Below, in pieces: positions 1-64,000 of a stretch of DNA of 64,000 nt (within the stretch, counting starts at the first letter, position 1; every line of letters begins with the position of its first letter). Source of the DNA: Hymenobacter psoromatis (GTDB taxonomy: Bacteria; Bacteroidota; Bacteroidia; Cytophagales; Hymenobacteraceae); the NCBI GenBank assembly GCA_001596155.1, contig CP014769.1:135991-199990 (forward strand), given 5' to 3'. Made by a program: the position numbers and the translations under genes. The notes below the pieces were generated by a model, which saw only the letters and a program-made list of their open reading frames with translations, searched no databases and was not told where the DNA came from.

Positions 1-12
1 CCCGTTTCGCCC

Positions 13-1497
13 GTGGCGCTACTCGCTAATATTCGTCTGTTAGGCTGCTGCACCGGCTTGTTGCTGGCCGCGCAGTGCGGCTCTGCGCCCGTGCAGTCGG
101 GGCCGCCAGCCACCCGGCCCGTGGCTGCGAAAGTGCCAACCGATGAGCCAGTAGCCGCTAGCATCCGGGCGCTGCTGGATACGGCCACGGCAGGTAGCGC
201 CGGCCGCGCCGATGAGCGCCTGGGCTTGCAAGCCGGCGTAGCGGTGCGGGCTTTTTACGGAACGACCGGCGCGCCTGCCTGGGTGGCTGGCGATAGCCCC
301 AGCCCCGATGCGACGGCGGCCCTGACCCTGTTGGCCCAGGCCCCCGCGCACGGCCTGCGCCCGGCGGACTACGACAGCGAGCGCCTGTTGCTGCTGCGCG
401 ATTCGCTGGCCCGGCCCGGCGAACCGGAAGGTCGCGCCCGCCAGCAAGTGCGCTTCGACGTCTATCTCAGCAATGCGGTGCTGGGCTTCATGCGCGACAT
501 CGACCGCGGCCGGCTGCACCGCTACACGGCTTCGCTAAGGGAAAAAGCCGCCGGACCCAGTGGCCAGCCGGTGGCCCGATTGCGGGCGGCGCTGGCCAGC
601 CACGCAGTGCCCGCCGCCCTGCTGGCCGGCCAGCCCGCCAACCGCGAGTACCGCCAGCTGCAGCAGGCCCTGGCGCAGTGGCTGGCGCTGCCCAGCGCCC
701 CGGATTCGGTGGCGCAGCACCAGGCCCGCTACGAGCAGGCGGCCGCCAACCTGGAACGCTGGCGCTGGGACGCGCTGCCGGCCGCCGATTCTGACTACGT
801 GCTGATTAACATCGCGGCCTGCGAGCTGCTGGTGGTGGCCCGCGACTCGGTGCTGCGCCGCCACCGGGTGGTGGTGGGCAAGCCCGCTACGCCTACCCCC
901 ACCCTCAGCAGCAGCATCGACCACTTCACGCTGGCCCCCGACTGGCACGTGCCCCGCTCCATTGCCACCCGCGAAATGCTACCCCACCTAAAGCGCGATG
1001 CTGGCTACCTGGCCCTGGGCAACTACGCCCTCTACGATGCGCGGGGCCGGCTGCTTGACCCGCGTGGCGTCAACTGGGCGCGGGTCACGGCGCGGAATTT
1101 TCCCTATACCATTCGCCAGTCGGCCGGCTGTGATAATGCGCTGGGTAATATCGTGTTCCGCTTCGCTAATCCGTATTCGGTGTACGTGCACGACACGCCG
1201 GAGCGCCAGGTATTTGCCCGGCCCTACCGCGCCCTGAGCCACGGCTGCATTCGCCTGGAAAACCCCTTCGCGCTGGCCGCCTACCTGCTGCGGCGCGGCG
1301 GCCAGCCGGTGCAGCTGCCCAGCGCGGCCGAGTGCGCCCGCCAGCCCCGCCCTCGTAACGTGCCGCTGCGCCGCCCCATGCCGCTGTTCGTGCGCTACGC
1401 CACCTGCACGGCCGAGGGCGGCCACCTGCGCTTTCTGCCCGATTTCTGCCACCGCGACGAGACGATACGCCGGGGGTTATTTGGCCCGAAATCTTAG
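13..1497 (+). CDS. L,D-transpeptidase, YcbB-like (YkuD domain)
   Basis: A periplasmic peptidoglycan cross-linking enzyme that would form 3-3 bonds between meso-diaminopimelate residues. The C-terminal half carries the YkuD signature: a His in HDTPER followed by SHGCIRL, whose Cys (about residue 412) is the catalytic nucleophile. The N-terminal half (about residues 80-290) has the Ala/Leu-rich helical scaffold typical of YcbB-type enzymes, including a stretch like AQAPAHGLRPADYD. The first 25 residues are hydrophobic with a Cys, so a signal or lipoprotein peptide is possible, but the lipobox (AAQC) is poor. The GTG used here is the first start in the window; the frame is open to base 1, so the true start may lie upstream of the window. 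Length (494 aa) fits the family. No control element of the kind common in this window was seen before it. Confidence 0.88.
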   Translation: MALLANIRLLGCCTGLLLAAQCGSAPVQSGPPATRPVAAKVPTDEPVAASIRALLDTATAGSAGRADERLGLQAGVAVRAFYGTTGAPAWVAGDSPSPDATAALTLLAQAPAHGLRPADYDSERLLLLRDSLARPGEPEGRARQQVRFDVYLSNAVLGFMRDIDRGRLHRYTASLREKAAGPSGQPVARLRAALASHAVPAALLAGQPANREYRQLQQALAQWLALPSAPDSVAQHQARYEQAAANLERWRWDALPAADSDYVLINIAACELLVVARDSVLRRHRVVVGKPATPTPTLSSSIDHFTLAPDWHVPRSIATREMLPHLKRDAGYLALGNYALYDARGRLLDPRGVNWARVTARNFPYTIRQSAGCDNALGNIVFRFANPYSVYVHDTPERQVFARPYRALSHGCIRLENPFALAAYLLRRGGQPVQLPSAAECARQPRPRNVPLRRPMPLFVRYATCTAEGGHLRFLPDFCHRDETIRRGLFGPKS

Positions 1498-1552
1498 CTG
1501 CTAGTTAGCTGGATACACCGCTCACCGACTTGGCCCCGCAGCCTTAATCCTT

Positions 1553-2215
1553 ATGGCAACGCTCTACCCTCCAAAGGCTTCTGGCAGCCCCCGCGCTATC
1601 GTCGTCATCGGGGCTTCGGCGGGGGGCGTTGCCGCGTTGCTGGCCCTGGCCAAAACCCTACCGGCTGATTTTCCAGCCCCTATTTTCATCGTGCTGCACC
1701 TGGGGGCCGATTTGCCCTGCATTCTGCCGCAGCTGCTCAGCGCCGTGGCGAAGCTGCCGGCCCGGCACCCGCAAAACGGGGAGCTTATTGCGCCAGGAAT
1801 ACTATACGTGGCCCCGCCCGCCCACCAGATGCTGCTGGAAGGCGACCGGGTGCTAGTGACGCAGGACCCGCCGGAAAACCGGTTTCGGCCCTCCATTGAT
1901 GCGCTGTTTCGCTCGGCGGCCCGCACGCATGGCCGGCGCGTGATTGGCGTGGTACTCACGGGTTACCTGAACGACGGGGCGCTGGGGCTGGGGTCGGTGC
2001 AGCGGCACGGCGGCCTGACCATCGTGCAGGAACCGCACGACGCTGAGCAGCCCGACATGCCCACCAACGCCCTGGCGCTGGTAACGCCCGACTATATCGT
2101 ACCGCTAGCCCAACTGGGCCCCCTGCTCGTGCGCCTGACCACGGAAATTACCCCGGCCAACCGGCCCCGGCCTGCGCCCGAGCTGGGCGTTGGGCGAGGG
2201 GGTAGGGCTACCTGA
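1553..2215 (+). CDS. Stand-alone CheB-type protein-glutamate methylesterase
   Basis: A 220-residue CheB catalytic domain without the usual receiver domain. The catalytic Ser lies in GASAGG (S22), the His in VLHL (H49) and the Asp in LTGYLNDG (D141), so the triad is complete. Known CheB enzymes hydrolyse methyl-glutamate (and deamidate Gln) in chemoreceptors; stand-alone copies in Bacteroidota usually occur with CheR or hybrid kinases in non-chemotaxis signalling. No cheR, receptor or response regulator is visible here, so the substrate is unknown. It starts 55 bases after the L,D-transpeptidase and could share its transcript. The ATG at 1553 gives a normal N-terminus just ahead of the first beta strand. 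Confidence 0.85.
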   Translation: MATLYPPKASGSPRAIVVIGASAGGVAALLALAKTLPADFPAPIFIVLHLGADLPCILPQLLSAVAKLPARHPQNGELIAPGILYVAPPAHQMLLEGDRVLVTQDPPENRFRPSIDALFRSAARTHGRRVIGVVLTGYLNDGALGLGSVQRHGGLTIVQEPHDAEQPDMPTNALALVTPDYIVPLAQLGPLLVRLTTEITPANRPRPAPELGVGRGGRAT

Positions 2216-2279
2216 CAAAAGTCATCCCTTACGGATGCGTTTTGTCATAAAAAGGGGGGGGTAGGCGCGCCTACTTTTG
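2213..2279 (+). promoter_or_regulatory. Tandem FNR-like site plus -7 box (site 1)
   Basis: TGACAAAAGTCA at 2213-2224 is followed by a second, half-conserved copy ending in TTTGTCA at 2247 (spacing 23, one more than the usual 22). TACTTTTG at 2272-2279 matches the Bacteroidota -7 consensus TAnnTTTG exactly and ends 32 bp after the second copy. It points to the secreted protein gene downstream. Confidence 0.7.
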
Positions 2280-2408
2280 GATGGCCCGCTTTCCACCTCT
2301 AACGATGTTTTCTACCCTTAAAATAGTCGCCGCTACGCTGGCTGCTGGGCGGCGGCGGGCCGCCGCTACCCCATTTTCGCAGGCAACACCCGCGCGAATA
2401 GCCCGGCC

Positions 2409-2945
2409 GTGGTAGCGCGGCCGCAAGTGGGGCCGCCGCGCCAGCCGGAAGCCCGTAGCGTCCCCAAAAGCCATGCTGGCACCGCCCTGAAAATCCTCTG
2501 GTTGCTCTGGGTGGCCCTGGTGTCGGGCCCCGTTGTGCACGCGCAGGCGATGGCCACGGCCGACGTACCGCCGCTGGCCTATGGGGCGATGTTTGAGCAC
2601 TATCCGCTGGCCCGGCAGATAACCTGGCGCCGGTTTCAGGACTGCTACCAGGCCAGCTACCTCCAGGGTCAGACCTACCGGCTGGTCCGGTTCAATGGCA
2701 ACGGCGATATCGAGGCCACGGGCCAGGACATGGCGCTCAGTGCGCTCTCGCTCCCCATCCAGCACACCCTGACCACCTACTACCCCACCCGCACCTTCTG
2801 CCGCGCTATTGAGGTGACCAACGCCCGGACCAGGGGCCTCACCTACGAGATGGCCACCTGCGAAACCGCCATCAGCCGCACCGTCACGCTGACGGCCGAC
2901 GGCCGGAAAATACCCCGTTCCCAGTACCTGGGGTCGCTCCCCTAG
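2409..2945 (+). CDS. Secreted PepSY-like (DUF2874-type) protein
   Basis: The mature part shows the pattern of the PepSY-like/DUF2874 periplasmic family of Bacteroidota: a P-x-A-x-x-x-x-W start (YPLARQITW), short beta segments with aromatic residues, a DANG-like turn (FNGNGDIEATG), an LP..I...L..YYP segment and a final strand ending in a DGR turn. A signal peptide is visible at about residues 28-48 (ALKILWLLWVALVSG, ending AQA), but the GTG at 2409 leaves an unusually long, Pro/Arg-rich stretch in front. A nearby ATG (2305) is in another frame and stops at 2413-2415, so either the true start is not ATG or a frameshift has separated the start from the body. Function is unknown; members are guessed to be small periplasmic binding or inhibitor proteins. 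Control site 1 lies upstream. Confidence 0.55.
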   Translation: MVARPQVGPPRQPEARSVPKSHAGTALKILWLLWVALVSGPVVHAQAMATADVPPLAYGAMFEHYPLARQITWRRFQDCYQASYLQGQTYRLVRFNGNGDIEATGQDMALSALSLPIQHTLTTYYPTRTFCRAIEVTNARTRGLTYEMATCETAISRTVTLTADGRKIPRSQYLGSLP

Positions 2946-2973
2946 CAGCCTTGCCAACTGGCCGGAGGCTCCC

Positions 2974-3038
2974 TGATAAAAATCAGGTAGGGAGGTAATA
3001 ATCGTCAGGGTATTGCCAGGCGGCGGGGCGGAATTTTG
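2974..3038 (+). promoter_or_regulatory. Tandem FNR-like site plus -7 box (site 2)
   Basis: TGATAAAAATCA at 2974-2985 and TAATAATCGTCA at 2996-3007, exactly 22 bp apart. TTG at 3013-3015 and GAATTTTG at 3031-3038 follow; the box ends 31 bp after the second copy. The same TTG-15-GAATTTTG layout occurs in front of the hydrogenase. It would drive the BON/USP/peroxiredoxin genes. Confidence 0.8.
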
Positions 3039-3095
3039 TAGCCTGCTTACTTCCCCACCCCGGCCGGGCCGCCACCCGCTCTTATTCCTTTTCCC

Positions 3096-4544
3096 ATGCA
3101 AACCCTGGAAACCTTCGCGCCGCCCGCCCCGGCCGACCACCTATCAGATGCCGACATTACGGCCGCCATCGAGCTGTTTTTTACGACCAAAAAAGGCGTG
3201 CCTGCGCACCTGATTGACGTGGCTGCGCACGAGGGCATCGTGCGGCTGACGGGCATCACCGACAACCTGCTGGCCAGCGAGCGGGCCGAGGAAATCGCCC
3301 TGGCCGTGCGCGGCGTGCGGGGGGTAGTCAATGAGTTAATTATCAGCACGCCCGACCGGCCCAATGACGAGCTGTACCACGCCGTGACTCAGGCCCTGCG
3401 CGCCGACCCCGCCACCACCGACTATAACGTGGCCTGCACCGTGGCCGACGGCGTGGTAACGCCCACCGGCATAGTGCAGAGCTGGGCCGAGCAGCAACTG
3501 GTGCTGCGCGTGCTGCGGGGCGTGCGCGGGGTGCGCCGCCTGGTGGCCGATGAGCTGACCATCCGCTGGGGTGAAATCCAGAATTCGGACGAGGAAATCA
3601 GCGCCCAAATCCGCGAGCTGCTGGCCTGGGACATCCGCGTGCTCAGCGACCAGGTAGGGGTGCGCACCACCGACCGGGTGGTGCACCTGAGCGGCACGGT
3701 GGGCACCGCCGCCGAGCGGGCCCAGGTGGTGGCCGTGGCCTACCAGGCCGGCGCGCGCCGCGTCGATGCCCGCGACCTGTTCGTGGCCTACTGGGCTCAG
3801 AGCCCCGAGCTGCGGCGCGAAAAATTTGTCCAGCGCAGCGACGCTGACCTTGCCCAGGCCGTGCTCGCTACCTTCCGCTACGACCCGCGCGTGCTGGATT
3901 ACCAGCCCACGGTGGTGGTGCACGATGGCCTGGTGACGCTGACCGGCCAAGTGAGTAGCCTGCGCGCCAAGCAAAGCGCCGAGCAGGATGCCCGCCACGT
4001 GGTGGGCGTGTGGAACGTGCACAACCTGCTGAAGGTGCGCACCCGCTGGTTCACGCCCGATGCGGAGGTGCGCCAGGCCATCCTCGACGCGCTGGCGCGG
4101 GACCCCTACGTGAGCATTTTCGAGTTTCAGGTGCGGGTGACCAATGGCCGCGCCCACCTCGACGGGCTGGTTAACAGCCACTTCGAGCAGGCCCAGGCCG
4201 CCGAGGTGGCCAGCGGCGTAAATGGCGTGGCCGAAGTGGAGAACGGCGTGCGCGTGCTGCCCAGCGCCGGCCAGGCCGGCTGTTATCCCTACCCCGGTGC
4301 CCTGCGCCCGGCCGCCTACCCCAACGCTGACTTCGCCCTGGCCGAGCGCATCCGCGGGCTGTACTTCTGGTCGGCCAGCCTGCACAACCAGGACGTGGAG
4401 GTGCTGGTGGAAAACGGCCGCGCTACCCTCACGGGCACCGTTGCTACCTGGCTCGACCGCGAGCAGGCCGCCTTCGATGCTTACGAGGCCGGCGCGCAAC
4501 GGGTGGATAACGACTTGCTGCTGTCTACTGCCAACGGGTTATAG
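3096..4544 (+). CDS. Six-BON-domain protein
   Basis: The 482 residues are almost wholly six tandem BON domains at about 18-88, 90-155, 165-235, 250-320, 322-392 and 410-480. Each shows the family pattern: an acidic start (SDADI, PDAEV), a strand-turn-strand with G.V.L.G and a G-V-x-x-V-x-N end. There is no signal peptide or lipobox, so it is predicted to be cytoplasmic, unlike OsmY or the BON secretins. BON domains bind phospholipid or other ligands in known cases; the role of long cytosolic arrays is not established. It heads a tight run with a 73-aa ORF, a USP and a peroxiredoxin, behind control site 2. A paralogue with the same six-domain plan lies at 20696-22207. Confidence 0.9.
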   Translation: MQTLETFAPPAPADHLSDADITAAIELFFTTKKGVPAHLIDVAAHEGIVRLTGITDNLLASERAEEIALAVRGVRGVVNELIISTPDRPNDELYHAVTQALRADPATTDYNVACTVADGVVTPTGIVQSWAEQQLVLRVLRGVRGVRRLVADELTIRWGEIQNSDEEISAQIRELLAWDIRVLSDQVGVRTTDRVVHLSGTVGTAAERAQVVAVAYQAGARRVDARDLFVAYWAQSPELRREKFVQRSDADLAQAVLATFRYDPRVLDYQPTVVVHDGLVTLTGQVSSLRAKQSAEQDARHVVGVWNVHNLLKVRTRWFTPDAEVRQAILDALARDPYVSIFEFQVRVTNGRAHLDGLVNSHFEQAQAAEVASGVNGVAEVENGVRVLPSAGQAGCYPYPGALRPAAYPNADFALAERIRGLYFWSASLHNQDVEVLVENGRATLTGTVATWLDREQAAFDAYEAGAQRVDNDLLLSTANGL

Positions 4545-4553
4545 GTCAGTATC

Positions 4554-4775
4554 ATGCGTTCTTTATCCCGCACCCGCGCTACTGGCTCGCCGCGGGCGGC
4601 CAGCCACCACGATGCCGGCCGCGTGAGCCCGGCCGCCCTGCGCATTGCCCAGGAAGCCGATGCCACCATGTCGCCCGATGGCTGGGAGGCCGACTACTCC
4701 GCGCCGGCGCTTATAGCCGAAACGCCCGCCGCCAGCCCCGTTTTCTCCCTGGCCGGGGCGTTGCCCACCGCCTAG
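4554..4775 (+). CDS. Small hypothetical protein (73 aa)
   Basis: An Arg- and Ala-rich reading frame 9 bases after the BON gene and 36 bases before the USP gene, so it is placed as a co-transcribed gene. The N-terminal third is basic (RSLSRTRATGSPR), the rest acidic to neutral, with no membrane segment and no recognised domain. The reading frame fills the gap between two certain genes, and its codon use (mostly G/C third positions) resembles them, but there is no homology evidence from sight. Confidence 0.45.
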   Translation: MRSLSRTRATGSPRAASHHDAGRVSPAALRIAQEADATMSPDGWEADYSAPALIAETPAASPVFSLAGALPTA

Positions 4776-4811
4776 GCCCAGCTCATCCAACTCCCTATCC
4801 TTTTCTGAGTT

Positions 4812-5642
4812 ATGAGTCCTTCCCTGCTCGTGCTGGCCAATTTACCGGAGGCCGCCGCCCCCACGGCGCGCTACGCCGCCGCCCTGAGTCAGCCGCTGGG
4901 CCTGCGCCTGGCGCTGCTGCATTGCTACCTCCACCCCGCCTTGCTGACGCCCGCGCTGGCGCAAGAGGAAATAGCGCAGACCGACTACAACGAGGCCGAA
5001 ACCATGACCGCGCTGCACGCCCTGGCCCGCCGCCTACCCGTACCTACCGAGGTACTAGAAGCGGGCGAGGTGCTGAAGGATGACGTAGCTGCCGCCATCA
5101 GGCGCTACCAGCCGTTGCTGCTGGCCCTGGGCCTGGGCCCCGACCAAAGCCTGCTCGATGCACTGCTGCACACCCACGTGCTGCCCGTGTTGCGGGCCAC
5201 CGGGCGGCCGGTGCTGCTGGTGCCCGCCGCCGCTACGGCCGCCGCCCCGCGCCGGGTGCTGGTGGCCGTGGATAGCGAGCCCTTCGGCCTGACGGCAGCT
5301 TCCCGCAACCTGGGCTGGTTACTAGGCTCTTGGGCAGCTACTTATACCGTGGCCCACATCGACTTATCCGGCGAGCTGCCGGGCACTGAGGGACAGCGCG
5401 CCCTGGCCGATGTGCGGGCCAGCAAGCTCCTACCCCCCGCCACGCCTGTGGAGCTATACGAGGTGGCCGACGTGGCCCCGGCCGCCGGCATCCTGCAAGC
5501 CCTGGCCGATACGCAGGCCGATATGCTGGTGCTCATTGCCCGGCCGCGCAGCTTTTTTGGGGCGCTGTTTCACCGTAGCGTCACGGCGGCCGTGCTGCGC
5601 CACACCTGGGTGCCGGTGCTGCTGCTGCCGACGGCGGGGTAG
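4812..5642 (+). CDS. Universal stress protein, two UspA domains
   Basis: Two tandem UspA-like domains (about 3-140 and 148-276). Each starts with a hydrophobic strand (LLVLANL; RVLVAVDS) and ends with the nucleotide-pocket-like strand (PVLLVPA; PVLLLPT). The second domain has the SFFGALFHRSVTAAVLRHTWVPVLLL end typical of the family, where G-x9-G-S/T contacts ATP in binders; here the G..H.SV pattern is only partly kept. USPs act in survival during starvation, hypoxia or oxidative stress. It sits between the BON protein and the peroxiredoxin, behind control site 2. Three further USP genes or fragments lie in the window. Confidence 0.9.
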   Translation: MSPSLLVLANLPEAAAPTARYAAALSQPLGLRLALLHCYLHPALLTPALAQEEIAQTDYNEAETMTALHALARRLPVPTEVLEAGEVLKDDVAAAIRRYQPLLLALGLGPDQSLLDALLHTHVLPVLRATGRPVLLVPAAATAAAPRRVLVAVDSEPFGLTAASRNLGWLLGSWAATYTVAHIDLSGELPGTEGQRALADVRASKLLPPATPVELYEVADVAPAAGILQALADTQADMLVLIARPRSFFGALFHRSVTAAVLRHTWVPVLLLPTAG

Positions 5643-5691
5643 GGGGATAGGGCCTCCGCCAGTTTCTTCTTTTCAGCTTTTTCTCCTAAAA

Positions 5692-6345
5692 ATGGATACT
5701 ACCCAACCTGCTCATTGCCCGCCCGGCATTGGCGCGCAAGCCCCCGATTTTGAGGCTATCACGACTACTGGCCCCATCCGGTTTGCCGATTTTGCGCCCG
5801 GTAAGTGGGTACTGTTCTTCTCGCACCCGGCCGATTTTACGCCCGTTTGCACCACCGAACTGACCGGCTTTGCCAAGCGCGAGGACGAGTTTACGGCCCT
5901 CAACACGGCGCTGCTGGGCCTGAGTATCGACAGCATTCACTCGCACATTGCCTGGGTCAACAACGTGCGCGAAAAGAGCGGCGTGTACTTCCGCTTCCCC
6001 ATCATTGCCGACATTGATATGCAGGTGGCGCGCCTCTACGGCATGCTCCAGCCCGCGGAGAGCGACACCGCCGCCGTGCGGGCCGTGTTCTTCATCGACC
6101 CCAGCCACAAAGTCCGCCTCGTGCTCTACTACCCCATGAGCGTGGGCCGCAACCTCGACGAGCTGCTGCGCGCCCTCCAGGCCCTGCAATTCGTGGACGA
6201 GCACCACGTGTCGCTGCCCCTGAACTGGCAGCCGGGCCAGAAAGTGCTGCTGCCGGCCCCCGTCACCCTCGCCCAGCTCGACGCGCGCCTGGCCGACGAC
6301 TCGGTGGAGCAAGTGGATTTTTACCTGGCCGAAACCTACGTGTAA
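5692..6345 (+). CDS. 1-Cys peroxiredoxin (Prx6 type)
   Basis: A 217-residue thiol peroxidase. The peroxidatic Cys is C53 in the PVCTTE motif, preceded by FSHPADFTP, and the long C-terminal domain (about 155-217, with the LPLNWQPG segment) is the Prx6-type dimerisation arm. The only other cysteine is C9 and there is no C-terminal resolving Cys, in line with a 1-Cys mechanism. It would reduce H2O2 and alkyl hydroperoxides in the cytoplasm. A longer frame reads through from upstream, but the ATG at 5692 sits exactly at the normal family N-terminus, 49 bases after the USP stop. Its presence in the BON/USP unit suggests oxidative protection on re-oxygenation. Confidence 0.93.
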   Translation: MDTTQPAHCPPGIGAQAPDFEAITTTGPIRFADFAPGKWVLFFSHPADFTPVCTTELTGFAKREDEFTALNTALLGLSIDSIHSHIAWVNNVREKSGVYFRFPIIADIDMQVARLYGMLQPAESDTAAVRAVFFIDPSHKVRLVLYYPMSVGRNLDELLRALQALQFVDEHHVSLPLNWQPGQKVLLPAPVTLAQLDARLADDSVEQVDFYLAETYV

Positions 6346-6448
6346 AACCTTGCGCCAAGCAAGGGCTTGCTGCCAGAACGCCTTACTTACTACCCCCTTG
6401 ACCCGCTCTAACGCATCAACTCCGGTGCGCTATTTCCCCCCCAATCCC

Positions 6449-6661
6449 ATGTCGAAGAAAGCAGTTGACAGCCACAAAAAGGCCGCCACCCACCACACGG
6501 AGGCCGCCAAGCACCACACCGAGGCCGCCAAGCACCACGAGGCCGGCAGCCACGAAAAAGCGGCGCACCACGCCCACACGGCCGCCGCTCATACCGACCA
6601 CGCCGCCGAGCACGCCACCCATGCGCGCAAGAGCCACGCTGAAGAGCACGGCACCAAGTAG
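6449..6661 (+). CDS. Small His/Ala-rich repeat protein (70 aa)
   Basis: The ORF is built of near-repeats of the pattern HHTEAAKHHTEAAKHH, and about a quarter of its residues are His with Ala, Lys and Glu making up most of the rest. It has no membrane segment or signal peptide. The pattern suggests one amphipathic helix with His on one side, possibly binding Ni, Zn or Cu, or acting as a buffer-like peptide; this is inference. An upstream in-frame start at 6350 exists, but ATG 6449 follows a short leader and begins MSKKAV, so it is preferred. It ends the BON/USP/peroxiredoxin unit and is followed directly by a strong terminator hairpin, which supports it being a real gene. Confidence 0.7.
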   Translation: MSKKAVDSHKKAATHHTEAAKHHTEAAKHHEAGSHEKAAHHAHTAAAHTDHAAEHATHARKSHAEEHGTK

Positions 6662-6680
6662 GTAGCCCCAGCTAGCGGCT

Positions 6681-6717
6681 AAAACCCCGGTTTCCCGACA
6701 GCGGAAGCCGGGGTTTT
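6681..6717 (+). terminator. Rho-independent terminator
   Basis: A GC-rich hairpin with arms AAAACCCCGG(T)TTCC and GGAAGCCGGGGTTTTT and a seven-base loop, 20 bases after the His-rich gene. It closes the BON/USP/peroxiredoxin unit. The rest of the gap up to the proton ATPase gene holds only control site 3. Confidence 0.85.
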
Positions 6718-6843
6718 TAGCTGGGTGAGCCAGCGAAATCTACTATGTAATCTAATAGTAATCAGTCAATTATTATCATAATTTGCAGACTAGGCAAATG
6801 CCAGCCTCAGCCTGTCGCTCCTCGCCCAAGCCGTCCCGGTACA

Positions 6844-6908
6844 TAACGAAAATCAGGCAGAAGGCTGACGTTTTACGGCGCATTGCGGACGGGCCGCCCG
6901 GTCATTTG
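6844..6908 (+). promoter_or_regulatory. Degenerate tandem FNR-like site plus -7 box (site 3)
   Basis: TAACGAAAATCA at 6844-6855 and TGACGTTTTACG at 6866-6877 keep the 22-bp spacing, each with one half-site altered. GTCATTTG at 6901-6908 ends exactly 31 bp after the second copy. The geometry, rather than the sequence alone, supports it. It would drive the P3A-type ATPase. Confidence 0.55.
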
Positions 6909-7077
6909 TTAGCGGTTTTCTGCTCGGCAGCCTGGTCTACGGGGCCGGTTTCGCGGGGGCCGCCTCGCTGCTGCGCCGTTTTGCCGGGTAGCACCCGGCC
7001 GCGGGCTTACCGCTGGCATCCCTCGCCGCTGCCCGGAAGCCACCGGGGATGGGTTAACAAAATCAACAAATTCCGCT

Positions 7078-9528
7078 ATGAGCCCCAAAACCCCGGCCGC
7101 TCCGGCCATCCTTACCCCGGCCGCTCCGCCGGCCGCACCACCACCCGCATCGCCGCCGGCTAAGGGCCTGGTTCAGGCTGACTTAGCGAGCTTGCGGGCG
7201 CAGTTCGGTTACAATGAGGTGCTGGGGAAAAAGCCCAATCCGGTGCTGTTGTTTGCCAAAAAGTTCTGGGGCCTCACGGCGTGGCTGCTGGAGGCGATAA
7301 TCGGGTTTTCCTGGTTTTTGCACAAGCTTGCCGACGTTTACATCGTGCTGGGGCTGCTGATTTTCAACGCGGTCATTGGCTTTATTCAGGAGCACAACGC
7401 CGCCAAGGCCGTGGCAGCGCTGAAAAAAAAGCTGCAAATCAACGTCAAGCTCCTGCGGGATGGGCAATGGAACACCCTGGCCGCCCGCGAGTTACTACCC
7501 GGCGACGTTATCCGCGTGCGCATCGGCGACTTCGTGCCGGCCGACGTGCAACTCACGCAGGGCGCGGTTCGTCTCGACCAGGCGGCGCTGACCGGCGAAT
7601 CGGGCGATGTCGCCAAAAAGGTGGGCGACACCCTGTACTCCGGCTCCGTCATCACCAAAGGCGAGGCGACGGGCACCGTCACCCTGACTGGTACAAGCAC
7701 TTACTACGGCAAGACCATCGCGCTGGTCAACACCGCCCAGCCAAAGTCGCACATCGAAGCGGTCGTTGGCGGCGTAACCCGGTGGCTGCTGGCCATTGTG
7801 GGCACGTTGCTGGCCGTGGCGCTCGTGGCTATAATTACCAAGGGCCTCCACGTGCTCCAACTAATGCCCCTGCTGCTGGTGCTGCTGCTCGGGGCCGTGC
7901 CGGTGGCCTTGGGGGCCCTGTTCACGGTGAGTATGGCGCTGGCTTCCCGGCAGTTGGTGGCCAAGGGAGTGCTGGTTACCCGGCTCAGCGCGCCCGACGA
8001 CGCGGCCAGCATGGACGTGCTGTGCGTGGACAAAACGGGCACCCTGACCCTGAACAAGCTCACCGTGGGTACCCTGCACCCGGCCGACGGTTTCAGCGCC
8101 GACGACGTGCTGCGCACGGGGGCCCTGGCCTCGCAGGAAGCCAACCACGATGCCATCGACCTGGCTTTTATCGATGCGGCCCGCCAGAAAAACCTGCTGG
8201 ATGCCACGTTCGTGCAAAAGACGTTCGTGCCCTTCGACCCCCAGACCCGCCGCACCGAAGCCCAGATTCAGCACGGCCCGGCCACGTTTTTGGTGCTGAA
8301 AGGCGCGTTCGATAGCCTGGCGGGGGCGTGCGGGCTCGACGCGGCGGCCACGGCCGCGTGGGCCGCCAAGGTCGCCGCCGCGGCCCGGCAAGGCTACCGC
8401 ACGCTGGCCGTGGCCACGGCCACGGGGGTCGGCCAGCCCCGCCTGGTGGGCCTGGCTACCCTGCACGACGCGCCCCGGCCCGACTCGCGGCAGCTCGTGC
8501 AAGAGTTGAAAAGCCTGGGCGTGGCCGTCAAGATGCTCACCGGCGATGCCCGGCCCATTGCCGTTCAGATTGCCACGGCCGTGGGCGTGGGTGGGGCTAT
8601 AATCCAGGCTGCTGACCTCAAAAAAGCGGACCCGGTCCAGGTCGCGGCCCTGTTGGAAAAAAACGACGGGGTAGCCGGCGTTTACCCGGAGGACAAGTAC
8701 GCCATCGTCAAGGCTTTGCAGGCGGGCGGCCACATCGTGGGCATGACCGGCGACGGCGTGAACGACGCCCCCGCCCTAAAGCAGGCCGAAGTGGGCATTG
8801 CCGTGCGCAGCGCCACCGACGTGGCCAAGGGGGCGGCCAGCATCGTGCTCACCCAGGACGGGCTGGTCAACATCCTGGAGCCCATCAAAGTGGGCCGGAT
8901 GATGTTCGAGCGCATCAACGTATGGATACTCAACAAGCTGGCCCTCACCATTCTCAAAACCTGCTTCGTGGTCGGGGCCTTCCTGGTCCTGGGCAAATTC
9001 GTGATTTCCGCCGCGGCCATCCTGCTGATGATTTTTATGACCGACTTCGTGAAAATCTCCCTGGCTACCGACCACGTGCAGTGGGCCCCGCAGCCGGCCC
9101 GCTGGAACATCCGCGGCCTGGCCAAAACGGGCATCGTCATGGGCCTGGCGATGACGCTGGAAGCCTTCGGGCTGCTTTACCTGGGCCTGCGCTACTTCCG
9201 GCTGGGCACCAACAATGCGGCGCTCAGTACTTTTTGCTTCGAGCTGCTGCTCTTTTTCGCGCTGTTTTCCATCTTCGTGGTCCGCGAGAAAAGCCATTTC
9301 TGGCACTCGGCCCCGAGCCGCACCCTGCTGCTGCTCCTGCTGGCCGATATGGGGCTGGGAATTGCTTTGGCTACTTTCGGGCTGCTGGGATTCCAGGCTA
9401 TCCCCTTCACGCAGTCCGCGGCGGTAATTGCCTACGCCGCCGTCTGTTCCTTTATAATCAATGACTTACTGAAAGTGGCAGTTTCCCGGCTCGCCCCGGC
9501 GGCCAGCCAGCCCCCGCCAGCAGGGTAG
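7078..9528 (+). CDS. P-type proton ATPase, P3A (plasma-membrane H+-ATPase) type
   Basis: An 816-residue P-type ATPase: Pro/Ala-rich N-terminus (to about 30), M1-M2, actuator domain with LTGES, the phosphorylation motif DKTGTLT (D318), the hinge [19 protein letters not shown] and six C-terminal membrane helices. The short N-terminus without metal-binding domains, the GYNE start and the length match P3A H+ pumps of plants, fungi, archaea and some bacteria rather than Ca2+ or heavy-metal pumps. It would use ATP to export protons. Substrate is inferred from family resemblance. It stands alone between two terminators with control site 3 upstream, so it seems to be a separate transcription unit of the regulon. 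Confidence 0.85.
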   Translation: MSPKTPAAPAILTPAAPPAAPPPASPPAKGLVQADLASLRAQFGYNEVLGKKPNPVLLFAKKFWGLTAWLLEAIIGFSWFLHKLADVYIVLGLLIFNAVIGFIQEHNAAKAVAALKKKLQINVKLLRDGQWNTLAARELLPGDVIRVRIGDFVPADVQLTQGAVRLDQAALTGESGDVAKKVGDTLYSGSVITKGEATGTVTLTGTSTYYGKTIALVNTAQPKSHIEAVVGGVTRWLLAIVGTLLAVALVAIITKGLHVLQLMPLLLVLLLGAVPVALGALFTVSMALASRQLVAKGVLVTRLSAPDDAASMDVLCVDKTGTLTLNKLTVGTLHPADGFSADDVLRTGALASQEANHDAIDLAFIDAARQKNLLDATFVQKTFVPFDPQTRRTEAQIQHGPATFLVLKGAFDSLAGACGLDAAATAAWAAKVAAAARQGYRTLAVATATGVGQPRLVGLATLHDAPRPDSRQLVQELKSLGVAVKMLTGDARPIAVQIATAVGVGGAIIQAADLKKADPVQVAALLEKNDGVAGVYPEDKYAIVKALQAGGHIVGMTGDGVNDAPALKQAEVGIAVRSATDVAKGAASIVLTQDGLVNILEPIKVGRMMFERINVWILNKLALTILKTCFVVGAFLVLGKFVISAAAILLMIFMTDFVKISLATDHVQWAPQPARWNIRGLAKTGIVMGLAMTLEAFGLLYLGLRYFRLGTNNAALSTFCFELLLFFALFSIFVVREKSHFWHSAPSRTLLLLLLADMGLGIALATFGLLGFQAIPFTQSAAVIAYAAVCSFIINDLLKVAVSRLAPAASQPPPAG

Positions 9529-9543
9529 CCGGCAACCGGGCCG

Positions 9544-9583
9544 CTGGCTGGGAAAACCAGGGCCGGAGGCAGCCAGGTTTTTT
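9544..9583 (+). terminator. Probable terminator after the proton ATPase
   Basis: CTGGCTG at 9544-9550 pairs with CAGCCAG at 9570-9576, followed by GTTTTTT. It lies 16 bases after the ATPase stop. Confidence 0.55.
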
Positions 9584-9695
9584 GCGGGATTAGCCAGTCC
9601 CGCACGGTGCCTGCTTTGCCAGGTAGAGCGGCCGGCTACTGCGCGCCATTTTGGTGGACTGGGCTCCCCGGTGCCGGACAGCGCTTGCCCTGACC

Positions 9696-9760
9696 TGACA
9701 AAAATCAGCTAATAAGCTAATTATTGTCAGAGTCTTGCTAAGCCCTACCCCAGACCTTTA
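9696..9760 (+). promoter_or_regulatory. Tandem FNR-like site plus -7 box (site 4)
   Basis: TGACAAAAATCA at 9696-9707 and TAATTATTGTCA at 9718-9729, 22 bp apart. TTG at 9735-9737 and GACCTTTA at 9753-9760 follow, the box ending 31 bp after the second copy. It heads the dehydrogenase/acetate kinase/phosphoketolase unit. Confidence 0.8.
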
Positions 9761-9826
9761 TACCCAGCTTACTACCTGCCCCTAACTGGGCCAGGGGCAG
9801 CTTTCGCAGCTTAAAATAACTACATT

Positions 9827-10579
9827 ATGGACAAGGATTTGCAAGGAAAAACGGCCCTGGTTACCGGAGGTGCTTCAGGCATCGGCCGGGCGGTGGCGCT
9901 GCTCTACGGGCAGCACGGTGCTCAGGTTATGGTGTCGGACATCGACGAAAAACAGGGCCAGCAAGTAGTGGCCGAGCTGCAAGTGGCCGGGGCCAACGCT
10001 CAGTTTTATAAAGCCGACGTGGGCGACGCGGCCCAGTGCCACCAGCTGGTGCAGGCCACCGTAGCCGCCTTCGGCACCCTCGACGTGGCCTGCAACAACG
10101 CCGGCATCATCGGCGAGTTGAGCCTGACCGCCGACTACTCAGTCGAAGGCTGGCAACACATTATCAATGTGAATCTTAACAGCGTGTTCTACTGCCTCAA
10201 ATACGAGCTGGAAGTGATGCTGAAGCAGGGCCACGGCGCGGTGGTCAACATGTCATCCATCCTGGGGCAGGTGGGCACGCCCAAGCTGGCGGGCTACGTC
10301 GCGGGCAAGCACGGCATCGTGGGCCTCACCCAAACGGCCGCCATCGAATACGCCGCCCAGGGCATCCGTATCAACGCCGTGGGTCCCGGCTACATCGACA
10401 CGCCCTTGCTCAGTGACTTTTCGGCCGAAACTAAGGAGGCGTTGGTGGCGCTACACCCCATCGGCCGCCTGGGCCGCTCCGAGGAGGTGGCCGAGCTGGT
10501 CATCTGGCTCAGCACCGACAAAGCCTCGTTCGTCACTGGTGCTTACTACCCCGTCGATGGCGGCTACCTGGCTAAATAA
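9827..10579 (+). CDS. Short-chain dehydrogenase/reductase (SDR)
   Basis: A classical 250-residue SDR. The Rossmann motif TGGASGIG is at 13-20, the structural NNAG motif follows near 90, and the active site is formed by the Ser of MSSILG with YVAGK. An acidic residue after the second beta strand (SDIDEKQ) suggests preference for NAD(H). The C-terminal DGGYLAK end matches glucose 1-dehydrogenase and 3-oxoacyl-ACP-reductase-like members; the substrate cannot be told from sequence. It is the first gene after control site 4 and is followed at short spacing by four more genes of the phosphoketolase unit, so a role in sugar or acetaldehyde redox balance is possible. Confidence 0.9.
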   Translation: MDKDLQGKTALVTGGASGIGRAVALLYGQHGAQVMVSDIDEKQGQQVVAELQVAGANAQFYKADVGDAAQCHQLVQATVAAFGTLDVACNNAGIIGELSLTADYSVEGWQHIINVNLNSVFYCLKYELEVMLKQGHGAVVNMSSILGQVGTPKLAGYVAGKHGIVGLTQTAAIEYAAQGIRINAVGPGYIDTPLLSDFSAETKEALVALHPIGRLGRSEEVAELVIWLSTDKASFVTGAYYPVDGGYLAK

Positions 10580-10620
10580 GCACACCCTACCCCCTCCTTC
10601 TTTTCCAACCTCCTTCTCCA

Positions 10621-10911
10621 ATGAAAAAATCCGAAGCCCACCTGCGGACCATCCTGATTGAAAATCTCCAGGCCAACCTACTGGGCCTGAACGAGCAGCA
10701 CAGGAAAAAGCTGCATAAAACCGTGGCCCGCGCCGCCAAAAAAATAGCCAAGACGTTTACCAAGCTCCTGGCCAAACAGCCCAAGGCCGATAAAGTGACC
10801 ACCCCCAGCACCGTTCCGCCAGGGCTCCGCAAGGCCCCCGCCCGCGGCGTGGGCAAGCACGCCCCCAAGCCCGCCACCCGCCCGATAGCCCGTGCCACCG
10901 CCAGCAGCTAG
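10621..10911 (+). CDS. Small basic hypothetical protein (96 aa)
   Basis: A Lys/Arg-rich protein. The first 55 residues form a likely amphipathic helix pair (MKKSEAHLRTILIENLQANL, then KKLHKTVARAAKKIAKTF), and the rest is a Pro/Ala/Lys-rich flexible tail. It resembles histone-like or nucleoid-binding tails in composition only; no family was recognised. It lies 41 bases after the SDR and 15 before the HAD gene, within the phosphoketolase unit. Confidence 0.6.
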   Translation: MKKSEAHLRTILIENLQANLLGLNEQHRKKLHKTVARAAKKIAKTFTKLLAKQPKADKVTTPSTVPPGLRKAPARGVGKHAPKPATRPIARATASS

Positions 10912-10926
10912 TCCGCGCCCCTCTCT

Positions 10927-11568
10927 ATGGCTGATTCTTCACCTCCCCCAGCTCGCGCGCTGCCCATCACCACGCTCTTCGTGGACGTTGGCGACGTGCT
11001 GCTCAGCCCCGGCTGGGGCCATGTCTCGCGGCAACTGGCCGCCAAAACCTTCGGGCTGGATGCGGCCGAAATGGAGCAGCGCCACCACTTGATGTTCAGC
11101 ACCTACGAGCTGGGCCGGCTCAGCCTAGCCGACTACCTCCGGCAGGTGGTTTTCGACCGGCCCCGGTCGTTTAGCGAGGCTGATTTTCGGGAATTCATGT
11201 TCGCCCAGTCGCAGCCCTTCCCCGAGATGCTGGCGCTGATACCGCGGCTCAAAGCCCGCTACCACCTCAAAATCGCCGTGGTCAGCAACGAGGGCCGCGA
11301 GCTGAACGCCCACCGGATTGACACGTTCGGGCTGGCCGGATTCGTGGATTTTTTCGTGTCCTCGTCCTTCGTGGGCATCGGTAAGCCCGACCTCAACATC
11401 TTCCGCCTGGCGCTCGACCTGGCGCAGGTGCCGGCCCAACAAGTGCTGTACCTGGATGACCAGCCCATTTTTATCGGCGTGGCCGCCAGCCTGGGCATTC
11501 AGGGCATTTGCCACGTCGATTATCCTTCTACCTGCACCAAGCTGGCCGCTTTTGGCCTGACACTTTAA
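10927..11568 (+). CDS. HAD-superfamily phosphatase (YihX-like)
   Basis: A 213-residue haloacid-dehalogenase fold. Motif I is FVDVGDVLL (D20), motif II the Ser of VVSNEG, motif III the Lys of GIGKPDLNIF, and motif IV DDQ in VLYLDDQP. The D-x-G form of motif I, rather than D-x-D, is also found in the E. coli alpha-glucose-1-phosphate phosphatase YihX and relatives. Because glucan phosphorylase and phosphoglucomutase are in the same apparent regulon, glucose 1-phosphate is an attractive but unproven substrate. The gene is 15 bases after its upstream neighbour and 17 bases before acetate kinase. Confidence 0.85.
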   Translation: MADSSPPPARALPITTLFVDVGDVLLSPGWGHVSRQLAAKTFGLDAAEMEQRHHLMFSTYELGRLSLADYLRQVVFDRPRSFSEADFREFMFAQSQPFPEMLALIPRLKARYHLKIAVVSNEGRELNAHRIDTFGLAGFVDFFVSSSFVGIGKPDLNIFRLALDLAQVPAQQVLYLDDQPIFIGVAASLGIQGICHVDYPSTCTKLAAFGLTL

Positions 11569-11585
11569 CTAACACCCCCTCCCGC

Positions 11586-12791
11586 ATGGCTACCGCCGCT
11601 GACCTTATTCTAGTGCTCAACGGCGGCTCGTCCAGCATCAAGTTTGCCGTGTACGAGCCGGGCGAAGTGCCGCAGCGCCGGCTGCACGGCTACCTCGACC
11701 GCATCGGCCTGCCCGGCACTCAACTCACGTTTAGCGAAGGGCCGGCGGCCCCCACCACCAGCCCGGCCCACGCGCCCGACCCGGCCGCCGCCGCCGGCTT
11801 CCTGCTCGATTGGCTGGACCACCACGGAGTTTTTGCCACCCTGGCGGCCTTGGGGCACCGGGTCGTGTACGGCGGCCCGGCGCACCTAAACCCCGAACTC
11901 ATCACGCCCGCCCTGCTGGCCGACCTGCGCCAGCTGACGGCCGATGACCCCGACCACCTGCCCGGCGAAATCGCCCTGATGGAAGCGGTACAAGCGCGCC
12001 AGCCGCAGCTGCGGCAAGTGGCGTGCTTCGACACGGCTTTTCACCAGCACATGCCCCGCGTGGCGCAGCTGCTGCCCATCCCGCGCCGCTTTATGGCGCA
12101 GGGGCTGCGGCGCTACGGGTTTCACGGTATTTCCTACGCCTATTTGCTGGAGGAGCTGGGTCGGCAGGCGGGGCCGGCGGCGGCACGGGGCCGGGTTATT
12201 CTGGCGCATTTGGGTAGCGGGGCCAGCCTGGCCGCCGTACTCAATGGCCAGAGCCAGGATACGAGCATGGGCTTTACGCCCGCTGCCGGCCTGGTAATGG
12301 GCACCCGCCCCGGCGACCTCGACCCCGGCGTGGCCGCCTACCTCTTCCGGGCCGAACACCTCACGGCTGAGCAGTTCAACCACCTCATCAATCACGAAAG
12401 CGGCCTGCTGGGCGTGTCGGAAACCAGCTCCGACATGCAGGATTTACTGGCCGCCCAGGCCACCGACGCGCGGGCCGCCGATGCGGTGGCGCTGTTTTGC
12501 TACCAGGCCCGCAAGTGGGTCGGGGCCTACGCGGCCGTGCTCGGCGGGCTGGATACGCTGGTGTTTGCTGGTGGCATCGGCGAGCACGCGGCCGAGGTGC
12601 GCGCCCGCATCTGCGCGGGGCTGGGGTTTCTGGGACTCGAACTCGACGCGGCCCACAACGCTACCCACGCGGCTGTGATTTCCAGTGCCGCCAGCCGCGT
12701 CACCGTCCGCATTATTCCTACCAATGAGGAGCGCCAGATTGCGCAACTCGTCCAGCAGCTGTTGCTGACTGGTAAAGACAAAACCATTTAA
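11586..12791 (+). CDS. ackA: Acetate kinase
   Basis: Interconverts acetyl phosphate plus ADP and acetate plus ATP in the cytoplasm. Both family signatures are present: [12 protein letters not shown] near the N-terminus, and RYGFHG with the phosphate loop [10 protein letters not shown] and the [14 protein letters not shown] segment in the middle. Length (401 aa) is normal. A longer frame starts at 11508, but ATG 11586 gives the standard N-terminus and lies 17 bases after the HAD stop. It is followed after 13 bases by phosphoketolase, whose product acetyl phosphate it would turn into ATP. No pta gene is seen, which fits a phosphoketolase-acetate kinase route. Confidence 0.96.
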
Positions 12792-12804
12792 ACCCCAACC
12801 CCTT

Positions 12805-15207
12805 ATGGAAACTGACACCCTCGCCCCGCCGGCCGTGCGCCCGGCGGCCGCGCCGCTGACGGCGGACGAAGCCACCCTCATCAATGCCTACTGGCGGGCG
12901 GCTAACTACCTCTCGGTGGGCCAGATATACCTCTACGACAACCCGCTGCTGAAGGAACCCCTGAAGCTGGCGCACGTGAAGCCGCTGGTGGTGGGCCACT
13001 GGGGCACCACGCCGGGCCAGAACTTCATTTACGCCCACCTGAACCGGGTTATCAAGGCGCACGACCTGAACATGTTCTACGTGGCCGGGCCGGGGCACGG
13101 CGGCGCGGCCATCGTGGGCAACGTATATATGGAGGGCACTTGGACCGAGGTATATCCCGAAATAACCCAGGACGAGGCCGGGCTGAAGAAGTTCTTCACT
13201 CAGTTTTCGTGGCCGGGGGGTATTTCCAGCCACGTGGCCCCCACCACGCCGGGCTCCATTCACGAGGGCGGCGAACTAGGCTACTCGCTCAGCCACGCCT
13301 TCGGGGCGGTGTTTGATAATCCGGGGCTGATTGTGGCCTGCGTCATTGGCGACGGGGAGGCCGAAACCGGCCCGCTGGCTACGTCCTGGCAGTCCAACAA
13401 GTTTCTCAATGCCCGCACCGATGGCACGGTGCTGCCCATTCTGCACCTCAACGGCTACAAAATTTCCAACCCCACGGTGCTGGCCCGCATCGAGCCCGAT
13501 GAGCTGGACCAGTTTTTACGGGGCTGCGGCTGGGAGCCCTACTTCGTGGAGGGCGACGACCCGGCCACCATGCACCAGCTCATGGCCGCCACGATGGATA
13601 AGGTAGTGGCCGACATCCAGCGCATCCGCGAAGAGGCCCAGCTGCACGACGATGCCCCCCGCCCGCGCTGGCCGATGATTGTGCTGAAATCGCCCAAGGG
13701 CTGGACGGGCCCTAAAGTAGTGGACGGCCTGCGCGTGGAGGGCACTTTCCGCTCGCACCAGGTGCCAATGCTCGTCGATGCCCAGCACCCGGACCACGTG
13801 GCGCAGCTCGAAGCCTGGATGAAAAGCTACCGCCCCGAGGAGCTGTTTGACGAAGCCGGCCGCCTGCGGCCCGAGCTGGCCGCGCTGGCCCCCACGGGCC
13901 TCCACCGCATGGGAGCCAACCCCCACGCCAACGGCGGCCTGTTTTTGCGCGACCTCCTACTACCCGATTTCTGCGACTACGCCGTGCAGGTGTCCAAGCC
14001 GGGGGCCGTGGAGGCCCACGACACGGAGGTGCTCGGGCCCTTCCTGCGCGACGTTATCCGGCTTAACCAGGAGCGGCCCAACTTCCGGGTTTTCGGCCCC
14101 GATGAAACCATTTCCAACCTGCTGGGGGCGGTGTTCGACGTGACTAATCGGCAGTGGGATGCCCGCACGGTGCCCGGCGACGAGTTCCTGGCCCCCATCG
14201 GCAACGTGTTCGACGGGATGCTCAGCGAGCACCAGTGCGAGGGCTGGCTCGAAGGCTACCTGCTTACGGGCCGGCACGGGGTGTTCAACTGCTACGAAGC
14301 CTTCGTGCGCATTATTGACTCCATGTTCAGCCAGCACGCCAAGTGGCTGAAAGTCACGCGCGAACTGCCCTGGCGGCGGCCCATTGCCTCGCTCAACTAC
14401 ATCCTGGCCTCGCACGTGTGGCAGCAGGACCACAACGGCTTCACGCACCAGGACCCCGGCTTTCTGAACCACGTCATCAACAAAAAAGCCGACATCATAC
14501 GGGTGTACCTGCCGCCCGATGCCAACTGCCTGCTCTCGGTGATGGACCACTGCCTGCGCACCCGCAACCTCGTGAACGTGGTGGTGGCCGGCAAGCACCC
14601 CCTACCCCAGTGGCTGACCATGAACGAGGCCGTGGTGCATTGCACGACCGGCATCGGCATCTGGCAGTGGGCCAGCAACGACCAGGACGTGGCGGAGCCC
14701 GACGTGGTGATGGCTGGCAGCGGCGACACGCCCATGCTGGAAGTGCTGGCCGCCACCAGCATCCTGCGCGAGCACCTGCCCGAGCTGAAAATCCGGGTCA
14801 TCAACGTGGTCGATTTGATGAAGCTCCAGTCGGCCAGCGAGCACCCGCACGGGCTGGACGAAGCCGAGTACGACTCGCTTTTCACGAAAAACAGCCCCAT
14901 TATTTTCGGCTTCCACGGCTACCCCACGCTGGTGCATCAGCTCACCTACCGCCGCACCAATCGCCACCTGCACGTGCGCGGCTACATCGAAGAAGGCACC
15001 ATCACCACGCCCTTCGACATGCGGGTGCAGAATAGAATAGACCGCTACCACCTGGTGCAGAGCGCGATAGAACGCCTGCCCAACACCGGCAGCAAGGGGG
15101 CCTACCTCCAGCAGCTGATGCGGGACAAACTCATCGAGCACAAGGGCTACATCGACATTCACGGTCAGGATATGCCCGAAATCCGCGAGTGGAAGTGGAA
15201 ATCGTAA
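12805..15207 (+). CDS. xfp: Xylulose-5-phosphate/fructose-6-phosphate phosphoketolase
   Basis: A thiamine-diphosphate enzyme that cleaves xylulose 5-phosphate or fructose 6-phosphate with phosphate into acetyl phosphate and an aldose phosphate. Full length at 800 aa. Clear family blocks are [11 protein letters not shown] near 90, [20 protein letters not shown] near 140, and the diphosphate-binding [19 protein letters not shown] near 183. The C-terminal domain is intact through [18 protein letters not shown]. Directly downstream of ackA, so acetyl phosphate can be used for substrate-level ATP formation without oxygen. Last gene before a short palindrome; aldolase follows. Confidence 0.97.
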
Positions 15208-15249
15208 GCGGCTATTTATTAGCAAATTAATGCTTTTAGGAAATATTTA

Positions 15250-15284
15250 GAACGTCATGCTGAGCCTGTCGAAGCATGACGTTC
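15250..15284. repeat. Short family-A palindrome
   Basis: AACGTCATGCTgagcctgtcga is followed by AGCATGACGTT: 11-bp arms with a 13-base loop. The same arms occur in the larger family-A palindromes at 41781 and 59721. It lies between phosphoketolase and aldolase and contains the spurious upstream ATG of the aldolase frame. Confidence 0.8.
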
Positions 15285-15302
15285 TTCATGAATATCAAAG
15301 CC

Positions 15303-16325
15303 ATGAACCTAAACACCTTAACCACCACCGCTCAGGCGCTGATGGCCCCTGGCAAGGGCCTGCTGGCGATGGACGAAAGCACCGGCACCTGCAACGCCCG
15401 CTTCGCCGCGGCGGGCATCCCGCAAACCATAGAATTCCGCCGCGCCTACCGCGAGCTATTGGTGACCACGCCGGGGCTAGGCGAGGCGGGCATCAGCGGG
15501 GCCATTCTGTTCGATGAAACCATCCGGCAACACACCACGGCGGGCGTTTCCTTCGTGCAAATCTTGCAGCAGGCGGGCATCATCCCCGGCATCAAAGTAG
15601 ATTTGGGGGCGCACGAGCTGGCCGGTTTCCCCGGCGAGCAGGTGACCGAAGGGCTCGACGGCCTGCGCTCGCGCCTGACCGAATACGTGCAATTGGGGGC
15701 CCGCTTTGCCAAGTGGCGGGCGGTGCTCACTATTGGCCCCGACCGGCCCAGCCGGGCCGCCATCTCGGCCAATGCCCACGCGCTGGCCCGCTACGCCGCC
15801 CTGTGCCAGGAAGCCGGCCTGGTGCCCATCGTGGAGCCCGAAGTGCTGCTGACCGGCCCCCACTCCCTGGCCCGGTGCGCCGACGTGACCGAAGACGTGC
15901 TGCACGAAGTATTCAACCAGCTGCGCACCCAAGGCGTGGCTTTGGAAGGGATGATTTTGAAGCCCAGCATGGCGCTGGCCGGGGCCGACTCCCCCCAGCA
16001 GGCCACCACCGCGCAGGTCGCCGACGCTACCGTGACTTGCCTGCTGCGCACGGTGCCGGCGGCGGTGCCGGGCGTGGCGTTTTTGTCGGGTGGGCAGTCG
16101 CCCGAGGAGGCCACGCGCCACTTGGCCGCCATGCACGAGCGGTTTGCCGGGCGGCTGCCGTGGGCGCTCACCTTTTCGTTTGGCCGGGCACTGCAAAAGC
16201 CAGCTCTGGAAATCTGGGCTGGGCAGGCGGCCAACGTGGCCGCCGCCCAGCAGGCGCTGCTGGAGCGGGCGCGTTGTAACCATGTGGCGGTTGGGGCAGG
16301 TAGGGTAGTGGCTGGCGCGGCATAG
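15303..16325 (+). CDS. Class I fructose-bisphosphate aldolase
   Basis: Cleaves fructose 1,6-bisphosphate to dihydroxyacetone phosphate and glyceraldehyde 3-phosphate through a Schiff base. It has the class I pattern: TAQALMAPGKGLLAMDESTGT at the N-terminus, and the Schiff-base Lys in MILKPSMAL near residue 218. The C-terminal GGQSPEEAT and FSFGRALQ segments are also as expected. Two upstream in-frame ATGs exist (15276 and 15288), the first inside the palindrome; ATG 15303 gives the normal family start, for a 340-residue protein. With phosphoketolase and the triosephosphate isomerase at 62 kb it completes a route from hexose phosphates to acetyl phosphate and triose phosphates. Confidence 0.92.
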   Translation: MNLNTLTTTAQALMAPGKGLLAMDESTGTCNARFAAAGIPQTIEFRRAYRELLVTTPGLGEAGISGAILFDETIRQHTTAGVSFVQILQQAGIIPGIKVDLGAHELAGFPGEQVTEGLDGLRSRLTEYVQLGARFAKWRAVLTIGPDRPSRAAISANAHALARYAALCQEAGLVPIVEPEVLLTGPHSLARCADVTEDVLHEVFNQLRTQGVALEGMILKPSMALAGADSPQQATTAQVADATVTCLLRTVPAAVPGVAFLSGGQSPEEATRHLAAMHERFAGRLPWALTFSFGRALQKPALEIWAGQAANVAAAQQALLERARCNHVAVGAGRVVAGAA

Positions 16326-16389
16326 GATGCGCTCACAAATTATTGCTAGTCAGCATATTATTCACAATTTTTTAACCTCTCTTCTCCCT

Positions 16390-16695
16390 ATGGAAATTAC
16401 CAAAAAGGATACCCAAACCGGTCACGTATTGCTCGCTGTGTTGGCGGGATTAGGGGCAGGCGTGCTTGGCGGGGTGCTGCTGGCCCCCACTGCTGGGGCG
16501 GCTATGCGCCAAAACCTGAGAGGCTTGGCGCATAAATACGTTGGCCTGGCCAGCGAGCAGCAGCAAGAGGTTAGCCATCACCTCGACGAACGGGCCACCA
16601 AGCTCAAATTTGCATCTAAAAACCTGATAAATAATTGCCTGGGTCATCTTCAGCAGTGGGGCCTGCTGCCGAAAGCCCCCCGCGGCCCGTATTAA
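16390..16695 (+). CDS. YtxH-like small membrane protein
   Basis: A 101-residue protein with one glycine-rich hydrophobic segment (about 13-34, GHVLLAVLAGLGAGVLGGVLLAP). After this comes a charged helical tail, the layout of YtxH/gas-vesicle-protein-like stress proteins. ATG 16390 is preferred over the upstream 16327, since it yields the usual short polar N-terminus before the membrane segment. It faces the CsbD gene across a large hairpin; both share the same type of membrane segment. General stress role inferred from family. Confidence 0.75.
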   Translation: MEITKKDTQTGHVLLAVLAGLGAGVLGGVLLAPTAGAAMRQNLRGLAHKYVGLASEQQQEVSHHLDERATKLKFASKNLINNCLGHLQQWGLLPKAPRGPY

Positions 16696-16711
16696 GAGCC
16701 CGCCACGCAAA

Positions 16712-16776
16712 CGCGCCCCCCGCCGGGCGGCAGCCGGACCAGGTTGGTCCGGTACTGCCGCCCGGTGGGGGGCGCG
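16712..16776. terminator. Bidirectional terminator hairpin
   Basis: A long GC-rich inverted repeat (GCGCCCCCCGCCGGGCGGCA pairing with TGCCGCCCGGTGGGGGGCGC, with an inner CCGGACC/GGTCCGG stem) lies between the converging YtxH-like and CsbD genes. Confidence 0.7.
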
Positions 16777-16799
16777 TAGTACGTTAGCTGGCGAGTGCC

Positions 16800-17129
16800 T
16801 TACAGCGCGTTCAACATCTTGACGATTTGGCGCTTGCGCTTGCCGAGCTTGGCTTGCAGGCGGCCCACCAGCTCGTGGCCTTTGCCTTCCACATAGGTCA
16901 GGTCTTCGTCCGTGAGATGGGGGTAGGTTTGTTGCAGCTTGCCTTTGAGCTGGTTCCAGTCGCCGCGCGGGCGCAGGCGGTGGTCCACGCGCAGGTTGCG
17001 GAATTTGCGGCGGCGCTCAATGCTTTTTTCGGAGTAGAGCAGGACGCCGGCGAGGGCACCTAAGCCGGCCCCGGCGAGGAGGGTAAGAAAAACTTTACCA
17101 GTCTTGTTTTTGGGCTTTTCGGCTATCAT
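16800..17129 (-). CDS. CsbD-like general stress protein with membrane anchor
   Basis: 109 residues. The N-terminus has a Gly-rich membrane segment of YtxH type (VFLTLLAGAGLGALAGVLLY, about 12-31). The C-terminus is a CsbD-like domain: DWNQLKGKLQQTYPHLTDED, then TYVEGKGHELVGRLQAKLGK. CsbD is a sigma-B-controlled stress protein in Bacillus; its mechanism is unknown. The open frame continues upstream to an ATG at 17264, but that ATG lies in control site 5 and before the predicted transcription start, so ATG 17129 is used. A purine-rich GGGGAGGAAG stretch is right in front of it on the opposite-strand reading. Confidence 0.85.
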   Translation of the reverse strand: MIAEKPKNKTGKVFLTLLAGAGLGALAGVLLYSEKSIERRRKFRNLRVDHRLRPRGDWNQLKGKLQQTYPHLTDEDLTYVEGKGHELVGRLQAKLGKRKRQIVKMLNAL

Positions 17130-17197
17130 GGGGAGGAAGTTAAGAAGTGGGGGAGGAAGCCACCAGCCAGCAGTAGCGCTGGCCGGTGGCGATTTAG

Positions 17198-17263
17198 CAA
17201 AGGTGCCGCCGCCGCCCGCCACGCGGCCCTGACTATCGTCAGGCCAGCGCCTGATTTTTGTCA
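17198..17263 (-). promoter_or_regulatory. Tandem FNR-like site plus -7 box (site 5, minus strand)
   Basis: Read on the minus strand: TGACAAAAATCA (17263-17252) and TGACGATAGTCA (17241-17230), 22 bp apart, both close to perfect dyads. CACCTTTG (17205-17198) ends 32 bp after the second copy. It points to the CsbD gene. As both copies are symmetric, an effect on the Ca2+-type ATPase on the other strand is possible. Confidence 0.75.
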
Positions 17264-17392
17264 TGGCCCGGCCGGGGTGCTTGCCGGAACCTTGCGGCGT
17301 GACAACTTATCAGGCTTGCGCTTAATCAAGAAAAGTCACGCTAACGAAGGAAACATCTCGCGTGGTGCAGTAAACTCAATCGGGCCTCCGGA

Positions 17393-17428
17393 GCGAGCGT
17401 CATGCTTCCTTCGGCAGCATGACGCTCG
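17393..17428. repeat. Short family-A palindrome
   Basis: GAGCGTCATGCT and AGCATGACGCTC are inverted around TTCCTTCGGC-like loop bases. It lies just upstream of the Ca2+-type ATPase and resembles the arms of the larger family-A repeats. Confidence 0.7.
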
Positions 17429-17491
17429 TTTTCAGTGCAATTGCTTCGCCGCAGCCCGCTACCCATCCCCGGTAACCCGCAACCACTTTTG

Positions 17492-20134
17492 ATGGACTAT
17501 TACCTAACCCCCGTGGCCGAAGTGGCCGCCGCGCTGCACACCAGCCCGGCCGGCCTCGACGACGCCGCGGCCCGGCAGCGGCTGGCCAAATACGGTCCTA
17601 ATCAACTAGCTGATAACCAGAAGAAAACCTGGTGGCGGCTGCTGCTACACCAGTTTACGGACGTGATGATTCTGGTGCTGCTGGCGGCGGCCGGCATCTC
17701 GGTAGCGGTGGGCGAAACGCAGTCGGCCTACGTCATCCTGGCCATTATTGTGCTGAACGCGGCTCTGGGCTTTGGGCAGGAATACCGGGCCGATAAGGCA
17801 ATGGCCGCCCTCCAGCAGCTGGCCCCCCAGCAGGTGCAGGTGCGGCGCGGCGGCCAGCCCCACACCGTGCCGGTGGCCGACCTGGTGCCCGGCGACGTGG
17901 TGCTGCTCGAAGCCGGCAACGTCATTCCGGCCGACGTGCGCTTGCTGGAAACCCACGCCCTGAAAGTCGATGAGTCGTCGCTGACCGGCGAATCGGCCAA
18001 CGTGCAGAAGAACCCGGCCGCGCTGCCCGCCGGTGCCTACCCCCTCGGCGACCGCCTGAACCTGGGCTACAAGGGCACCAGCGTCACCAGCGGCCGGGCC
18101 ACGGCCTACGTGGTGGCCACCGGCATGGGCACCGAACTGGGTAAAATCGCGGCCCTGCTGCAAGCTCCCGAAACCCCGACGCCGCTGCAACAGCGGCTGG
18201 GCACGTTTGGCAAGTGGCTGGCGGCGGGAGCAATAGGGATTTGCGCGGTGTTTTTTGCGGCGGGCTGGTGGAGGGGCGAGCCGCTGGGCAACCTGCTGCT
18301 GGTGTCCATCTCGCTGGCCGTGGCCGCCATCCCAGAGGCGCTGCCGGCGGTGGTCACCATCGCCCTGGCGCTGGGGGCCAAGCGGTTGGCCAAAGACCAC
18401 GCGCTCATCCGCAAGCTGCCGGCGGTGGAGACGCTGGGCTCGGTCACCTACATCTGCACCGACAAAACGGGCACGCTGACGCTCAACCAGATGACGACCC
18501 AGGAAGTGTACGCTAACCCGGCGTTTGCCCTGCCTGTTTTAGAAAAAAGCGACGCGCTGCTGACCGCGATGGCCCTCAATACCGATGCCAGCGAAGGGCC
18601 CGGTGGCCAGTGGCTGGGCGACTCGACCGAAGTGGCGCTGGCCCGCTACGCCGCCGACCACGCCTACCCCCGCCCCGCGCTCGAAGCCCGGTTTCCGCGC
18701 CTCGCCGAGCTGCCCTTCGACGCCGAGCGCAAGTGCATGAGCACCCTGCACCAGACCGAGCACGGGGTGCTGGTGCTCACCAAAGGCGCGCCCGGCGTGC
18801 TGTTCGCCCAGCTCGCCGCCGACCAGCAAAGCCAGCTGCCCGACCTGGAGCAGCGCGCCGATGCCCAGGCATCTCAGGGCTACCGCGTGCTAGCCTACGC
18901 CGCCAAGCTGCTGCCCGAAATGCCGAAGCAGCTCGACGCGGCTACCCTCGAAACCGGCCTAGCCTGCATCGGCTTTGCCAGCCTCATCGACCCCGCCCGC
19001 GAGGAGGCGCGCCAGGCCGTGGCCGACTGCCAAACCGCCGGTATCATTCCGGTGATGATTACCGGCGACCACAAGCTCACCGCGCAGGCCATTGCCCGCC
19101 AGCTCGGCATCCTGGCCGGCCCCGACGAGCTGGTGCTCACCGGCCCCGAGCTCACGGCCCTCGCTGAGCCCGCCTTCGCCGCCATCGTGGAAAGAGTGCG
19201 GGTGTACGCCCGCGTGGACCCGGCTCAGAAGCTACGCATTATCAGCGCCTTGCAGGCTAAAGGCCAGTTCGTGGCCATGACCGGCGACGGCGTGAACGAT
19301 GCGCCGGCCCTCAAGCACGCCGACATCGGCATTGCGATGGGCATCGGCGGCACGGAGGTAGCCAAGGAGGCCGCGCATATGATTTTGCTGGATGATAACT
19401 TCGCCACTATTGTGCGGGCCGTGCAGCACGGGCGACGGATTTATGACAATATTCTCAAATTTATCCGCTATATTTTATCGAGCAACGTGGGCGAAATCTG
19501 GGCCATTTTCCTGGCCCCGTTTTTTGGGCTACCCATCCCGCTGCTGGCCATTCAAATTCTGTGGATTAACCTGCTCACCGACGGCCTGCCCGGCCTGGCC
19601 CTGGCCTACGAGCCCGCCGAGGCTAACGTCATGCAGCACCCGCCCCGCCCCCCGGACCAACCCATTCTGGACGCGGGCCTGGGCTGGTTTATCGGCTGGG
19701 TGGGGCTGCTGATTGGGGCCCTCACGCTGGGCACCCAGGCCTGGGCCATCCGCGACGGTGACGCGCACTGGCAAACGATGACGTTTACGGTGCTCTGTTT
19801 CACGCAGCTGGGCAGCGCCCTGGCCATTCGCTCCTCGCGCGAGTCGCTCTTCACGCTAGGTCTATTTTCCAACAAGCCGATGCTAGGCGCGGTAGGGCTG
19901 TCGGTGGCCCTGCAACTGCTGATTATTTACCTGCCTTTCCTTAATAAAATATTTGCTACCAAACCTTTGTCATGGGGTGAGCTGGCGCTGACGGTGGCCA
20001 TTTCGAGCGTCGTATTTTGGGCCATCGAGCTGCAAAAGCTAGTTGGTCGGCGGCGGGCTAGGGCGGCGGCGGTGCCCACGATGGAAGGAGTTGCCAAGCC
20101 AGGGCGTAGGCCGGCGGCGCTAGCCCCGGCGTAG
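17492..20134 (+). CDS. P2A-type cation (Ca2+) ATPase, PacL/SERCA-like
   Basis: 880 residues with the full P-type plan: an N-terminal cation-ATPase domain (about 1-70), actuator domain with LTGES near 170, the M4 motif PEALP near 286, and DKTGTLT (D324). The hinge [31 protein letters not shown] and four C-terminal helices with NLLTDG near 693 follow. PEALP plus the NLLTDGLP segment is typical of Ca2+ or Ca2+/Mn2+ exporters. A longer frame starts at 17435, but ATG 17492 gives the standard [17 protein letters not shown] start. Upstream are a short palindrome and, on the other strand, control site 5. It appears to be a single-gene unit. Confidence 0.9.
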
Positions 20135-20306
20135 CCAATCTTTTGGGCTTACGCGCTGCCATTCTGGTCCTTTCACCGCGCGGCCTACCCTCGCTATTTT
20201 GTCTGTTTGACAACATGGGTACAGCGCTACACACTGTTAGCAGCGGGCTGGCCGCTGGGGTAGGAATAGGGAGGTAGGGCGGAGCGCTCTTCATTTAAAT
20301 TTCACT

Positions 20307-20371
20307 TGACGGATGTCATGTGATATGGCGATTCTTGTCATAGGCATGGCCGCTGCCCTGCCGGACCTTTA
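20307..20371 (+). promoter_or_regulatory. Tandem FNR-like site plus -7 box (site 6)
   Basis: TGACGGATGTCA at 20307-20318 and CGATTCTTGTCA at 20329-20340, 22 bp apart; GACCTTTA at 20364-20371 ends 31 bp after the second copy. This box is identical to that of site 4. It precedes the copper-bundle remnant and the second BON gene. Confidence 0.75.
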
Positions 20372-20403
20372 ATCAACCCGATTTTCAATTGATTTCCAGC
20401 GTT

Positions 20404-20639
20404 ATGCAAACCCACAACCAAAGCCAACTCGATGCTCTGACTGCCGCTGTGGCGGCTTGCGAGCAGACTGCGCCGACGTGTGCGCCTTGACCCTGCGCCT
20501 CGTGGCCCGCGACTCGGAGTATGCCGCGCACCTGCTCCCGGCGTGCGCTGAAATCTGCGCCGCCTGCGCCGATGAGTGCGGCCAGCACGAGTACCTGTAC
20601 TGCCAGCAGTGCGCCGAAGCCTGCCGTCGCTGCGCCTAG
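20404..20639 (+). pseudogene. Frameshifted four-helix copper-binding (Csp/DUF326-like) gene
   Basis: The ATG at 20404 opens a frame (MQTHNQSQLDALTAAVAACE) that stops after 28 residues. The next frame from about 20457 continues with a Cys-rich helical pattern (DCADVCAL, then ACAEICAACADECGQHE and YCQQCAEACRRC). That pattern matches the second half of DUF326/Csp-type cytosolic copper-storage bundles. The usual middle helix is missing, and the protein ends at CRRCA before the family C-terminus. It thus seems to have lost a segment and its frame. The intact control site 6 now lies 33 bases before its start and probably serves the BON gene behind it. A compact form translated from an internal start is possible but unlikely. 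Confidence 0.7.
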
Positions 20640-20695
20640 CGGGGCACAGGAGGCTAAATTATTCTGCTTTTACCCTAATTCCTTTTCCACCCGCC

Positions 20696-22207
20696 ATGAA
20701 TACCCCCTATCTTCTAGTTGCCCCCGCCTCCGCCGAAATCATGGCCGATGCCGACATTACCACGGCTATCGAACGGCTCTTCACCACCCAAAGAGGGATG
20801 ACCGAGCATTTGCTGGACGTGGCCACGGCCGAGGGCGTGGTGACGCTGACCGGCTTCACTGAAAATCTGCTGGCCCGGCGGCGGGCCGAGGAAATTGCCC
20901 TGGCGGTGCGCGGCGTGCGCGGCGTAACCAGCACGGTGGCCGTGCGCACCGTGGAACTGCCCGACGCCGACTTGCAGCGCGACGTGTGCGAGGCCCTGGC
21001 CGATGACCCCGCCACCACCGACTACCACGTGGCCTGCACCGTGGCCGGGGGGGTGGTTACGCTCACGGGCATGGTGCAGAGCTGGGCCGAGCAGCAACTG
21101 GTGCTGCGCGTGCTGCAAGGCGTGCGGGGCGTAACCACCTTCGTGGCGGAGCGCCTGACTATCCAAGAGGGAGAAATCGCGAATTCGGACGAGGAAATCA
21201 CCATCCAAATCCAGGAGCTGCTCGACTGGGATATTCGAGTGAACAGCGCTCTGGTGGAGGTGCACACCAATGAGCAGGTGGTGTACTTGGCAGGTACGGT
21301 GGGCTCGGCCACGGAAAAGAACTATATCATCGACATCGCTTACCAGACTGGGGCCACCCGCGTGGATGCCCGTGACTTGTTCGTGGCCTACTGGGCGCTA
21401 GGCAGCGAGCTGCGGCGCAAGAAGTTCGCGCCCCGCACCGACGCCGACGTGGCCAGCGCCGTGCGCGGGGCCCTGCACCGTAACCCGCGCGTATGCGGCT
21501 CCGAAACGCTGGTGCAGGCCCTGGAAGGCACCGTGACGCTGGCCGGCACGGTGCGCAACCTGCGCGCCCGCCAGGAAGCCGAGCGCGATGCCCGTCTTGT
21601 AGTGGGCGTGTCCGATGTGCATAATATATTGAAAATAAGACCTAAGCGCCCGGTGTCCGATGCCGAAATTCGTCAGTCTATCCTGGCCGCGCTGGCCCGC
21701 GACCCCTACCTGGGGTACTTCTATTTTAGGGTGCGCGTAAGCCAGGGCCGGGCCTTCGTACATGGGCAGGTAGACAGTGCGTTTGAGCGCGAGCGGGCGG
21801 GAGAGGTGGCCACCGGGGCCAGCGGCGTGCTGTCCGTGGCCAACCTGGTGCAGCAGCCGGAGACGACCCGCCCTGACGAGTTTCCGGCCAGCCGACCGGG
21901 GGCCGCCGAGCCCCGGCCCACGGGTCCCGACCCCGACCAGGCGCTGGCCAGCCGCATCCGGCAGCGCCATTTCTGGTCGGCCGCCCTGCACGACCAGGGT
22001 ATCGGGGTGCGGGTGAGCCACGGCCGCGCCACCCTCATCGGTACCGTGGATACCTGGCCTGAGCGCCACCAGGCTGCTCTCGACGCCTACGAGGCCGGGG
22101 CCCGCGACGTAAACAACCACCTGCGCGTGCTGGTCCCTGCGGAACCTGCCGCCCACGAGCCGCGGGCCGCTAAAACCTTGGAACTCCTCGCCGATGCGCA
22201 CGGCTAG
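20696..22207 (+). CDS. Second six-BON-domain protein
   Basis: 503 residues with six tandem BON domains laid out as in the 3096-4544 paralogue. Many blocks are near-identical, for example the IQSW/MVQSWAEQQLVLRVL region and the NSDEEI start of domain 3. A Pro-rich linker (about 395-425) before the last domain is longer than in the paralogue. There is no signal peptide, so it is predicted cytoplasmic. ATG 20696 is chosen over an upstream in-frame start (20576) that lies inside the copper-bundle remnant. It would be transcribed from control site 6. The function of cytosolic BON arrays is not known. Confidence 0.9.
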   Translation: MNTPYLLVAPASAEIMADADITTAIERLFTTQRGMTEHLLDVATAEGVVTLTGFTENLLARRRAEEIALAVRGVRGVTSTVAVRTVELPDADLQRDVCEALADDPATTDYHVACTVAGGVVTLTGMVQSWAEQQLVLRVLQGVRGVTTFVAERLTIQEGEIANSDEEITIQIQELLDWDIRVNSALVEVHTNEQVVYLAGTVGSATEKNYIIDIAYQTGATRVDARDLFVAYWALGSELRRKKFAPRTDADVASAVRGALHRNPRVCGSETLVQALEGTVTLAGTVRNLRARQEAERDARLVVGVSDVHNILKIRPKRPVSDAEIRQSILAALARDPYLGYFYFRVRVSQGRAFVHGQVDSAFERERAGEVATGASGVLSVANLVQQPETTRPDEFPASRPGAAEPRPTGPDPDQALASRIRQRHFWSAALHDQGIGVRVSHGRATLIGTVDTWPERHQAALDAYEAGARDVNNHLRVLVPAEPAAHEPRAAKTLELLADAHG

Positions 22208-22468
22208 CGGCCTGGCCTGGCACGGCCGGTTTCGTAGCCGGGCGATGCCCTTCCTGCCCCTAGACCCCGCCAGCCGGCGAATGAAGTAGGACGCCGACGC
22301 GACTATGACGGTAGCGGAGAGCCACGAGTACACCGGGGTTAGTGCGGAGCCCGCCCACCAGGCATCCCACCGCGAGGCAGTGCGCTTACTACAGTAAATC
22401 AATAGATTAGCGCTTGATGAGCCGCCTACTGGTTTTTCCATTTGCCCACCCCCTTTTCCCCTACCACT

Positions 22469-23026
22469 ATGCCTTCCCCCCTTTTCGTGCTGACCGATTT
22501 TTACACCGTCACCAACCGGGCGCTATCCTACGTGGCCGGGCTGGCCCTGGCCGTGTGCGACCAGGCATTTACCCTTACACCCGAAGCCCTGGCCCTGCGC
22601 CCGCTCCTGGCAGCCCTGGATGCTACCGTGGTGCCTACCACCGTAGCCCGGCTCAATGAACCCACCGCCGGCCGACACGGCCTCGCGGCGGCTCAACAGT
22701 GCGGCCTGACCCCAGCCCTGGCCGGCAGCAGCCTCTACCGGGTGGTGGCGCAGGAGACAGCAGCCGGCCTGCGGCAAGCTGTGGAGGAACTGTTTGAGCA
22801 GGCCACGGGCAACCAGCAGCAAACGGCCCGCAAGAAGAATAGCAAACGCCCCCACACGCCGGCGCAAGACTACCTGGTTCAGCACGTTAGAAAGTGTATT
22901 GAAACTACTTTCAGTCAACTGACCACTCGCTTCCCCAAACAAATTCACGCCGTGACCGCCGCCGGCTTCGCCTTGAAAATTGCTTTATTCGTTTTCGTTC
23001 ATACTCTTGCCCAAGCTGGCTGTTAG
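22469..23026 (+). pseudogene. USP gene remnant fused to an IS982-type transposase end
   Basis: The open frame is a chimera. Residues 1-28 match the start of a USP (PSPLFVLTDFYTVTNRALSY). Residues 29 to about 108 match the second half of the two-domain USP at 24995 (AVCDQAFTLTPEALALRPLL against AVEDQPFQLAPPVRALAPLL). The middle of the USP is thus deleted in frame, possibly at the shared CTGGCCGTG. From about residue 109 (FEQATGNQQQTARKKNSKRP) the frame becomes the last 77 residues of an IS982-family transposase and ends at an IS terminus. The join lies at a shared EEL/EDL. It may be expressed as a short hybrid, but neither part is complete. Confidence 0.75.
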
Positions 23027-23044
23027 TTATTCCGCAACTTGGGT
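22790..23044 (+). mobile_element. 3' remnant of an IS982-type element
   Basis: Encodes only the transposase C-terminus (HAVTAAGFALKIALFVF) and ends with the terminal repeat CCGCAACTTGGGT at 23032-23044. It differs at many positions from the neighbouring copy, so it comes from a related rather than the same element. Confidence 0.75.
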
Positions 23045-23050
23045 TAGGTA

Positions 23051-24013
23051 ACCCAAGTTGCGGGGTAGGGTGAGGTCATAAAAAAGTCTGTTCGGCGTGA
23101 ACAGGCTAGGTTTGAGGTATTCGACCCCCTCAACTCCAACCGACCATGCGCGAACAGACCGTTGCAATGTACTGCGTACTTGATGATTTAATCCGCTTCT
23201 CTCGCCCCGCCGGCACGCCGCCCCCGGCTTCGGGCCGGCGCTTGACCGATGCCCAGGTGCTGACCACGGCTCTGGTAGCCGCCCGCTTTTTTGGGGGCAA
23301 CCTGGTGGTCGCCAAGCATTATATGGAGCAGCATTGGGGACAGAACCGCCTGGACAAGAGCGGCTTTACCCGTCGCCTACACGCCCTCACCGATACGCTC
23401 TGCTCGCTGTTCGCCACCTTTGGCGACATCCTCAAACAGCTGCACACCGAGGCGCGCTACGTGCTGGACTCGTTTCCGGTAGCCGTGTGTCATAAAATGC
23501 GCTTCAAGCATTTGGGACGCGCATCCCGCGCTGTAAGCTGCTGACAGGCAAGGCTTATCATGGCCGCTGCGCCAGTAAACGCAGCTGGTTCTATGGCCTC
23601 AAGGTGCAGGTGGTGGCCACCAGCAACGGCATCCCTGTCGAGTTCTATATTCATGCTGGAGCCGAGTCGGAGCAAACCGGCCAGCGCGGCTTGCCGCTGG
23701 ACCTGCCCGCGGGCAGTGTCCTCTACACCGATGCCGGCTACACGGACTATGCAGCGGAAGACCTGTTCAACGAGGCCAGCGGTAGCCAGCAGCAGACAGC
23801 CCGTCGGAAAAACAGCAAGCGCCCGCATCATCCGGCGCAAACCTTTCTGCTACAGTATTTTCGCAAGGGCATCGAAACCTGCTTTAGGCAGCTCACCGCT
23901 CGCTTTCCTAAGCAGATTCATGCGGTCACGGCCGCCGGTTTTGCCTTAAAAATTACATTATTCATCTTTGCTCACGCCTTGCACCAGGCTGGCCTATAGG
24001 CCGCAACTTGGGT
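23051..24013 (+). mobile_element. IS982-family insertion sequence
   Basis: About 963 bp bounded by 13-bp inverted repeats, ACCCAAGTTGCGG at 23051-23063 and CCGCAACTTGGGT at 24001-24013. It is flanked on both sides by TAGGTA (23045-23050 and 24014-24019), a likely target duplication. The left copy of TAGGTA abuts the end of the older IS remnant. The single transposase gene is broken (see next entry), so the element is likely immobile on its own. Confidence 0.8.
23146..23999 (+). pseudogene. IS982-type transposase, frameshifted
   Basis: The first frame (23146-23544) encodes the N-terminal half with the catalytic start YVLDSFPVAVC. It then runs into unrelated residues and stops. The normal continuation (RIPRCKLLTGKAYHGRC, then LYTDAGYTDYA and HAVTAAGFALK) is in another frame from about 23520 to 23999. 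At the break a run of about 20 bases appears to be inserted, with a CGC repeat at its edges. Members of this family use one uninterrupted frame of about 290 codons, so this copy is read as inactive rather than programmed-frameshifted. Confidence 0.8.
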
Positions 24014-24021
24014 TAGGTAAG

Positions 24022-24580
24022 TGAATTAGCAAGATAGTAGGTGTTCACCGTGACGGGACCGCTGTTGGCGGGCTGGCCCTGGGCGAACCTGTTCACGCCC
24101 GTGCACATCATCTTGCTAGAGCTGGTAATGGGGCCGACCTGCTCCATTGCCTTCGAAAACGAGCCCGCCGAGGCCGGCCAGATACACCAGCCGCCCTACC
24201 CGCTCGCCAGCACCTTCCCGGCCGGGGCCGAGTTGGGTCGCAGCATGACGCAGGGCCTGGGCATCGCGGCGGCGGTGCTGGGCGTGTACTACGTGGCCAT
24301 GCACGCGGGCCTACCCCTGCCGGTGGGCCGCACGCTGGTGTTTACCACGCTGGTGTTCAGCAATATGGGCCTCACCCTGGTCAACCGCTCGTTTACCCAA
24401 TCGGTGTGGCGCACCCTACACGTGCCCAACCGCATCCTCTGGCTGATGCTGGGCCTTACGCTGGTGCTGCTACTGGTTACGCTGGTGGTACCGGCGGCGC
24501 AGCGGCTGTTCGGCTTCGCGCCGGTATCGGCGGGTGCGTTGGGTTGGTGCGCGCTGGCCGCGTTGATGGGAGTAGAGTAG
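24022..24580 (+). pseudogene. C-terminal stump of a P-type cation ATPase
   Basis: The frame 24041-24580 encodes about 180 residues matching only the last membrane helices of a cation ATPase: FTPVHIILLELVMGPTCSIAFENEPAE, then four hydrophobic stretches ending near 24560. The GPTCS/FENEPAE block corresponds to the M6 region after the hinge. The actuator, phosphorylation and nucleotide domains are absent and the frame begins right after the IS right end, so an IS-linked deletion removed roughly the first 600-700 residues. No promoter was seen before it. Confidence 0.75.
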
Positions 24581-24735
24581 GAAGAAGTGTATGAGGCCGT
24601 GCGTCGGAGCCGCGCTTGAAGTAGGGTCAGGCTGTGCCAGATGTTTCAAGCAGCGGGGGCCGTCCAATAGGTGCTTGGGGCATCAGCGCGAAAATTTCCC
24701 TGGGTATCGGCCACCGGGCGGGGGGTAGGGTAGCC

Positions 24736-24800
24736 TGACAAATGTCATCTGATAAGGAGATTATTATCAGGTAATTGCCAGGATGAGCGCCGCACTTTTA
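24736..24800 (+). promoter_or_regulatory. Tandem FNR-like site plus -7 box (site 7)
   Basis: TGACAAATGTCA at 24736-24747 and AGATTATTATCA at 24758-24769, 22 bp apart. TTG at 24775-24777 and CACTTTTA at 24793-24800 follow with the same 15-base gap as in sites 2, 4 and 10. The box ends 31 bp after the second copy. It serves the two USP genes. The remaining bases between 24581 and 24994 hold no supported gene. Confidence 0.8.
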
Positions 24801-24994
24801 CGGAGCTCCTATTTCTTCACTGGGCGGCTCGCTGTTCCTAACTCCTTTTTACGCCTGGTTACGCCCGTTTTTCTGTTTTCGGTAGTGCTGGCCGCGGCGC
24901 TGGCTCTAGTAGGTTGGCACTTGGGGGCTCACTCGTCGCGCGCTGCCTGAAGGTTTTAAGGTCTCAACGTTACTTCACCCGCCGCTTCTGAGTT

Positions 24995-25828
24995 ATGAAA
25001 CCTTCCTTCGTTGTCCTCACCGATGCAGCCCCCACCGGTGAACCCTTGCTCGGCTACGCCGCCGCGCTGGCCGCCGCCGTGGGGGCCACCCTGCACCTGG
25101 TGCACGTGGCGTCGATGCCGCCCATTGCCACCATACAATATGGCCTGCCGCTACTCGGTACGAGCTACGTGCCGGCTGTGCGCGACGACCTGCGGCGGGC
25201 CGCCGCCCGCCTGCCCGTGCCCACCACCGTGGACGTGTTGGAAAGCGACTGGCATGACGCCCTGGCCCAGGTGCTGGCCGCTTATCAGCCGGCGCTGGTG
25301 CTGGCCGGCCTCACCGCCACCGATGGCCCGCTGGATGAGCTGCTGAGCAACCGCACCCTGCCGCTGCCGCACCAAACCGGCTACCCCCTGCTGCTGGTGC
25401 CTGAGCGCTTGCCCGCTGCCGCCCAGCGCCCACCGCGCCACCTGCTGCTGGCCGTGGAGGACCAGCCCTTCCAGCTCGCGCCGCCGGTGCGGGCGCTGGC
25501 CCCGCTGCTCGATGCCCTGGCCTGCACCATTACGCCCGTGACCGTGCTACCCCTGCCCCATCCCCTGGCCGCTGGCGGGGTCGGGCTGCTCGCCGCTCAA
25601 ACCTGCGGCCTGGCCGCCGCGCTGCCGGGCACCAAGCTGCACCGGGTGGTGGGCGTGCGCCCCGCCACGGGTATCTGGCGGGCGGCCGAGGAGCTAGGGG
25701 CCGACCTGATAGGACTGCTCGACCAGGGCCACGGCTGGGTGCATAAACTCTTCAGCGGCAGCATCATCGCCGATGTGCTGCGCTACTCCCAGGTGCCCGT
25801 GCTCCTGCTGCCCGTGGCGATGAACTAG
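24995..25828 (+). CDS. Universal stress protein, two UspA domains
   Basis: 277 residues with two tandem UspA-like domains (about 3-138 and 148-277). The first strand is SFVVLTDAAPTGEPLLGYAA, the first domain closes with PLLLVPE, and the second ends with GWVHKLFSGSIIADVLRYSQVPVLLLP. The G-x9-G-S ATP-binding pattern is recognisable near the end (HKLFSGSIIADV). It is the intact counterpart of the degraded USP at 22469. A leader of about 190 bases separates it from the predicted start point of site 7. The next USP gene follows after 53 bases. Confidence 0.9.
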   Translation: MKPSFVVLTDAAPTGEPLLGYAAALAAAVGATLHLVHVASMPPIATIQYGLPLLGTSYVPAVRDDLRRAAARLPVPTTVDVLESDWHDALAQVLAAYQPALVLAGLTATDGPLDELLSNRTLPLPHQTGYPLLLVPERLPAAAQRPPRHLLLAVEDQPFQLAPPVRALAPLLDALACTITPVTVLPLPHPLAAGGVGLLAAQTCGLAAALPGTKLHRVVGVRPATGIWRAAEELGADLIGLLDQGHGWVHKLFSGSIIADVLRYSQVPVLLLPVAMN

Positions 25829-25881
25829 CGCTTGCTGGCGTCAGGGGCTGGTCAGCTACTTCACATTTTCTCCTCCTTACC

Positions 25882-26802
25882 ATGCCCCTGACGCTCGTTG
25901 TTTTTGCCGGTTTTTACGAGGCGGCCCGCCACGCGGAGCACTACGTCGATACCCTGGGCCAGGCCCTGCCCGGCAGCAAGCTGGTGCTGCTGCACGTCAA
26001 CCGCGCTTCGCTCTTCGACCCCTACCTCATAGTGGGCGAGCGCTACCGCCAAGCCGACCTGGCCGTCGAAACCGACACCACGGCCGCCCTGCACCGGCAG
26101 GCGGCGGCGTTGCGCACGCCGGCTACCGTGGTCGTCACCACCGACCTGCTGCCCACCATCGCCCATGACTTGGCCACCCGCTACCAGCCGGCCCTGTTCG
26201 TGCTCAGTCAGCCCGACCCCGACCAACCCGCCGCCAGCGTCGTGGCCGACTGCGCCGAGCTGTTGCGGGCCGGGCAGCACGCGCTGCTGGCAGTGCCCCT
26301 CACCGCCTCGGCCGACCACGCCCCCCGCCGCATCCTGCTGGCCGCCGACCGCGAGGCTTTTGCCCTGGCCCCGGCGGCGCTGGCCCTCCGCGAGCTGCTC
26401 GCGCTGCCCGGCACCGAGCTATTCGTGGCCCACGTTTCGGGCGGGGTCGAGGACGATGCCGGCTGCGCCGCCGCCCTGCGCGCCGTGCAGGATAGCGGCC
26501 TGGTAGCGGGCCTGCCCATTCCAAAGCTAAGAGGTTATAATCAAGATGATTACGCAGAAGGCGTGCTGGATGCCGTGCGCGACACGCAGGCCGACCTGGT
26601 GGTGGTATTCGCCCGCCAGCGCAGCTACCTGGGCGAGCTGTTTCACCACAGCGTGACGGCCCGGCTGCTAGCCGATTGCCCTGTGCCGATACTGGTACTT
26701 CCCACTACGGTGGCCGCCGTACCCACCACTTTGCCGGAGGCTTCGGCTACTGTGGTCCAATCGGCCACTAGGGTGCTTCAGGGCATGAGCCCGGCCTACT
26801 AA
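25882..26802 (+). CDS. Universal stress protein, two UspA domains
   Basis: 306 residues, two UspA-like domains (about 3-145 and 150-285) and a short polar C-terminal tail. Strands LTLVVFAGF and RILLAADRE open the domains; the second ends with QRSYLGELFHHSVTARLLADCPVPILVLP, as in the USP at 4812. Third USP gene in the window and presumably co-transcribed with the one at 24995 from site 7. The region after it (26803-26899) is AT-rich and separates it from the converging PAP2 gene. Confidence 0.9.
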   Translation: MPLTLVVFAGFYEAARHAEHYVDTLGQALPGSKLVLLHVNRASLFDPYLIVGERYRQADLAVETDTTAALHRQAAALRTPATVVVTTDLLPTIAHDLATRYQPALFVLSQPDPDQPAASVVADCAELLRAGQHALLAVPLTASADHAPRRILLAADREAFALAPAALALRELLALPGTELFVAHVSGGVEDDAGCAAALRAVQDSGLVAGLPIPKLRGYNQDDYAEGVLDAVRDTQADLVVVFARQRSYLGELFHHSVTARLLADCPVPILVLPTTVAAVPTTLPEASATVVQSATRVLQGMSPAY

Positions 26803-26899
26803 GAGTTAATTTAAATAATAAAAATTATACTCTAAATTATTAATTTTCTACTATTTATTAGCGTTTATTAAGCCGTCTTATCGGTTAGCGCCGGGCGGC

Positions 26900-27868
26900 C
26901 TACAACGGCCGGGTTAGGCGCACGCCGCCGTAGGCGTAGCCGTTCATGTTCAGGCCCTGAATGGGGGTCAGGTATAAGTCTTTGCCGTGCAGCTTTTTGT
27001 AGAAGTGCAGCACGGCTACCCCCGCCGTGGCCCCTACCGCGCAGCCGATGAGCGAGTCGGTGAAGTGCTGGGGGGGTAGGGCTGCGCCGTCATACCCGGC
27101 GGCCGTGCGGTGCAGCCGGGGCACCAGCACACCCACCGAGGCCCCCACAACGTAGCCCACCAGGTTATCGGTGAGGAAGTGTTTGCCGGCCTTGATGCGG
27201 AAGTAGGCCACCACCACCGGCACGGCCGCCGCCGCGCCCCACACGTAGGGTTGCGCCCGAGAGCCGGGGTTGAAGTCGTGAAAAACCTGGGCCGCAAAAA
27301 ACGTGGCCGTCGCCGTGTGGGCCACGTGCCCGCCAAAAAACGAGTCGGCCGCCACGGCCCCGCCGCGTTTACTACCCCCCTCAGCCCCGTAGAGGTAGGG
27401 CCGGTAGCGGTACACGGTGCCCACGGTGAGTGTGAAAATGGCGGCCGTGGTGGCCATCGTTTCCAGGTAGAGGCCCGCTACCTGGCCGTAGCGGCCGTGC
27501 ACCGGCGCGTCGAAGGCCAGCAGGGCGGGCACCAGCGCCAGCGTGCCGTAACAGAGCGCGTCGCTGGTTGCCTGAGCGCGCGCGCTGTACGTGCCAGCTG
27601 AAAACCGGTCGAGAGCTGGCACATGGGCGCGGTCCAGCGCCGCTAGCTCGGCGGCCGTTGCCACGCGCTTGTGCTGCACCAGGTAGAGGCCCGTGGCGCT
27701 CAAGCCCGCCAGCCCCAGGGTAATTGGCGCGTCCACGGCAAACCGGGTCTGGTAGGGCGATGGTGCCGGCTGAGCCAGGGCCGCCTGTCCGCCACCCAGC
27801 CCCAGCACTCCGACCAGACCGAGCGCTGCCGAATGTTTCCGCAGGAAAGAGGTAATCCAGAAACTCAT
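26900..27868 (-). CDS. PAP2-family phosphatase, exported or membrane
   Basis: 322 residues. An N-terminal signal or anchor segment (HSAALGLVGVLGLGGGQAAL, cleavage likely after AQA) is followed by several hydrophobic helices. The PAP2 motifs are recognisable in modified form: YRYRPYLYG for the K-x6-RP motif, FFGGHVAHTATA for PSGH, and FRIKAGKHFLTDNLVG for SR-x5-H. Both catalytic His residues are therefore present, while the Ser of PSGH is Gly. Such enzymes remove phosphate from lipid pyrophosphates or similar membrane lipids. The frame can extend to a GTG at 27958, but that would start next to control site 8, so ATG 27868 in front of the signal segment is used. Confidence 0.8.
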   Translation of the reverse strand: MSFWITSFLRKHSAALGLVGVLGLGGGQAALAQPAPSPYQTRFAVDAPITLGLAGLSATGLYLVQHKRVATAAELAALDRAHVPALDRFSAGTYSARAQATSDALCYGTLALVPALLAFDAPVHGRYGQVAGLYLETMATTAAIFTLTVGTVYRYRPYLYGAEGGSKRGGAVAADSFFGGHVAHTATATFFAAQVFHDFNPGSRAQPYVWGAAAAVPVVVAYFRIKAGKHFLTDNLVGYVVGASVGVLVPRLHRTAAGYDGAALPPQHFTDSLIGCAVGATAGVAVLHFYKKLHGKDLYLTPIQGLNMNGYAYGGVRLTRPL

Positions 27869-27936
27869 CTGGGCGCAGGGCCTAATGGGCCGCCTGAAAA
27901 GGCCAGCAAGTACCGCCGTGAAGCTAATGCCTGCCC

Positions 27937-28001
27937 TGCTAAAAATTCTGTTTTTCACTGATTTACGTCAGGCTTCCGGCGGGGCCGCGCCGCTAGCTTT
28001 G
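27937..28001 (+). promoter_or_regulatory. Tandem FNR-like site plus -7 box (site 8)
   Basis: The proximal copy TGATTTACGTCA (27959-27970) is good. The distal copy TGCTAAAAATTC (27937-27948) is weak but sits at the usual 22-bp spacing. TAGCTTTG (27994-28001) is a perfect -7 box ending exactly 31 bp after the proximal copy. It drives the 104-aa gene and the aldehyde dehydrogenase. Confidence 0.7.
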
Positions 28002-28057
28002 AGTTGGTCAGCAGCGAGAAAATATTCTTCCCACTACCCTGCCCATCCTACTTTGCT

Positions 28058-28372
28058 ATGGAAGCGATAACCACCCTTGCGGCGCTACTGGCCCAACTCA
28101 AAAAAGAGGGCTACACCGAAGATTTCAACCTGCAAGACCGCTACCTGGCTGGCCGGCGCTCGGCCATCTGGTTGTCGCCGCACGAGTTTGCGGTGGACAA
28201 GCATTACCGCTTCGAGGGAACTTCCGACCCCGACGAGGAGGCCGTGTTGTACGCCATCTCATCGCCCACCTTCAACCTGAAAGGCACCCTGGTCAACGGC
28301 TACGGCAGCTACAGCGCCGCCGCTTCGGACGAGCTGGTGCAGGCTCTGAGGGAAAAAACAGCTGCTTACTAA
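28058..28372 (+). CDS. Small conserved Bacteroidota protein (often labelled PRPP synthetase)
   Basis: 104 residues: a helix (TLAALLAQLKKEGYTEDFNL), then beta segments with HEFAVDKHYRFEG, SDPDEEAVLYAISS, and KGTLVNGYGSYS. This matches a small family widespread in Bacteroidota that databases often call phosphoribosylpyrophosphate synthetase. It has no PRPP loop or ATP site and is far too short for that enzyme, so the label is not supported. ATG 28058 follows the predicted start of site 8 by about 50 bases; an upstream in-frame start at 28004 would overlap the start point. The aldehyde dehydrogenase follows after 42 bases. Function is unknown. Confidence 0.75.
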   Translation: MEAITTLAALLAQLKKEGYTEDFNLQDRYLAGRRSAIWLSPHEFAVDKHYRFEGTSDPDEEAVLYAISSPTFNLKGTLVNGYGSYSAAASDELVQALREKTAAY

Positions 28373-28414
28373 TCATTCAAGCACCTCATTCTTAGCACTT
28401 ATCCTACCCCCCTC

Positions 28415-29797
28415 ATGGCCATCCAAACCATTAATCCCGCCACTAACGAGGTCGTCCAATCGTTCGAGGAAATGACCGACCCGGCTATCGAGGCGGCGGT
28501 TGCCCAGGCGGCCACGGCTTTCGCGGCCTGGAAAACGACCGCCTACCCCCACCGGGCCCGGCTGCTGCGCCAAGTGGCCGCGCGGCTGCGAGCCCAAAAA
28601 TCGGTCCTAGCTCGGCTCATTACCCTGGAAATGGGCAAGCTGTTGGCCCAGGCCGAGGGCGAAATTGAGCTGAGCGCCAACATCTTTGATTACTACGCCG
28701 AGCACGGAGCCGCGTTTCTGGCCGACCAGCCCCTGCACCCCGACCACGGCACGGCCCTGGTGCGCCACAGCCCCGTGGGGGTGCTGCTGGGGGTCGAGCC
28801 CTGGAATTTCCCCTTCTACCAGGTGGCCCGCTTTGCCGCGCCCAACCTCATGATTGGCAACGTGGTGCTGGTGAAACACGCCTCCAGCGTGCCGCAGTGC
28901 GGCCTGGCTATCGAGCGCCTGCTGCGCGAGGCCGGGGCCCCGGCCGGGCTCTATACTAACCTGCTGATTTCGGGCCACCGGGCCGATACGCTGGTGACCG
29001 ACCTGCGCATCAAGGGGGTGTCGCTGACGGGCAGCGAAGCGGCCGGGGCCAGCGTGGCCGCCGCCGCCGGCCAGAGCCTGAAAAAGTCGGTACTGGAGCT
29101 GGGCGGCAGCGATGCCTTTCTTATTCTGGAAGATGCCGACATTGACCGGACCGTGGACTGGGCCGTGGTGGGGCGGATAAACAATAACGGCGAGTGCTGC
29201 GTGGCCGCCAAGCGCTTCATCGCGGTGGAGACGGTGGCCGACGAATTTCTAGCGAAATTCACGGCGAAAATGGCCGCTCTGCGCGTGGGCGACCCCCTGG
29301 ACCCGGCCACCGAGCTGGGCCCCCTCAGCAGCGAGGCCGCCGCGGCCGGGCTGGTGGAGCAAGTGCAGCGGGCCGTGCACGGCGGGGCCACGGTGGTGCT
29401 AGGCGGCCAGCGGGTGGCCCGGCCGGGCGCATTTATGGAGCCGACCATTCTCACGGACCTCACCCCGACCAATCCGGTTTTTTATGAAGAACTGTTTGGG
29501 CCGGTGGCGGCTTTTTTTCGCGTGCCCGATGAGGCCGCCGCCATTGCCCTGGCCAACGACTCGCCATTTGGCCTCGGCGGCTCGGTCTTCACGCGGGATG
29601 TGGCGCGTGGCCAGCGCGTGGCCGACCAGCTCGACACGGGCATGGTCTTCATCAACCACCCCACCTGGACGCAGGCCGACCTGCCCTTCGGCGGCACCAA
29701 GCGCTCGGGCTACGGCCGCGAACTGGCCGGGCTGGGCATCGAGGAGTTCGTCAATAAAAAGCTCATCCGCGTGAGCGCTCTTATCGACCCGTTTTAG
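28415..29797 (+). CDS. NAD(P)-dependent aldehyde dehydrogenase (succinate-semialdehyde type)
   Basis: 460 residues. It has the ALDH motifs LELGGSDAFLIL (with the general-base Glu) and NNNGECCVAAKRF (catalytic Cys), plus the PWNFPFYQVAR and FGGTKRSGYGREL blocks. Length and the EELFGPVAAFF region fit the succinate-semialdehyde dehydrogenase/YneI group. It would oxidise an aldehyde such as succinate semialdehyde to the acid with NAD(P)+. The substrate cannot be fixed from sequence; no GABA aminotransferase lies nearby. It is expected to be transcribed from site 8. Confidence 0.9.
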   Translation: MAIQTINPATNEVVQSFEEMTDPAIEAAVAQAATAFAAWKTTAYPHRARLLRQVAARLRAQKSVLARLITLEMGKLLAQAEGEIELSANIFDYYAEHGAAFLADQPLHPDHGTALVRHSPVGVLLGVEPWNFPFYQVARFAAPNLMIGNVVLVKHASSVPQCGLAIERLLREAGAPAGLYTNLLISGHRADTLVTDLRIKGVSLTGSEAAGASVAAAAGQSLKKSVLELGGSDAFLILEDADIDRTVDWAVVGRINNNGECCVAAKRFIAVETVADEFLAKFTAKMAALRVGDPLDPATELGPLSSEAAAAGLVEQVQRAVHGGATVVLGGQRVARPGAFMEPTILTDLTPTNPVFYEELFGPVAAFFRVPDEAAAIALANDSPFGLGGSVFTRDVARGQRVADQLDTGMVFINHPTWTQADLPFGGTKRSGYGRELAGLGIEEFVNKKLIRVSALIDPF

Positions 29798-29852
29798 CGC
29801 TTTTTGGTGGGGTAGAAGGGTGTTTCGTTGAAGCTTTTTGAAAATTAATACA

Positions 29853-29897
29853 GAACGTCATGCTTCGACAAGCGGACGCTAGATGAGCATGATGTTC
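29853..29897. repeat. Short family-A palindrome
   Basis: GAACGTCATGCTtcgaca... pairs with ...GAGCATGATGTTC around a short loop, and AAGCGGACGCTAGATGAGC matches the inner part of the 41781 element. It is probably an end-joined remnant of that repeat. Confidence 0.75.
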
Positions 29898-29939
29898 AAC
29901 CGAAGCTTTACCAATTTCCAAACAGTTGCGTTTTTTCGT

Positions 29940-30338
29940 ATGCGGCACCGCCTCTTATCTGAATCTCCTACCCTCGTGCTCGACTACGACGCCGTGGACG
30001 AGCTGCTGCACGCCCGCTGGGGCCCCGAGCAAACGCTGGCCTCGACCCAGGCCGGCTACGAGCAGATACTGGCCGTGCTGCCGGCCCAGCACTGCCACCG
30101 CCTGCTTGACGACCGCCGCGCCTCGCGCCTGATGTGGGATGAGCTGGCCACCTGGATGGCCACCAACTGGTACCCGCGCGCCCACGCGGCGGGCCTGCTG
30201 CACCACGCCGTGGTATTCGCCGAGGACTTTTTCGGGCACCTCGCCACCGCGCTGGTACTGGCGCGGGTAGATGGCGACGGCCAGCTCGTGGGCTTCAGTT
30301 CGGAAGCCGCGGCCCGCCAGCTGCTGCTAGCTTCGTAG
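29940..30338 (+). CDS. Hypothetical protein (STAS-like fold possible)
   Basis: 132 residues from ATG 29940. An upstream ATG at 29883 lies inside the family-A palindrome and is not trusted. The pattern is alpha/beta: SPTLVLDYD, a long helix through LLHARWGPEQTLASTQAGYE, HRLLDDRRA, and ELATWMATNWYPRAHAAGL, then HHAVVFAEDFFG. The DDRRA and late strand-helix order recall STAS/SpoIIAA-like proteins of Bacteroidota, but no family call is firm. It is followed after 23 bases by the bestrophin gene and could be co-transcribed. Confidence 0.6.
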   Translation: MRHRLLSESPTLVLDYDAVDELLHARWGPEQTLASTQAGYEQILAVLPAQHCHRLLDDRRASRLMWDELATWMATNWYPRAHAAGLLHHAVVFAEDFFGHLATALVLARVDGDGQLVGFSSEAAARQLLLAS

Positions 30339-30361
30339 GTCCGCCCTTTCCCGTACCCACT

Positions 30362-31267
30362 ATGCTGCTCAATACCAGGCTCCCGGCCGCCTACCTCTTC
30401 CGGGGCATCCGCCCCGACCTGGTGCGGGTGCTGCTAATTTCTACCTTCTTCCACCTGCTCAAGCTCTCACTTGGGCCCTTCCTGCCGCCCGTGCCGCTGC
30501 AATTACCCACCATTCTGGGGAGCCTGATTTCGCTGCTGCTGGCCTTCAAAACCAACCAATCCTACGAGCGCTGGTGGGAGGCCCGCAAGGTGTGGGGGGC
30601 CATCGTTAACGACTCGCGCACGCTGGTGCTGCAAGCCGGCGGCTTCGTGCCCGATGCCGTGCTAGCCGCCGCGCCGTGGCCGCTGCGCGCGCTGGCCCAC
30701 CGCCAGATAGCCTGGTGCTACTGCCTGGGCGAAACTCTGCGCGGCCTCGACTCCACTGCCACCCTCACCAAGTTCCTACCCCCCGACGAGCTGGCGTACA
30801 CGCATAATCAGGATAATAAGCCCCTGGCGCTGCTGGCCCTGCACACGGCGCAGCTCAAAACCCTCTACCAGGAAGGCGCGCTCAACGCCTTCCAGCAGGT
30901 GCAGCTGGATGCCACGCTGGTGCGCCTCTGCGACGCGCTAGGCCAGGCCGAGCGCCTCAAGAACACGGTGTTTCCGGCCAGCTACCGGCGGCTGGTGCAT
31001 TTTTTCATCTACCTGTTTCTATTTACGCTCTCGCTGGGGCTGGTGCAGGCCATTGGGCTGTGGGAAATTCCGGTGCTGCTGACCACCGGCTCCACCTTTT
31101 TCCTTCTGGAGCGCACCGCCCGCTACCTACAAGACCCCTTCGGCAACCAGCCCACCGACACGCCGGTCACGGCCCTGGCCCGCACCGTAGAAATCAACCT
31201 GCGGCAGTTGCTGCACGAGAGCGCCGTGCCCGCGCCGCTCGCGCCCGAAGGCTTTTATTTGCTGTGA
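30362..31267 (+). CDS. Bestrophin-family (UPF0187) anion channel-like protein
   Basis: 301 residues with the bestrophin layout: basic N-terminal helix, a membrane helix pair (RVLLISTFFHLLKLSLGPFL and PTILGSLISLLLAFKTN), and the hallmark NQSYERWWEARKVWGAIVND near 63-82. A second membrane pair follows near 215-250 (FFIYLFLFTLSLGLVQAIGL). Bacterial relatives such as KpBest form pentameric channels; selectivity varies. The last part is the cytosolic ring (DPFGNQPTDTPVTALARTVE). Complete length. Confidence 0.9.
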   Translation: MLLNTRLPAAYLFRGIRPDLVRVLLISTFFHLLKLSLGPFLPPVPLQLPTILGSLISLLLAFKTNQSYERWWEARKVWGAIVNDSRTLVLQAGGFVPDAVLAAAPWPLRALAHRQIAWCYCLGETLRGLDSTATLTKFLPPDELAYTHNQDNKPLALLALHTAQLKTLYQEGALNAFQQVQLDATLVRLCDALGQAERLKNTVFPASYRRLVHFFIYLFLFTLSLGLVQAIGLWEIPVLLTTGSTFFLLERTARYLQDPFGNQPTDTPVTALARTVEINLRQLLHESAVPAPLAPEGFYLL

Positions 31268-31477
31268 GGCGGAGGGCTTTTGATAGCTTGCCCACACCCT
31301 GTTTCCCCTACCCCCCGCCGATAGCCAGAGTCCCCGACTAACCTTCTTGTTATGTTTTTTACGATTAAGATTCTGGCTTTAAGAAATTTAAATCCATATT
31401 ACACTAACAAAGTGTAGTGCTACAGTAGTAGGGGGGGGGTAGCTTTTGAGGCTGTGGTTTTACGTGTTGCAAAGGAC

Positions 31478-32530
31478 CTACAATTCTCGCCCACCTTTTC
31501 GCGCCTTCTTCAGCCACTTGAGCGCCGCTGTCACTTTAGCGTCCTGGCTCAAGTCGGTGAAGTTGTCGCCACCCGGGATGAGTACATCGGGGAGGAGGCT
31601 AGTTTTGTAAGCGGTGCCGGTACGGTCGGCATCCTGCGAGCCCGCAATGGTGAGGTAGGACCCACCACTGATGGGGTAGCTTTGGTTGGCGGTGGTGGCC
31701 CCATAGGTAGGCTCTCCGAAGAAGCGGGTGGCAGGGCGGCCCTTGAGGCTGATGGCGACAATTTCGCCGGAGCTGGCCGTCATCCCGCTGAGCAATACGG
31801 CAATGGGCAAATCGGAGCGGCGAGCGGGACAACGGTTGGTCAGCATAGTCACCTGCATGGTATCCATGTAGAAGTTACCCTGGCGCAGGTACGACTGCTG
31901 TTCAGGCTGGCCGTTGCTATCCACGAAGCCGCCCAGATGCCCGTCGCCGAGCAGCGGGGCAATGCCGGCCAGCATGGGCACCATAGCCCCGCCATCGTTG
32001 AGACGTAGGTCGAGAATCCAGGCCCGGGCCTGGTTAGGAGGGAGGCGGCAGAGCGAATCCTGCACCACTCGGGCCGCCACGCGCATGGCCGCCAGGCTGC
32101 CCCCGGCGTTGATGCCCGGCAGTTGGATGTAGCCCACCCGGCCCGGCAGCATCTTCACCAGTACGCCAGGCTTTTTCTTCAGCGCCGCCTTCACTACCTC
32201 ATTCGCATAAGCAGGGCGGGCGGGATTATACCATTTGTAAATTTTGCCTTGGTAGGTGAGCCAGCCGTGGTCGTCTCTCAGTTGCTCGAACAGGAAAGGA
32301 TAAATGGGCAGCAGGTCCCGGACGGTAGTAGCTCCCTGGGCCTTTTGGTGTACCACTTGGCGTAGTTGGGGCCAGTTGACAGTGTTGCGTTCCAGCGAGT
32401 AGGTCTGCAATAGGGTAAGGCTCTTATCGAGAAAGCTTGCTACGGAGTCGGGCAAGGCCGCCGGAGCGGTCTGGCAGTGGGCTGATGCACTTATACCAGT
32501 CAGCAAAAGAAGTATTCCCAGTTTTTTCAT
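31478..32530 (-). CDS. Secreted S41-family (C-terminal processing-like) peptidase
   Basis: 350 residues with a clear signal peptide (KKLGILLLLTGISASAHCQ). The body matches S41 peptidases without an evident PDZ domain: VGYIQLPG strand, DLRLNDGGAMVPMLAGIAPL, and the catalytic Ser in SGMTASSGEIVA. The later GEPTYGATT turn and YKTSLLPDVLIP end also fit. Serine-lysine catalysis is known in the family; the Lys here may be the one in ISLKGRP. It is flanked by long gaps and has no control element of the regulon type, so it seems separately controlled. Codon use is somewhat less GC-rich than in its neighbours. Confidence 0.8.
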   Translation of the reverse strand: MKKLGILLLLTGISASAHCQTAPAALPDSVASFLDKSLTLLQTYSLERNTVNWPQLRQVVHQKAQGATTVRDLLPIYPFLFEQLRDDHGWLTYQGKIYKWYNPARPAYANEVVKAALKKKPGVLVKMLPGRVGYIQLPGINAGGSLAAMRVAARVVQDSLCRLPPNQARAWILDLRLNDGGAMVPMLAGIAPLLGDGHLGGFVDSNGQPEQQSYLRQGNFYMDTMQVTMLTNRCPARRSDLPIAVLLSGMTASSGEIVAISLKGRPATRFFGEPTYGATTANQSYPISGGSYLTIAGSQDADRTGTAYKTSLLPDVLIPGGDNFTDLSQDAKVTAALKWLKKARKGGREL

Positions 32531-32862
32531 GCCCCGAAGATGCTAGTTTTGAATGAAGGGTTGGCTGGGGGGAGGCAAGTGTAGTAATTCCGCGCAAGAC
32601 GCTGACGAACAGTAAAAAAGAATAGTTACTGTGCTTCGATAGGGGAATTTCCAGCCCCTGGTTCGCTTTGTAAAACAAGGCCAAGGCTTGTAACAGTAGC
32701 CTGAATTTAGTAGTCTGTATTGGAAAAGTACCACACCGGCCATTCTTAGGAAAGGAGCCGAAAAATGGCCTATTTTCAAGATTTGTCCGAGAAACCTTGT
32801 TGTGTTGAGGGAGAATTCCGCGAAACGAGTCTAACACTGTTCGCCGCTCTGCTACCCCCGCC
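32531..32862. other. Intergenic gap without supported features
   Basis: The 332 bases between the S41 gene and the phosphorylase remnant are noticeably richer in A/T than the surroundings. Frames crossing it (for example on the minus strand to 32424) have no recognisable sequence and include the remnant. I see no promoter, RNA or repeat here. Confidence 0.5.
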
Positions 32863-33089
32863 TCAGTGCTGCCAGCGAATGTGCTGGTCCTCCAGCGGCA
32901 CGGCGATGCCCTCGTAGGCGGGCAGGATGCGGGCCGTGAAATCACTGGCGGGGCGGGTGGTGGCGACCTGGGCCTGATAGGGGTAGTAGCCGTCGGCAGT
33001 GGGGGCTGCGGCTGGTTGCAGCAGGATGCGCAGGGGCATTTCGTCGGGCAGGCCCGTGTGGCGGCGGGCAGGTAATAGCTCTGCCTCTT
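32863..33089 (-). pseudogene. Remnant of a second glucan phosphorylase gene
   Basis: Read on the minus strand, the last 60 or so residues (APTADGYYPYQAQVATTRPA to the end LEDQHIRWQH) match the C-terminus of the phosphorylase at 49017 closely. Just upstream, in a different frame, SYYLPAATRA matches an earlier segment of the same protein (ESYYLPAATRYA). The intervening segment and all of the N-terminal 700+ residues are gone. A start codon is lacking (only TTG at 33108, within the control site). This is the decayed end of a paralogue with an internal deletion and frameshift. Confidence 0.85.
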
Positions 33090-33102
33090 CAAAGCGATTC
33101 CC

Positions 33103-33135
33103 TGACAATAACGGTCTTATTACCTGACGTTTGTC
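33103..33135 (-). promoter_or_regulatory. Orphan tandem FNR-like site (site 9, minus strand)
   Basis: On the minus strand TGACAAACGTCA (33135-33124) and CCGTTATTGTCA (33114-33103), 21 bp apart. No -7 box is found at the expected place; coding similarity to phosphorylase begins there instead. It is probably the old promoter of the deleted phosphorylase paralogue. Confidence 0.65.
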
Positions 33136-33213
33136 ACGCCGCCGCGCTGGCCCAACGGCTGGTCTGCCTGGGCAGCAACGAAACCAGGTAGCGGTAGCAA
33201 CTGCCCAAAAACC

Positions 33214-33278
33214 TGATAAAAATCATGTAGCCCGGCGTTATTCATCAGGGTGTTGGCAGGGGGTAGGGCCGAATTTTG
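33214..33278 (+). promoter_or_regulatory. Tandem FNR-like site plus -7 box (site 10)
   Basis: TGATAAAAATCA at 33214-33225 and CGTTATTCATCA at 33236-33247, 22 bp apart. TTG at 33253-33255 and GAATTTTG at 33271-33278 follow, with 15 bases between and a 31-bp phase to the second copy, as in site 2. It heads the hydrogenase cluster, leaving a leader of about 130 bases. Confidence 0.85.
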
Positions 33279-33414
33279 AGCGGTGCAGAAACAGGTAGGC
33301 AGGGGCCGAACAAGTTCCTCAGTTGCCTAAAGAATACGGCGGCTTTTCAACGCGCTGTCCGGCTGCTTCGGCCGGGTACTAATCGCTCTTTTCATCTTTT
33401 TCCCCACCCATCTC

Positions 33415-34395
33415 ATGGCAAACGTTTTGTGGCTTCAGGGGGGCGCGTGCAGTGGCAACACCATGTCGTTCCTCAATGCCGAAGAACCCACCGTCGTCGA
33501 ACTCGTGACGGACTTTGGTATTAATATCCTCTGGCATCCGTCGCTGGGCGTGGAGTTGGGGCATCAGGTGACGGACCTGCTGCATGATATTATTGGGGGA
33601 AAGGTGGTGCTGGATATTTTCGTGTTTGAGGGCACCGTGGTGCAGGGGCCGAACGGCACCGGTATGATGAACATCTTCGGCGAGCGGGCCATGAAGGACT
33701 GGGTGAAGGAGCTGGCCGCCGCCGCCAACTACGTGGTAGCTATTGGCGATTGCGCGACCTGGGGCGGCATTCCGGCCGTGGAGCCCAACCCGAGCGACTC
33801 AGTGGGGATGCAGTTTTTCAAGAAGCACAGGGGCGGCTACCTGGGGGCCGATTTCGTGTCGAAGGGCGGGCTGCCAGTTATCAATATTCCGGGTTGCCCG
33901 GCGCACCCCGATTGGATAACGCAGATACTGGTGGCCATTTCGACGGGCCGCATCGGCGACGTGCTGATTGACGAGTACCAGCGGCCACGCACCTTTTTCA
34001 CCGACTTTACGCAAACGGGCTGCACCAACGTGGTCAACTTCCTGCACAAGGTGGACGGCGGCTTTGGCAAGCGCGGCAACGGCTGCCTGTTTTACGAAGT
34101 GGGCTGCCGGGGGCCGATGACGCGCTCCAGCTGCAACCGCATTCTGTGGAACCGGCATTCCAGCAAAACGCGCGTCAACCACCCCTGCCTGGGCTGCACC
34201 GAGCCGGGTTTCCCGCACCACGACCTTAAGAAAGGCAGCATTTTCAAGACCATGACCTACCTGGGAATGCCCCTTGAAACGCCGACCGGGGATTCTAAAA
34301 TCGGCTACTATCTGCGGGCCGGCTTCGAGAAAACGCTAGTGGCCGCCGAGAAGGTGGCCGGCGTGGAAGAAGCTTACCACGAAGGCTCCAAGTAG
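33415..34395 (+). CDS. hupS: [NiFe]-hydrogenase small subunit (group 2a-like)
   Basis: Holds the iron-sulfur relay that takes electrons from the NiFe site. 326 residues, starting directly with VLWLQGGACSGNT and lacking a Tat signal, so the enzyme should face the cytoplasm. Cluster ligands are visible in GACSGNT, GDCATWGG, GCPAHPDW, the GCLFYEVGCRGPMTRSSCNR stretch and NHPCLGCTEPGFP. The WLQGGACSGNTMSFLNAEEP start and lack of a signal resemble group 2a uptake hydrogenases (HupS/Huc of cyanobacteria and actinobacteria). The group assignment is by eye. The large subunit follows after 27 bases. Confidence 0.93.
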   Translation: MANVLWLQGGACSGNTMSFLNAEEPTVVELVTDFGINILWHPSLGVELGHQVTDLLHDIIGGKVVLDIFVFEGTVVQGPNGTGMMNIFGERAMKDWVKELAAAANYVVAIGDCATWGGIPAVEPNPSDSVGMQFFKKHRGGYLGADFVSKGGLPVINIPGCPAHPDWITQILVAISTGRIGDVLIDEYQRPRTFFTDFTQTGCTNVVNFLHKVDGGFGKRGNGCLFYEVGCRGPMTRSSCNRILWNRHSSKTRVNHPCLGCTEPGFPHHDLKKGSIFKTMTYLGMPLETPTGDSKIGYYLRAGFEKTLVAAEKVAGVEEAYHEGSK

Positions 34396-34422
34396 CTCAC
34401 CCTCATCCTATTCCTACCCAAC

Positions 34423-36018
34423 ATGGCACTTGTTAAAGAATTGAATATCTCGCCCGTGGGCCGCGTGGAAGGCGACCTCGACGTGCGCGTGTACATCGAG
34501 AACGGCGTGGTGACCCGCGCCTACACGCAGGCGGCCATGTTTCGCGGCTTCGAGCGCATTATGGCCGGTAAGGACCCGCAGGCGGGCCTTATCGTGACGC
34601 CGCGCATCTGCGGCATTTGCGGCGGCTCGCATTTATACTGCGCCTCGTCGGCGCTCGATACGGTCTGGAAAACGACCCTACCCCCCAATGCGCTGCTGCT
34701 GCGCGGTATCGGGCAGGCGGCCGAAACCTTGCAGAGTATTCCGCGCTGGTTCTACGCCATTTTCGCGCCCGATATGGTGAATAAGAAATTCGCCAATTTC
34801 CCACTGTACCCGGAAGTGGTGAAGCGGTTTTCGTCCTACGTGGGCACTTCGTTTCAGAAGGGCGTCACGGCTTCGGGGCGGCCGGTGGAAATCTACGCGC
34901 TCTTTGGTGGGCAATGGCCGCACAGCAGCTACATGGTGCCCGGCGGCGTGATGTGCGCCCCGACCCTCAAGGACGTGACCCGCGCCACGGCCATCCAGAA
35001 CCAGTTTAAGAACGACTGGCTCGAAACCGTGTGGCTGGGCTGCTCGGTGGCCCGCTACCGCGAGGTAAAAACCTGGGACCAGCTGCTGGCCTGGGTGGAC
35101 GAAAACGAGTCGCAGAAAAACAGCGACTTAGGGCTGTTTATTCGGGCCGGGATGCAGTTTGGGCTGCACAAGTTCGGGCAGGGGGTAGGGCGGTTTATCA
35201 CCACCGGCAGCTACTTGCAGAAGGACCTATATAACCACCCCACCATCGAGGGGCGCACCAAGGCGCTCATCAGCCGGGCGGGCTTTTACGACGGAAAAAA
35301 CTACTCCGTGTTCGACCAGGCGCTGGTGAAGGAGCACGTGGAGCACGCCTGGTACGAAACCGTGCCCGCCCTGCACCCCTGGGACGAGCCGCTGCCTACC
35401 CCGGTGCAGTCGCAGAGCCTGCAAAAATCCGATGTCAACGGCAAATACTCATGGTCCAAGGCTCCGCGCTACCTGGATATGGCCGCCGAGGCCGGGCCGC
35501 TGGCCCGCGTCGTCATCGCCGCCGACCCCAACCACCGGGAGCCGCACCAGATTTACGACCCGCTTTTCGGCGACATCATGCAGCAAATCGGGCCGAGCGT
35601 GTTTACGCGGGTGCTGGCCCGGATGCACGAAGCATCGACTCTCTACCACTACATGACGGAGTGGCTGAGCCAGTTGGACCTCAACGGCGAGTTCTACATC
35701 AAGCCCGAGGAGCGCGACGGCAAGGGTTTCGGGGCCACCGAGGCCGCCCGTGGTGCGCTGGCCCACTGGATTGAAATCGAGAACGGCGTTATCAAAAACT
35801 ACCAGGTAGTGGCCCCCACCACCTGGAACGTGGGTCCGCAAGACGACCGGGGCCAGGCCGGCCCCATCGAAGCGGCCCTGCAAGGCATTGAGGTAGAAGA
35901 CGAAAGCGACCCGGTGGAAGTGGCAATGGTGGCCCGCTCGTTCGATTCGTGCCTGGTGTGTACGGTCCACGCGCACGATGCCAGGAGCGGGGTGCAGTTG
36001 GCGAAATTCAAGCTGTAG
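34423..36018 (+). CDS. hupL: [NiFe]-hydrogenase large subunit (group 2a-like)
   Basis: Catalytic subunit that splits H2. The nickel ligands are C63/C66 in RICGICGGSH and C510/C513 in DSCLVCTVH. The distal motif has Ser where many groups have Pro (DPC). After H516 a 15-residue tail (AHDARSGVQLAKFKL) remains, which the maturation protease downstream should remove after nickel insertion. 531 residues, full length. Together with the small subunit, Hyp genes, nickel permease and control site 10, this points to a functional uptake hydrogenase that can feed electrons to respiration when organic fuel is scarce. An O2-tolerant, high-affinity role as in Huc is possible but not shown. Confidence 0.95.
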   Translation: MALVKELNISPVGRVEGDLDVRVYIENGVVTRAYTQAAMFRGFERIMAGKDPQAGLIVTPRICGICGGSHLYCASSALDTVWKTTLPPNALLLRGIGQAAETLQSIPRWFYAIFAPDMVNKKFANFPLYPEVVKRFSSYVGTSFQKGVTASGRPVEIYALFGGQWPHSSYMVPGGVMCAPTLKDVTRATAIQNQFKNDWLETVWLGCSVARYREVKTWDQLLAWVDENESQKNSDLGLFIRAGMQFGLHKFGQGVGRFITTGSYLQKDLYNHPTIEGRTKALISRAGFYDGKNYSVFDQALVKEHVEHAWYETVPALHPWDEPLPTPVQSQSLQKSDVNGKYSWSKAPRYLDMAAEAGPLARVVIAADPNHREPHQIYDPLFGDIMQQIGPSVFTRVLARMHEASTLYHYMTEWLSQLDLNGEFYIKPEERDGKGFGATEAARGALAHWIEIENGVIKNYQVVAPTTWNVGPQDDRGQAGPIEAALQGIEVEDESDPVEVAMVARSFDSCLVCTVHAHDARSGVQLAKFKL

Positions 36019-36059
36019 GGCAAATAGATTCCGTTGGCACCATCCCTCTATCCCCTGCC

Positions 36060-36563
36060 ATGAACCCAAAAACCGCCATTCTCGGCTTCGGCAACCCCGT
36101 GCGTAGCGACGACGGCGTGGGGTGCTACGTCATCGAGCAGCTCCAGCAGCGGGCCGATTTGCCGGCGCACATCCACCTGTTCGACATGGGCACGTCGGCG
36201 TTTGAGGTGCTTTTTAAGCTGGCGGGGCACGAGCGGTTCATCATCGTGGATGCCGTGGTGAACAGCGGGGAGCCGGCGGGCACCCTGTTTCGGCTGCCCG
36301 CCGAGGCCGTGGAAGCCGCCGTGCAGGACGACCCGCTGGTGTTTTTGCACGGCCTGAAGTGGGACCAGGCGCTGGCCTACGCCCGCAGGATTTTGCGCGA
36401 CGAGTACCCCGACGACATTACCGTGTATCTGGTGGCCGTGGACGATACCCGCCTCGAAATCGGCCTGTCGGAGGCCGTGCGGGCCGGCGGCCACCAGGTA
36501 TTAGAACTTATTAGCAATGAATGCTTTACTGCTTCGGAACGGCCATCTTCAGTTCACGGCTGA
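36060..36563 (+). CDS. Hydrogenase maturation protease (HyaD/HupD family)
   Basis: 167 residues. It opens with AILGFGNPVRSDDGVGCYV, the family start with the metal-binding Asp/Glu, followed by HLFDMGTSAFEVLF, FIIVDAVVNSG and the HGLKWDQAL segment with a conserved His. These endopeptidases clip the large subunit's C-terminal tail once nickel is in place. The frame extends upstream to 35949 within hupL, but ATG 36060 fits the family start. The 3' end overlaps the next gene by 47 bases, and the last 15 residues or so (after LELISNE) are non-conserved in style. Confidence 0.92.
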   Translation: MNPKTAILGFGNPVRSDDGVGCYVIEQLQQRADLPAHIHLFDMGTSAFEVLFKLAGHERFIIVDAVVNSGEPAGTLFRLPAEAVEAAVQDDPLVFLHGLKWDQALAYARRILRDEYPDDITVYLVAVDDTRLEIGLSEAVRAGGHQVLELISNECFTASERPSSVHG

Positions 36564-36828
36564 GCTGGTGCAGCGGGCCTTTGCCGGCGAGCAGCAGCTA
36601 CGGCGCGTGTACTACCCCGAGCGCCGCGCCCTGCTGCTGGCTCCTAAGTCGGACATCTTCTTCGAGAAAATGCACAAGACCACCTGGTTCGTGCCCAAAG
36701 ACCGTAACCTACTGGGCGACAAGGCCATCGACGTGCGCGATATTCTGCTCGATAACGACCTCGACGAGGCCGACCGCGAAGTAACCTACGAATTAGAACC
36801 CACCGGCGTGCTATGCGTGATTTTGTGA
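36517..36828 (+). CDS. Hydrogenase-cluster hypothetical protein (103 aa)
   Basis: A compact protein with strands LQFTAELVQRAF, RVYYPERRALLLAP, TTWFVPKDRNLLGDKAIDVRD and a C-terminal strand VTYELEPTGVLCVIL. No family recognised and no cysteine cluster or membrane segment. It starts inside the protease gene (47-base overlap, other frame) and overlaps the following TPR gene by 16 bases, so it appears translationally coupled on both sides. This tight packing supports a real gene of the hydrogenase unit, perhaps an accessory factor. Confidence 0.7.
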   Translation: MNALLLRNGHLQFTAELVQRAFAGEQQLRRVYYPERRALLLAPKSDIFFEKMHKTTWFVPKDRNLLGDKAIDVRDILLDNDLDEADREVTYELEPTGVLCVIL

Positions 36829-38360
36829 ACGACCCTGCGAACAACTCTGTGAACGACGCTGCCCTGCTCACCATCGTAGCGCCGCCCGCGCGGCACCCGG
36901 CCGTGGCCGCTGCCATCGGCCGCGAGCCGCGCCTGCACGAGCTGGTAAGCGTAGTGGCCGAAGCCCCGGAAAACGCGGACGACTTGCTGGTTGTGCGCGA
37001 AGACGGCCTGAATACAGCCGCCGACTGGTCGGAAGCCCGGCCGCCGGTGGTGTTAGCGCAGCCGCTGCCGTTTTCGCCCGAAAACCTGTTGGCGCTCGTC
37101 TTCGTGCGGCTGGATAACTGGGAGAAAGCCTGGCAATACGCCGCCCAAAACCCGTCGCTGGCGGCCGACCTCGCGCTGCTACGCGGCTTGCAGGAAGGGG
37201 CCCCGCTGGACGTGCCGGCCGCGCCCATAAACGACGTGGGCAGCTTCGGGCACTACCGCCGCTGGCACAACCGCGCCGTGGCCCTCCACTACGGGCAGCT
37301 GGCCCGGCGGCCCGCCGCGGCCGACGTGCAGTACGCTTACCAGCAGGCCATTGCCCACGCGCCGGGGGCCGATTGGCAGGCGTTTTCGACCAAGCACTAC
37401 GCCACCTTTCTGCTCGATAACGGCCAACTGGCCGAGGCCCGGCAGCAACTGGCCGCTACCTGCGACCTGCCCCTGAGCGCCACCGCGCGGCACGAGTTGC
37501 TGGCGGTAGAGGCGGCCGTGCTGCTGCAACAGTTCACCGTGCCCTACGATGCCGGGCTCCTGGCCGAGCTAAAAGACAAGCTCTGGCAAACGCTGGGCTA
37601 CTACGAGCGGCGCGGGCGCGGCCTCAGCGCCGCGCTTACCCTGCTCGATGCCGCGCAGGTGGCCAATTTCTCAAACAGCTTTGCCGAGGCGCTGGGCTAC
37701 CTCAACCGCGCCGTGGCCCTGCTGAGCGAGGCCGATGCGCCCGAGCTGCTGGCCAACGCGCAGTACCGCAAGGGCGTGCTGCTCTTCACCTGGGCGCAGA
37801 ACGGCAACCCGCAGTTTTATCGGGGGGCTATGAAAGCCTATCAGCAAGCCCTACAAGTGTTTACGCGCAACGAGGCGTACCCGGTGTTTGCCGAAATTCA
37901 GCACCATCTGGGGGTTATCTACTCGGAAATTCCCGATGAGGTGAAGAAAAAATCGGTGTGGGCGGCCATTTCGGTCAGTTCCTTCAACCAGGCGCTGGAG
38001 TTTTTTACCCGTGACACGCACCCCTACGAGTACGCCACTATTTGCAACCACTACGCCAACGCTTTCACCAAGTACCCGGCCGCTTTCAAGACCGATAACT
38101 TCGCCAAAGCCCTGACCTACTACCGCCAGGCCCTGGCCGTGCGCACCGCCGCCGCCTACCCCTACGAGCGCACCCTAACGCTGCTCAATTTCCTGGCCGC
38201 CGCCTGGCAGGTCAACCTGGCGCTCAACCCCGACCCCGCCGTCCTGCTGGCCGAAATGCGCGGCTATGCGCTGGAAGCCAGTGAACTGGTACCCGACCCG
38301 GCGCTGGTGCGCGAGGCGCAGGAACACCTAGAGCGGCTGGTGGGGGTAGAAGTAGAGTAA
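36813..38360 (+). CDS. TPR-like helical-repeat protein of the hydrogenase cluster
   Basis: 515 residues. The first 60 are variable; from about 85 on the sequence is all-helical with repeated 34-residue-like units (LALVFVRLDNWEKAWQYAAQ, VQYAYQQAIAHAPGADWQAF, FAEALGYLNRAVALLSEADA, FYRGAMKAYQQALQVFTRNE, FAKALTYYRQALAVRTAAAY). These are tetratricopeptide repeats. No signal peptide or membrane helix. Large soluble TPR proteins occur in some group 2a hydrogenase clusters and may help assembly or partner docking; the exact job here is unknown. It sits between the maturation protease and hypA. Confidence 0.8.
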   Translation: MRDFVNDPANNSVNDAALLTIVAPPARHPAVAAAIGREPRLHELVSVVAEAPENADDLLVVREDGLNTAADWSEARPPVVLAQPLPFSPENLLALVFVRLDNWEKAWQYAAQNPSLAADLALLRGLQEGAPLDVPAAPINDVGSFGHYRRWHNRAVALHYGQLARRPAAADVQYAYQQAIAHAPGADWQAFSTKHYATFLLDNGQLAEARQQLAATCDLPLSATARHELLAVEAAVLLQQFTVPYDAGLLAELKDKLWQTLGYYERRGRGLSAALTLLDAAQVANFSNSFAEALGYLNRAVALLSEADAPELLANAQYRKGVLLFTWAQNGNPQFYRGAMKAYQQALQVFTRNEAYPVFAEIQHHLGVIYSEIPDEVKKKSVWAAISVSSFNQALEFFTRDTHPYEYATICNHYANAFTKYPAAFKTDNFAKALTYYRQALAVRTAAAYPYERTLTLLNFLAAAWQVNLALNPDPAVLLAEMRGYALEASELVPDPALVREAQEHLERLVGVEVE

Positions 38361-38395
38361 CGTTCAAAAGAAGACTCATAACTATCTGTAAAGCA

Positions 38396-38773
38396 ATGCA
38401 CGAAGTATCCCTCGTTCGCAGCATCATTCGCACCCTCGAAGACGAGTTCGGGGCGGCGGGCGTGGCGCGGGTGCGCGACGTGTATTTGCGCGTGGGGCTG
38501 CTCTCGAACGTGGAGCCGGCCCTGATGCAGAACGCCTTTTGGGCGGTGCAGGCGGCCGAGGGGCGCTACGACCACCTCACGCTGCACGTGGAGGTGCTGC
38601 CCATCCTGGTGGTGTGCGAGCTGTGCGGGCACCAGTCCACGATTACCAACTACCGGTTTGCCTGCGCCGCGTGCGGGCGGCCGACCAAGAACATCACTCA
38701 GGGCACCGAATTACTCATTCACCAGGTGTCGTTTGAAGAAGAATCCCAACCCGTTAGCCCGTCCCGCCCATGA
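38396..38773 (+). CDS. hypA: Hydrogenase nickel-insertion protein HypA
   Basis: 125 residues. The N-terminus MHEVSLVRSI carries the nickel-binding Met-His-Glu, and the zinc site is formed by CELCG and CAACG, 13 residues between the pairs. HypA delivers Ni2+ to the large-subunit precursor with HypB. The C-terminal 20 residues are a polar extension. Its stop overlaps the hypB start by four bases (ATGA), so the two are translationally coupled. Confidence 0.93.
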   Translation: MHEVSLVRSIIRTLEDEFGAAGVARVRDVYLRVGLLSNVEPALMQNAFWAVQAAEGRYDHLTLHVEVLPILVVCELCGHQSTITNYRFACAACGRPTKNITQGTELLIHQVSFEEESQPVSPSRP

Positions 38774-39495
38774 ATATGCCCAAATCGAACCAGGCCCCGC
38801 TGGGCAAGGTGCAAATCGAGGAAACCTCGCTGCACCTGCTGAAGATGAACGACTTCATCGCCAAGGCCATCCGCGACCGGCTGACGGCCAATAACACGCT
38901 GGTTATCAACATCTGCTCGGGGCCGGGTAGCGGCAAAACCAGTCTGCTCCAGGAAACCGCCCGCCGCCTGAAGGACCAGCTGAAGCTATCCGTGCTGGTG
39001 GGCGACCTGGAAACCGAGCGCGATGCCGACCGCATCCGCGAGGCCGGCATCGACAGCCTGCAAATAGTAACCGGCGGCACCTGCCACCTGGAGGCGCAAA
39101 TGGTGTTTCAGGCCCTCGACCACATCGACCTGCAAGGGGTTGATATTCTGTTTATTGAGAACGTGGGCAACCTGGTTTGCCCGGCCTCCTTCGACCTTGG
39201 CGAGGACTACCGGGTAGTGCTGCTGGCCACCACCGAGGGCGACGATAAGCCCAAGAAATACCCGCGGATGTTCGTCACGAGCGAGTTGCTGGTCATCTCC
39301 AAGTCCGATTTGCTGCCCTACCTGCCGTTTTCGGTGGAAGCCGCCACCCAGGATGCCCGCGACTGCAACCCCACCATCGAGGTGCTGACGCTTTCCAGCT
39401 ACAAGGGCGCGGGCATGGAAGCCTGGTGCGAGTGGCTGCTGGCCAGACTCGCCGAGAAAAAAGCCGCCGCTCATTCTGAACCCCAACTCGCGTGA
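38770..39495 (+). CDS. hypB: Hydrogenase nickel-incorporation GTPase HypB
   Basis: 241 residues. The P-loop is CSGPGSGKTSLL near 49-60; VGDLETERDADRI and IENVGNLVCPASFDLGED are the switch and metal-binding parts with the conserved Cys of VCP. There is no His-rich N-terminal stretch, so it should insert but not store nickel. It works with HypA in GTP-dependent nickel loading. Its last bases overlap the hypF GTG start. Confidence 0.94.
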   Translation: MNMPKSNQAPLGKVQIEETSLHLLKMNDFIAKAIRDRLTANNTLVINICSGPGSGKTSLLQETARRLKDQLKLSVLVGDLETERDADRIREAGIDSLQIVTGGTCHLEAQMVFQALDHIDLQGVDILFIENVGNLVCPASFDLGEDYRVVLLATTEGDDKPKKYPRMFVTSELLVISKSDLLPYLPFSVEAATQDARDCNPTIEVLTLSSYKGAGMEAWCEWLLARLAEKKAAAHSEPQLA

Positions 39496-41894
39496 AAACC
39501 CACCACGTCCATTTGCGGGGCCGGGTGCAGGGCGTGGGGTTTCGGCCCTTCGTGTTCCGCTTGGCGCGGGCGTTGGGCCTGTGCGGCACCGTGAGCAACG
39601 GCGCGGATGGCGTGCATATTCACCTGCAAGCCGCCGACGACGTGGCCGCCGATTTCCTGGCTCGCGTGCGGGCCGAGGCCCCGCCGCTGGCCCGCGTAAC
39701 GGCCGCCACGGTGGCCGTGTGCGACCAGCCGCCGTTCGCCGGTTTCACCATCATCGAAAGCACCGCCGATGCCCGCGCCGCCCTCTGGCTCACGCCCGAT
39801 TTGGCAATGTGCGCCGCCTGCCGCGCCGAGCTGCACGACCCGGAAAATCGCCGTTTCGGCTACGCCTTCATCACCTGCACCGACTGCGGCCCGCGCTACT
39901 CCATCGCCCGCCAGTTGCCCTTCGACCGGGCCGTGACCAGCATGGCCGATTTCCCGCCCTGCGCCGCCTGCCAGGCTGAATACCACGACCCCGCCAACCG
40001 CCGCTTCTACGCCCAAACCATTTCCTGCCCCGCCTGCGGCCCCGCGCTGCACGGCTGGGAGGGCGAAAACCCCCTGCCGCCCGGCCAGGAGCTGGCCCGC
40101 GTGCAAGCCTTATTAGAAGCCGGCCAAACCGTGGCCGTGAAGGGCATCGGCGGCTACCTGCTGCTCTGCGATGCCACCAATGCCGCCGCCGTGCAGCGCC
40201 TGCGCCTGCGCAAGCACCGCCCCGGTAAGCCCTTCGCCCTGCTCTACCCCGATGCGGAAACCCTGCGCACCGACTGCCACCTGCACCCCGACGAGCTGGC
40301 CGAGCTAACCAGTCCGGCCGCGCCTATCGTGCTGCTAGCCGTGCGCGAAAACCCCGCCTCGGGCGTGGCGCTGGCCGCCGTGGCCCCGCGCCTGCGCCAG
40401 CTGGGAGCCATGCTGCCCAACGCCCCGCTGCTGGACCTGCTGGCCCGCCGATTTGGCCGCCCGCTGGTGGCCACAAGCGGCAACCTCAGCGGCAGCCCCA
40501 TTGCCTACGACGATGCCACCGCCCGCGCCACGCTGGCCCCGGTAGCCGATGCGTTCCTGGGGCACGACTGCGCCATTGTGGTGCCGCAGGATGATTCGGT
40601 GGTGCGGTTCACGGCCCGGCACCGCCAGCGGATTCTGCTGCGGCGGGGTAGGGGCCTGGCTCCCTCAGTGCCTATGATAGAAAATTCTGAAAATCAGAAA
40701 TTTAACCCACCAACCACGCTGGCTTTTGGGGCTTCGCTGAAAAGCACGTTTGCCCTCTCGGTGCCGGGCTACGTGTACTTGAGCCAGTACGTGGGCGACC
40801 TGGAGAGCTTCGACACGCAGGAGAGTTTCCGGCACGGGCTGGCTCATTTCCAGCGTCTGTTTCGTCAGCCCCCCGCGCAGCTACGCGCCGATGCCCACGC
40901 CGGCTACTTCTCCACGCAGCTCGCCACAGAATTGGCCGCCGACTGGCAGGCCCCCGTGCAGCTTATCCAGCACCACGCCGCCCACCTGGCCGCCGTGCTG
41001 GCCGAGCACGCGCCGAATGCCGAGCCCACGCTAGGCATCATCTGGGACGGCACCGGCTACGGCACCGACGGTCACATCTGGGGCGGCGAGTTTCTGCGGA
41101 GCCCGGCGGGCCAAGGCCCGCCGCGCGTGGCGCATTTTACCTATTTCGACGCGCTGCTGGGCGACAAGATGCCCCGCGAGCCGCGCTTATCTGCCTTCTC
41201 CCTGGCCCGCCACCTGCGCGGCGGCGACGCAGTGCTACGCCCCAAATTCAGCGCCCGCGAATACGATTTATACACTAGGCTGCTGGCCCAGAACAAGGTC
41301 AAAACCAGCAGCGTCGGCCGCCTCTTCGATGCCGTGGCGGCCGTGCTGGGCTTGGCCGACGCAGTGAGCTACGAGGGGGAGGCCGCGTTGCTACTCGAAA
41401 CCCTGGCCGCTGATTATGCGGCGCGGCATGGCTACGCCTGGGAGCAACCGTACCTGGCAGAATGGGAGGGCGTCGGCAACGTGCCCACGCCCATTCTCAT
41501 GCAGGAAATTCTGGATGACGTGGCCGCCGCAAAACCGGTCGGCTGGGTTGCCGCCCGCTTCCACCATTCGCTGGTCAGCATCGTGCGCAAAACCGCCGAA
41601 GCGCAGCAGCTCAAGCGACTGGCATTCAGCGGCGGCGTATTCCAGAATGCGTTGCTGGTGGACTTGCTGATTGATAGATTATCAAGTGGTTTTGAGCTGT
41701 TATTTCACTGGGAGCTGGCCCCCAATGACGAGTGCATTGCCTTCGGGCAGCTGTTTGCGGAGCCGTGTCATTCACCCGAACAAAAAACAGAACGTCATGC
41801 TCATCTGGCGTCCGCTTGTCGAAGCATCTTTACCGCTTCGTTGAATGAACCTGACGAAGCGGTAGAGATGCTTCGACAAGCGGACGCCAGATGA
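39492..41894 (+). CDS. hypF: Carbamoyltransferase HypF
   Basis: Activates carbamoyl phosphate and transfers the carbamoyl group to HypE, the first step of cyanide-ligand formation. 800 residues. Domains in order are acylphosphatase (HLRGRVQGVGFRPFVFR, 1-90) and two zinc-finger units (CAACRAEL...CTDCGP and CAACQAEY...CPACGP, 105-180). A YrdC-like domain (about 195-380) and a Kae1-like C-terminal domain (HHAAHLAAVLAEH, IWDGTGYGTDGHIWGGE) follow. It starts at GTG 39492 overlapping the hypB stop. The last 35 or so residues, from about EQKTERHAHLASACRS, are encoded by a family-A palindrome, so the original stop has been replaced by repeat sequence. Confidence 0.95.
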   Translation: MKTHHVHLRGRVQGVGFRPFVFRLARALGLCGTVSNGADGVHIHLQAADDVAADFLARVRAEAPPLARVTAATVAVCDQPPFAGFTIIESTADARAALWLTPDLAMCAACRAELHDPENRRFGYAFITCTDCGPRYSIARQLPFDRAVTSMADFPPCAACQAEYHDPANRRFYAQTISCPACGPALHGWEGENPLPPGQELARVQALLEAGQTVAVKGIGGYLLLCDATNAAAVQRLRLRKHRPGKPFALLYPDAETLRTDCHLHPDELAELTSPAAPIVLLAVRENPASGVALAAVAPRLRQLGAMLPNAPLLDLLARRFGRPLVATSGNLSGSPIAYDDATARATLAPVADAFLGHDCAIVVPQDDSVVRFTARHRQRILLRRGRGLAPSVPMIENSENQKFNPPTTLAFGASLKSTFALSVPGYVYLSQYVGDLESFDTQESFRHGLAHFQRLFRQPPAQLRADAHAGYFSTQLATELAADWQAPVQLIQHHAAHLAAVLAEHAPNAEPTLGIIWDGTGYGTDGHIWGGEFLRSPAGQGPPRVAHFTYFDALLGDKMPREPRLSAFSLARHLRGGDAVLRPKFSAREYDLYTRLLAQNKVKTSSVGRLFDAVAAVLGLADAVSYEGEAALLLETLAADYAARHGYAWEQPYLAEWEGVGNVPTPILMQEILDDVAAAKPVGWVAARFHHSLVSIVRKTAEAQQLKRLAFSGGVFQNALLVDLLIDRLSSGFELLFHWELAPNDECIAFGQLFAEPCHSPEQKTERHAHLASACRSIFTASLNEPDEAVEMLRQADAR

Positions 41895-41912
41895 GCATGA
41901 CGTTCTGTTTTT
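41781..41912. repeat. Large family-A palindrome at the end of hypF
   Basis: About 57-bp arms running CAAAAAACAGAACGTCATGC...AGCATCT on one side and AGATGCTTCGAC...GACGTTCTGTTTTTTG on the other, with a 25-base centre. It lies across the hypF stop codon and extends the reading frame. The arms, with a T-run at each end, could also work as a bidirectional terminator or RNA processing site between hypF and hypC. Confidence 0.9.
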
Positions 41913-41948
41913 TGCCTTATTTTCCACTGCCTAAAACCACTATCCACC

Positions 41949-42221
41949 ATGTGTTTAGCAATTCCCGGTAAGATAAAATCCATCGAGCTGCAATACGGCG
42001 GGCTGGTCCGCATGGCGAAGGTGGAGTTCGGCGGTATCGTCAAAGAAGCCAGCCTGGACATGGTGCCGCACGCCAAAATCGGCGACTACGTGCTGGTACA
42101 CGTGGGCGTGGCCATCACCATCGTGGACGAGGAGGAAGCCGCCAAATCCTTCGCCTACCTGCGCGAAATCGGGGAGCTGGATGAGCTGGTGGCCGGCAGC
42201 CAAATCGATAGACCCTACTAG
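41949..42221 (+). CDS. hypC: Hydrogenase assembly chaperone HypC
   Basis: 90 residues with the diagnostic start MCLAIPGKI, whose Cys2 binds the Fe(CN)2CO unit and HypD. The following strands ([38 protein letters not shown]) form the small OB-type barrel. It hands the iron centre to the large-subunit precursor. hypD begins 2 bases after its stop. Confidence 0.95.
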
Positions 42222-42223
42222 CC

Positions 42224-43327
42224 ATGAAATACCTATCCGAATACCGCGCCCCCGAGCTGGTCGAGCAGTACCTCGCCGAGCTGCACCGCACCGCCACCCG
42301 CCCCTGGACCATCATGGAAGTGTGCGGCGGCCAGACGCATAGCCTGGTTAAAAACGGCATTATCAGCCTGTTGCCCGAGAACGTGCGCATGGTGCATGGC
42401 CCCGGCTGCCCGGTGTGCGTCACGCCGCTGCACCTCATCGACAAGGCCGTGTACCTGGCCGAGATGTGCGGGGTCATCCTGTGCTCCTACGGCGACATGG
42501 TGCGCGTGCCCGGCTCCAAACGCAGCTTGCTCGAAGCCAAGGCCAACGGGGCCGACGTGCGCATCCTGTACTCACCGCTGGAGGCCGTGCAGATTGCACA
42601 GCAAAACCCTGACCAGCAGGTTGTTTTCTTCGCCGTGGGCTTTGAAACCACCGCCCCCGCCAATGCCCTTTCGGTGGTCCACGCGCGGCGGCTGGGGCTC
42701 ACCAATTATGCCATTCTGGCCTCGCACGTGCTGGTGCCCCCGGCGATGGAAGCCGTGCTGGACGACCCCGAAACCAACATTCAGGGCTTTCTGGCGGCCG
42801 GCCACGTCTGCACCATCATGGGCGTGTACGACTACGTGCCGCTGGTGCAGAAGTACCAGGTACCCATCGTGGTAACCGGCTTCGAGCCCGTCGATTTGCT
42901 CCAGGGAATCCTGATGACCGTGCGCCAATTGGAGCGCGGCGAGGCCCGGCTCGAAAACCAGTACACCCGCGTGGTGAGCGACGACGGCAACCCCGATGCC
43001 CGCCGCGTCATCGAAGAAGTATTCGAGGTGACGGACCGCGAGTGGCGCGGCATCGGCAACATCCCCCGCAGCGGCTGGGAAGTGCGCCCCGAGCTGGCTC
43101 AATTTGATGCCAACCGCAAGTTTGACGTGGCTATCGCCAAGGCCCCTGAATGCGCCGATTGCATCGCCGGGCAAGTCCTCAAGGGCATCAAAAAACCCAA
43201 TGAGTGCAGCCAGTTCGGCAAGCGCTGCACGCCGCTCAATCCACTGGGCGCGCCGATGGTGTCGTCGGAGGGCGCGTGCGCGGCTTATTATCATTTTTCG
43301 CAGGCGGCGGTGCCGGTTTCTGCTTGA
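42224..43327 (+). CDS. hypD: Hydrogenase formation protein HypD
   Basis: 367 residues. Contains the conserved blocks [40 protein letters not shown] and the 4Fe-4S ligand Cys residues near the C-terminus ([30 protein letters not shown]). It scaffolds assembly of the Fe(CN)2CO unit with HypC and HypE. Complete, in one frame, directly after hypC. A palindromic repeat separates it from hypE. Confidence 0.95.
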
Positions 43328-43336
43328 TTGTACTGC

Positions 43337-43500
43337 GCAAACGGAGCGCCTCACCCCCCTACCCCCTCTCCGAAAAGGAGAGGGGGAGCCTGACGATTTC
43401 CCAATAAAAGCGTCCGTTTGCCGACGGTCAGCTCCCCTCTCCTTTTCGGAGAGGGGGCCGGCCCCAAAGGGGTCTCGTGAGGCGCTCCGTTCGCGCAATT
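43337..43500. repeat. Family-B-like palindrome between hypD and hypE
   Basis: Arms with GCGCAAACGGAGCGCCTCAC and, inverted, GTGAGGCGCTCCGTTCGCGC enclose a second stem of CCCTCTCCGAAAAGGAGAGG against CCCTCTCCTTTTCGGAGAGG. The CCCCTCTCC core links it to the repeats at 51586, 53552 and 57765, though the outer ends differ. Confidence 0.85.
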
Positions 43501-43543
43501 AAACCGATTCTCTACCCTAACCGCCCATTACTACCCCCTCTCC

Positions 43544-44581
43544 ATGAACCTTTCCTGCCCCATGCCCGTGCTGGATTTTGACGTGATAACGCTGGGCCAC
43601 GGCGGCGGGGGCATCCTCACGCACCGGCTACTGGAATCCGGTGTATTCAGCCTCTTCAAAAACGACCTGCTGGACGAGCGCCACGACGGGGCCATTTTCG
43701 AGCTGACCGGCCGCGTGGCTTTTTCCACCGATAGCTACGTGGTATCGCCCATTTTCTTCCCCGGCGGCAACATCGGCGAGCTGGCCGTGAACGGCACCGT
43801 GAACGACCTAGCCATGTGCGGGGCCATTCCTAAATACCTCTCGCTCAGCTTTATTCTCGAAGAAGGCTTGCCGATGACCGAGTTCTGGGACATCCTGGTG
43901 AGCATCCGCGACGCGGCCCGACGGGCGGGTGTGCAGATTGTAACCGGCGACACCAAAGTGGTGGAAAAGGGCAAGGGCGATGGCATTTTTATCAATACGT
44001 CCGGCATCGGCCACGTCCACCCGCAGGCCCGGATTGCCAGCCGCCACGTGCGGGCCGGCGACAAAATCGTAGTGTCGGGTTACGTGGCTACCCACGGCAT
44101 CGCCATTATGAGCGTGCGCACCGGCCTCACCTTTGAAACCGATTTGGTGAGCGACACCGCCAACCTCAACCACACCGTGGCCGCCCTGCTCGATGAGTTC
44201 GGCGAGCAAATTCACCTGCTGCGCGACCCCACCCGCGGCGGCGTGGCCACCGTGCTCAACGAAATTGCCCAGGATTGTAGCCTCGGCGTAACGTTGGCCC
44301 AGGATGCCATTCCCGTGCTCGACGACGTGCAAAGTGCCTGCGAACTCCTCGGCCTCGACCCGCTCTACGTGGCTAACGAGGGCGTTTTCCTGACCGTAGT
44401 GGCCGCCGAAGCCGCCGATGCCCTGGTGGCGAAGCTGCGCGAGCTGCCGCACGGCGCGGATGCCGCCATCATCGGCGAAGTGGTGGCGGAGCACCCGCGC
44501 CAGGTGGTGCTGCACAGCCGCATCGGCGGGCGGCGCGTGGTGAGTATGCTGGTGGGCGAGCAGTTGCCGCGCATTTGTTAA
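43544..44581 (+). CDS. hypE: Hydrogenase maturation dehydratase HypE
   Basis: 345 residues. HypE dehydrates the carbamoyl group bound to its C-terminal Cys to give the cyano ligand. The last residues, LPRIC, are the conserved PRIC end with that Cys exactly at the terminus. The AIR-synthase-type ATP site is seen in GHGGGGILTH, FSTDSYVVSPIFFPGG and the DPTRGGVATVLNE segment. It follows the hypD-hypE palindrome, so the Hyp set A, B, F, C, D, E is complete. Confidence 0.95.
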   Translation: MNLSCPMPVLDFDVITLGHGGGGILTHRLLESGVFSLFKNDLLDERHDGAIFELTGRVAFSTDSYVVSPIFFPGGNIGELAVNGTVNDLAMCGAIPKYLSLSFILEEGLPMTEFWDILVSIRDAARRAGVQIVTGDTKVVEKGKGDGIFINTSGIGHVHPQARIASRHVRAGDKIVVSGYVATHGIAIMSVRTGLTFETDLVSDTANLNHTVAALLDEFGEQIHLLRDPTRGGVATVLNEIAQDCSLGVTLAQDAIPVLDDVQSACELLGLDPLYVANEGVFLTVVAAEAADALVAKLRELPHGADAAIIGEVVAEHPRQVVLHSRIGGRRVVSMLVGEQLPRIC

Positions 44582-44593
44582 GCCCTCGCCCCA

Positions 44594-45766
44594 ATGGAAA
44601 CCCTCAACGTTTCGCTCTCCAATAACCCGAACGCGGCCGCGGTGGCCGGCGCGGGCGCGTCGAGCCCCGTGGCGTCGCTGCCGGGCCGGCCGCCGCTGGT
44701 AATGGGTGCGCAGGTGTTTCGGGGCGACGCGGGCAACCCGTTGCTGGCCCCGCGCGGCGTGTGGCTGACGGGCCAGCGCCTGCTGGTGGCCGATACGGGC
44801 CAGAACCGCGTGTTTATCTGGAACCAACTGCCAACCAGCGAGTTTGCCGCGCCCGACGTGGTGCTGGGCCAATTGGAGCTGCTCGCTACCGGCCGCAATT
44901 CCGGCCACCAGGCGGCGGCGGGCACGCTGCATTATCCGTCGGGTCTGTGGTCGGATGGCACGCGCCTGCTCATCGCCGATGCCTGGAACCACCGCGTGCT
45001 CATCTGGCACACGTTTCCGACGCGGCACGGCCAGCCGGCCGATGTGGTGGTGGGCCAGGCCGATTTTCACGGCAGCCAGCCCAATGAAAAAGGTATTGGC
45101 AGCCTACCCACCGCCACCAGTCTCAACTGGCCCTACGGCGTATTTTCCGACGGTCAGCGCCTCTGGATTGCCGATACTGGCAACCGCCGCGTGCTCTGCT
45201 ACCACCAGATTCCGACCCAAAACCACGCCGCCGCCGATGCCGTCATCGGTAAAGATTCCTTTACTGGGCGCGACTACGAAAGCGCCCAGCCCGTGTGGCC
45301 CTACGCCGTGCGCGTGAGCCCCGCCGGCCAGTTGCTCATCGCCGATACGCAGTACTACCGCGCCCTGCTCTGGCACGACTGGCGCACCGCCCCGCACCAG
45401 CCGGCCGACGTGCTCATCGGCCAGCCCGATTTTGAGGCCAACGGCCAGAACCAGTACCGCCTCTACCCCGAAGCCAACACGCTGAGCTGGGTGTACGATG
45501 CCTTTTTCCACCAAAACCAACTCCTCATCGCCGACACCGGCAACAGCCGCCTGCTCTGGTTCGACCAGGTGCCCACCGCCAACAACGCCGCCGCCGATAA
45601 CCTGCTCGGCCACGCCGATTTTGGCATTAGCAGCGAAAACGCTACCACCCGCTTCGGCACCGACCGGCAGCTGTACTGGCCCTTTTCGCTCTGCGCCGAG
45701 GACCGGAATCTGGCCGTGGCCGATACCGGCAACCACCGCATTATTCTGTACAAGCTGCCCGAATAA
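44594..45766 (+). CDS. NHL-repeat beta-propeller protein of the hydrogenase cluster
   Basis: 390 residues with six NHL-like blades. Each contains an ADTGNxR type core: LLVADTGQNRVFIWNQLPT, LLIADAWNHRVLIWHTFPT, LWIADTGNRRVLCYHQIPT, LLIADTQYYRALLWHDWRT, LLIADTGNSRLLWFDQVPT and LAVADTGNHRIILYKLPE. The linkers carry repeated VLGQ, VVGQ, LIGQ and LLGH ends. There is no signal peptide, so a cytosolic six-blade propeller is likely. It lies 12 bases after hypE and before a nickel permease. Such propellers accompany some group 2a hydrogenases; a docking or assembly role is inferred. Confidence 0.85.
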   Translation: METLNVSLSNNPNAAAVAGAGASSPVASLPGRPPLVMGAQVFRGDAGNPLLAPRGVWLTGQRLLVADTGQNRVFIWNQLPTSEFAAPDVVLGQLELLATGRNSGHQAAAGTLHYPSGLWSDGTRLLIADAWNHRVLIWHTFPTRHGQPADVVVGQADFHGSQPNEKGIGSLPTATSLNWPYGVFSDGQRLWIADTGNRRVLCYHQIPTQNHAAADAVIGKDSFTGRDYESAQPVWPYAVRVSPAGQLLIADTQYYRALLWHDWRTAPHQPADVLIGQPDFEANGQNQYRLYPEANTLSWVYDAFFHQNQLLIADTGNSRLLWFDQVPTANNAAADNLLGHADFGISSENATTRFGTDRQLYWPFSLCAEDRNLAVADTGNHRIILYKLPE

Positions 45767-45777
45767 ACGCACGTCTC

Positions 45778-46407
45778 ATGCACGAATTTATGAATGCTGC
45801 CTTTCCCGTTGTCGTGGCCGCCGTGGCCGGTTTCTCGCACGCCTTTGAGGCCGACCACCTGGTGGCGGTGAGCAACATCGTGACGCGCCGCACCACGTCG
45901 CTGGCCGCCATCAAGGACGGCGTGTTGTGGGGCCTGGGACACACGTCCACCATTCTGTTGGTGGCGCTGGTGTTCCTGCTGGGGCGGCTGGTGCTGCACC
46001 TGGGGCCCTTCCGCTACCTCGAAGCCAGCGTGGGCCTGCTGCTAGTGGGGCTGGGCGGGGGGCGGCTCTGGCGCATTCTGCACGCCCAAAGTCCCGGCCA
46101 CGCGCACCCGGAACCGGCTTTTTCGCTGGCCTACGGCGTGGGCATGGTGCATGGCCTGGCGGGCAGCGGGGCGCTGCTGCTTTCGGTGCTGACGCAAATA
46201 AAAAGCGGCTGGGACAGCATCGGCTACCTGCTCATTTTCGGCGCGGGTTCGGTGGTGGGCATGATGGTGGCGGCCGGCGTGTTCAGCCTGCCCTTCTCGG
46301 TGGCGCTGTTGCAAAGCAGCAGGCTGCGCACGGGCCTCACGGTGTTGTCGTCGGTGGTGTGCGTGGGCCTGGGCCTGAAAGTGTTGCACCAAAATCTGCT
46401 TCCCTAA
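45778..46407 (+). CDS. Nickel permease-like membrane protein (UreH/NiCoT-related)
   Basis: 209 residues with six predicted membrane helices. Helix I contains HAFEADH (H21, D26, H27), the HX4DH nickel-binding signature of NiCoT and related permeases. Other helices are GVLWGLGHTSTILLVALVFLL, YLEASVGLLLVGLGGGRLW, YGVGMVHGLAGSGALLL, IGYLLIFGAGSVVGMMVAAG and SSVVCVGLGLKVL. The central loop has HAQSPGHAHPE, a possible extra metal site. It should import Ni2+ for HypA/HypB. It begins 11 bases after the NHL gene. Confidence 0.85.
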   Translation: MHEFMNAAFPVVVAAVAGFSHAFEADHLVAVSNIVTRRTTSLAAIKDGVLWGLGHTSTILLVALVFLLGRLVLHLGPFRYLEASVGLLLVGLGGGRLWRILHAQSPGHAHPEPAFSLAYGVGMVHGLAGSGALLLSVLTQIKSGWDSIGYLLIFGAGSVVGMMVAAGVFSLPFSVALLQSSRLRTGLTVLSSVVCVGLGLKVLHQNLLP

Positions 46408-46408
46408 C

Positions 46409-46636
46409 GTGGAAAACGCCCCCCAAACCTACCCCGAGGCCGATTTCGTGGCATATGCCTTCACCCATATGGGCATTGCAATAGCGAAGCGCGACGGCCG
46501 TATTTTCGAGTTGGCCAACGGCTTCGTGGTCGAAGTCGAAAGCAAGGACCTCTACCGCCTCTCGCACGAGGGCTGGGTCATCTCGCCCTTCGACGACATC
46601 GAAAAGCTGTGCGCCTTCATCGAGCGCAACTCGTAG
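46409..46636 (+). CDS. Small hypothetical protein at the end of the hydrogenase cluster
   Basis: 75 residues from a GTG one base after the nickel-permease stop. It has a two-strand meander (IAIAKRDGRIFELANGFVVEVESKDLYRLS) and a short terminal helix. No membrane segment or Cys. No family recognised; packing at the end of the operon supports a real gene. The hydrogenase unit appears to end here, since the next genes lie on the other strand and have different composition. Confidence 0.65.
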   Translation: MENAPQTYPEADFVAYAFTHMGIAIAKRDGRIFELANGFVVEVESKDLYRLSHEGWVISPFDDIEKLCAFIERNS

Positions 46637-46740
46637 CTGAGCGGGTGCGCGTGGGCCGCCACCCGTTGCTACGCACCGCCCGCTACGTGCTAAATCCCTT
46701 TCGCATCGCAGCCGGTTGAGGCCGTTGACAGCGGGCCGCT

Positions 46741-47463
46741 TCACGTGGATTGCTTGGGAATATAACCAAAAAATGCTATCCAATTACGTATCGTTTCTAC
46801 CAGCTTATAAACTTGAGTACTGGGATTTGTATTGAGCAACTCCTTACCTATATGTGCTAAAGCTAGTACTTTGGCGCGATAGATAGCATCCTGTTCACTA
46901 CCAACTTGCATCACGGCATCTACAATATCCTTCTTGCCGTGAATATACTGAAAGGTGCTGAAAGCATCGTGCTTTCGTACTTCCTGTTCCAATTGCGCGT
47001 AAATAGTGGCGCGTGGAATAGCTTCGTCGTGGCTTACATCGGCTAAGTGTAGAAGCAGCCATAATTCAAACACTTCGTTGCTGAAGGCAAGTTGAAATTT
47101 ATTATCGGCGGCCAATTTTAATGCCGCATGGAATCTGGCTTTTTTGCCGGGTGATAAGTCTGCGTCGTCCTTGTCGAACACCACCCAAGTTTCGTCCACT
47201 GTTCGGTTGAACTCCTCCGCCAGTTGGTCACGCTCGGTGCAGGCTCGCTCTACTACACCCTGCGGGTCGAGGCCGGCACCTACGGGACGCAGATACATAG
47301 TTTCAGGCGGAATATCCTGTTCAAATTTGCCAAAATAGTATGGCTCGGTTTGGCCATCCTCGCACACAATCAGGAACAGGTATTGATACCGCCGATGACG
47401 GATAGGGCGCTCAATTTCTGTCCGGGCACTTTTGCCTGCCCTTACGCTTCCTGCTTTGGCCAC
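46741..47463 (-). CDS. RloB/AbiLii-like TOPRIM protein
   Basis: 240 residues. It begins with a basic stretch and the strand YLFLIVCEDGQTEPYYFGKF, whose Glu is the first TOPRIM acidic residue; ETWVVFDKDDADL carries the DxDD. FSNEVFELWLLLH is a typical RloB block. It starts at GTG 47463, 22 bases inside the 3' end of the ATPase gene upstream, and so is coupled to it. RloB proteins pair with RloA ATPases in AbiL-type abortive-infection systems, where they are thought to act as the nuclease effector. The region is visibly poorer in G+C than the rest of the window, as expected for a transferred defence module. Confidence 0.85.
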   Translation of the reverse strand: MAKAGSVRAGKSARTEIERPIRHRRYQYLFLIVCEDGQTEPYYFGKFEQDIPPETMYLRPVGAGLDPQGVVERACTERDQLAEEFNRTVDETWVVFDKDDADLSPGKKARFHAALKLAADNKFQLAFSNEVFELWLLLHLADVSHDEAIPRATIYAQLEQEVRKHDAFSTFQYIHGKKDIVDAVMQVGSEQDAIYRAKVLALAHIGKELLNTNPSTQVYKLVETIRNWIAFFGYIPKQST

Positions 47464-48776
47464 TTTGCGTTGCGGATGAAATTAAGGAAAGGTTGGAACG
47501 CCGGTATCGCACCATAACGACCCTCGAAGTACCGCTTCTCCTTATCAGCATCAGGCCGCTCCTTGCTGTTGATGCCATTCTTGGTCAGGTATTGGAAATC
47601 GGAAAGTGCATAAAGCTCAGTACCTTCCCACTCGTTTTTCTCGGCAAAGGTGATTTGGTCACGGCGTAGTTTAGCGTGAGTCAATAGATTGGTATCGTGG
47701 GTGGCAAACACCAGTTGCGCGCCGTTGGGGTTGCTGTCGCTATTCAGAAATGTATCAATGGTATTAAGCGTCATTAGCGGGTGCATATTGGCCTCAATTT
47801 CGTCTATGATTAGCACACCGCCCTTCGCCAATGCCCACAGCACTGGCCCGCTCAAACGCAAGGCATTCTGCGTGCCAGACGACTCTTTTTCATCTAATTT
47901 CCAGGTGCGCGTTCTATCGGTTGGCTTACCGTTCCGGTCGTATATGCGGTGGGTAGTCTGCACAGAATAGGTATGCTTGCCGCGTAGTGAACCTACTATT
48001 TGACTACGCATGGATTCAGGCATACTAGCTGGTAACTCCGATTCATCAAACTCTTTGGTTGTTACATTAATATCCAAAATATTGAGACTTAGTGCGGCCA
48101 TATAACCCTTGATTTTATCGCGCATCTCTTCATCTTCCCACAGCGATACTGTCTGTATTTCCTGCGCTTGAGTATTGAGGCCATCCAGCATATTCAACCG
48201 GCCAAACCACTGCATGATGCTTTTTGCCTCTTCCACGTTCAGGGTATCACACATGGAGAGAAACAAGGCATTTGGCCTGGTTGCTTCGATAGCCGCGTTC
48301 ATGAGGCGTCGGGAACCTACGTAGCTTGGCCCAACCTCAATCGTATCTCCTTCGCGGGCAAATAGATTTACTTCTCTACTGTCCTTTTTACGAAATAACC
48401 ACTCCTCTATCACTTCGGTAGCCCCAAATGCTACACCATAGCGGTACCGGTTACCCTGTTGCACGAAAGTGATTTCAAACCTACTAGGCTTGTTTTCCCA
48501 ACCTTCCCGTAACTCAAATGGGTCGTAGGGGAGCTTCGTAGTCGATGCCATTTGAGCCGAAAGATGCACTAGCCTGTCCAGCAAGCTTATAGCAAGCAGA
48601 ACATTGCTTTTGCCACTGCTATTAGGTCCGTACACTGCTAACGCATTCAAGGCGCTGTACCGACCTTCTTCCCGAATGTTTTCGGGATAGTCGGTTTGAC
48701 GAGTAGCTGGCACAAAGCTTAGTATCTGCTCTTCCGCAATTGACCGGTAATTCGACACCCTAAATTCAAGCAACAT
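47442..48776 (-). CDS. RloA/AbiLi-like AAA (SMC-type) ATPase
   Basis: 444 residues. The Walker A motif is YGPNSSGKSNVLLA near 50-63; Walker B is GGVLIIDEIEANMHP near 315; a late ATHDTNLL strand follows. It has the AAA_15 or SMC-head layout without long coiled coils. N-terminus MLLEFRVSNYRSI is the usual start. It is first in a two-gene unit with the RloB-like gene. The pair matches AbiL/RloAB anti-phage systems. It lies between the hydrogenase and glycogen genes, with AT-richer composition that suggests acquisition. Confidence 0.88.
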   Translation of the reverse strand: MLLEFRVSNYRSIAEEQILSFVPATRQTDYPENIREEGRYSALNALAVYGPNSSGKSNVLLAISLLDRLVHLSAQMASTTKLPYDPFELREGWENKPSRFEITFVQQGNRYRYGVAFGATEVIEEWLFRKKDSREVNLFAREGDTIEVGPSYVGSRRLMNAAIEATRPNALFLSMCDTLNVEEAKSIMQWFGRLNMLDGLNTQAQEIQTVSLWEDEEMRDKIKGYMAALSLNILDINVTTKEFDESELPASMPESMRSQIVGSLRGKHTYSVQTTHRIYDRNGKPTDRTRTWKLDEKESSGTQNALRLSGPVLWALAKGGVLIIDEIEANMHPLMTLNTIDTFLNSDSNPNGAQLVFATHDTNLLTHAKLRRDQITFAEKNEWEGTELYALSDFQYLTKNGINSKERPDADKEKRYFEGRYGAIPAFQPFLNFIRNAKWPKQEA

Positions 48777-49016
48777 GGCTTTCCGCGTGATTATTCCGCA
48801 ATAATAACAGGTTCGAGGTCAAAATGTATTGCTTCCGTTTCGAAGGGTTGGTCGATTAGTGGGATGAGTCACCTAATTTGCTCAATGGCATCCGGTAGCT
48901 TAGCGCTAATAGCAGCAGCAAGAAGAGGGGCTTGAAAAGCAGTAGCACCACATTTTTCTGACCGCCTGCCCGCTGGCCACCGTGATTAATTCTGGTAAAC
49001 AAGCAGCTTGCCCGCA

Positions 49017-51560
49017 TCAGTGCTGCCAGCGAATGTGCTGGTCGTCCAGCGGCACGGCGATGCCTTCGTAAGCCGGCAGGATGCGGGCCGTGAAATCACC
49101 GGTGGGGCGGGTCGTGGTGACGAGCGCCTGGTAGGGGTAGTGGCCGTCGGCATCGGGGGCCGCGTCCGGCTTTAGCGGGATTCGCAGGGGCGCGGCCCCG
49201 TTGAGGCCCGTCGCGTACAGCTCTACCAGCACCTGGGCGGGGGTAAGCGCCCCCAGCCGGACTGGTATTTGAAACCGGTAGCCGCCAGCGACGGTATCCG
49301 TTTGCACCTGGCCGAATTCCAGCTTATCCCACTCACTAGCAATCTGCTGGCGTTGCTGCACGATGGCCGCCCCGGCCGCGCCTTGGTTGGTGGCGCGCTG
49401 GGCGTAGCGGGTGGCGGCGGGCAGGTAGTAGCTTTCCGTGTACTCGCGCACGGTGCGGTTGGCCGAGAACTGCGGCGTGAGGGTGGCCATGCTTTGGCGC
49501 ATCCGCTCGACCCAGCGCACGGGGATGCCGTGGGCGTCGCGGGCGTAGAACTCGGGCACCACCTGGGTTTCGAGTAGGGTGTAGAGCGCGTCGGCCTCGG
49601 CGGCGTCCCAGGCGGGGTCGTCGCCGTGCTCCTGGCCGTCGCCGATGGCCCAGCCCACTGCGGGGGTGTAGGCTTCGGCCCACCAGCCGTCCAGCTCCGA
49701 GAGGTTGAGGCCGCCATTCACGAGCACCTTCATGCCGCTGGTGCCGCTGGCTTCCCAGGGCCGGCGGGGCGTGTTCAGCCACACATCCACGCCCTGCACC
49801 AGGTGCTCGGCCATGAGCATATCATAATCACTCAGAAAAACCACGTGCTGATGCAGCTGGTGCTGGTCAACAAACTGTATCCACCGCTGAATCAGAATTT
49901 TACTACCCTCGTCGAAGGGCGGGGCCTTGCCGGCCAGCACCAGCTGCACGGGCTGCGCGCGGTTGGTGAGCAGGCGGACGAACCGCTCGGGGTCGTGCAG
50001 CAGCAGGTCGGGCCGCTTGTAGTCCACGAAGCGGCGGGCAAAGCCCAGCATCAACGTATTGTCGTCGAATACCTTACCAGCAATATCAACCAGCCCTGGC
50101 GGGTAGCCCGCCACAGTGAACTGCCGGGCCAGCCGCTCGCGGGTGTAGGCCACCAGCGCCTGGCGGCAGCTGGTCGCCAGCTGCCACAAGTCGGCGTCGG
50201 GCACCTGGCCGATGTGCTGGGCCAGCGCGGTCAGGTCGCCGCGCCACCGGTCTTTGCCGCAGGCGGTGGTCCAGATGGCATCGGCGGCCTCGGCATCCCA
50301 GCTGGGCATATGCACGCCGTTGGTAACGTAGCCTATCGGCACCTCCTCGACGGGCCAGCGCGGAAACAGCCCGCTAAACAGCTGCCGGCTCACCTGCCCG
50401 TGCAGCTTGCTCACCCCATTGATGCCCCCGCAGCCCCGAATGGCCAGAAAAGCCATGTTGAAGCTCTCCGAGGAATCGGCGGGGCGCTGGCGGCCCAGCG
50501 CCAGCAGGGTATCCAGGTCGATACCCAGCTCCTGCCGGGCGTAGTCGCCCAAAAACTGGTTCATCAGGGCCGGACTGAAGTGGTCGAAGCCCGCCGCCAC
50601 GGCCGTGTGGGTGGTAAAGTGGTTGCCGGGGCGCGTCACGGCCAGCGCCGCCTCAAAGGCGAGGCCGGTTTCCCGCATCAAGGTCTTGGCCCGCTCCAGC
50701 ACCACGAAGGCCGCGTGGCCTTCGTTGAGGTGGCACACGTCGGGCCGGATACCCAGGGCTTGCAGCACGCGCCAGCCCCCGATGCCGAGAATAATTTCCT
50801 GCTGAATGCGCTGCTCCATGCCCCCGCCGTACAGCTCGGTCGTGACGCCCCGGTGCTGCGGCAGGTTGGCCGGGTCGTTGCTATCAAGCAGATACAGCAT
50901 CACGTCGCCCACCTTCGCCTGCCAGATGCGCAGCCACACCGGAAAGCCCGACAGGGTAATCCGTAGCCGCAGCCACTCCCCATTGGGCAGCCGCAGCGGG
51001 GTAATGGGCAGCTGGCCGGGGTCGTTGTACGGAAACAGCGCCTGCTGCATCCCCTGGCGGTCAATTTCCTGCCGAAAGTAGCCCTGCTGGTACAGCAGCC
51101 CTACCCCCACCACGGGCACGCCCAGGTCGCTGGCCGTTTTCAGCTGGTCGCCGGCCACGTTGCCCAGCCCGCCCACGTAAATGGGCAGCGCCTCGCTCAG
51201 CATATACTCCATGCTGAAATAGGCCACGCAGGTCAGGGGCGAATTCGGGTGCTGCTCTTGAAACCACTTGGGGCGGTCGGTGGCCTGTTGCTTTTGCGTC
51301 GTCAGGGCCTTCATTTGGCCTTGGAAGGCCGGGTCGGCGAGGCGCTTCTCCAGCACCTCACGCGAGGCGGTTTGCAGCACTACCCAGGGGTTGTGGGTGC
51401 GGTCCCACAGCTCGGCATCGAGTTGCTGCCAGAGCGTATCGGCCGCGTGGTTCCACGACCATTGCAGGTCGAGGGCCAGCTCGGTCAGGGTATCGAGGCC
51501 GGGTAGCTCGGTGGGTAGGAAGCCGTGGCTTCGGCTGAAATTTGGGCTGTCTGTGGTCAT
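49017..51560 (-). CDS. glgP: Alpha-glucan (glycogen/maltodextrin) phosphorylase, GT35
   Basis: Releases glucose 1-phosphate from alpha-1,4-glucan with phosphate and PLP. 847 residues of the short bacterial/archaeal type: an N-terminal DUF3417 region (LDTLTELALDLQWSWNHAAD, near 20-100) and the catalytic body. The PLP Lys lies in WEASGTSGMK, followed by VLVNGGLNLSELDGWW. A C-terminal beta extension (from about 740) ends HIRWQH. ATG 51560 is used; ATG 51578 and 51605 are also in frame but lie next to or inside the palindrome. A remnant of a second copy lies at 32863. It is downstream of pgm on the same strand, so the two form a glycogen-breakdown unit behind site 11. Confidence 0.92.
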   Translation of the reverse strand: MTTDSPNFSRSHGFLPTELPGLDTLTELALDLQWSWNHAADTLWQQLDAELWDRTHNPWVVLQTASREVLEKRLADPAFQGQMKALTTQKQQATDRPKWFQEQHPNSPLTCVAYFSMEYMLSEALPIYVGGLGNVAGDQLKTASDLGVPVVGVGLLYQQGYFRQEIDRQGMQQALFPYNDPGQLPITPLRLPNGEWLRLRITLSGFPVWLRIWQAKVGDVMLYLLDSNDPANLPQHRGVTTELYGGGMEQRIQQEIILGIGGWRVLQALGIRPDVCHLNEGHAAFVVLERAKTLMRETGLAFEAALAVTRPGNHFTTHTAVAAGFDHFSPALMNQFLGDYARQELGIDLDTLLALGRQRPADSSESFNMAFLAIRGCGGINGVSKLHGQVSRQLFSGLFPRWPVEEVPIGYVTNGVHMPSWDAEAADAIWTTACGKDRWRGDLTALAQHIGQVPDADLWQLATSCRQALVAYTRERLARQFTVAGYPPGLVDIAGKVFDDNTLMLGFARRFVDYKRPDLLLHDPERFVRLLTNRAQPVQLVLAGKAPPFDEGSKILIQRWIQFVDQHQLHQHVVFLSDYDMLMAEHLVQGVDVWLNTPRRPWEASGTSGMKVLVNGGLNLSELDGWWAEAYTPAVGWAIGDGQEHGDDPAWDAAEADALYTLLETQVVPEFYARDAHGIPVRWVERMRQSMATLTPQFSANRTVREYTESYYLPAATRYAQRATNQGAAGAAIVQQRQQIASEWDKLEFGQVQTDTVAGGYRFQIPVRLGALTPAQVLVELYATGLNGAAPLRIPLKPDAAPDADGHYPYQALVTTTRPTGDFTARILPAYEGIAVPLDDQHIRWQH

Positions 51561-51585
51561 AGGGTTTGGGGGTTGCATTTTAGCT

Positions 51586-51742
51586 CGCCCTCCGTGTGAC
51601 CCCACCCCCTAGCCCCCTCCCCTTCGGGAGAGGGGGAACTAGCTCTAAATCTAAAGGACTAATTGCTAGTTTTTTAAAGCTAAGGCTAGTTCCCCCTCTC
51701 CCGAAGGGGAGGGGGCTAGGGGGTGGGGTCACGCGGAGGGCG
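51586..51742. repeat. Family-B palindrome between pgm and glgP
   Basis: Arms of about 60 bp begin CGCCCTCCGTGTGACCCCAC and end, inverted, GTGGGGTCACGCGGAGGGCG. They include the CCCTAGCCCCCTCC/GGAGGGGGCTAGGG core. The centre is an AT-richer stretch with CTAG repeats. Transcripts from pgm into glgP must pass through it. Confidence 0.92.
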
Positions 51743-51756
51743 ACACTGTTACTAAA

Positions 51757-53403
51757 TCAGGATTTCGCCAGGGCGGTATCCACCATTTCCTGGGCTTGTG
51801 CCATAATCTTAGCGAGATGTTCCTGTCCCAGAAAACTTTCGCCATAAATCTTATAGATAGCCTCCGTGCCCGAAGGCCGGGCGGCAAACCACCCGTTCTC
51901 AGTCGTCACTTTCAGGCCCCCAATGGGCGCGTGGTTGCCGGGGGCCTGGGTCAGAATGGCGGTTATTTTCTCGCCGGCCAGCTCGGTACTGGTCACCTGG
52001 CTGGCGGTGAGGGCCGCGAGCTTTTGCTGCTGGGCCGGCGTGGCCGGGGCCTCCGCCAGCTTGGTTACCGGGTCGCCCAGCTCGTGGGTGATAGCCTGGT
52101 ACAGGTCGCCGGGGTCCTTGCCCAGGCACGCCGTGATTTCGGCCGATAGCAGGGCCGGGATGAACCCGTCTTTGTCGGTGGTCCAGACCTGGCCATTAAG
52201 CCGCGAAAACGCGGCCCCGGCGCTTTCCTCGGCCGCAAACCCCAGGGAGCCATCGAGCAGGCCCGCGGCAAACCACTTGAAGCCGACGGGCGTTTCAAAC
52301 ACCCGGCGGCCCAGCCGGGTCGCCGCCCGTTCGAGCAGCTGGCTGGTAACCACCGACTTGCCCACGGCCGCCGCGTCGCCCCAGTCAGGCCGGTGCCGAA
52401 AGAGGTAGTCCACGCACACGGTGAGGTAGTGGTTGGGGGGTAGCAGGCCGTGGCTGCGGGTCACTATGCCGTGCCGGTCGTGGTCGGTGTCGCAGGCAAA
52501 GGCGATGTCGAACTTGTCCTTCAGCTTAATGAGGCTCTGCATAGCGTAGGGCGAGGACGGGTCCATGCGAATCTGCCCGTCCCAATCCACGGTCATGAAG
52601 CGGAACGTGGGGTCCACGGTCTGGTTAACCACCGTGAGGTTGAGCCGGTAGTGCGCCCCGATGGCTCCCCAGTAATGCACCCCGGCCCCGCCCAGCGGGT
52701 CCACGCCCAGGTGCAGGCCCCCGCCCCGGATAACGTCCATGTCAAGCACGTTGCCTAGGTCGGCAATGTAGGTATTGAGGTAGTCGTGCGTCTGCGTGGT
52801 AGCGGCCCGCCGGGCTTTTTCCAGCGACATGCGCTGTACCCCTTTTAAGTTATTGGTGAGCAGCTCGTTGGCCTTATTTTGAATCCACTCCGTCACGGCC
52901 GTGGCGGCCCCGCCGCCCTGGGGCGGGTTGTACTTAAAGCCACCGTCGTGGGGCGGGTTGTGCGAGGGCGTAATCACGATGCCGTCGGCCCAGCCGTGTT
53001 TCCGGCCCTGGTTATACCCCACGATGGCGTGCGAAATAACCGGCGTGGGCGTGTACTCGCCATCGGTGGCCAGCATCACGGTTACCCCATTAGCGGCCAG
53101 CACTTCAAGGGCGGTGCTGAGGGCCGGCACCGAAAGGGCGTGGGTATCCAGGCCCATAAACAGCGGGCCGTCAATCTGATGTGCTTTCCGATACAGGCAA
53201 ATGCTCTGGGTAATGGCCAGGATATGGTCTTCGTTAAAGGACCGGGTGAAGGACGAGCCGCGGTGCCCAGCCGTGCCAAACGCCACGCGCTGGGCCGGCA
53301 CCGCCGGGTCCGGCTTATCGGTGTAGTAGGCCGACACGAGCCGGGGCACGTTGACCAGGATATCGGGCGGGGCCGGCTTGCCGGCCAAAGGGCTTATCTT
53401 CAT
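51757..53403 (-). CDS. pgm: Phosphoglucomutase (alpha-D-glucose-phosphate specific)
   Basis: Interconverts glucose 1-phosphate and glucose 6-phosphate. 548 residues, as for E. coli Pgm. The phosphoserine loop is VITPSHNPPHDGGFKYN near 140-155, the magnesium loop DTDHDRHG near 300, and the phosphate-binding RPSGTEAIYKIY near the C-terminus; the N-terminal FGTAGHRG block is also present. The frame reaches upstream to 53457, but ATG 53403 gives the normal MKISPLAGKPA start. With glgP downstream it links glycogen to glycolysis and phosphoketolase. Its promoter is site 11. Confidence 0.94.
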   Translation of the reverse strand: MKISPLAGKPAPPDILVNVPRLVSAYYTDKPDPAVPAQRVAFGTAGHRGSSFTRSFNEDHILAITQSICLYRKAHQIDGPLFMGLDTHALSVPALSTALEVLAANGVTVMLATDGEYTPTPVISHAIVGYNQGRKHGWADGIVITPSHNPPHDGGFKYNPPQGGGAATAVTEWIQNKANELLTNNLKGVQRMSLEKARRAATTQTHDYLNTYIADLGNVLDMDVIRGGGLHLGVDPLGGAGVHYWGAIGAHYRLNLTVVNQTVDPTFRFMTVDWDGQIRMDPSSPYAMQSLIKLKDKFDIAFACDTDHDRHGIVTRSHGLLPPNHYLTVCVDYLFRHRPDWGDAAAVGKSVVTSQLLERAATRLGRRVFETPVGFKWFAAGLLDGSLGFAAEESAGAAFSRLNGQVWTTDKDGFIPALLSAEITACLGKDPGDLYQAITHELGDPVTKLAEAPATPAQQQKLAALTASQVTSTELAGEKITAILTQAPGNHAPIGGLKVTTENGWFAARPSGTEAIYKIYGESFLGQEHLAKIMAQAQEMVDTALAKS

Positions 53404-53480
53404 AAGGGGGGTAGGGTTACCTGATTCGGTTTTCGGCCGCCGCCGGAGAGCCACCACGAGAGCCAGTGGGTAAAGCAGGG

Positions 53481-53545
53481 CAAGATTACGCCCCGGCCAG
53501 CGCGGCCAGCCTGACGAAAATCAGCCCAAGGGGTGATAATTGACA
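53481..53545 (-). promoter_or_regulatory. Tandem FNR-like site plus -7 box (site 11, minus strand)
   Basis: On the minus strand TGTCAATTATCA (53545-53534) and TGATTTTCGTCA (53523-53512), 22 bp apart. TAATCTTG (53488-53481) ends exactly 31 bp after the second copy. The same -7 box is used at site 13. It drives pgm and glgP. Confidence 0.78.
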
Positions 53546-53551
53546 GCTAAT

Positions 53552-53735
53552 CGCCCTCCGCGGCAACCTCACGGGACCCCTTTGGGGCATAGCCCCTTCT
53601 CCTGCGGAGAGGGGGAACTAGTTTTAATCTTAAAAGTCTAGCCTCTAGAATGTTATAACTAGAACTAGTCCACCCTCTCCGCAGGAGAGGGGGCTATGCC
53701 CCAAAGGGGTCCCGTGAAGTTGCCGCAGAGGGCGA
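53552..53735. repeat. Family-B palindrome between atpG and pgm
   Basis: Arms start CGCCCTCCGCGGCAACCTCA and end, inverted, with the matching GAAGTTGCCGCAGAGGGCG. Inner stems carry GGGACCCCTTTGGGGCATAG and CTCCTGCGGAGAGGGGGA. It follows the last gene of the ATPase operon and lies 6 bases from site 11, so it may also end that transcript. Confidence 0.9.
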
Positions 53736-53749
53736 GTACTCAGCCCGCC

Positions 53750-54658
53750 CTACTGCCCCTCGCGCCCCTTATCCTTTTTCAATGCCTCAAACCCCGAAAC
53801 CACGTCGAATAGCTCTTCGTCAATGGCGCTCTGCCGCTGGCGGTAGTACTGGTGCGACATGTCATCGAGCAGGGAGTTGATGTTCTTTTCGGCCCGCTGC
53901 ATGGCTTGCAGGCGGCTGGCGTTCTCACTGGCCAATGATTCGGCGCAGGCTTTGAACAGGGATACGAACAGCAGCTCGTGCAACAGGGCCGCCAGCGTGG
54001 GCGGACGGCCACCCGCCACCTGGGGCACTAGCTTGGTGGGCCAGGTGAGCTGCGCGATGTCGGCCCGCCATTTGGCATCCAGCGGCAGCAGGCGCTGCTG
54101 CACGGGCTGATAGCCAGCGGCTTGGGTGGGCTGGTTGTGAAAGACGTAGAACTCCGTCAGCTCGCCTTTGGCCAGGTTTTGCTGGGCCTGGAGCAGGAGC
54201 TTGCCTACCAGCGGCGTAACGGCCTTGAGCGAGCTGGGCACGCCAAACCGGGAGGTGAGCGGCAGGCCGTGGTCGGCCAGCAGCAGTTGCACCCGCTCGC
54301 CCACGCCCCATACTTCCTGGGGGCCGGGCAGGGCGTGCAGGGCCTGGGCCACGAAGTCGGCCAGCGAGCTGTTGAAGGAACCCACCAGGCCCTGGTCGGA
54401 CCCAAAAACCAGGGCGCAAATGCGGGGCGGGGGAGCCTTTGGAGGGGCCGGCTTCGGGACGTCCAAAGGCTCGCGGGGCTCCGAGGCGAAGTAGGCCACC
54501 AGGCCCAGCGCTACGGTTCGGTAGTACTCCGCGAGGGAGCTTACCGCCGCTTCGTACTGGCTGATATTGGCCGCCGCCATCGCTTTCATAGCCCGCACCA
54601 CGGATTTAATATCCTTGGCACCCGCCATTTTGTGGGTCAGTTGTAGCAGCGTTTCCAT
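53750..54658 (-). CDS. atpG: N-ATPase gamma subunit
   Basis: Central stalk of the F1 part. 302 residues with the N-terminal coiled-coil helix (KMAGAKDIKSVVRAMKAMAA) and the C-terminal helix (SRLQAMQRAEKNINSLLDDM) that form the rotor shaft; the middle contains the CALVFGSDQGLVGSFNSSLA strand-turn. Last gene of the atpDCQRBEFAG operon, the order typical of N-ATPases, which lack atpH (delta). It starts 68 bases after the atpA stop. The frame has no unusual insertions. Confidence 0.92.
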   Translation of the reverse strand: METLLQLTHKMAGAKDIKSVVRAMKAMAAANISQYEAAVSSLAEYYRTVALGLVAYFASEPREPLDVPKPAPPKAPPPRICALVFGSDQGLVGSFNSSLADFVAQALHALPGPQEVWGVGERVQLLLADHGLPLTSRFGVPSSLKAVTPLVGKLLLQAQQNLAKGELTEFYVFHNQPTQAAGYQPVQQRLLPLDAKWRADIAQLTWPTKLVPQVAGGRPPTLAALLHELLFVSLFKACAESLASENASRLQAMQRAEKNINSLLDDMSHQYYRQRQSAIDEELFDVVSGFEALKKDKGREGQ

Positions 54659-54690
54659 AAGTAGTTCAGCGCAATTGATTTTGCAAAAAG

Positions 54691-54720
54691 GCCGTCATGC
54701 TCATCTGGTTTTGCCAGACT
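54691..54720. repeat. Single arm of a family-A repeat
   Basis: CCGTCATGCTCATCTGG at about 54692 matches the arm of the large family-A element, without its partner arm. It lies between atpA and atpG. Confidence 0.55.
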
Positions 54721-54725
54721 ACTTA

Positions 54726-56414
54726 TCAGGCTGGGGACTTGGAGTCCGCCGGAGGCGGGGGCTTAGGGGCCGCCGGGGGCGGGGGCGGGGGAGCCGCCGC
54801 AGGTGGGGGAGGCGGGGGCTTTGAAGCCGCCGGGGCTGGTGACTTAGAGTCCGCCGGGGCCGCCGGCGGGGGCGTGGGGGCCGCCGGGGGCGGGGGCTGA
54901 AAAGGGGCCAGCACCGTTTTGGCGTTGGCCAGCAGGGCATCGTGGTCGGCTGGGAGCAGGGGCTTTTCGGAGGCTAGGCGCTGGAGTAGGTCGGGGGGTA
55001 GGGCCTGGCTGCTTTGGATGAGCTGGGCCTGGGCATCGGGCATTTTCTCCAGGGGCACCTGGTCGAAGTAGCCGCTGGTGAGGGCCAGCAGCACCACCAG
55101 CTGCTCGGTTACCGCCAGCGGGCGCAGCTCCGACTGCTTGAGCCACTGGCGGATGCGCTGGCCGTGGTCGATAACGGTTTGCGTGTGCGCATCGAGCCGG
55201 GTGCCGAAGCGGGCGTAGTTTTCCAACTCCTCAAACTGCGCGTAGTCCAGCTTGAGCGAGCCGGTGGCGGCGCGGTAGGCGGGCAGCTGGGCCACGCCGC
55301 CCACCCGCGACACGGATTTGCCCACATCGACGGCCGGCAGAATGCCCGCCTCAAACAGCTTGGGCGAGAGGTATATCTGGCCATCGGTGATGGAGATGAG
55401 GTTGGTCGGAATGTAGGCCGAGATGTTCTGGGCTTCGGTTTCGATGACGGGTAGGGCCGTGAGCGAGCCGCCGCCCAGCGCCGGGCTCAGGTGCGTAGAC
55501 CGTTCCAACAGGCGCGAGTGGATGTAGAAAATATCGCCCGGAAACGCCTCCCGGCCCGGTGGCCGCCGCAGCAGCAGCGACAGCTCGCGGTAGGCGCGGG
55601 CGTGGTGCGTGAGGTCATCGTACACGATGAGCACGTCGCGGCCCTGCTCCATAAAGTGCTCGGCTATGCTGGTGGCCGCGTAGGGCGCGATGTATTCCAG
55701 GCCCGGCGCGTCGTTGCCTTCCGCCACCAGCACCACGGTGTAGGCCATTGCCTGGTGCTTACGGAGGATGGCAATCAGCTTGGCCACCGCCGAGGCCCGT
55801 TGCCCAATGGCGCAGTACACGCACAACACGTTCTTACCCTGCTGATTAAGAATGGTATCGAGGGCAATGGCGGTTTTGCCGGTCTGCCGGTCGCCCAGAA
55901 TCAGCTCGCGCTGACCCCGCCCGATGGGAATGAGGGCATCGAGCACCTTGAGGCCGGTTTGCAGCGGCGTATCGACCGCCGCCCGGTCCATGATGGCCGC
56001 GGCCGGCCGCTCGATGGGCAGGCGCGTGGCAGTGCGAATAGGCGGCCGCTCATCCAGCGGCTCGCCCAGCGGGTTGATAACCCGGCCGAGCAGCGCGTCG
56101 CCCACCGGCACGTCCATGACCCGGCCCGTGCGCTCCACCTCGTCGCCCACGCTCACCCGCGAATCCTCGCCCAGCAGGATAACCCCGATTTCGTCGGCAT
56201 CCAGGTTGTAGGCAATGCCAAACAGGCCGCTGGGAAACGTCAGCAGCTCCTCAAAGCCCGCCCCCGGCAGCCCGGCCACCCGCACCACCCCCGCCGACAC
56301 GCTGATAACCGTGCCCAGCTCGCGGGGCACCAGCGCGGGCACAAACGCCTCGCTGGCCCGCACCAGTTCGGCAAAAACGTCGCTCAAAGCCTCGGGCAGC
56401 TTACTTGACGACAT
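54726..56414 (-). CDS. atpA: N-ATPase alpha subunit with Pro/Ala-rich tail
   Basis: Non-catalytic nucleotide-binding subunit of F1. Walker A is [13 protein letters not shown] near 170-182; the [16 protein letters not shown] block and the [13 protein letters not shown] block are standard. ATG 56414 is used; the upstream extension to 56513 only overlaps the atpF tail in another frame. The overlap with atpF is 14 bases. After the normal family end the protein has about 57 extra residues (506-562) of almost only Pro, Ala, Ser and Lys. N-ATPase alpha subunits do not need such a tail for assembly as far as is known; similar tails occur on beta and b here. Confidence 0.93.
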
Positions 56415-57435
56415 GAGGCTTGGCTTTAGGATGCGGGGCAGGGGTAGGCGCGGGGGCTTTGGCGTGAGTAGGCGCGGGGGCTTTGACGTGAGCAGGCGCG
56501 TGGGCTTTAGCATGAGCCTGCTTGGGAGCCGGCGCGGGGGCCGGGTCAGGAGCCGGCTTGGGGGCTGGCGCTGGGGCCGGGTCAGGAGTCGGCTTGGGGG
56601 CTGGGTCAGGGGCTGGCTTGGGAACTGGGTCAGGGGCTGGCTTGGCGGCTGGGTCGGGGGCCGGCTCGTCGTCCGGATCAGGAGCCGGCTTAGGAGCCGG
56701 CGTGGCTTTTTCCAGCGCCACCAGGTAGTCGGCTACGTCCCAGGCCAGCTTGAAGCCATTCGCGCTCAGACTGATACCACTGATGAGGGCCGGGTTGGCC
56801 GTAAACTCCAGGTCCGGGGCCGCCCCCAGCAGGTCCACCAGCGTTGTTTTAATGGTTGCCTGCTGTTTCGGGGTGAGGGCGGAGGCGCTCTGCACCTGCA
56901 TCGGCTTTTTGTTGGCTTGGAACGCGGCGACCAAGGGCTTCTTATCATCGTCGCTCAGCTTATGCAGGCGCTGCACGAACACGTCCACGGCCTGGGCCTC
57001 CAGGCTCACCGAAGCCAGGTCGGCCAGGGCTTTTTTGGCCACCGCGAAAACGGTCTGCCGGGTTTGCCGAGCCAGGTCGGCCTGCTGGGTAGCCTGGCTT
57101 TCCTGCAAGGCTTTCTGTTGCTTGGCGCGTTGGTCATCGGCCTCCTGGCGGGCGGCGGCCAGCAGCTTTTGGCGCTGGGTTTCGGCATCGTTCGTGGCGG
57201 CCGTTAGCAGGGCTTGCTTTTGCGCATCGAAGGCCGCGGTTTTCTTCGTCAGCTCGTCGTGGGCGGCTTTGGCTTCGTCTTTCTGAGTTTTGGCAGCTTT
57301 GAGCTGCGCCGAAATCTTCTTCTCGCGCTGGTCCATAGCGGCCAGAATGGGGGCGTATAAAAAGCGCCGCATCAACCACACCAGCAGGGCGAAGTTGAGG
57401 AGCTGTGCAATGACCGTGAACCAGTTAATTTTCAT
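56401..57435 (-). CDS. atpF: N-ATPase b subunit with delta-like part and long Pro/Ala tail
   Basis: Peripheral stalk subunit. 344 residues: one membrane helix (about 4-25, [20 protein letters not shown]) and a long Lys/Gln/Ala-rich coiled coil (about 33-170). The next part (about 180-243, with [20 protein letters not shown]) resembles the C-terminal end of delta/OSCP. This fits N-ATPases, which lack a separate delta gene. Residues 245-344 are a low-complexity tail of PAPDP- and APKPA-like repeats, becoming His/Lys-rich at the very end. The b subunit of a normal enzyme would end near 245. Overlaps atpA by 14 bases. Confidence 0.88.
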
Positions 57436-57445
57436 GACCGTCGCG

Positions 57446-57721
57446 TTATTTATGGGCGGCGATGACGTGGTTCCAGAACGGGTTGGCGAAAATGAGAATC
57501 ATCGACACCACAAAGCAGTAAATGGCGGTCGATTCAATCATGGCCAGGCCCACGAACAGGGTGCGCGTAATGGTCGAGGAGGCATCGGGCTGCTGGGCCA
57601 GCGCACTCATGGCCGCCGCCACGGCCTTGCCCTCGCTCAGGGCCGGCGTTATGATACCAATGGAGGTAGTGAAGCCCGCCATGATGATGGAAATCATGGC
57701 AATAGTGGTGATGCTGTCCAT
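57446..57721 (-). CDS. atpE: N-ATPase c subunit (rotor ring)
   Basis: 91 residues, two membrane helices joined by a polar loop (ALAQQPDASS). The ion-binding helix has E63 followed by S64 and T65 (MIESTAIY); helix I has E30 (LSEGKAV). Two carboxylates plus Ser/Thr next to the key Glu resemble the two-carboxylate c rings and the Na+-type sites of N-ATPases; whether the ion is Na+ or H+ cannot be fixed by eye. The gene is preceded by a long palindrome, and atpF follows after 10 bases. Confidence 0.92.
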   Translation of the reverse strand: MDSITTIAMISIIMAGFTTSIGIITPALSEGKAVAAAMSALAQQPDASSTITRTLFVGLAMIESTAIYCFVVSMILIFANPFWNHVIAAHK

Positions 57722-57764
57722 AAAATTTTGGTGTGTAAGTGCTTGGGTGAAAATGCTTTAGTAG

Positions 57765-57914
57765 TCGCCCTCCGTGGCAACCTCACCCCCTAGCCCCCTC
57801 TCCAAAAAAGAGGGGGGACTAGTTCTAGTTTTTAGCTCTAGGCTAGCTTTTTTAGAGCTAGTTCCCCCTCTTTTTTGGAGAGGGGGCTAGGGGGTGAGGT
57901 TAATGCGGAGGGCG
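57765..57914. repeat. Family-B palindrome between atpB and atpE
   Basis: Arms start CGCCCTCCGTGGCAACCTCA and end, inverted, TGAGGTTAATGCGGAGGGCG, with the CCCCTAGCCCCCTCTCCAAA core and an AT-rich CTAG centre. It is inside the ATPase operon, directly before the c-subunit gene, so any processing or attenuation would change c relative to a. Confidence 0.92.
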
Positions 57915-57937
57915 ATTAACAGGAGGGGTACTAACTG

Positions 57938-58630
57938 CTACTCAGCCGGCAACGGCTGGTCGGCGGGAGTTTTGGTGACGGCCGCCGCGATATAAACCGT
58001 GGCCAGAATGGCGAAAATATACGCCTGCACCATCCCCGTGAGCAGCCCCAATAAACTCATGAGCACCGGAAAAAACAGGGGCGCGATGCTCAGCAGAATG
58101 GCCACAATCAGGCCCCCGCTCATGATGTTGCCAAACAGCCGCACAGCCAGCGCCAGCGTGCGCGAAGCGTCGGTGATGAGGTTGAAGGGCAGCATGATAA
58201 AGGTGGGCTGCACGAAGGTTTTCAGGTAGTGGCGCAGGCCCATTTGCGAAATGCTGAACGCCGGCACGGCGATAAACACCGCCAGCGCCAGCGCTACCGT
58301 GGTCGAGAGCGAGCCGGTGGGGGCCTGGTAATCAGGTAGCACGATGCCGAAATTGGCCAGGGCGATAAACAGAAACAACGTGCCGATAAAGCCGATGTAG
58401 CGGGCCGGCTGCGGTAGGCCCACCTGCTCGATTTGGGTGTTGATGCCCGACACGATTATTTCGAGCGCGCACTGCCAGCGGGCCGGGTGGAGGCCGGTTT
58501 TCAGGTGGCGGGTGCCCCAGGCCGCGGCCCCCACCATCAGCAGCATAATGCCCCAGGTGGTCACCAGCGTGAGGTTAATGGTCACGAAACCGCGCTGCCA
58601 GAAGACAACTTCATCCGAGCTAAGATGCAT
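57938..58630 (-). CDS. atpB: N-ATPase a subunit
   Basis: Membrane stator subunit that forms the ion half-channels. 230 residues with five to six membrane helices. The essential Arg is R164 in LAVRLFGNIMSG, and the last helix (GMVQAYIFAILATVYIAAAV) is conserved. The length is short, as usual for N-ATPase a subunits. It begins 9 bases inside the 3' end of atpR. A palindrome separates it from atpE. Confidence 0.93.
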   Translation of the reverse strand: MHLSSDEVVFWQRGFVTINLTLVTTWGIMLLMVGAAAWGTRHLKTGLHPARWQCALEIIVSGINTQIEQVGLPQPARYIGFIGTLFLFIALANFGIVLPDYQAPTGSLSTTVALALAVFIAVPAFSISQMGLRHYLKTFVQPTFIMLPFNLITDASRTLALAVRLFGNIMSGGLIVAILLSIAPLFFPVLMSLLGLLTGMVQAYIFAILATVYIAAAVTKTPADQPLPAE

Positions 58631-58943
58631 GGGGTAGGGGGGTAGCGGTGGGAGGGGTAGGGGGCGTTGCCGGCCGGGTGCCGGCCGCCACCAAATAGCG
58701 CGCGGTCACGAAGCCCAGGAGGCAGGCGAGCAGCGCCCGCCAGTCGCCCCCGCGCCCCACGAAGTAGAACCCTGCCCCCACGCTCCCCGCACGCAGCCAA
58801 AAGCTGCCCAGCACCCACAGGGCCGGCGCGCGGGAGGTCAGGCTGAGCCGCACCGTTAGCCAGAGGCCGTAAAAAAACAGGGTGCCCAGGGCCAGGCCAG
58901 CGACCAGGGCCAGGGCCAGGGCCATTCTAACGGGTTCAGTCAT
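58620..58943 (-). CDS. atpR: N-ATPase AtpR-like membrane subunit
   Basis: 107 residues with three hydrophobic helices (MALALALVAGLALGTLFFYG, then WVLGSFWLRAGSVGAGFYFVG, then WRALLACLLGFVTARYLV) and a Thr/Pro-rich tail. The position between atpQ and atpB, the length and the three-helix plan fit AtpR, a protein found only in N-ATPase operons and thought to help c-ring assembly or ion handling. The call rests on position and topology. It overlaps atpQ by 8 bases and atpB by 11. Confidence 0.82.
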   Translation of the reverse strand: MTEPVRMALALALVAGLALGTLFFYGLWLTVRLSLTSRAPALWVLGSFWLRAGSVGAGFYFVGRGGDWRALLACLLGFVTARYLVAAGTRPATPPTPPTATPLPHAS

Positions 58944-59271
58944 CAGTTTTGGGCGTTGATTTTGAGGGGGGAGTTTCTTTATCTTCCTGCTTTACCCAGA
59001 ACCACGCCATGCCGCACCCCAGCACCAGGCCCGCCAGCAGCAGCGTCAGGGTCCAGGACAAGGGGGCGGGCGCGGGCTCGTGCTTATCGAGCCACACGCC
59101 CAGGGCCGCGCCGGCCAGCGTGGGCACCACCACCGTCCAGCCCACGGTACCAAACAAACTCAGGCCGTGCAAGATGACGGGGCTATCGTCGGGCGGGGCC
59201 TGGCGCTTGCGGCGGGCCTTCTCGCCCACCAGGCGGCTAAAGGCAGATTCGGGGGGGGTAGGGGTCTTCAT
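58936..59271 (-). CDS. atpQ: N-ATPase AtpQ (AtpI-like) membrane protein
   Basis: 111 residues, two membrane helices (VGWTVVVPTLAGAALGVWLD and LSWTLTLLLAGLVLGCGMAWFW) between charged ends. The layout is that of AtpI/AtpQ, Mg2+- or assembly-related proteins of F-type operons. In N-ATPase operons this gene lies between atpC and atpR, as here. It starts 2 bases after the atpC stop. Confidence 0.85.
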   Translation of the reverse strand: MKTPTPPESAFSRLVGEKARRKRQAPPDDSPVILHGLSLFGTVGWTVVVPTLAGAALGVWLDKHEPAPAPLSWTLTLLLAGLVLGCGMAWFWVKQEDKETPPSKSTPKTDD

Positions 59272-59273
59272 GG

Positions 59274-59678
59274 CTAGGTGGGGCGATATTTTTCGAGCCG
59301 GGCAATGAAGCCGCTTTCCAGCTGCGCCATCACCCGGCGGTTGGTGCGCTCGGCGGCTTCCTGCGCCTTAAACTGCTTATCGACTGCCGCCTGGAGCTGC
59401 GCCAAATCGGAGCCGCCCAGCGCCTGCCGCACCGCCACCGACACCTGCGCCCCGGCCTTGGTCAGCACGCCCTCATCCACCGCCACGTACTGCTCGGGAC
59501 TGCCGTCGGTCTGGTAAGTCAAAATGCCGGGCACCAGCGCCGCCACGCAGTCGAGGCGGTGGGGTAGCAGGCCATACGAGCCCTCGCTCGTCTCAAACAC
59601 CACGCGCCGTACCCCCGCCACGTCGAGAAAAACCTCGGACGGCAGCAGCACTTTCAGGTGCATCAGGTCATCGCTCAT
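59274..59678 (-). CDS. atpC: N-ATPase epsilon subunit
   Basis: 134 residues. The N-terminal beta sandwich has the LHLKVLLPSEVFLDVAGV-like start and the usual EGSYGLLPHRLDCVAALVPG block; the C-terminal helical hairpin covers about 90-130. It couples gamma to the c ring and can act as a brake on hydrolysis. Second gene of the operon, separated from atpD by a large family-A palindrome. Confidence 0.92.
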   Translation of the reverse strand: MSDDLMHLKVLLPSEVFLDVAGVRRVVFETSEGSYGLLPHRLDCVAALVPGILTYQTDGSPEQYVAVDEGVLTKAGAQVSVAVRQALGGSDLAQLQAAVDKQFKAQEAAERTNRRVMAQLESGFIARLEKYRPT

Positions 59679-59720
59679 CGGTGGGGGGTTGATTAAGAGT
59701 TGGTAATCACTGTTTTATAA

Positions 59721-59848
59721 AAACCGTCCGTCATGCTGAGCGCAGCGGAGCGGAGTCGAAGCATCTCTACCGCTTCATCCACGCCGTTCAACGGTGCGGT
59801 AGAGATGCTTCGACTCCGCTCCGCTGCGCTCAGCATGACGTTCTTTAT
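59721..59848. repeat. Large family-A palindrome between atpD and atpC
   Basis: Arms run from CCGTCATGCTGAGCGCAGCG to AGAGATGCTTCGACTCCGCT, with the CGTCATGCT ends and the AGCATCTCTACCGC inner part shared with the 41781 element; the segment next to the tips (AGCGCAGCGGAGCGGAG) is different. The centre is about 20 bases. Confidence 0.9.
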
Positions 59849-59859
59849 TAAGATGTTAG

Positions 59860-61531
<1,672 letters not shown>

Positions 61532-61593
61532 TGCTCACTCCTAAGTTCAGGCGGCCTTCATTCTTAATTATGAATAAGAACCTGAAATCCGCT

Positions 61594-62391
61594 CTAGGCA
61601 GCCGCCACGGCCGCCACGGCCACGACCCGCTGCGCGGCCCGCACCAGGGCAATAAATTCGTCGGCGTGCAGGGCGGCCCCACCCACCAGGGCCCCGTCAA
61701 TATCGGGCGCGTGCAGGAAGGGGTCAGCATCGGACGGCGTAACGCTGCCGCCGTACAGGATAAGCGTGGCCGCGGCCACCGCGCCCCCGTAGTGCTGAGC
61801 AATGTGCTGGCGCAGGGCGGCGTGCATCTCCTGGGCCTGCGCCGCCGTGGCCGGTGCCCCCGAACCAATGGCCCACAGTGGCTCGTAGGCAACCACGACG
61901 TTTCCAAACGCTTCAGCCGACAAGTGAAAAAGGCTTTCGCTCAGCTGGGTTTTGACAAAGCCGAGGTAGTCGCCGTGGGCGCGCAGCGCCGCCGACTCGC
62001 CGCAGCAGCAAATAGGCAACAGCTTATTAGCCAGCGCGATACTCACTTTGTCGGCCACCAGCGCGTTGGTTTCGCCAAAGTAGTGCCGGCGTTCGCTGTG
62101 CCCCAGCACCACGTAAGTTACCCCCGCGGAGTGCAGCATGGCCGCCGAAATCTCGCCCGTGTAGGCCCCCGCGGCCTGCTGCGCGCAGTTTTGCGCGCCC
62201 AGCAACACTGCGCTGCCAGGCCGCAGCAGGGGTAGGGCCGGCACCAGGTACAGCGCTGGCGGGCACACGACCACCGTAACGCCGGGGGCCGCAGCGGCGG
62301 GCAGCCCGGCAGCAATGGCCGTGAGCAGGGCGGTAGCCTCGGGCAGCGTCTCGTTCATCTTCCAGTTGCCAGCAATCATTTTCTTGCGCAT
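61594..62391 (-). CDS. tpiA: Triosephosphate isomerase
   Basis: Interconverts dihydroxyacetone phosphate and glyceraldehyde 3-phosphate. 265 residues with all landmarks: AGNWKMN at the start (catalytic Lys), VLGHSERR (His), VAYEPLWAIG (Glu), and the phosphate-gripping ILYGGSVTPSDA near the end. A short Ala/Val-rich tail ends the protein. It lies between the kinase and the ATPase operon, 85 bases after the kinase stop, so it may be transcribed from site 13. As it supplies substrate to the aldolase/phosphoketolase route at 10-16 kb, joint control is plausible. Confidence 0.96.
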   Translation of the reverse strand: MRKKMIAGNWKMNETLPEATALLTAIAAGLPAAAAPGVTVVVCPPALYLVPALPLLRPGSAVLLGAQNCAQQAAGAYTGEISAAMLHSAGVTYVVLGHSERRHYFGETNALVADKVSIALANKLLPICCCGESAALRAHGDYLGFVKTQLSESLFHLSAEAFGNVVVAYEPLWAIGSGAPATAAQAQEMHAALRQHIAQHYGGAVAAATLILYGGSVTPSDADPFLHAPDIDGALVGGAALHADEFIALVRAAQRVVAVAAVAAA

Positions 62392-62476
62392 GATGGGTTG
62401 ATTTTAAGGATGAAAACTCAAGTCGGATGCACGGCAAAGAGCGCCGGATAGAGACGTTAAGTTCTAGCATCTCGCC

Positions 62477-63607
62477 CTACCCCAGCACCTCCACCGCGCC
62501 CGCAAAGGCCGGCGTGTCCACGGTTTCGGCCCGCGGAATCTCGATGGTGAACGTGCTGCCCTGGCCCTCCTGGCTGGCCACAAAAATGTGGCCGTGGTGC
62601 CACTCCACAATGGTTTTGCACAGGGCCAGGCCCAGCCCGGTGGTGGCTTCGCCGCGCAGGCCCGGCCGGCGGGCCTTGGTAAAGCGCTCAAACAAGTACG
62701 GCTGCATGGCCAGCGGAATGCCGATGCCATCGTCCACCACCTGAATGCGCACCACGCCGGGGCCCGGCTCGATGTGCACGGCCACGCGGCCGGCATCGGG
62801 ACTGAATTTGAAGGCGTTACCGACCAGGTTGATAAGCACCTGCGTGAATTTATTGACGTCGATGTTGGCGTATATCGGCTCGGCGGGCAGCGAGTAGGTA
62901 AAGGTGTGGCCCAGAAGCCGCTGGCCGGTTTGGAGCTGGTCGAGGGGCACGCGCAACACGGCCCCCACGTCCACGCGGTCCACTTTCAGGTCGGTGTTGG
63001 CCGAGGTCAGGAATTCCAGGTTAATCAGCTCCCGAATCATCTTTACGCTGTCGCGGCTGGTGGTTTCCAGCACGTTCAGCATCTTGGGCACCAGGCTGTT
63101 GAGCGGCGCGGTCACCTCCTCGCGCAGAAATTCGGCAATCTGCTGCACCATGATGAACGCGCCGCTCAGGTCGTGCGAGAGAATTTCGAGCGTGGCGTTT
63201 TTGCGGCTGTTGAAGAGGTCGGCATTTTCCTGGTAGCGCTTCAGCACGCTGGTATCGCGCAGGGTGCCCCCGAGCAGCACCCGGCCCTGCGCATCTTGTT
63301 GATAGGAGGGCGTGAGGCAAAACCACTGGTGCGGCTGGCCCTCGTGCAGCAGGCGCACCTCTACTTCGTTGGCGGGCGGGCCCTGCTGCCACCGCGCCCA
63401 GTAATGAGCCAGGTAGGCTCGGTCGTCGGGGTGCAGGCGCTGGAGCAAGTCGGGCAGCTCGGTATTCACCAGGCCGCGGGTGCCCCCAAAAACCCGCTCA
63501 TACGCGGCGTTGACGAAGATAAGGCGGCCCGCCACGAGGTCATACACGAACTGGACGTGGGCGCTGGCTTCCGCCTGGTCCTGAAAGAAGTCGGCGAGGT
63601 CAGACAT
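62477..63607 (-). CDS. PAS-domain sensor histidine kinase
   Basis: 376 residues, soluble. A PAS domain covers about 15-125 (FVNAAYERVFGGT, then GTLRDTSVLKRYQE). The phosphoacceptor is H145 in EILSHDL. The HATPase part shows the N box NLVGNAFKFSP, the G1 box DDGIGIP, an F box and the G2 box GLGLALCKTI. No haem- or FAD-ligand motif was recognised in the PAS domain. A start at 63727 is in frame, but ATG 63607 matches the usual N-terminus and lies about 150 bases after the predicted start of site 13. No response regulator gene is in the window, so this is an orphan kinase here. Confidence 0.9.
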   Translation of the reverse strand: MSDLADFFQDQAEASAHVQFVYDLVAGRLIFVNAAYERVFGGTRGLVNTELPDLLQRLHPDDRAYLAHYWARWQQGPPANEVEVRLLHEGQPHQWFCLTPSYQQDAQGRVLLGGTLRDTSVLKRYQENADLFNSRKNATLEILSHDLSGAFIMVQQIAEFLREEVTAPLNSLVPKMLNVLETTSRDSVKMIRELINLEFLTSANTDLKVDRVDVGAVLRVPLDQLQTGQRLLGHTFTYSLPAEPIYANIDVNKFTQVLINLVGNAFKFSPDAGRVAVHIEPGPGVVRIQVVDDGIGIPLAMQPYLFERFTKARRPGLRGEATTGLGLALCKTIVEWHHGHIFVASQEGQGSTFTIEIPRAETVDTPAFAGAVEVLG

Positions 63608-63765
63608 TGGTATTAATCTGCTAAAAGAAAAGACTGGCACGGGTGCGCGCGTGGGCGGCGCAGACACCAGCCGGGCCGGGGTAGGGCTGCCCAAAAAAGG
63701 GGGGTAGGGATACCTGAAAAATGCCACCCGCCCGGCCCAACCGGCGCGGTGCGAGTGGCATGCTA

Positions 63766-63830
63766 CAAGATTACGCCGGCCCTAAAGCGGCCCCCATGAC
63801 GAAAATCAGGCCCCAGGGTGACAAACCACA
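63766..63830 (-). promoter_or_regulatory. Tandem FNR-like site plus -7 box (site 13, minus strand)
   Basis: On the minus strand TGTGGTTTGTCA (63830-63819) and TGATTTTCGTCA (63808-63797), 22 bp apart. TAATCTTG (63773-63766) ends exactly 31 bp after the second copy, the same box as at site 11. It would drive the kinase and perhaps tpiA. Confidence 0.78.
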
Positions 63831-63849
63831 GCTTCTAGTTGTATTCATC

Positions 63850-63978
63850 GCGAAGTAGGGTGCGGGGTCGTACCCGTTAGGGCTGGCCCCCGCCCGGACG
63901 TTCGCGCCAAGCCACCGATTCCGTTCAACGACGGGCGGGGCCAGCCCTACCGGGTACGACCCCGCACCCTACGCGACG
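63850..63978. repeat. Long inverted repeat at the right edge
   Basis: CGCGAAGTAGGGTGCGGGGT and the following bases to 63898 are repeated, inverted with few changes, at 63932-63978 (ending ACCCCGCACCCTACGCGACG). The outer 45 bases of each arm pair; the centre is about 33 bases. It shares no arm sequence with families A or B. Confidence 0.88.
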
Positions 63979-64000
63979 GACCTAATAACCAAACGGTTAC

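Follow-up and report, generated by a model that had tools for sequence, protein, structure and literature searches.

At tandem FNR- and CRP-type promoters, combining class II with class I activation, the boxes lie near -41.5 and -61.5. The Hymenobacter system described here, a proposed regulon of paired 12-mers with a receiver-CRP fusion protein (REC-CRP) as candidate regulator, is similar to these promoters in its boxes, predicted near -41 and -62, its TGA core, and the E and R of the recognition helix, but differs in the lack of a cysteine cluster in REC-CRP, the non-conserved outer T, the nearly invariant spacing of the pair, and a pair that is sometimes common to divergent promoters.

The FixL-FixJ/FxkR-FixK and FnrN anaerobox regulon of rhizobia, in the part of the source consulted, likewise links two-component oxygen sensing, as proposed here, to a CRP/FNR-type activator of cbb3 oxidase genes; its core is TGAT-N4-ATCA and, as here, it is partly plasmid-borne (PMC7888657). 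In rhizobia these functions are divided among a kinase, a response regulator and a CRP-type protein, whereas here the receiver and the CRP-type activator form one protein; the fixNOQP and fixGHIS promoters shown there have one anaerobox each, in contrast to the 22-bp pair at a Bacteroidota-type promoter (PMC7888657). In lxa of Burkholderia cenocepacia, as far as described in the consulted part, metabolic, stress and transport genes and six USPs are upregulated at low oxygen (PMC9104464); lxa resembles the island described here in gene mix, but belongs to another phylum and promoter type, and unlike lxa the island is found a second time on a plasmid-like replicon and includes hydrogenase and N-type ATPase (PMC9104464). 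The NmpRSTU system, which governs oxygen utilization in Myxococcus xanthus, has among its targets a USP, a P-type ATPase and a high-affinity oxidase; a two-component regulator and paired sites are common features, but NmpR is NtrC-like and acts with sigma-54 at GCGCA-N5-TGCGC sites mostly 14-15 bp apart, according to the sections consulted (PMC11841059). For Flavobacterium psychrophilum, a member of Bacteroidota, upregulation of cbb3 oxidase and haem genes at low oxygen was reported, and no mention of Crp, Fnr or a response regulator was found in the main text (PMC9723704). No description of the regulator or the element, nor of any regulator for the low-oxygen response of aerobic members of Bacteroidota, was found in a search of open-access full texts; the REC-CRP architecture may be catalogued in surveys of response-regulator output domains.

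The window, i.e. the whole analysed stretch of 64,000 nucleotides, is the end of the 199,990-bp Hymenobacter replicon C1, which is probably circular and whose right end falls at window positions 63990-64000. All 13 paired elements claimed for it in the initial annotation were found by re-scanning the sequence. The element consists of two 12-mers TGAY-N4-RTCA with a step of 22 bp (23 bp at 2213), the pair forming an imperfect palindrome; the 21-bp step formerly given for the ninth site (33103) is needless, as a 22-bp step fits. The positions initially given for the minus-strand sites referred to the right-hand end or a base nearby. The elements and associated genes are as follows (window coordinates).

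2213-2247, plus strand: paired element with a 23-bp step; -7 box 2272-2279; before ORF 2409-2945, which has no Pfam match
2974-3007, plus strand: paired element; -7 box 3031-3038; before BON-domain gene 3096-4544, with USP ORF 4812-5642 and then peroxiredoxin ORF 5410-6345 downstream
6844-6877, plus strand: weak paired element, 4 mismatches; before P-type proton ATPase gene 7078-9528
9696-9729, plus strand: paired element; -7 box 9753-9760; before genes of SDR (9827), HAD (10927), acetate kinase (11508), phosphoketolase (12805) and class I aldolase (15276)
17230-17263, both strands: perfect paired element with two divergent promoters; -7 boxes 17287-17294 (plus) and 17198-17205 (minus); flanked by P-type cation ATPase gene 17435-20134 (plus) and CsbD-like ORF 16800-17264 (minus)
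20307-20340, plus strand: paired element; -7 box 20364-20371; before BON-domain gene 20576-22207
24736-24769, plus strand: paired element; -7 box 24793-24800; before USP genes 24995-25828 and 25882-26802
27937-27970, both sides: paired element, 3 mismatches; -7 box 27994-28001 (plus) and a TTG-type match on the minus side; flanked by aldehyde dehydrogenase gene 28415-29797 (plus) and PAP2 ORF 26900-27958 (minus)
33103-33136, minus strand: paired element, 3 mismatches, lacking a -7 box where one is expected; towards S41 peptidase ORF 31478-32530
33214-33247, plus strand: paired element; -7 box 33271-33278; before genes of the two NiFe hydrogenase subunits (small 33415, large 34423), CobW/HypB-type GTPase (38770), HypF (39492) and HypD (42224)
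53512-53545, minus strand: paired element; -7 box 53481-53488; before phosphoglucomutase gene 51757-53457 and phosphorylase-family gene 49017-51605
61498-61531, minus strand: paired element; -7 box 61467-61474; before alternate F1F0 (N-type) ATPase genes 53750-61449
63797-63830, minus strand: paired element; -7 box 63766-63773; before PAS histidine kinase gene 62477-63727 and triosephosphate isomerase gene 61594-62391
62477-63727, minus strand: PAS_3/HATPase histidine kinase with its own element in front, possibly a second kinase of the system

The true start of the CsbD-like ORF is probably further inside than listed, because the listed start overlaps the element. A broken second P-type ATPase was suspected at 22.2-24.7 kb, and tblastn comparison with the neighbour gave no match. 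An Rfam search of the window yielded no family at its gathering score.

Mismatches were scored against TGAYnnnnRTCA-N10(or 11)-TGAYnnnnRTCA; 0 to 2 were found in ten of the 13 sites (including 2213, the 23-bp site), 3 in 27937 and 33103, and 4 in 6844. With spacer 10, nine pairs with ≤2 mismatches are present in the window versus a mean of 0.00 and a maximum of 0 in 100 dinucleotide shuffles, and 12 pairs with ≤3 mismatches, one of which overlaps site 2974 and is no separate site, versus a mean of 0.44 and a maximum of 2. The half-site, previously described as CRP/FNR-like, does appear to be of the CRP/FNR type, but the FNR consensus (TTGAT-N4-ATCAA) is not kept at its outer T: position -1 of the arms is C or A, with T in only 7% of 29 promoter arms of this genome and 16% of 89 Hymenobacter arms.

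The Bacteroidota promoter box TAnnTTTG, absent from the initial annotation, is located at a constant distance from the element, on one or both sides. Nearly all 13 elements are at promoters, in agreement with the earlier statement that they precede almost every operon, and a -7 box of this type is present at the fixed distance in 11 of them; the strict rule is failed by 6844, with TTTG in place but without the A, and by 33103, with none. The fixed spacing was found in 24 of 25 pairs of this genome and in all nine window pairs with ≤2 mismatches at spacer 10, and the A of TAnnTTTG, for which the search did not select, in 97% of 29 arms of this genome. Relative to a start site placed from the -7 box, the 12-mers would be at about -40.5 and -62.5. 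The paired element apparently stands in for the -33 promoter box, and the arrangement suggests that one palindromic pair serves two divergent promoters.

Genome-wide, 28 matches to the element plus promoter were detected, 26 of which are on C1 (14) or within the terminal 240 kb of the chromosome contig, C3 (12), versus 0 in the reversed control. A scatter of such pairs over random positions had been named as refuting the initial reading, and the scan spoke in favour of that reading. The regulon in this genome appears to comprise one chromosomal and one plasmid-like island, and a dormancy-type gene set is present on both replicons. Many operons of the window recur in the chromosomal island with 80-99% identity, site 2213 has a sister copy at C3:5103580, and site 27937 was also found there. 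Many C1 sites are therefore duplicates and not independent, which would also be expected of a mobile repeat family. An origin of the repeats by chance or as such a family, without regulatory role, is nevertheless ruled out for practical purposes by the 0 in 100 shuffles, the reversed-pattern controls, the fixed promoter spacing, and the same element architecture in other families and orders.

The regulator had been predicted to lie outside the window, which is probably correct: the best candidate, REC-CRP, would be encoded about 1.4 kb past the right edge if C1 is circular. The following features belong to its operon.

C1:1358-1391: paired element before the regulator operon, beyond the right end of the window if C1 is circular
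C1:1420-3084: PAS-PAS-histidine kinase gene, overlapping the REC-CRP gene in the same operon
C1:3062-4114: REC-CRP regulator gene, receiver-CRP fusion

In REC-CRP, the domains receiver PF00072, cNMP_binding PF00027 and HTH_Crp PF13545 score above the Pfam cut-off. Among ten aligned sequences, the phospho-acceptor D52 and K104 are conserved in all nine that bear a receiver. Cyclic AMP is contacted by E72 and R82 in E. coli CRP; the corresponding positions in REC-CRP look like Tyr and Asp, as read by eye with E. coli CRP outside the alignment. The N-terminal cysteine cluster of FNR proper, an Fe-S oxygen sensor, was not found in REC-CRP and is present in a separate FNR-like protein. A kinase homolog is encoded beside REC-CRP in 79 of 80 loci of relatives, and the operon of kinase and regulator is preceded by a pair in 54 of 79 loci versus 0 of 79 for the reversed pattern; the standard -7 offset on the side of the kinase operon is found in few relatives (12/79 by a loose rule, 10/79 in another count).

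In 120 Hymenobacter genomes, 90 with and 30 without REC-CRP, the number of pairs per genome was 5.56 and 0.93, respectively (p=1.8e-13), and that of promoter-linked hits 6.62 and 0.80. Exceptions are seven of the 90 genomes, which have one pair or none, and six of the 30, with two or three. The composite element gave 620 hits versus 1 in the reversed control, and since it is so specific, the regulon is predictable from sequence. On an rpoB tree of 56 genomes, 15 independent contrasts were obtained, on average 13.2 in the same direction and 0.1 in the opposite one (median p=2e-4); because these contrasts agree, shared descent is not the explanation of the co-occurrence. The first set for the tree comprised 15 REC-CRP genomes, hand-picked after the counts were known and leaving out all seven exceptions with one pair or none, together with 15 of the 30 genomes that lack REC-CRP (7 contrasts, 6.7 same, 0 opposite, p about 0.016). 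Because its REC-CRP genomes were selected, a second set was added, consisting of the other 15 genomes without REC-CRP and 15 chosen at random from the remaining 74; 26 were kept after removal of three without an rpoB match and of one whose match was in two pieces. This less selected set alone gave a weaker result (6 contrasts, 5.0 same, 0.1 opposite, p about 0.06). In the phylum sample, REC-CRP was found in 56 of 395 genomes and 38 of 170 genera (E≤1e-60). Pairs also occur at 16 of 20 loci in 20 genomes from other orders (36 pairs versus 0 reversed), with the -7 box at the same offset.

The genome also encodes a standalone FNR-like protein of 235 aa with N-terminal cysteines (C3:2807515-2808222), which could be the main regulator of the sites, sensing oxygen via an Fe-S cluster. 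Its recognition helix keeps the same E and R as REC-CRP, and among NCBIfam models it matches Fnr, FixK and FnrL best, without reaching the cut-off of any of them. Of 20 congeners that have its gene but no REC-CRP, 15 carry a pair within 1 kb on the 3' side of the gene, which means that REC-CRP is not alone in having this architecture; in the present genome, too, a pair is near the gene. However, the gene lies outside both islands, the number of pairs per genome is independent of the protein (4.42 versus 4.37, p=0.85; promoter-linked 5.05 versus 5.37, p=0.69), and 33 REC-CRP genomes without it have a mean of 5.5 pairs. Co-occurrence thus disfavours an Fe-S FNR as sole regulator, an improbable reading, but leaves room for a role as partner. 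The two proteins may share the sites, REC-CRP when oxygen is mildly limiting and FNR when it is severely so, as both are tied to the same paired architecture and FixK and FnrN have anaeroboxes in common in rhizobia, according to the consulted part of the source (PMC7888657). Such sharing is rather doubtful, considering that 33 of the 90 REC-CRP genomes lack the FNR-like gene and have equally high pair numbers, and that FNR-linked pairs look AT-rich in the centre by eye. REC-CRP, rather than an Fe-S FNR, is the best candidate on the basis of these comparisons.

Low oxygen is probably the signal of the regulon, because in relatives the element precedes the cbb3 oxidase genes ccoNO (26 of 28) and ccoI (17 of 19); the background is 106 of 663 long ORFs, and 0 of 663 for the reversed pattern. 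In other orders, ccoNO is preceded by a pair in all four testable cases. No close cbb3 homolog was found in this genome, where cydA and cydB follow a BON gene fronted by an element, and the high-affinity oxidase is probably cytochrome bd. High-affinity oxidase genes are thus among the predicted targets both in the relatives and here. The broad content of the island (BON, CsbD, USP, ion pumps) and a PAS-PAS-histidine kinase with generic PAS domains only would also fit desiccation, starvation or reactive species as the signal, with respiration genes as one output; this is unlikely given that the sites stand most consistently before cbb3 genes and ccoI and that in H. swuensis pHsw1 the operon adjoins truncated haemoglobin, cco, fixH and hem genes. 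Around REC-CRP in relatives, most of the window's own gene set is missing, homologs of its hydrogenase, N-ATPase and PGM genes occurring in 0 to 1 of 80 loci. Comparison favours the earlier suggestions of one regulon and of a low-oxygen or stress island.

The preferred reading, with a probability of roughly three in four, is a low-oxygen regulon under two-component control, with a paired operator, that has grown into an island in this genome. The kinase would sense low oxygen or a linked redox state and phosphorylate REC-CRP, one CRP-like dimer of which would bind each 12-mer, so that two dimers would stand two helical turns apart upstream of the TAnnTTTG promoter. Since this promoter mostly has no -33 box, RNA polymerase would need the bound activator, and one pair could serve two divergent promoters because the element is palindromic. 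Phosphorylated REC-CRP would switch on its own operon and a survival programme of high-affinity oxidase, hydrogenase, phosphoketolase/acetate kinase, N-type ATPase, ion pumps, USPs and BON proteins. This provides candidates for the regulator, the operator and the promoter layout with which aerobic Bacteroidota respond to low oxygen, and suggests how a single palindromic operator could drive two opposite promoters. More tentatively, with the odds near even, many Bacteroidota may have in REC-CRP their own master switch for oxygen limitation, a phosphorylation-driven dimer pair on a tandem operator that replaces the -33 box and can fire two divergent promoters, with growth to arrays of three boxes in Spirosomataceae and, in Hymenobacter, transfer to plasmids as a portable survival island based on hydrogen and acetate.

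A plasmid of H. canadensis contains one promoter-linked pair in 41 kb; when the -7 box is not required, reversed-pattern pairs there number 1 and 2 at the two spacers. Box spacers 6 and 15 are also raised in relatives (31 and 33).

All 13 copies of the paired element listed in the initial annotation are present in the sequence of the window. The element is represented by two 12-mer boxes, TGAYnnnnRTCA, placed with a step of 22 bp (23 bp at site 2213), and as a whole forms an imperfect palindrome, roughly TGAC-N4-RTCAGG-N6-CCTGAY-N4-GTCA. With a spacer of 10, the window contains nine pairs with no more than two mismatches to the box pattern (mean 0.00, maximum 0 in 100 dinucleotide shuffles) and 12 with no more than three, one overlapping another (mean 0.44, maximum 2 in 100 such shuffles). 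An ORF with the AbiEii-like ATPase domain AAA_21 (47442-48776) also lies within the island, and none of the 13 elements is directly upstream of it.

Outward of the element, at a fixed distance, the motif TAnnTTTG was found, described in passages of PMC7366714 and PMC2483708 as the -7 box recognized by the housekeeping sigma factor of Bacteroidota. A -7 box was scored at 23-25 nt from the element end to the A of TAnnTTTG, 24 being by far the commonest. It is present on at least one side of all nine pairs that the window has with ≤2 mismatches at spacer 10, as well as of 24 of the 25 pairs of C1, the 199,990-bp replicon carrying the window, and the chromosome tail, seven of the 25 having it on both sides. 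Among named relatives carrying the candidate regulator REC-CRP, described below, at least one side has the box in 73/81 pairs of 50 Hymenobacter-set loci and 55/76 pairs of 29 Spirosomataceae-set loci (one of the 80 loci is in neither set, and one Spirosomataceae-set record is named Flavobacterium). The A of TAnnTTTG, which played no part in choosing the arms (promoter sides of elements), is conserved in 97%, 97% and 88% of 29, 89 and 109 arms, respectively. TTG is present at the -33 position of several sites of this genome, and no conservation of a -33 TTTG was detected in the arms of relatives. If the centre of the -7 box is taken as -7, the 12-mer boxes would be centred near -40.5 and -62.5. 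Such centres would be close to those of CRP/FNR activators at class II plus class I promoters.

The genome comprises 5.45 Mb in three contigs, the window being C1:135991-199990. Many window operons are repeated, in rearranged order and with DNA identity of 80-99%, in an island at about 5.10-5.155 Mb of the chromosome contig C3; much of the stress island is present in two copies, on C1 and on the chromosome, and no long match to the hydrogenase region or to the USP (stress-protein) genes at 25-27 kb was found in the chromosomal island. C1 is probably circular, because the sequences of its two ends are neighbours in that island. A genome-wide scan for the pair with a -7 box (≤3 mismatches) revealed 28 elements, against 0 matches for the reversed pattern used as a control. 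C1 carries 14 of the elements, ten of them inside the window, and C3:5.007-5.154 Mb another 12, of which 11 belong to the island; two lie elsewhere. This outcome favours the initial annotation: 26 of 28 elements fall on C1 or the chromosome tail, within 8.3% of the genome. The binomial p of 3e-26 exaggerates this clustering, since the islands are duplicates. Of the other two elements, one precedes the curli gene CsgE and one a PAS-LuxR gene. A weaker pair with -7 boxes on both sides is located at C3:2800133-2800166 (L243 5134-5167), just before the curli assembly genes CsgE and CsgG (Pfam).

The regulator was expected outside the window, and the candidate operon indeed lies about 1.4 kb beyond it if C1 is circular. 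Among 15 matches to the cNMP-binding domain in the genome, the top two, each 350 aa long, combine a receiver domain with cNMP-binding and Crp-type helix-turn-helix domains (REC-CRP). One is encoded on C1 and the other in the chromosomal island; they share 93% identity, and the gene of each follows one for a PAS-type histidine kinase. The kinase-regulator operon of C1 starts at base 1420, with a paired element upstream at 1358-1391. REC-CRP retains the receiver Asp and Lys and is devoid of the FNR cysteine cluster; a standalone FNR-like protein with cysteines is encoded elsewhere on the chromosome. In a sample of the phylum, REC-CRP was found in 56/395 genomes and 38/170 genera, all of the same class (E≤1e-60).

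Within the genus, REC-CRP is present in 90/120 genomes (E≤1e-50), in some as fragments only. Pairs with no more than one mismatch number 5.56 per genome with REC-CRP vs 0.93 without it (p=1.8e-13; reversed control 0.25), and the pair with promoter box, sought on both strands of the 120 genomes, gave 620 matches vs one control match, or 6.62 per genome vs 0.80. Shared descent as a cause of this co-occurrence was tested with rpoB trees. The first set (30 genomes, its 15 carriers chosen after the counts were seen) gave seven contrasts, 6.7 in the same direction and 0 in the opposite one; the second comprised 26 genomes, namely 13 carriers left of 15 random draws and 13 from among the 15 non-carriers absent from the first set, and yielded six contrasts, 5.0 same and 0.1 opposite (p about 0.06). 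The combined 56 genomes provided 15 contrasts, 13.2 same and 0.1 opposite, with a median p of 2e-4 at a threshold of two hits and 4e-3 at five.

The most serious rival reading is that control is shared by REC-CRP and the FNR-like protein: 15 of the 20 REC-CRP-less Hymenobacter genomes carrying the FNR-like gene have a pair on its 3' side, at a distance of up to 1 kb. Across the genus, where this protein occurs in 77/120 genomes, its presence made no difference to the number of pairs per genome (4.42 vs 4.37, p=0.85). The FNR-linked pairs (L198, L201 and other loci; C3:2807463) have an AT-rich centre, and the next gene in two inspected loci presumably encodes a small roadblock-like protein.

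Targets were analyzed in 80 named REC-CRP loci (the best 80 of 368). The 2.6 kb preceding the REC-CRP gene contain a pair (≤2 mismatches) in 54/79 loci, and in 49 of these the pair is 1.3-2.0 kb from the gene, where the kinase starts; the reversed pattern gave 0/79. Pairs (≤3 mismatches) with a -7 box precede 26/28 ccoNO (cbb3 oxidase) and 17/19 ccoI genes, assigned by Pfam and NCBIfam, the four misses being three distant homologs (27-46% identity) and one close (L149); the rate for all long ORFs of these loci was 106/663 (reversed pattern 0). The analysis also covered 20 genomes from other orders of the class, whose loci were not fully held out, the central 4 kb having been inspected previously. 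Pairs were found in 16 of these loci (36 vs 0 reversed), and the -7 box kept its offset in 18 plus 4 of 72 arms; a pair precedes ccoNO in 4/4 cases with the upstream region inside the extracted locus (four more ran past its end) and ccoI in 2/3. On the H. swuensis plasmid pHsw1, REC-CRP adjoins genes of truncated haemoglobins, a ccoI-type ATPase, ccoS, ccoN, ccoG, fixH, USPs and hem genes, and pairs with a 23-bp step precede the ATPase, ccoN and hemA.

The regulator candidate, its co-occurrence with the element and the conserved targets strengthen the earlier interpretation of a low-oxygen or stress regulon, for which two-component control through REC-CRP acting on the pairs is most likely. 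At low oxygen, the kinase would phosphorylate REC-CRP; two phosphorylated dimers would occupy the pair and contact RNA polymerase where the promoter has little or no -33 box, and one operon or more would be turned on. The gene list, namely, hydrogenase, phosphoketolase with acetate kinase, N-type ATPase (the alternate F1F0 beta model exceeded its curated cut-off), proton/cation pumps, USPs and BON proteins, together with cytochrome bd genes outside the window, fits energy saving at low oxygen. The predicted system would work like the rhizobial FixL-FixK circuit, but with receiver and activator fused in a single regulator, an operator made of two boxes and a promoter of the Bacteroidota type.

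Other arrangements of the boxes were also observed. Three-box arrays with 22-bp steps are present in L114 (12268), L120 (12271), L121 (17736), L140 (19302) and L148 (16518), the last four followed by a USP-like ORF (Pfam-tested in L148 only); box triples (≤4 mismatches) occur in 11/29 Spirosomataceae-set and 6/50 Hymenobacter-set loci, with 0 reversed. Four boxes with steps of 22, 27 and 22 lie at L150 1188-1270, as if one pair served each divergent promoter, and spacers of 6 and 15 between boxes are also enriched in relatives, 15 fitting such four-box sites. In some Hymenobacter species, pairs with a 23-bp step often precede the kinase-regulator operon, and in such Hymenobacter pairs the -7 box keeps the same distance to the near box.
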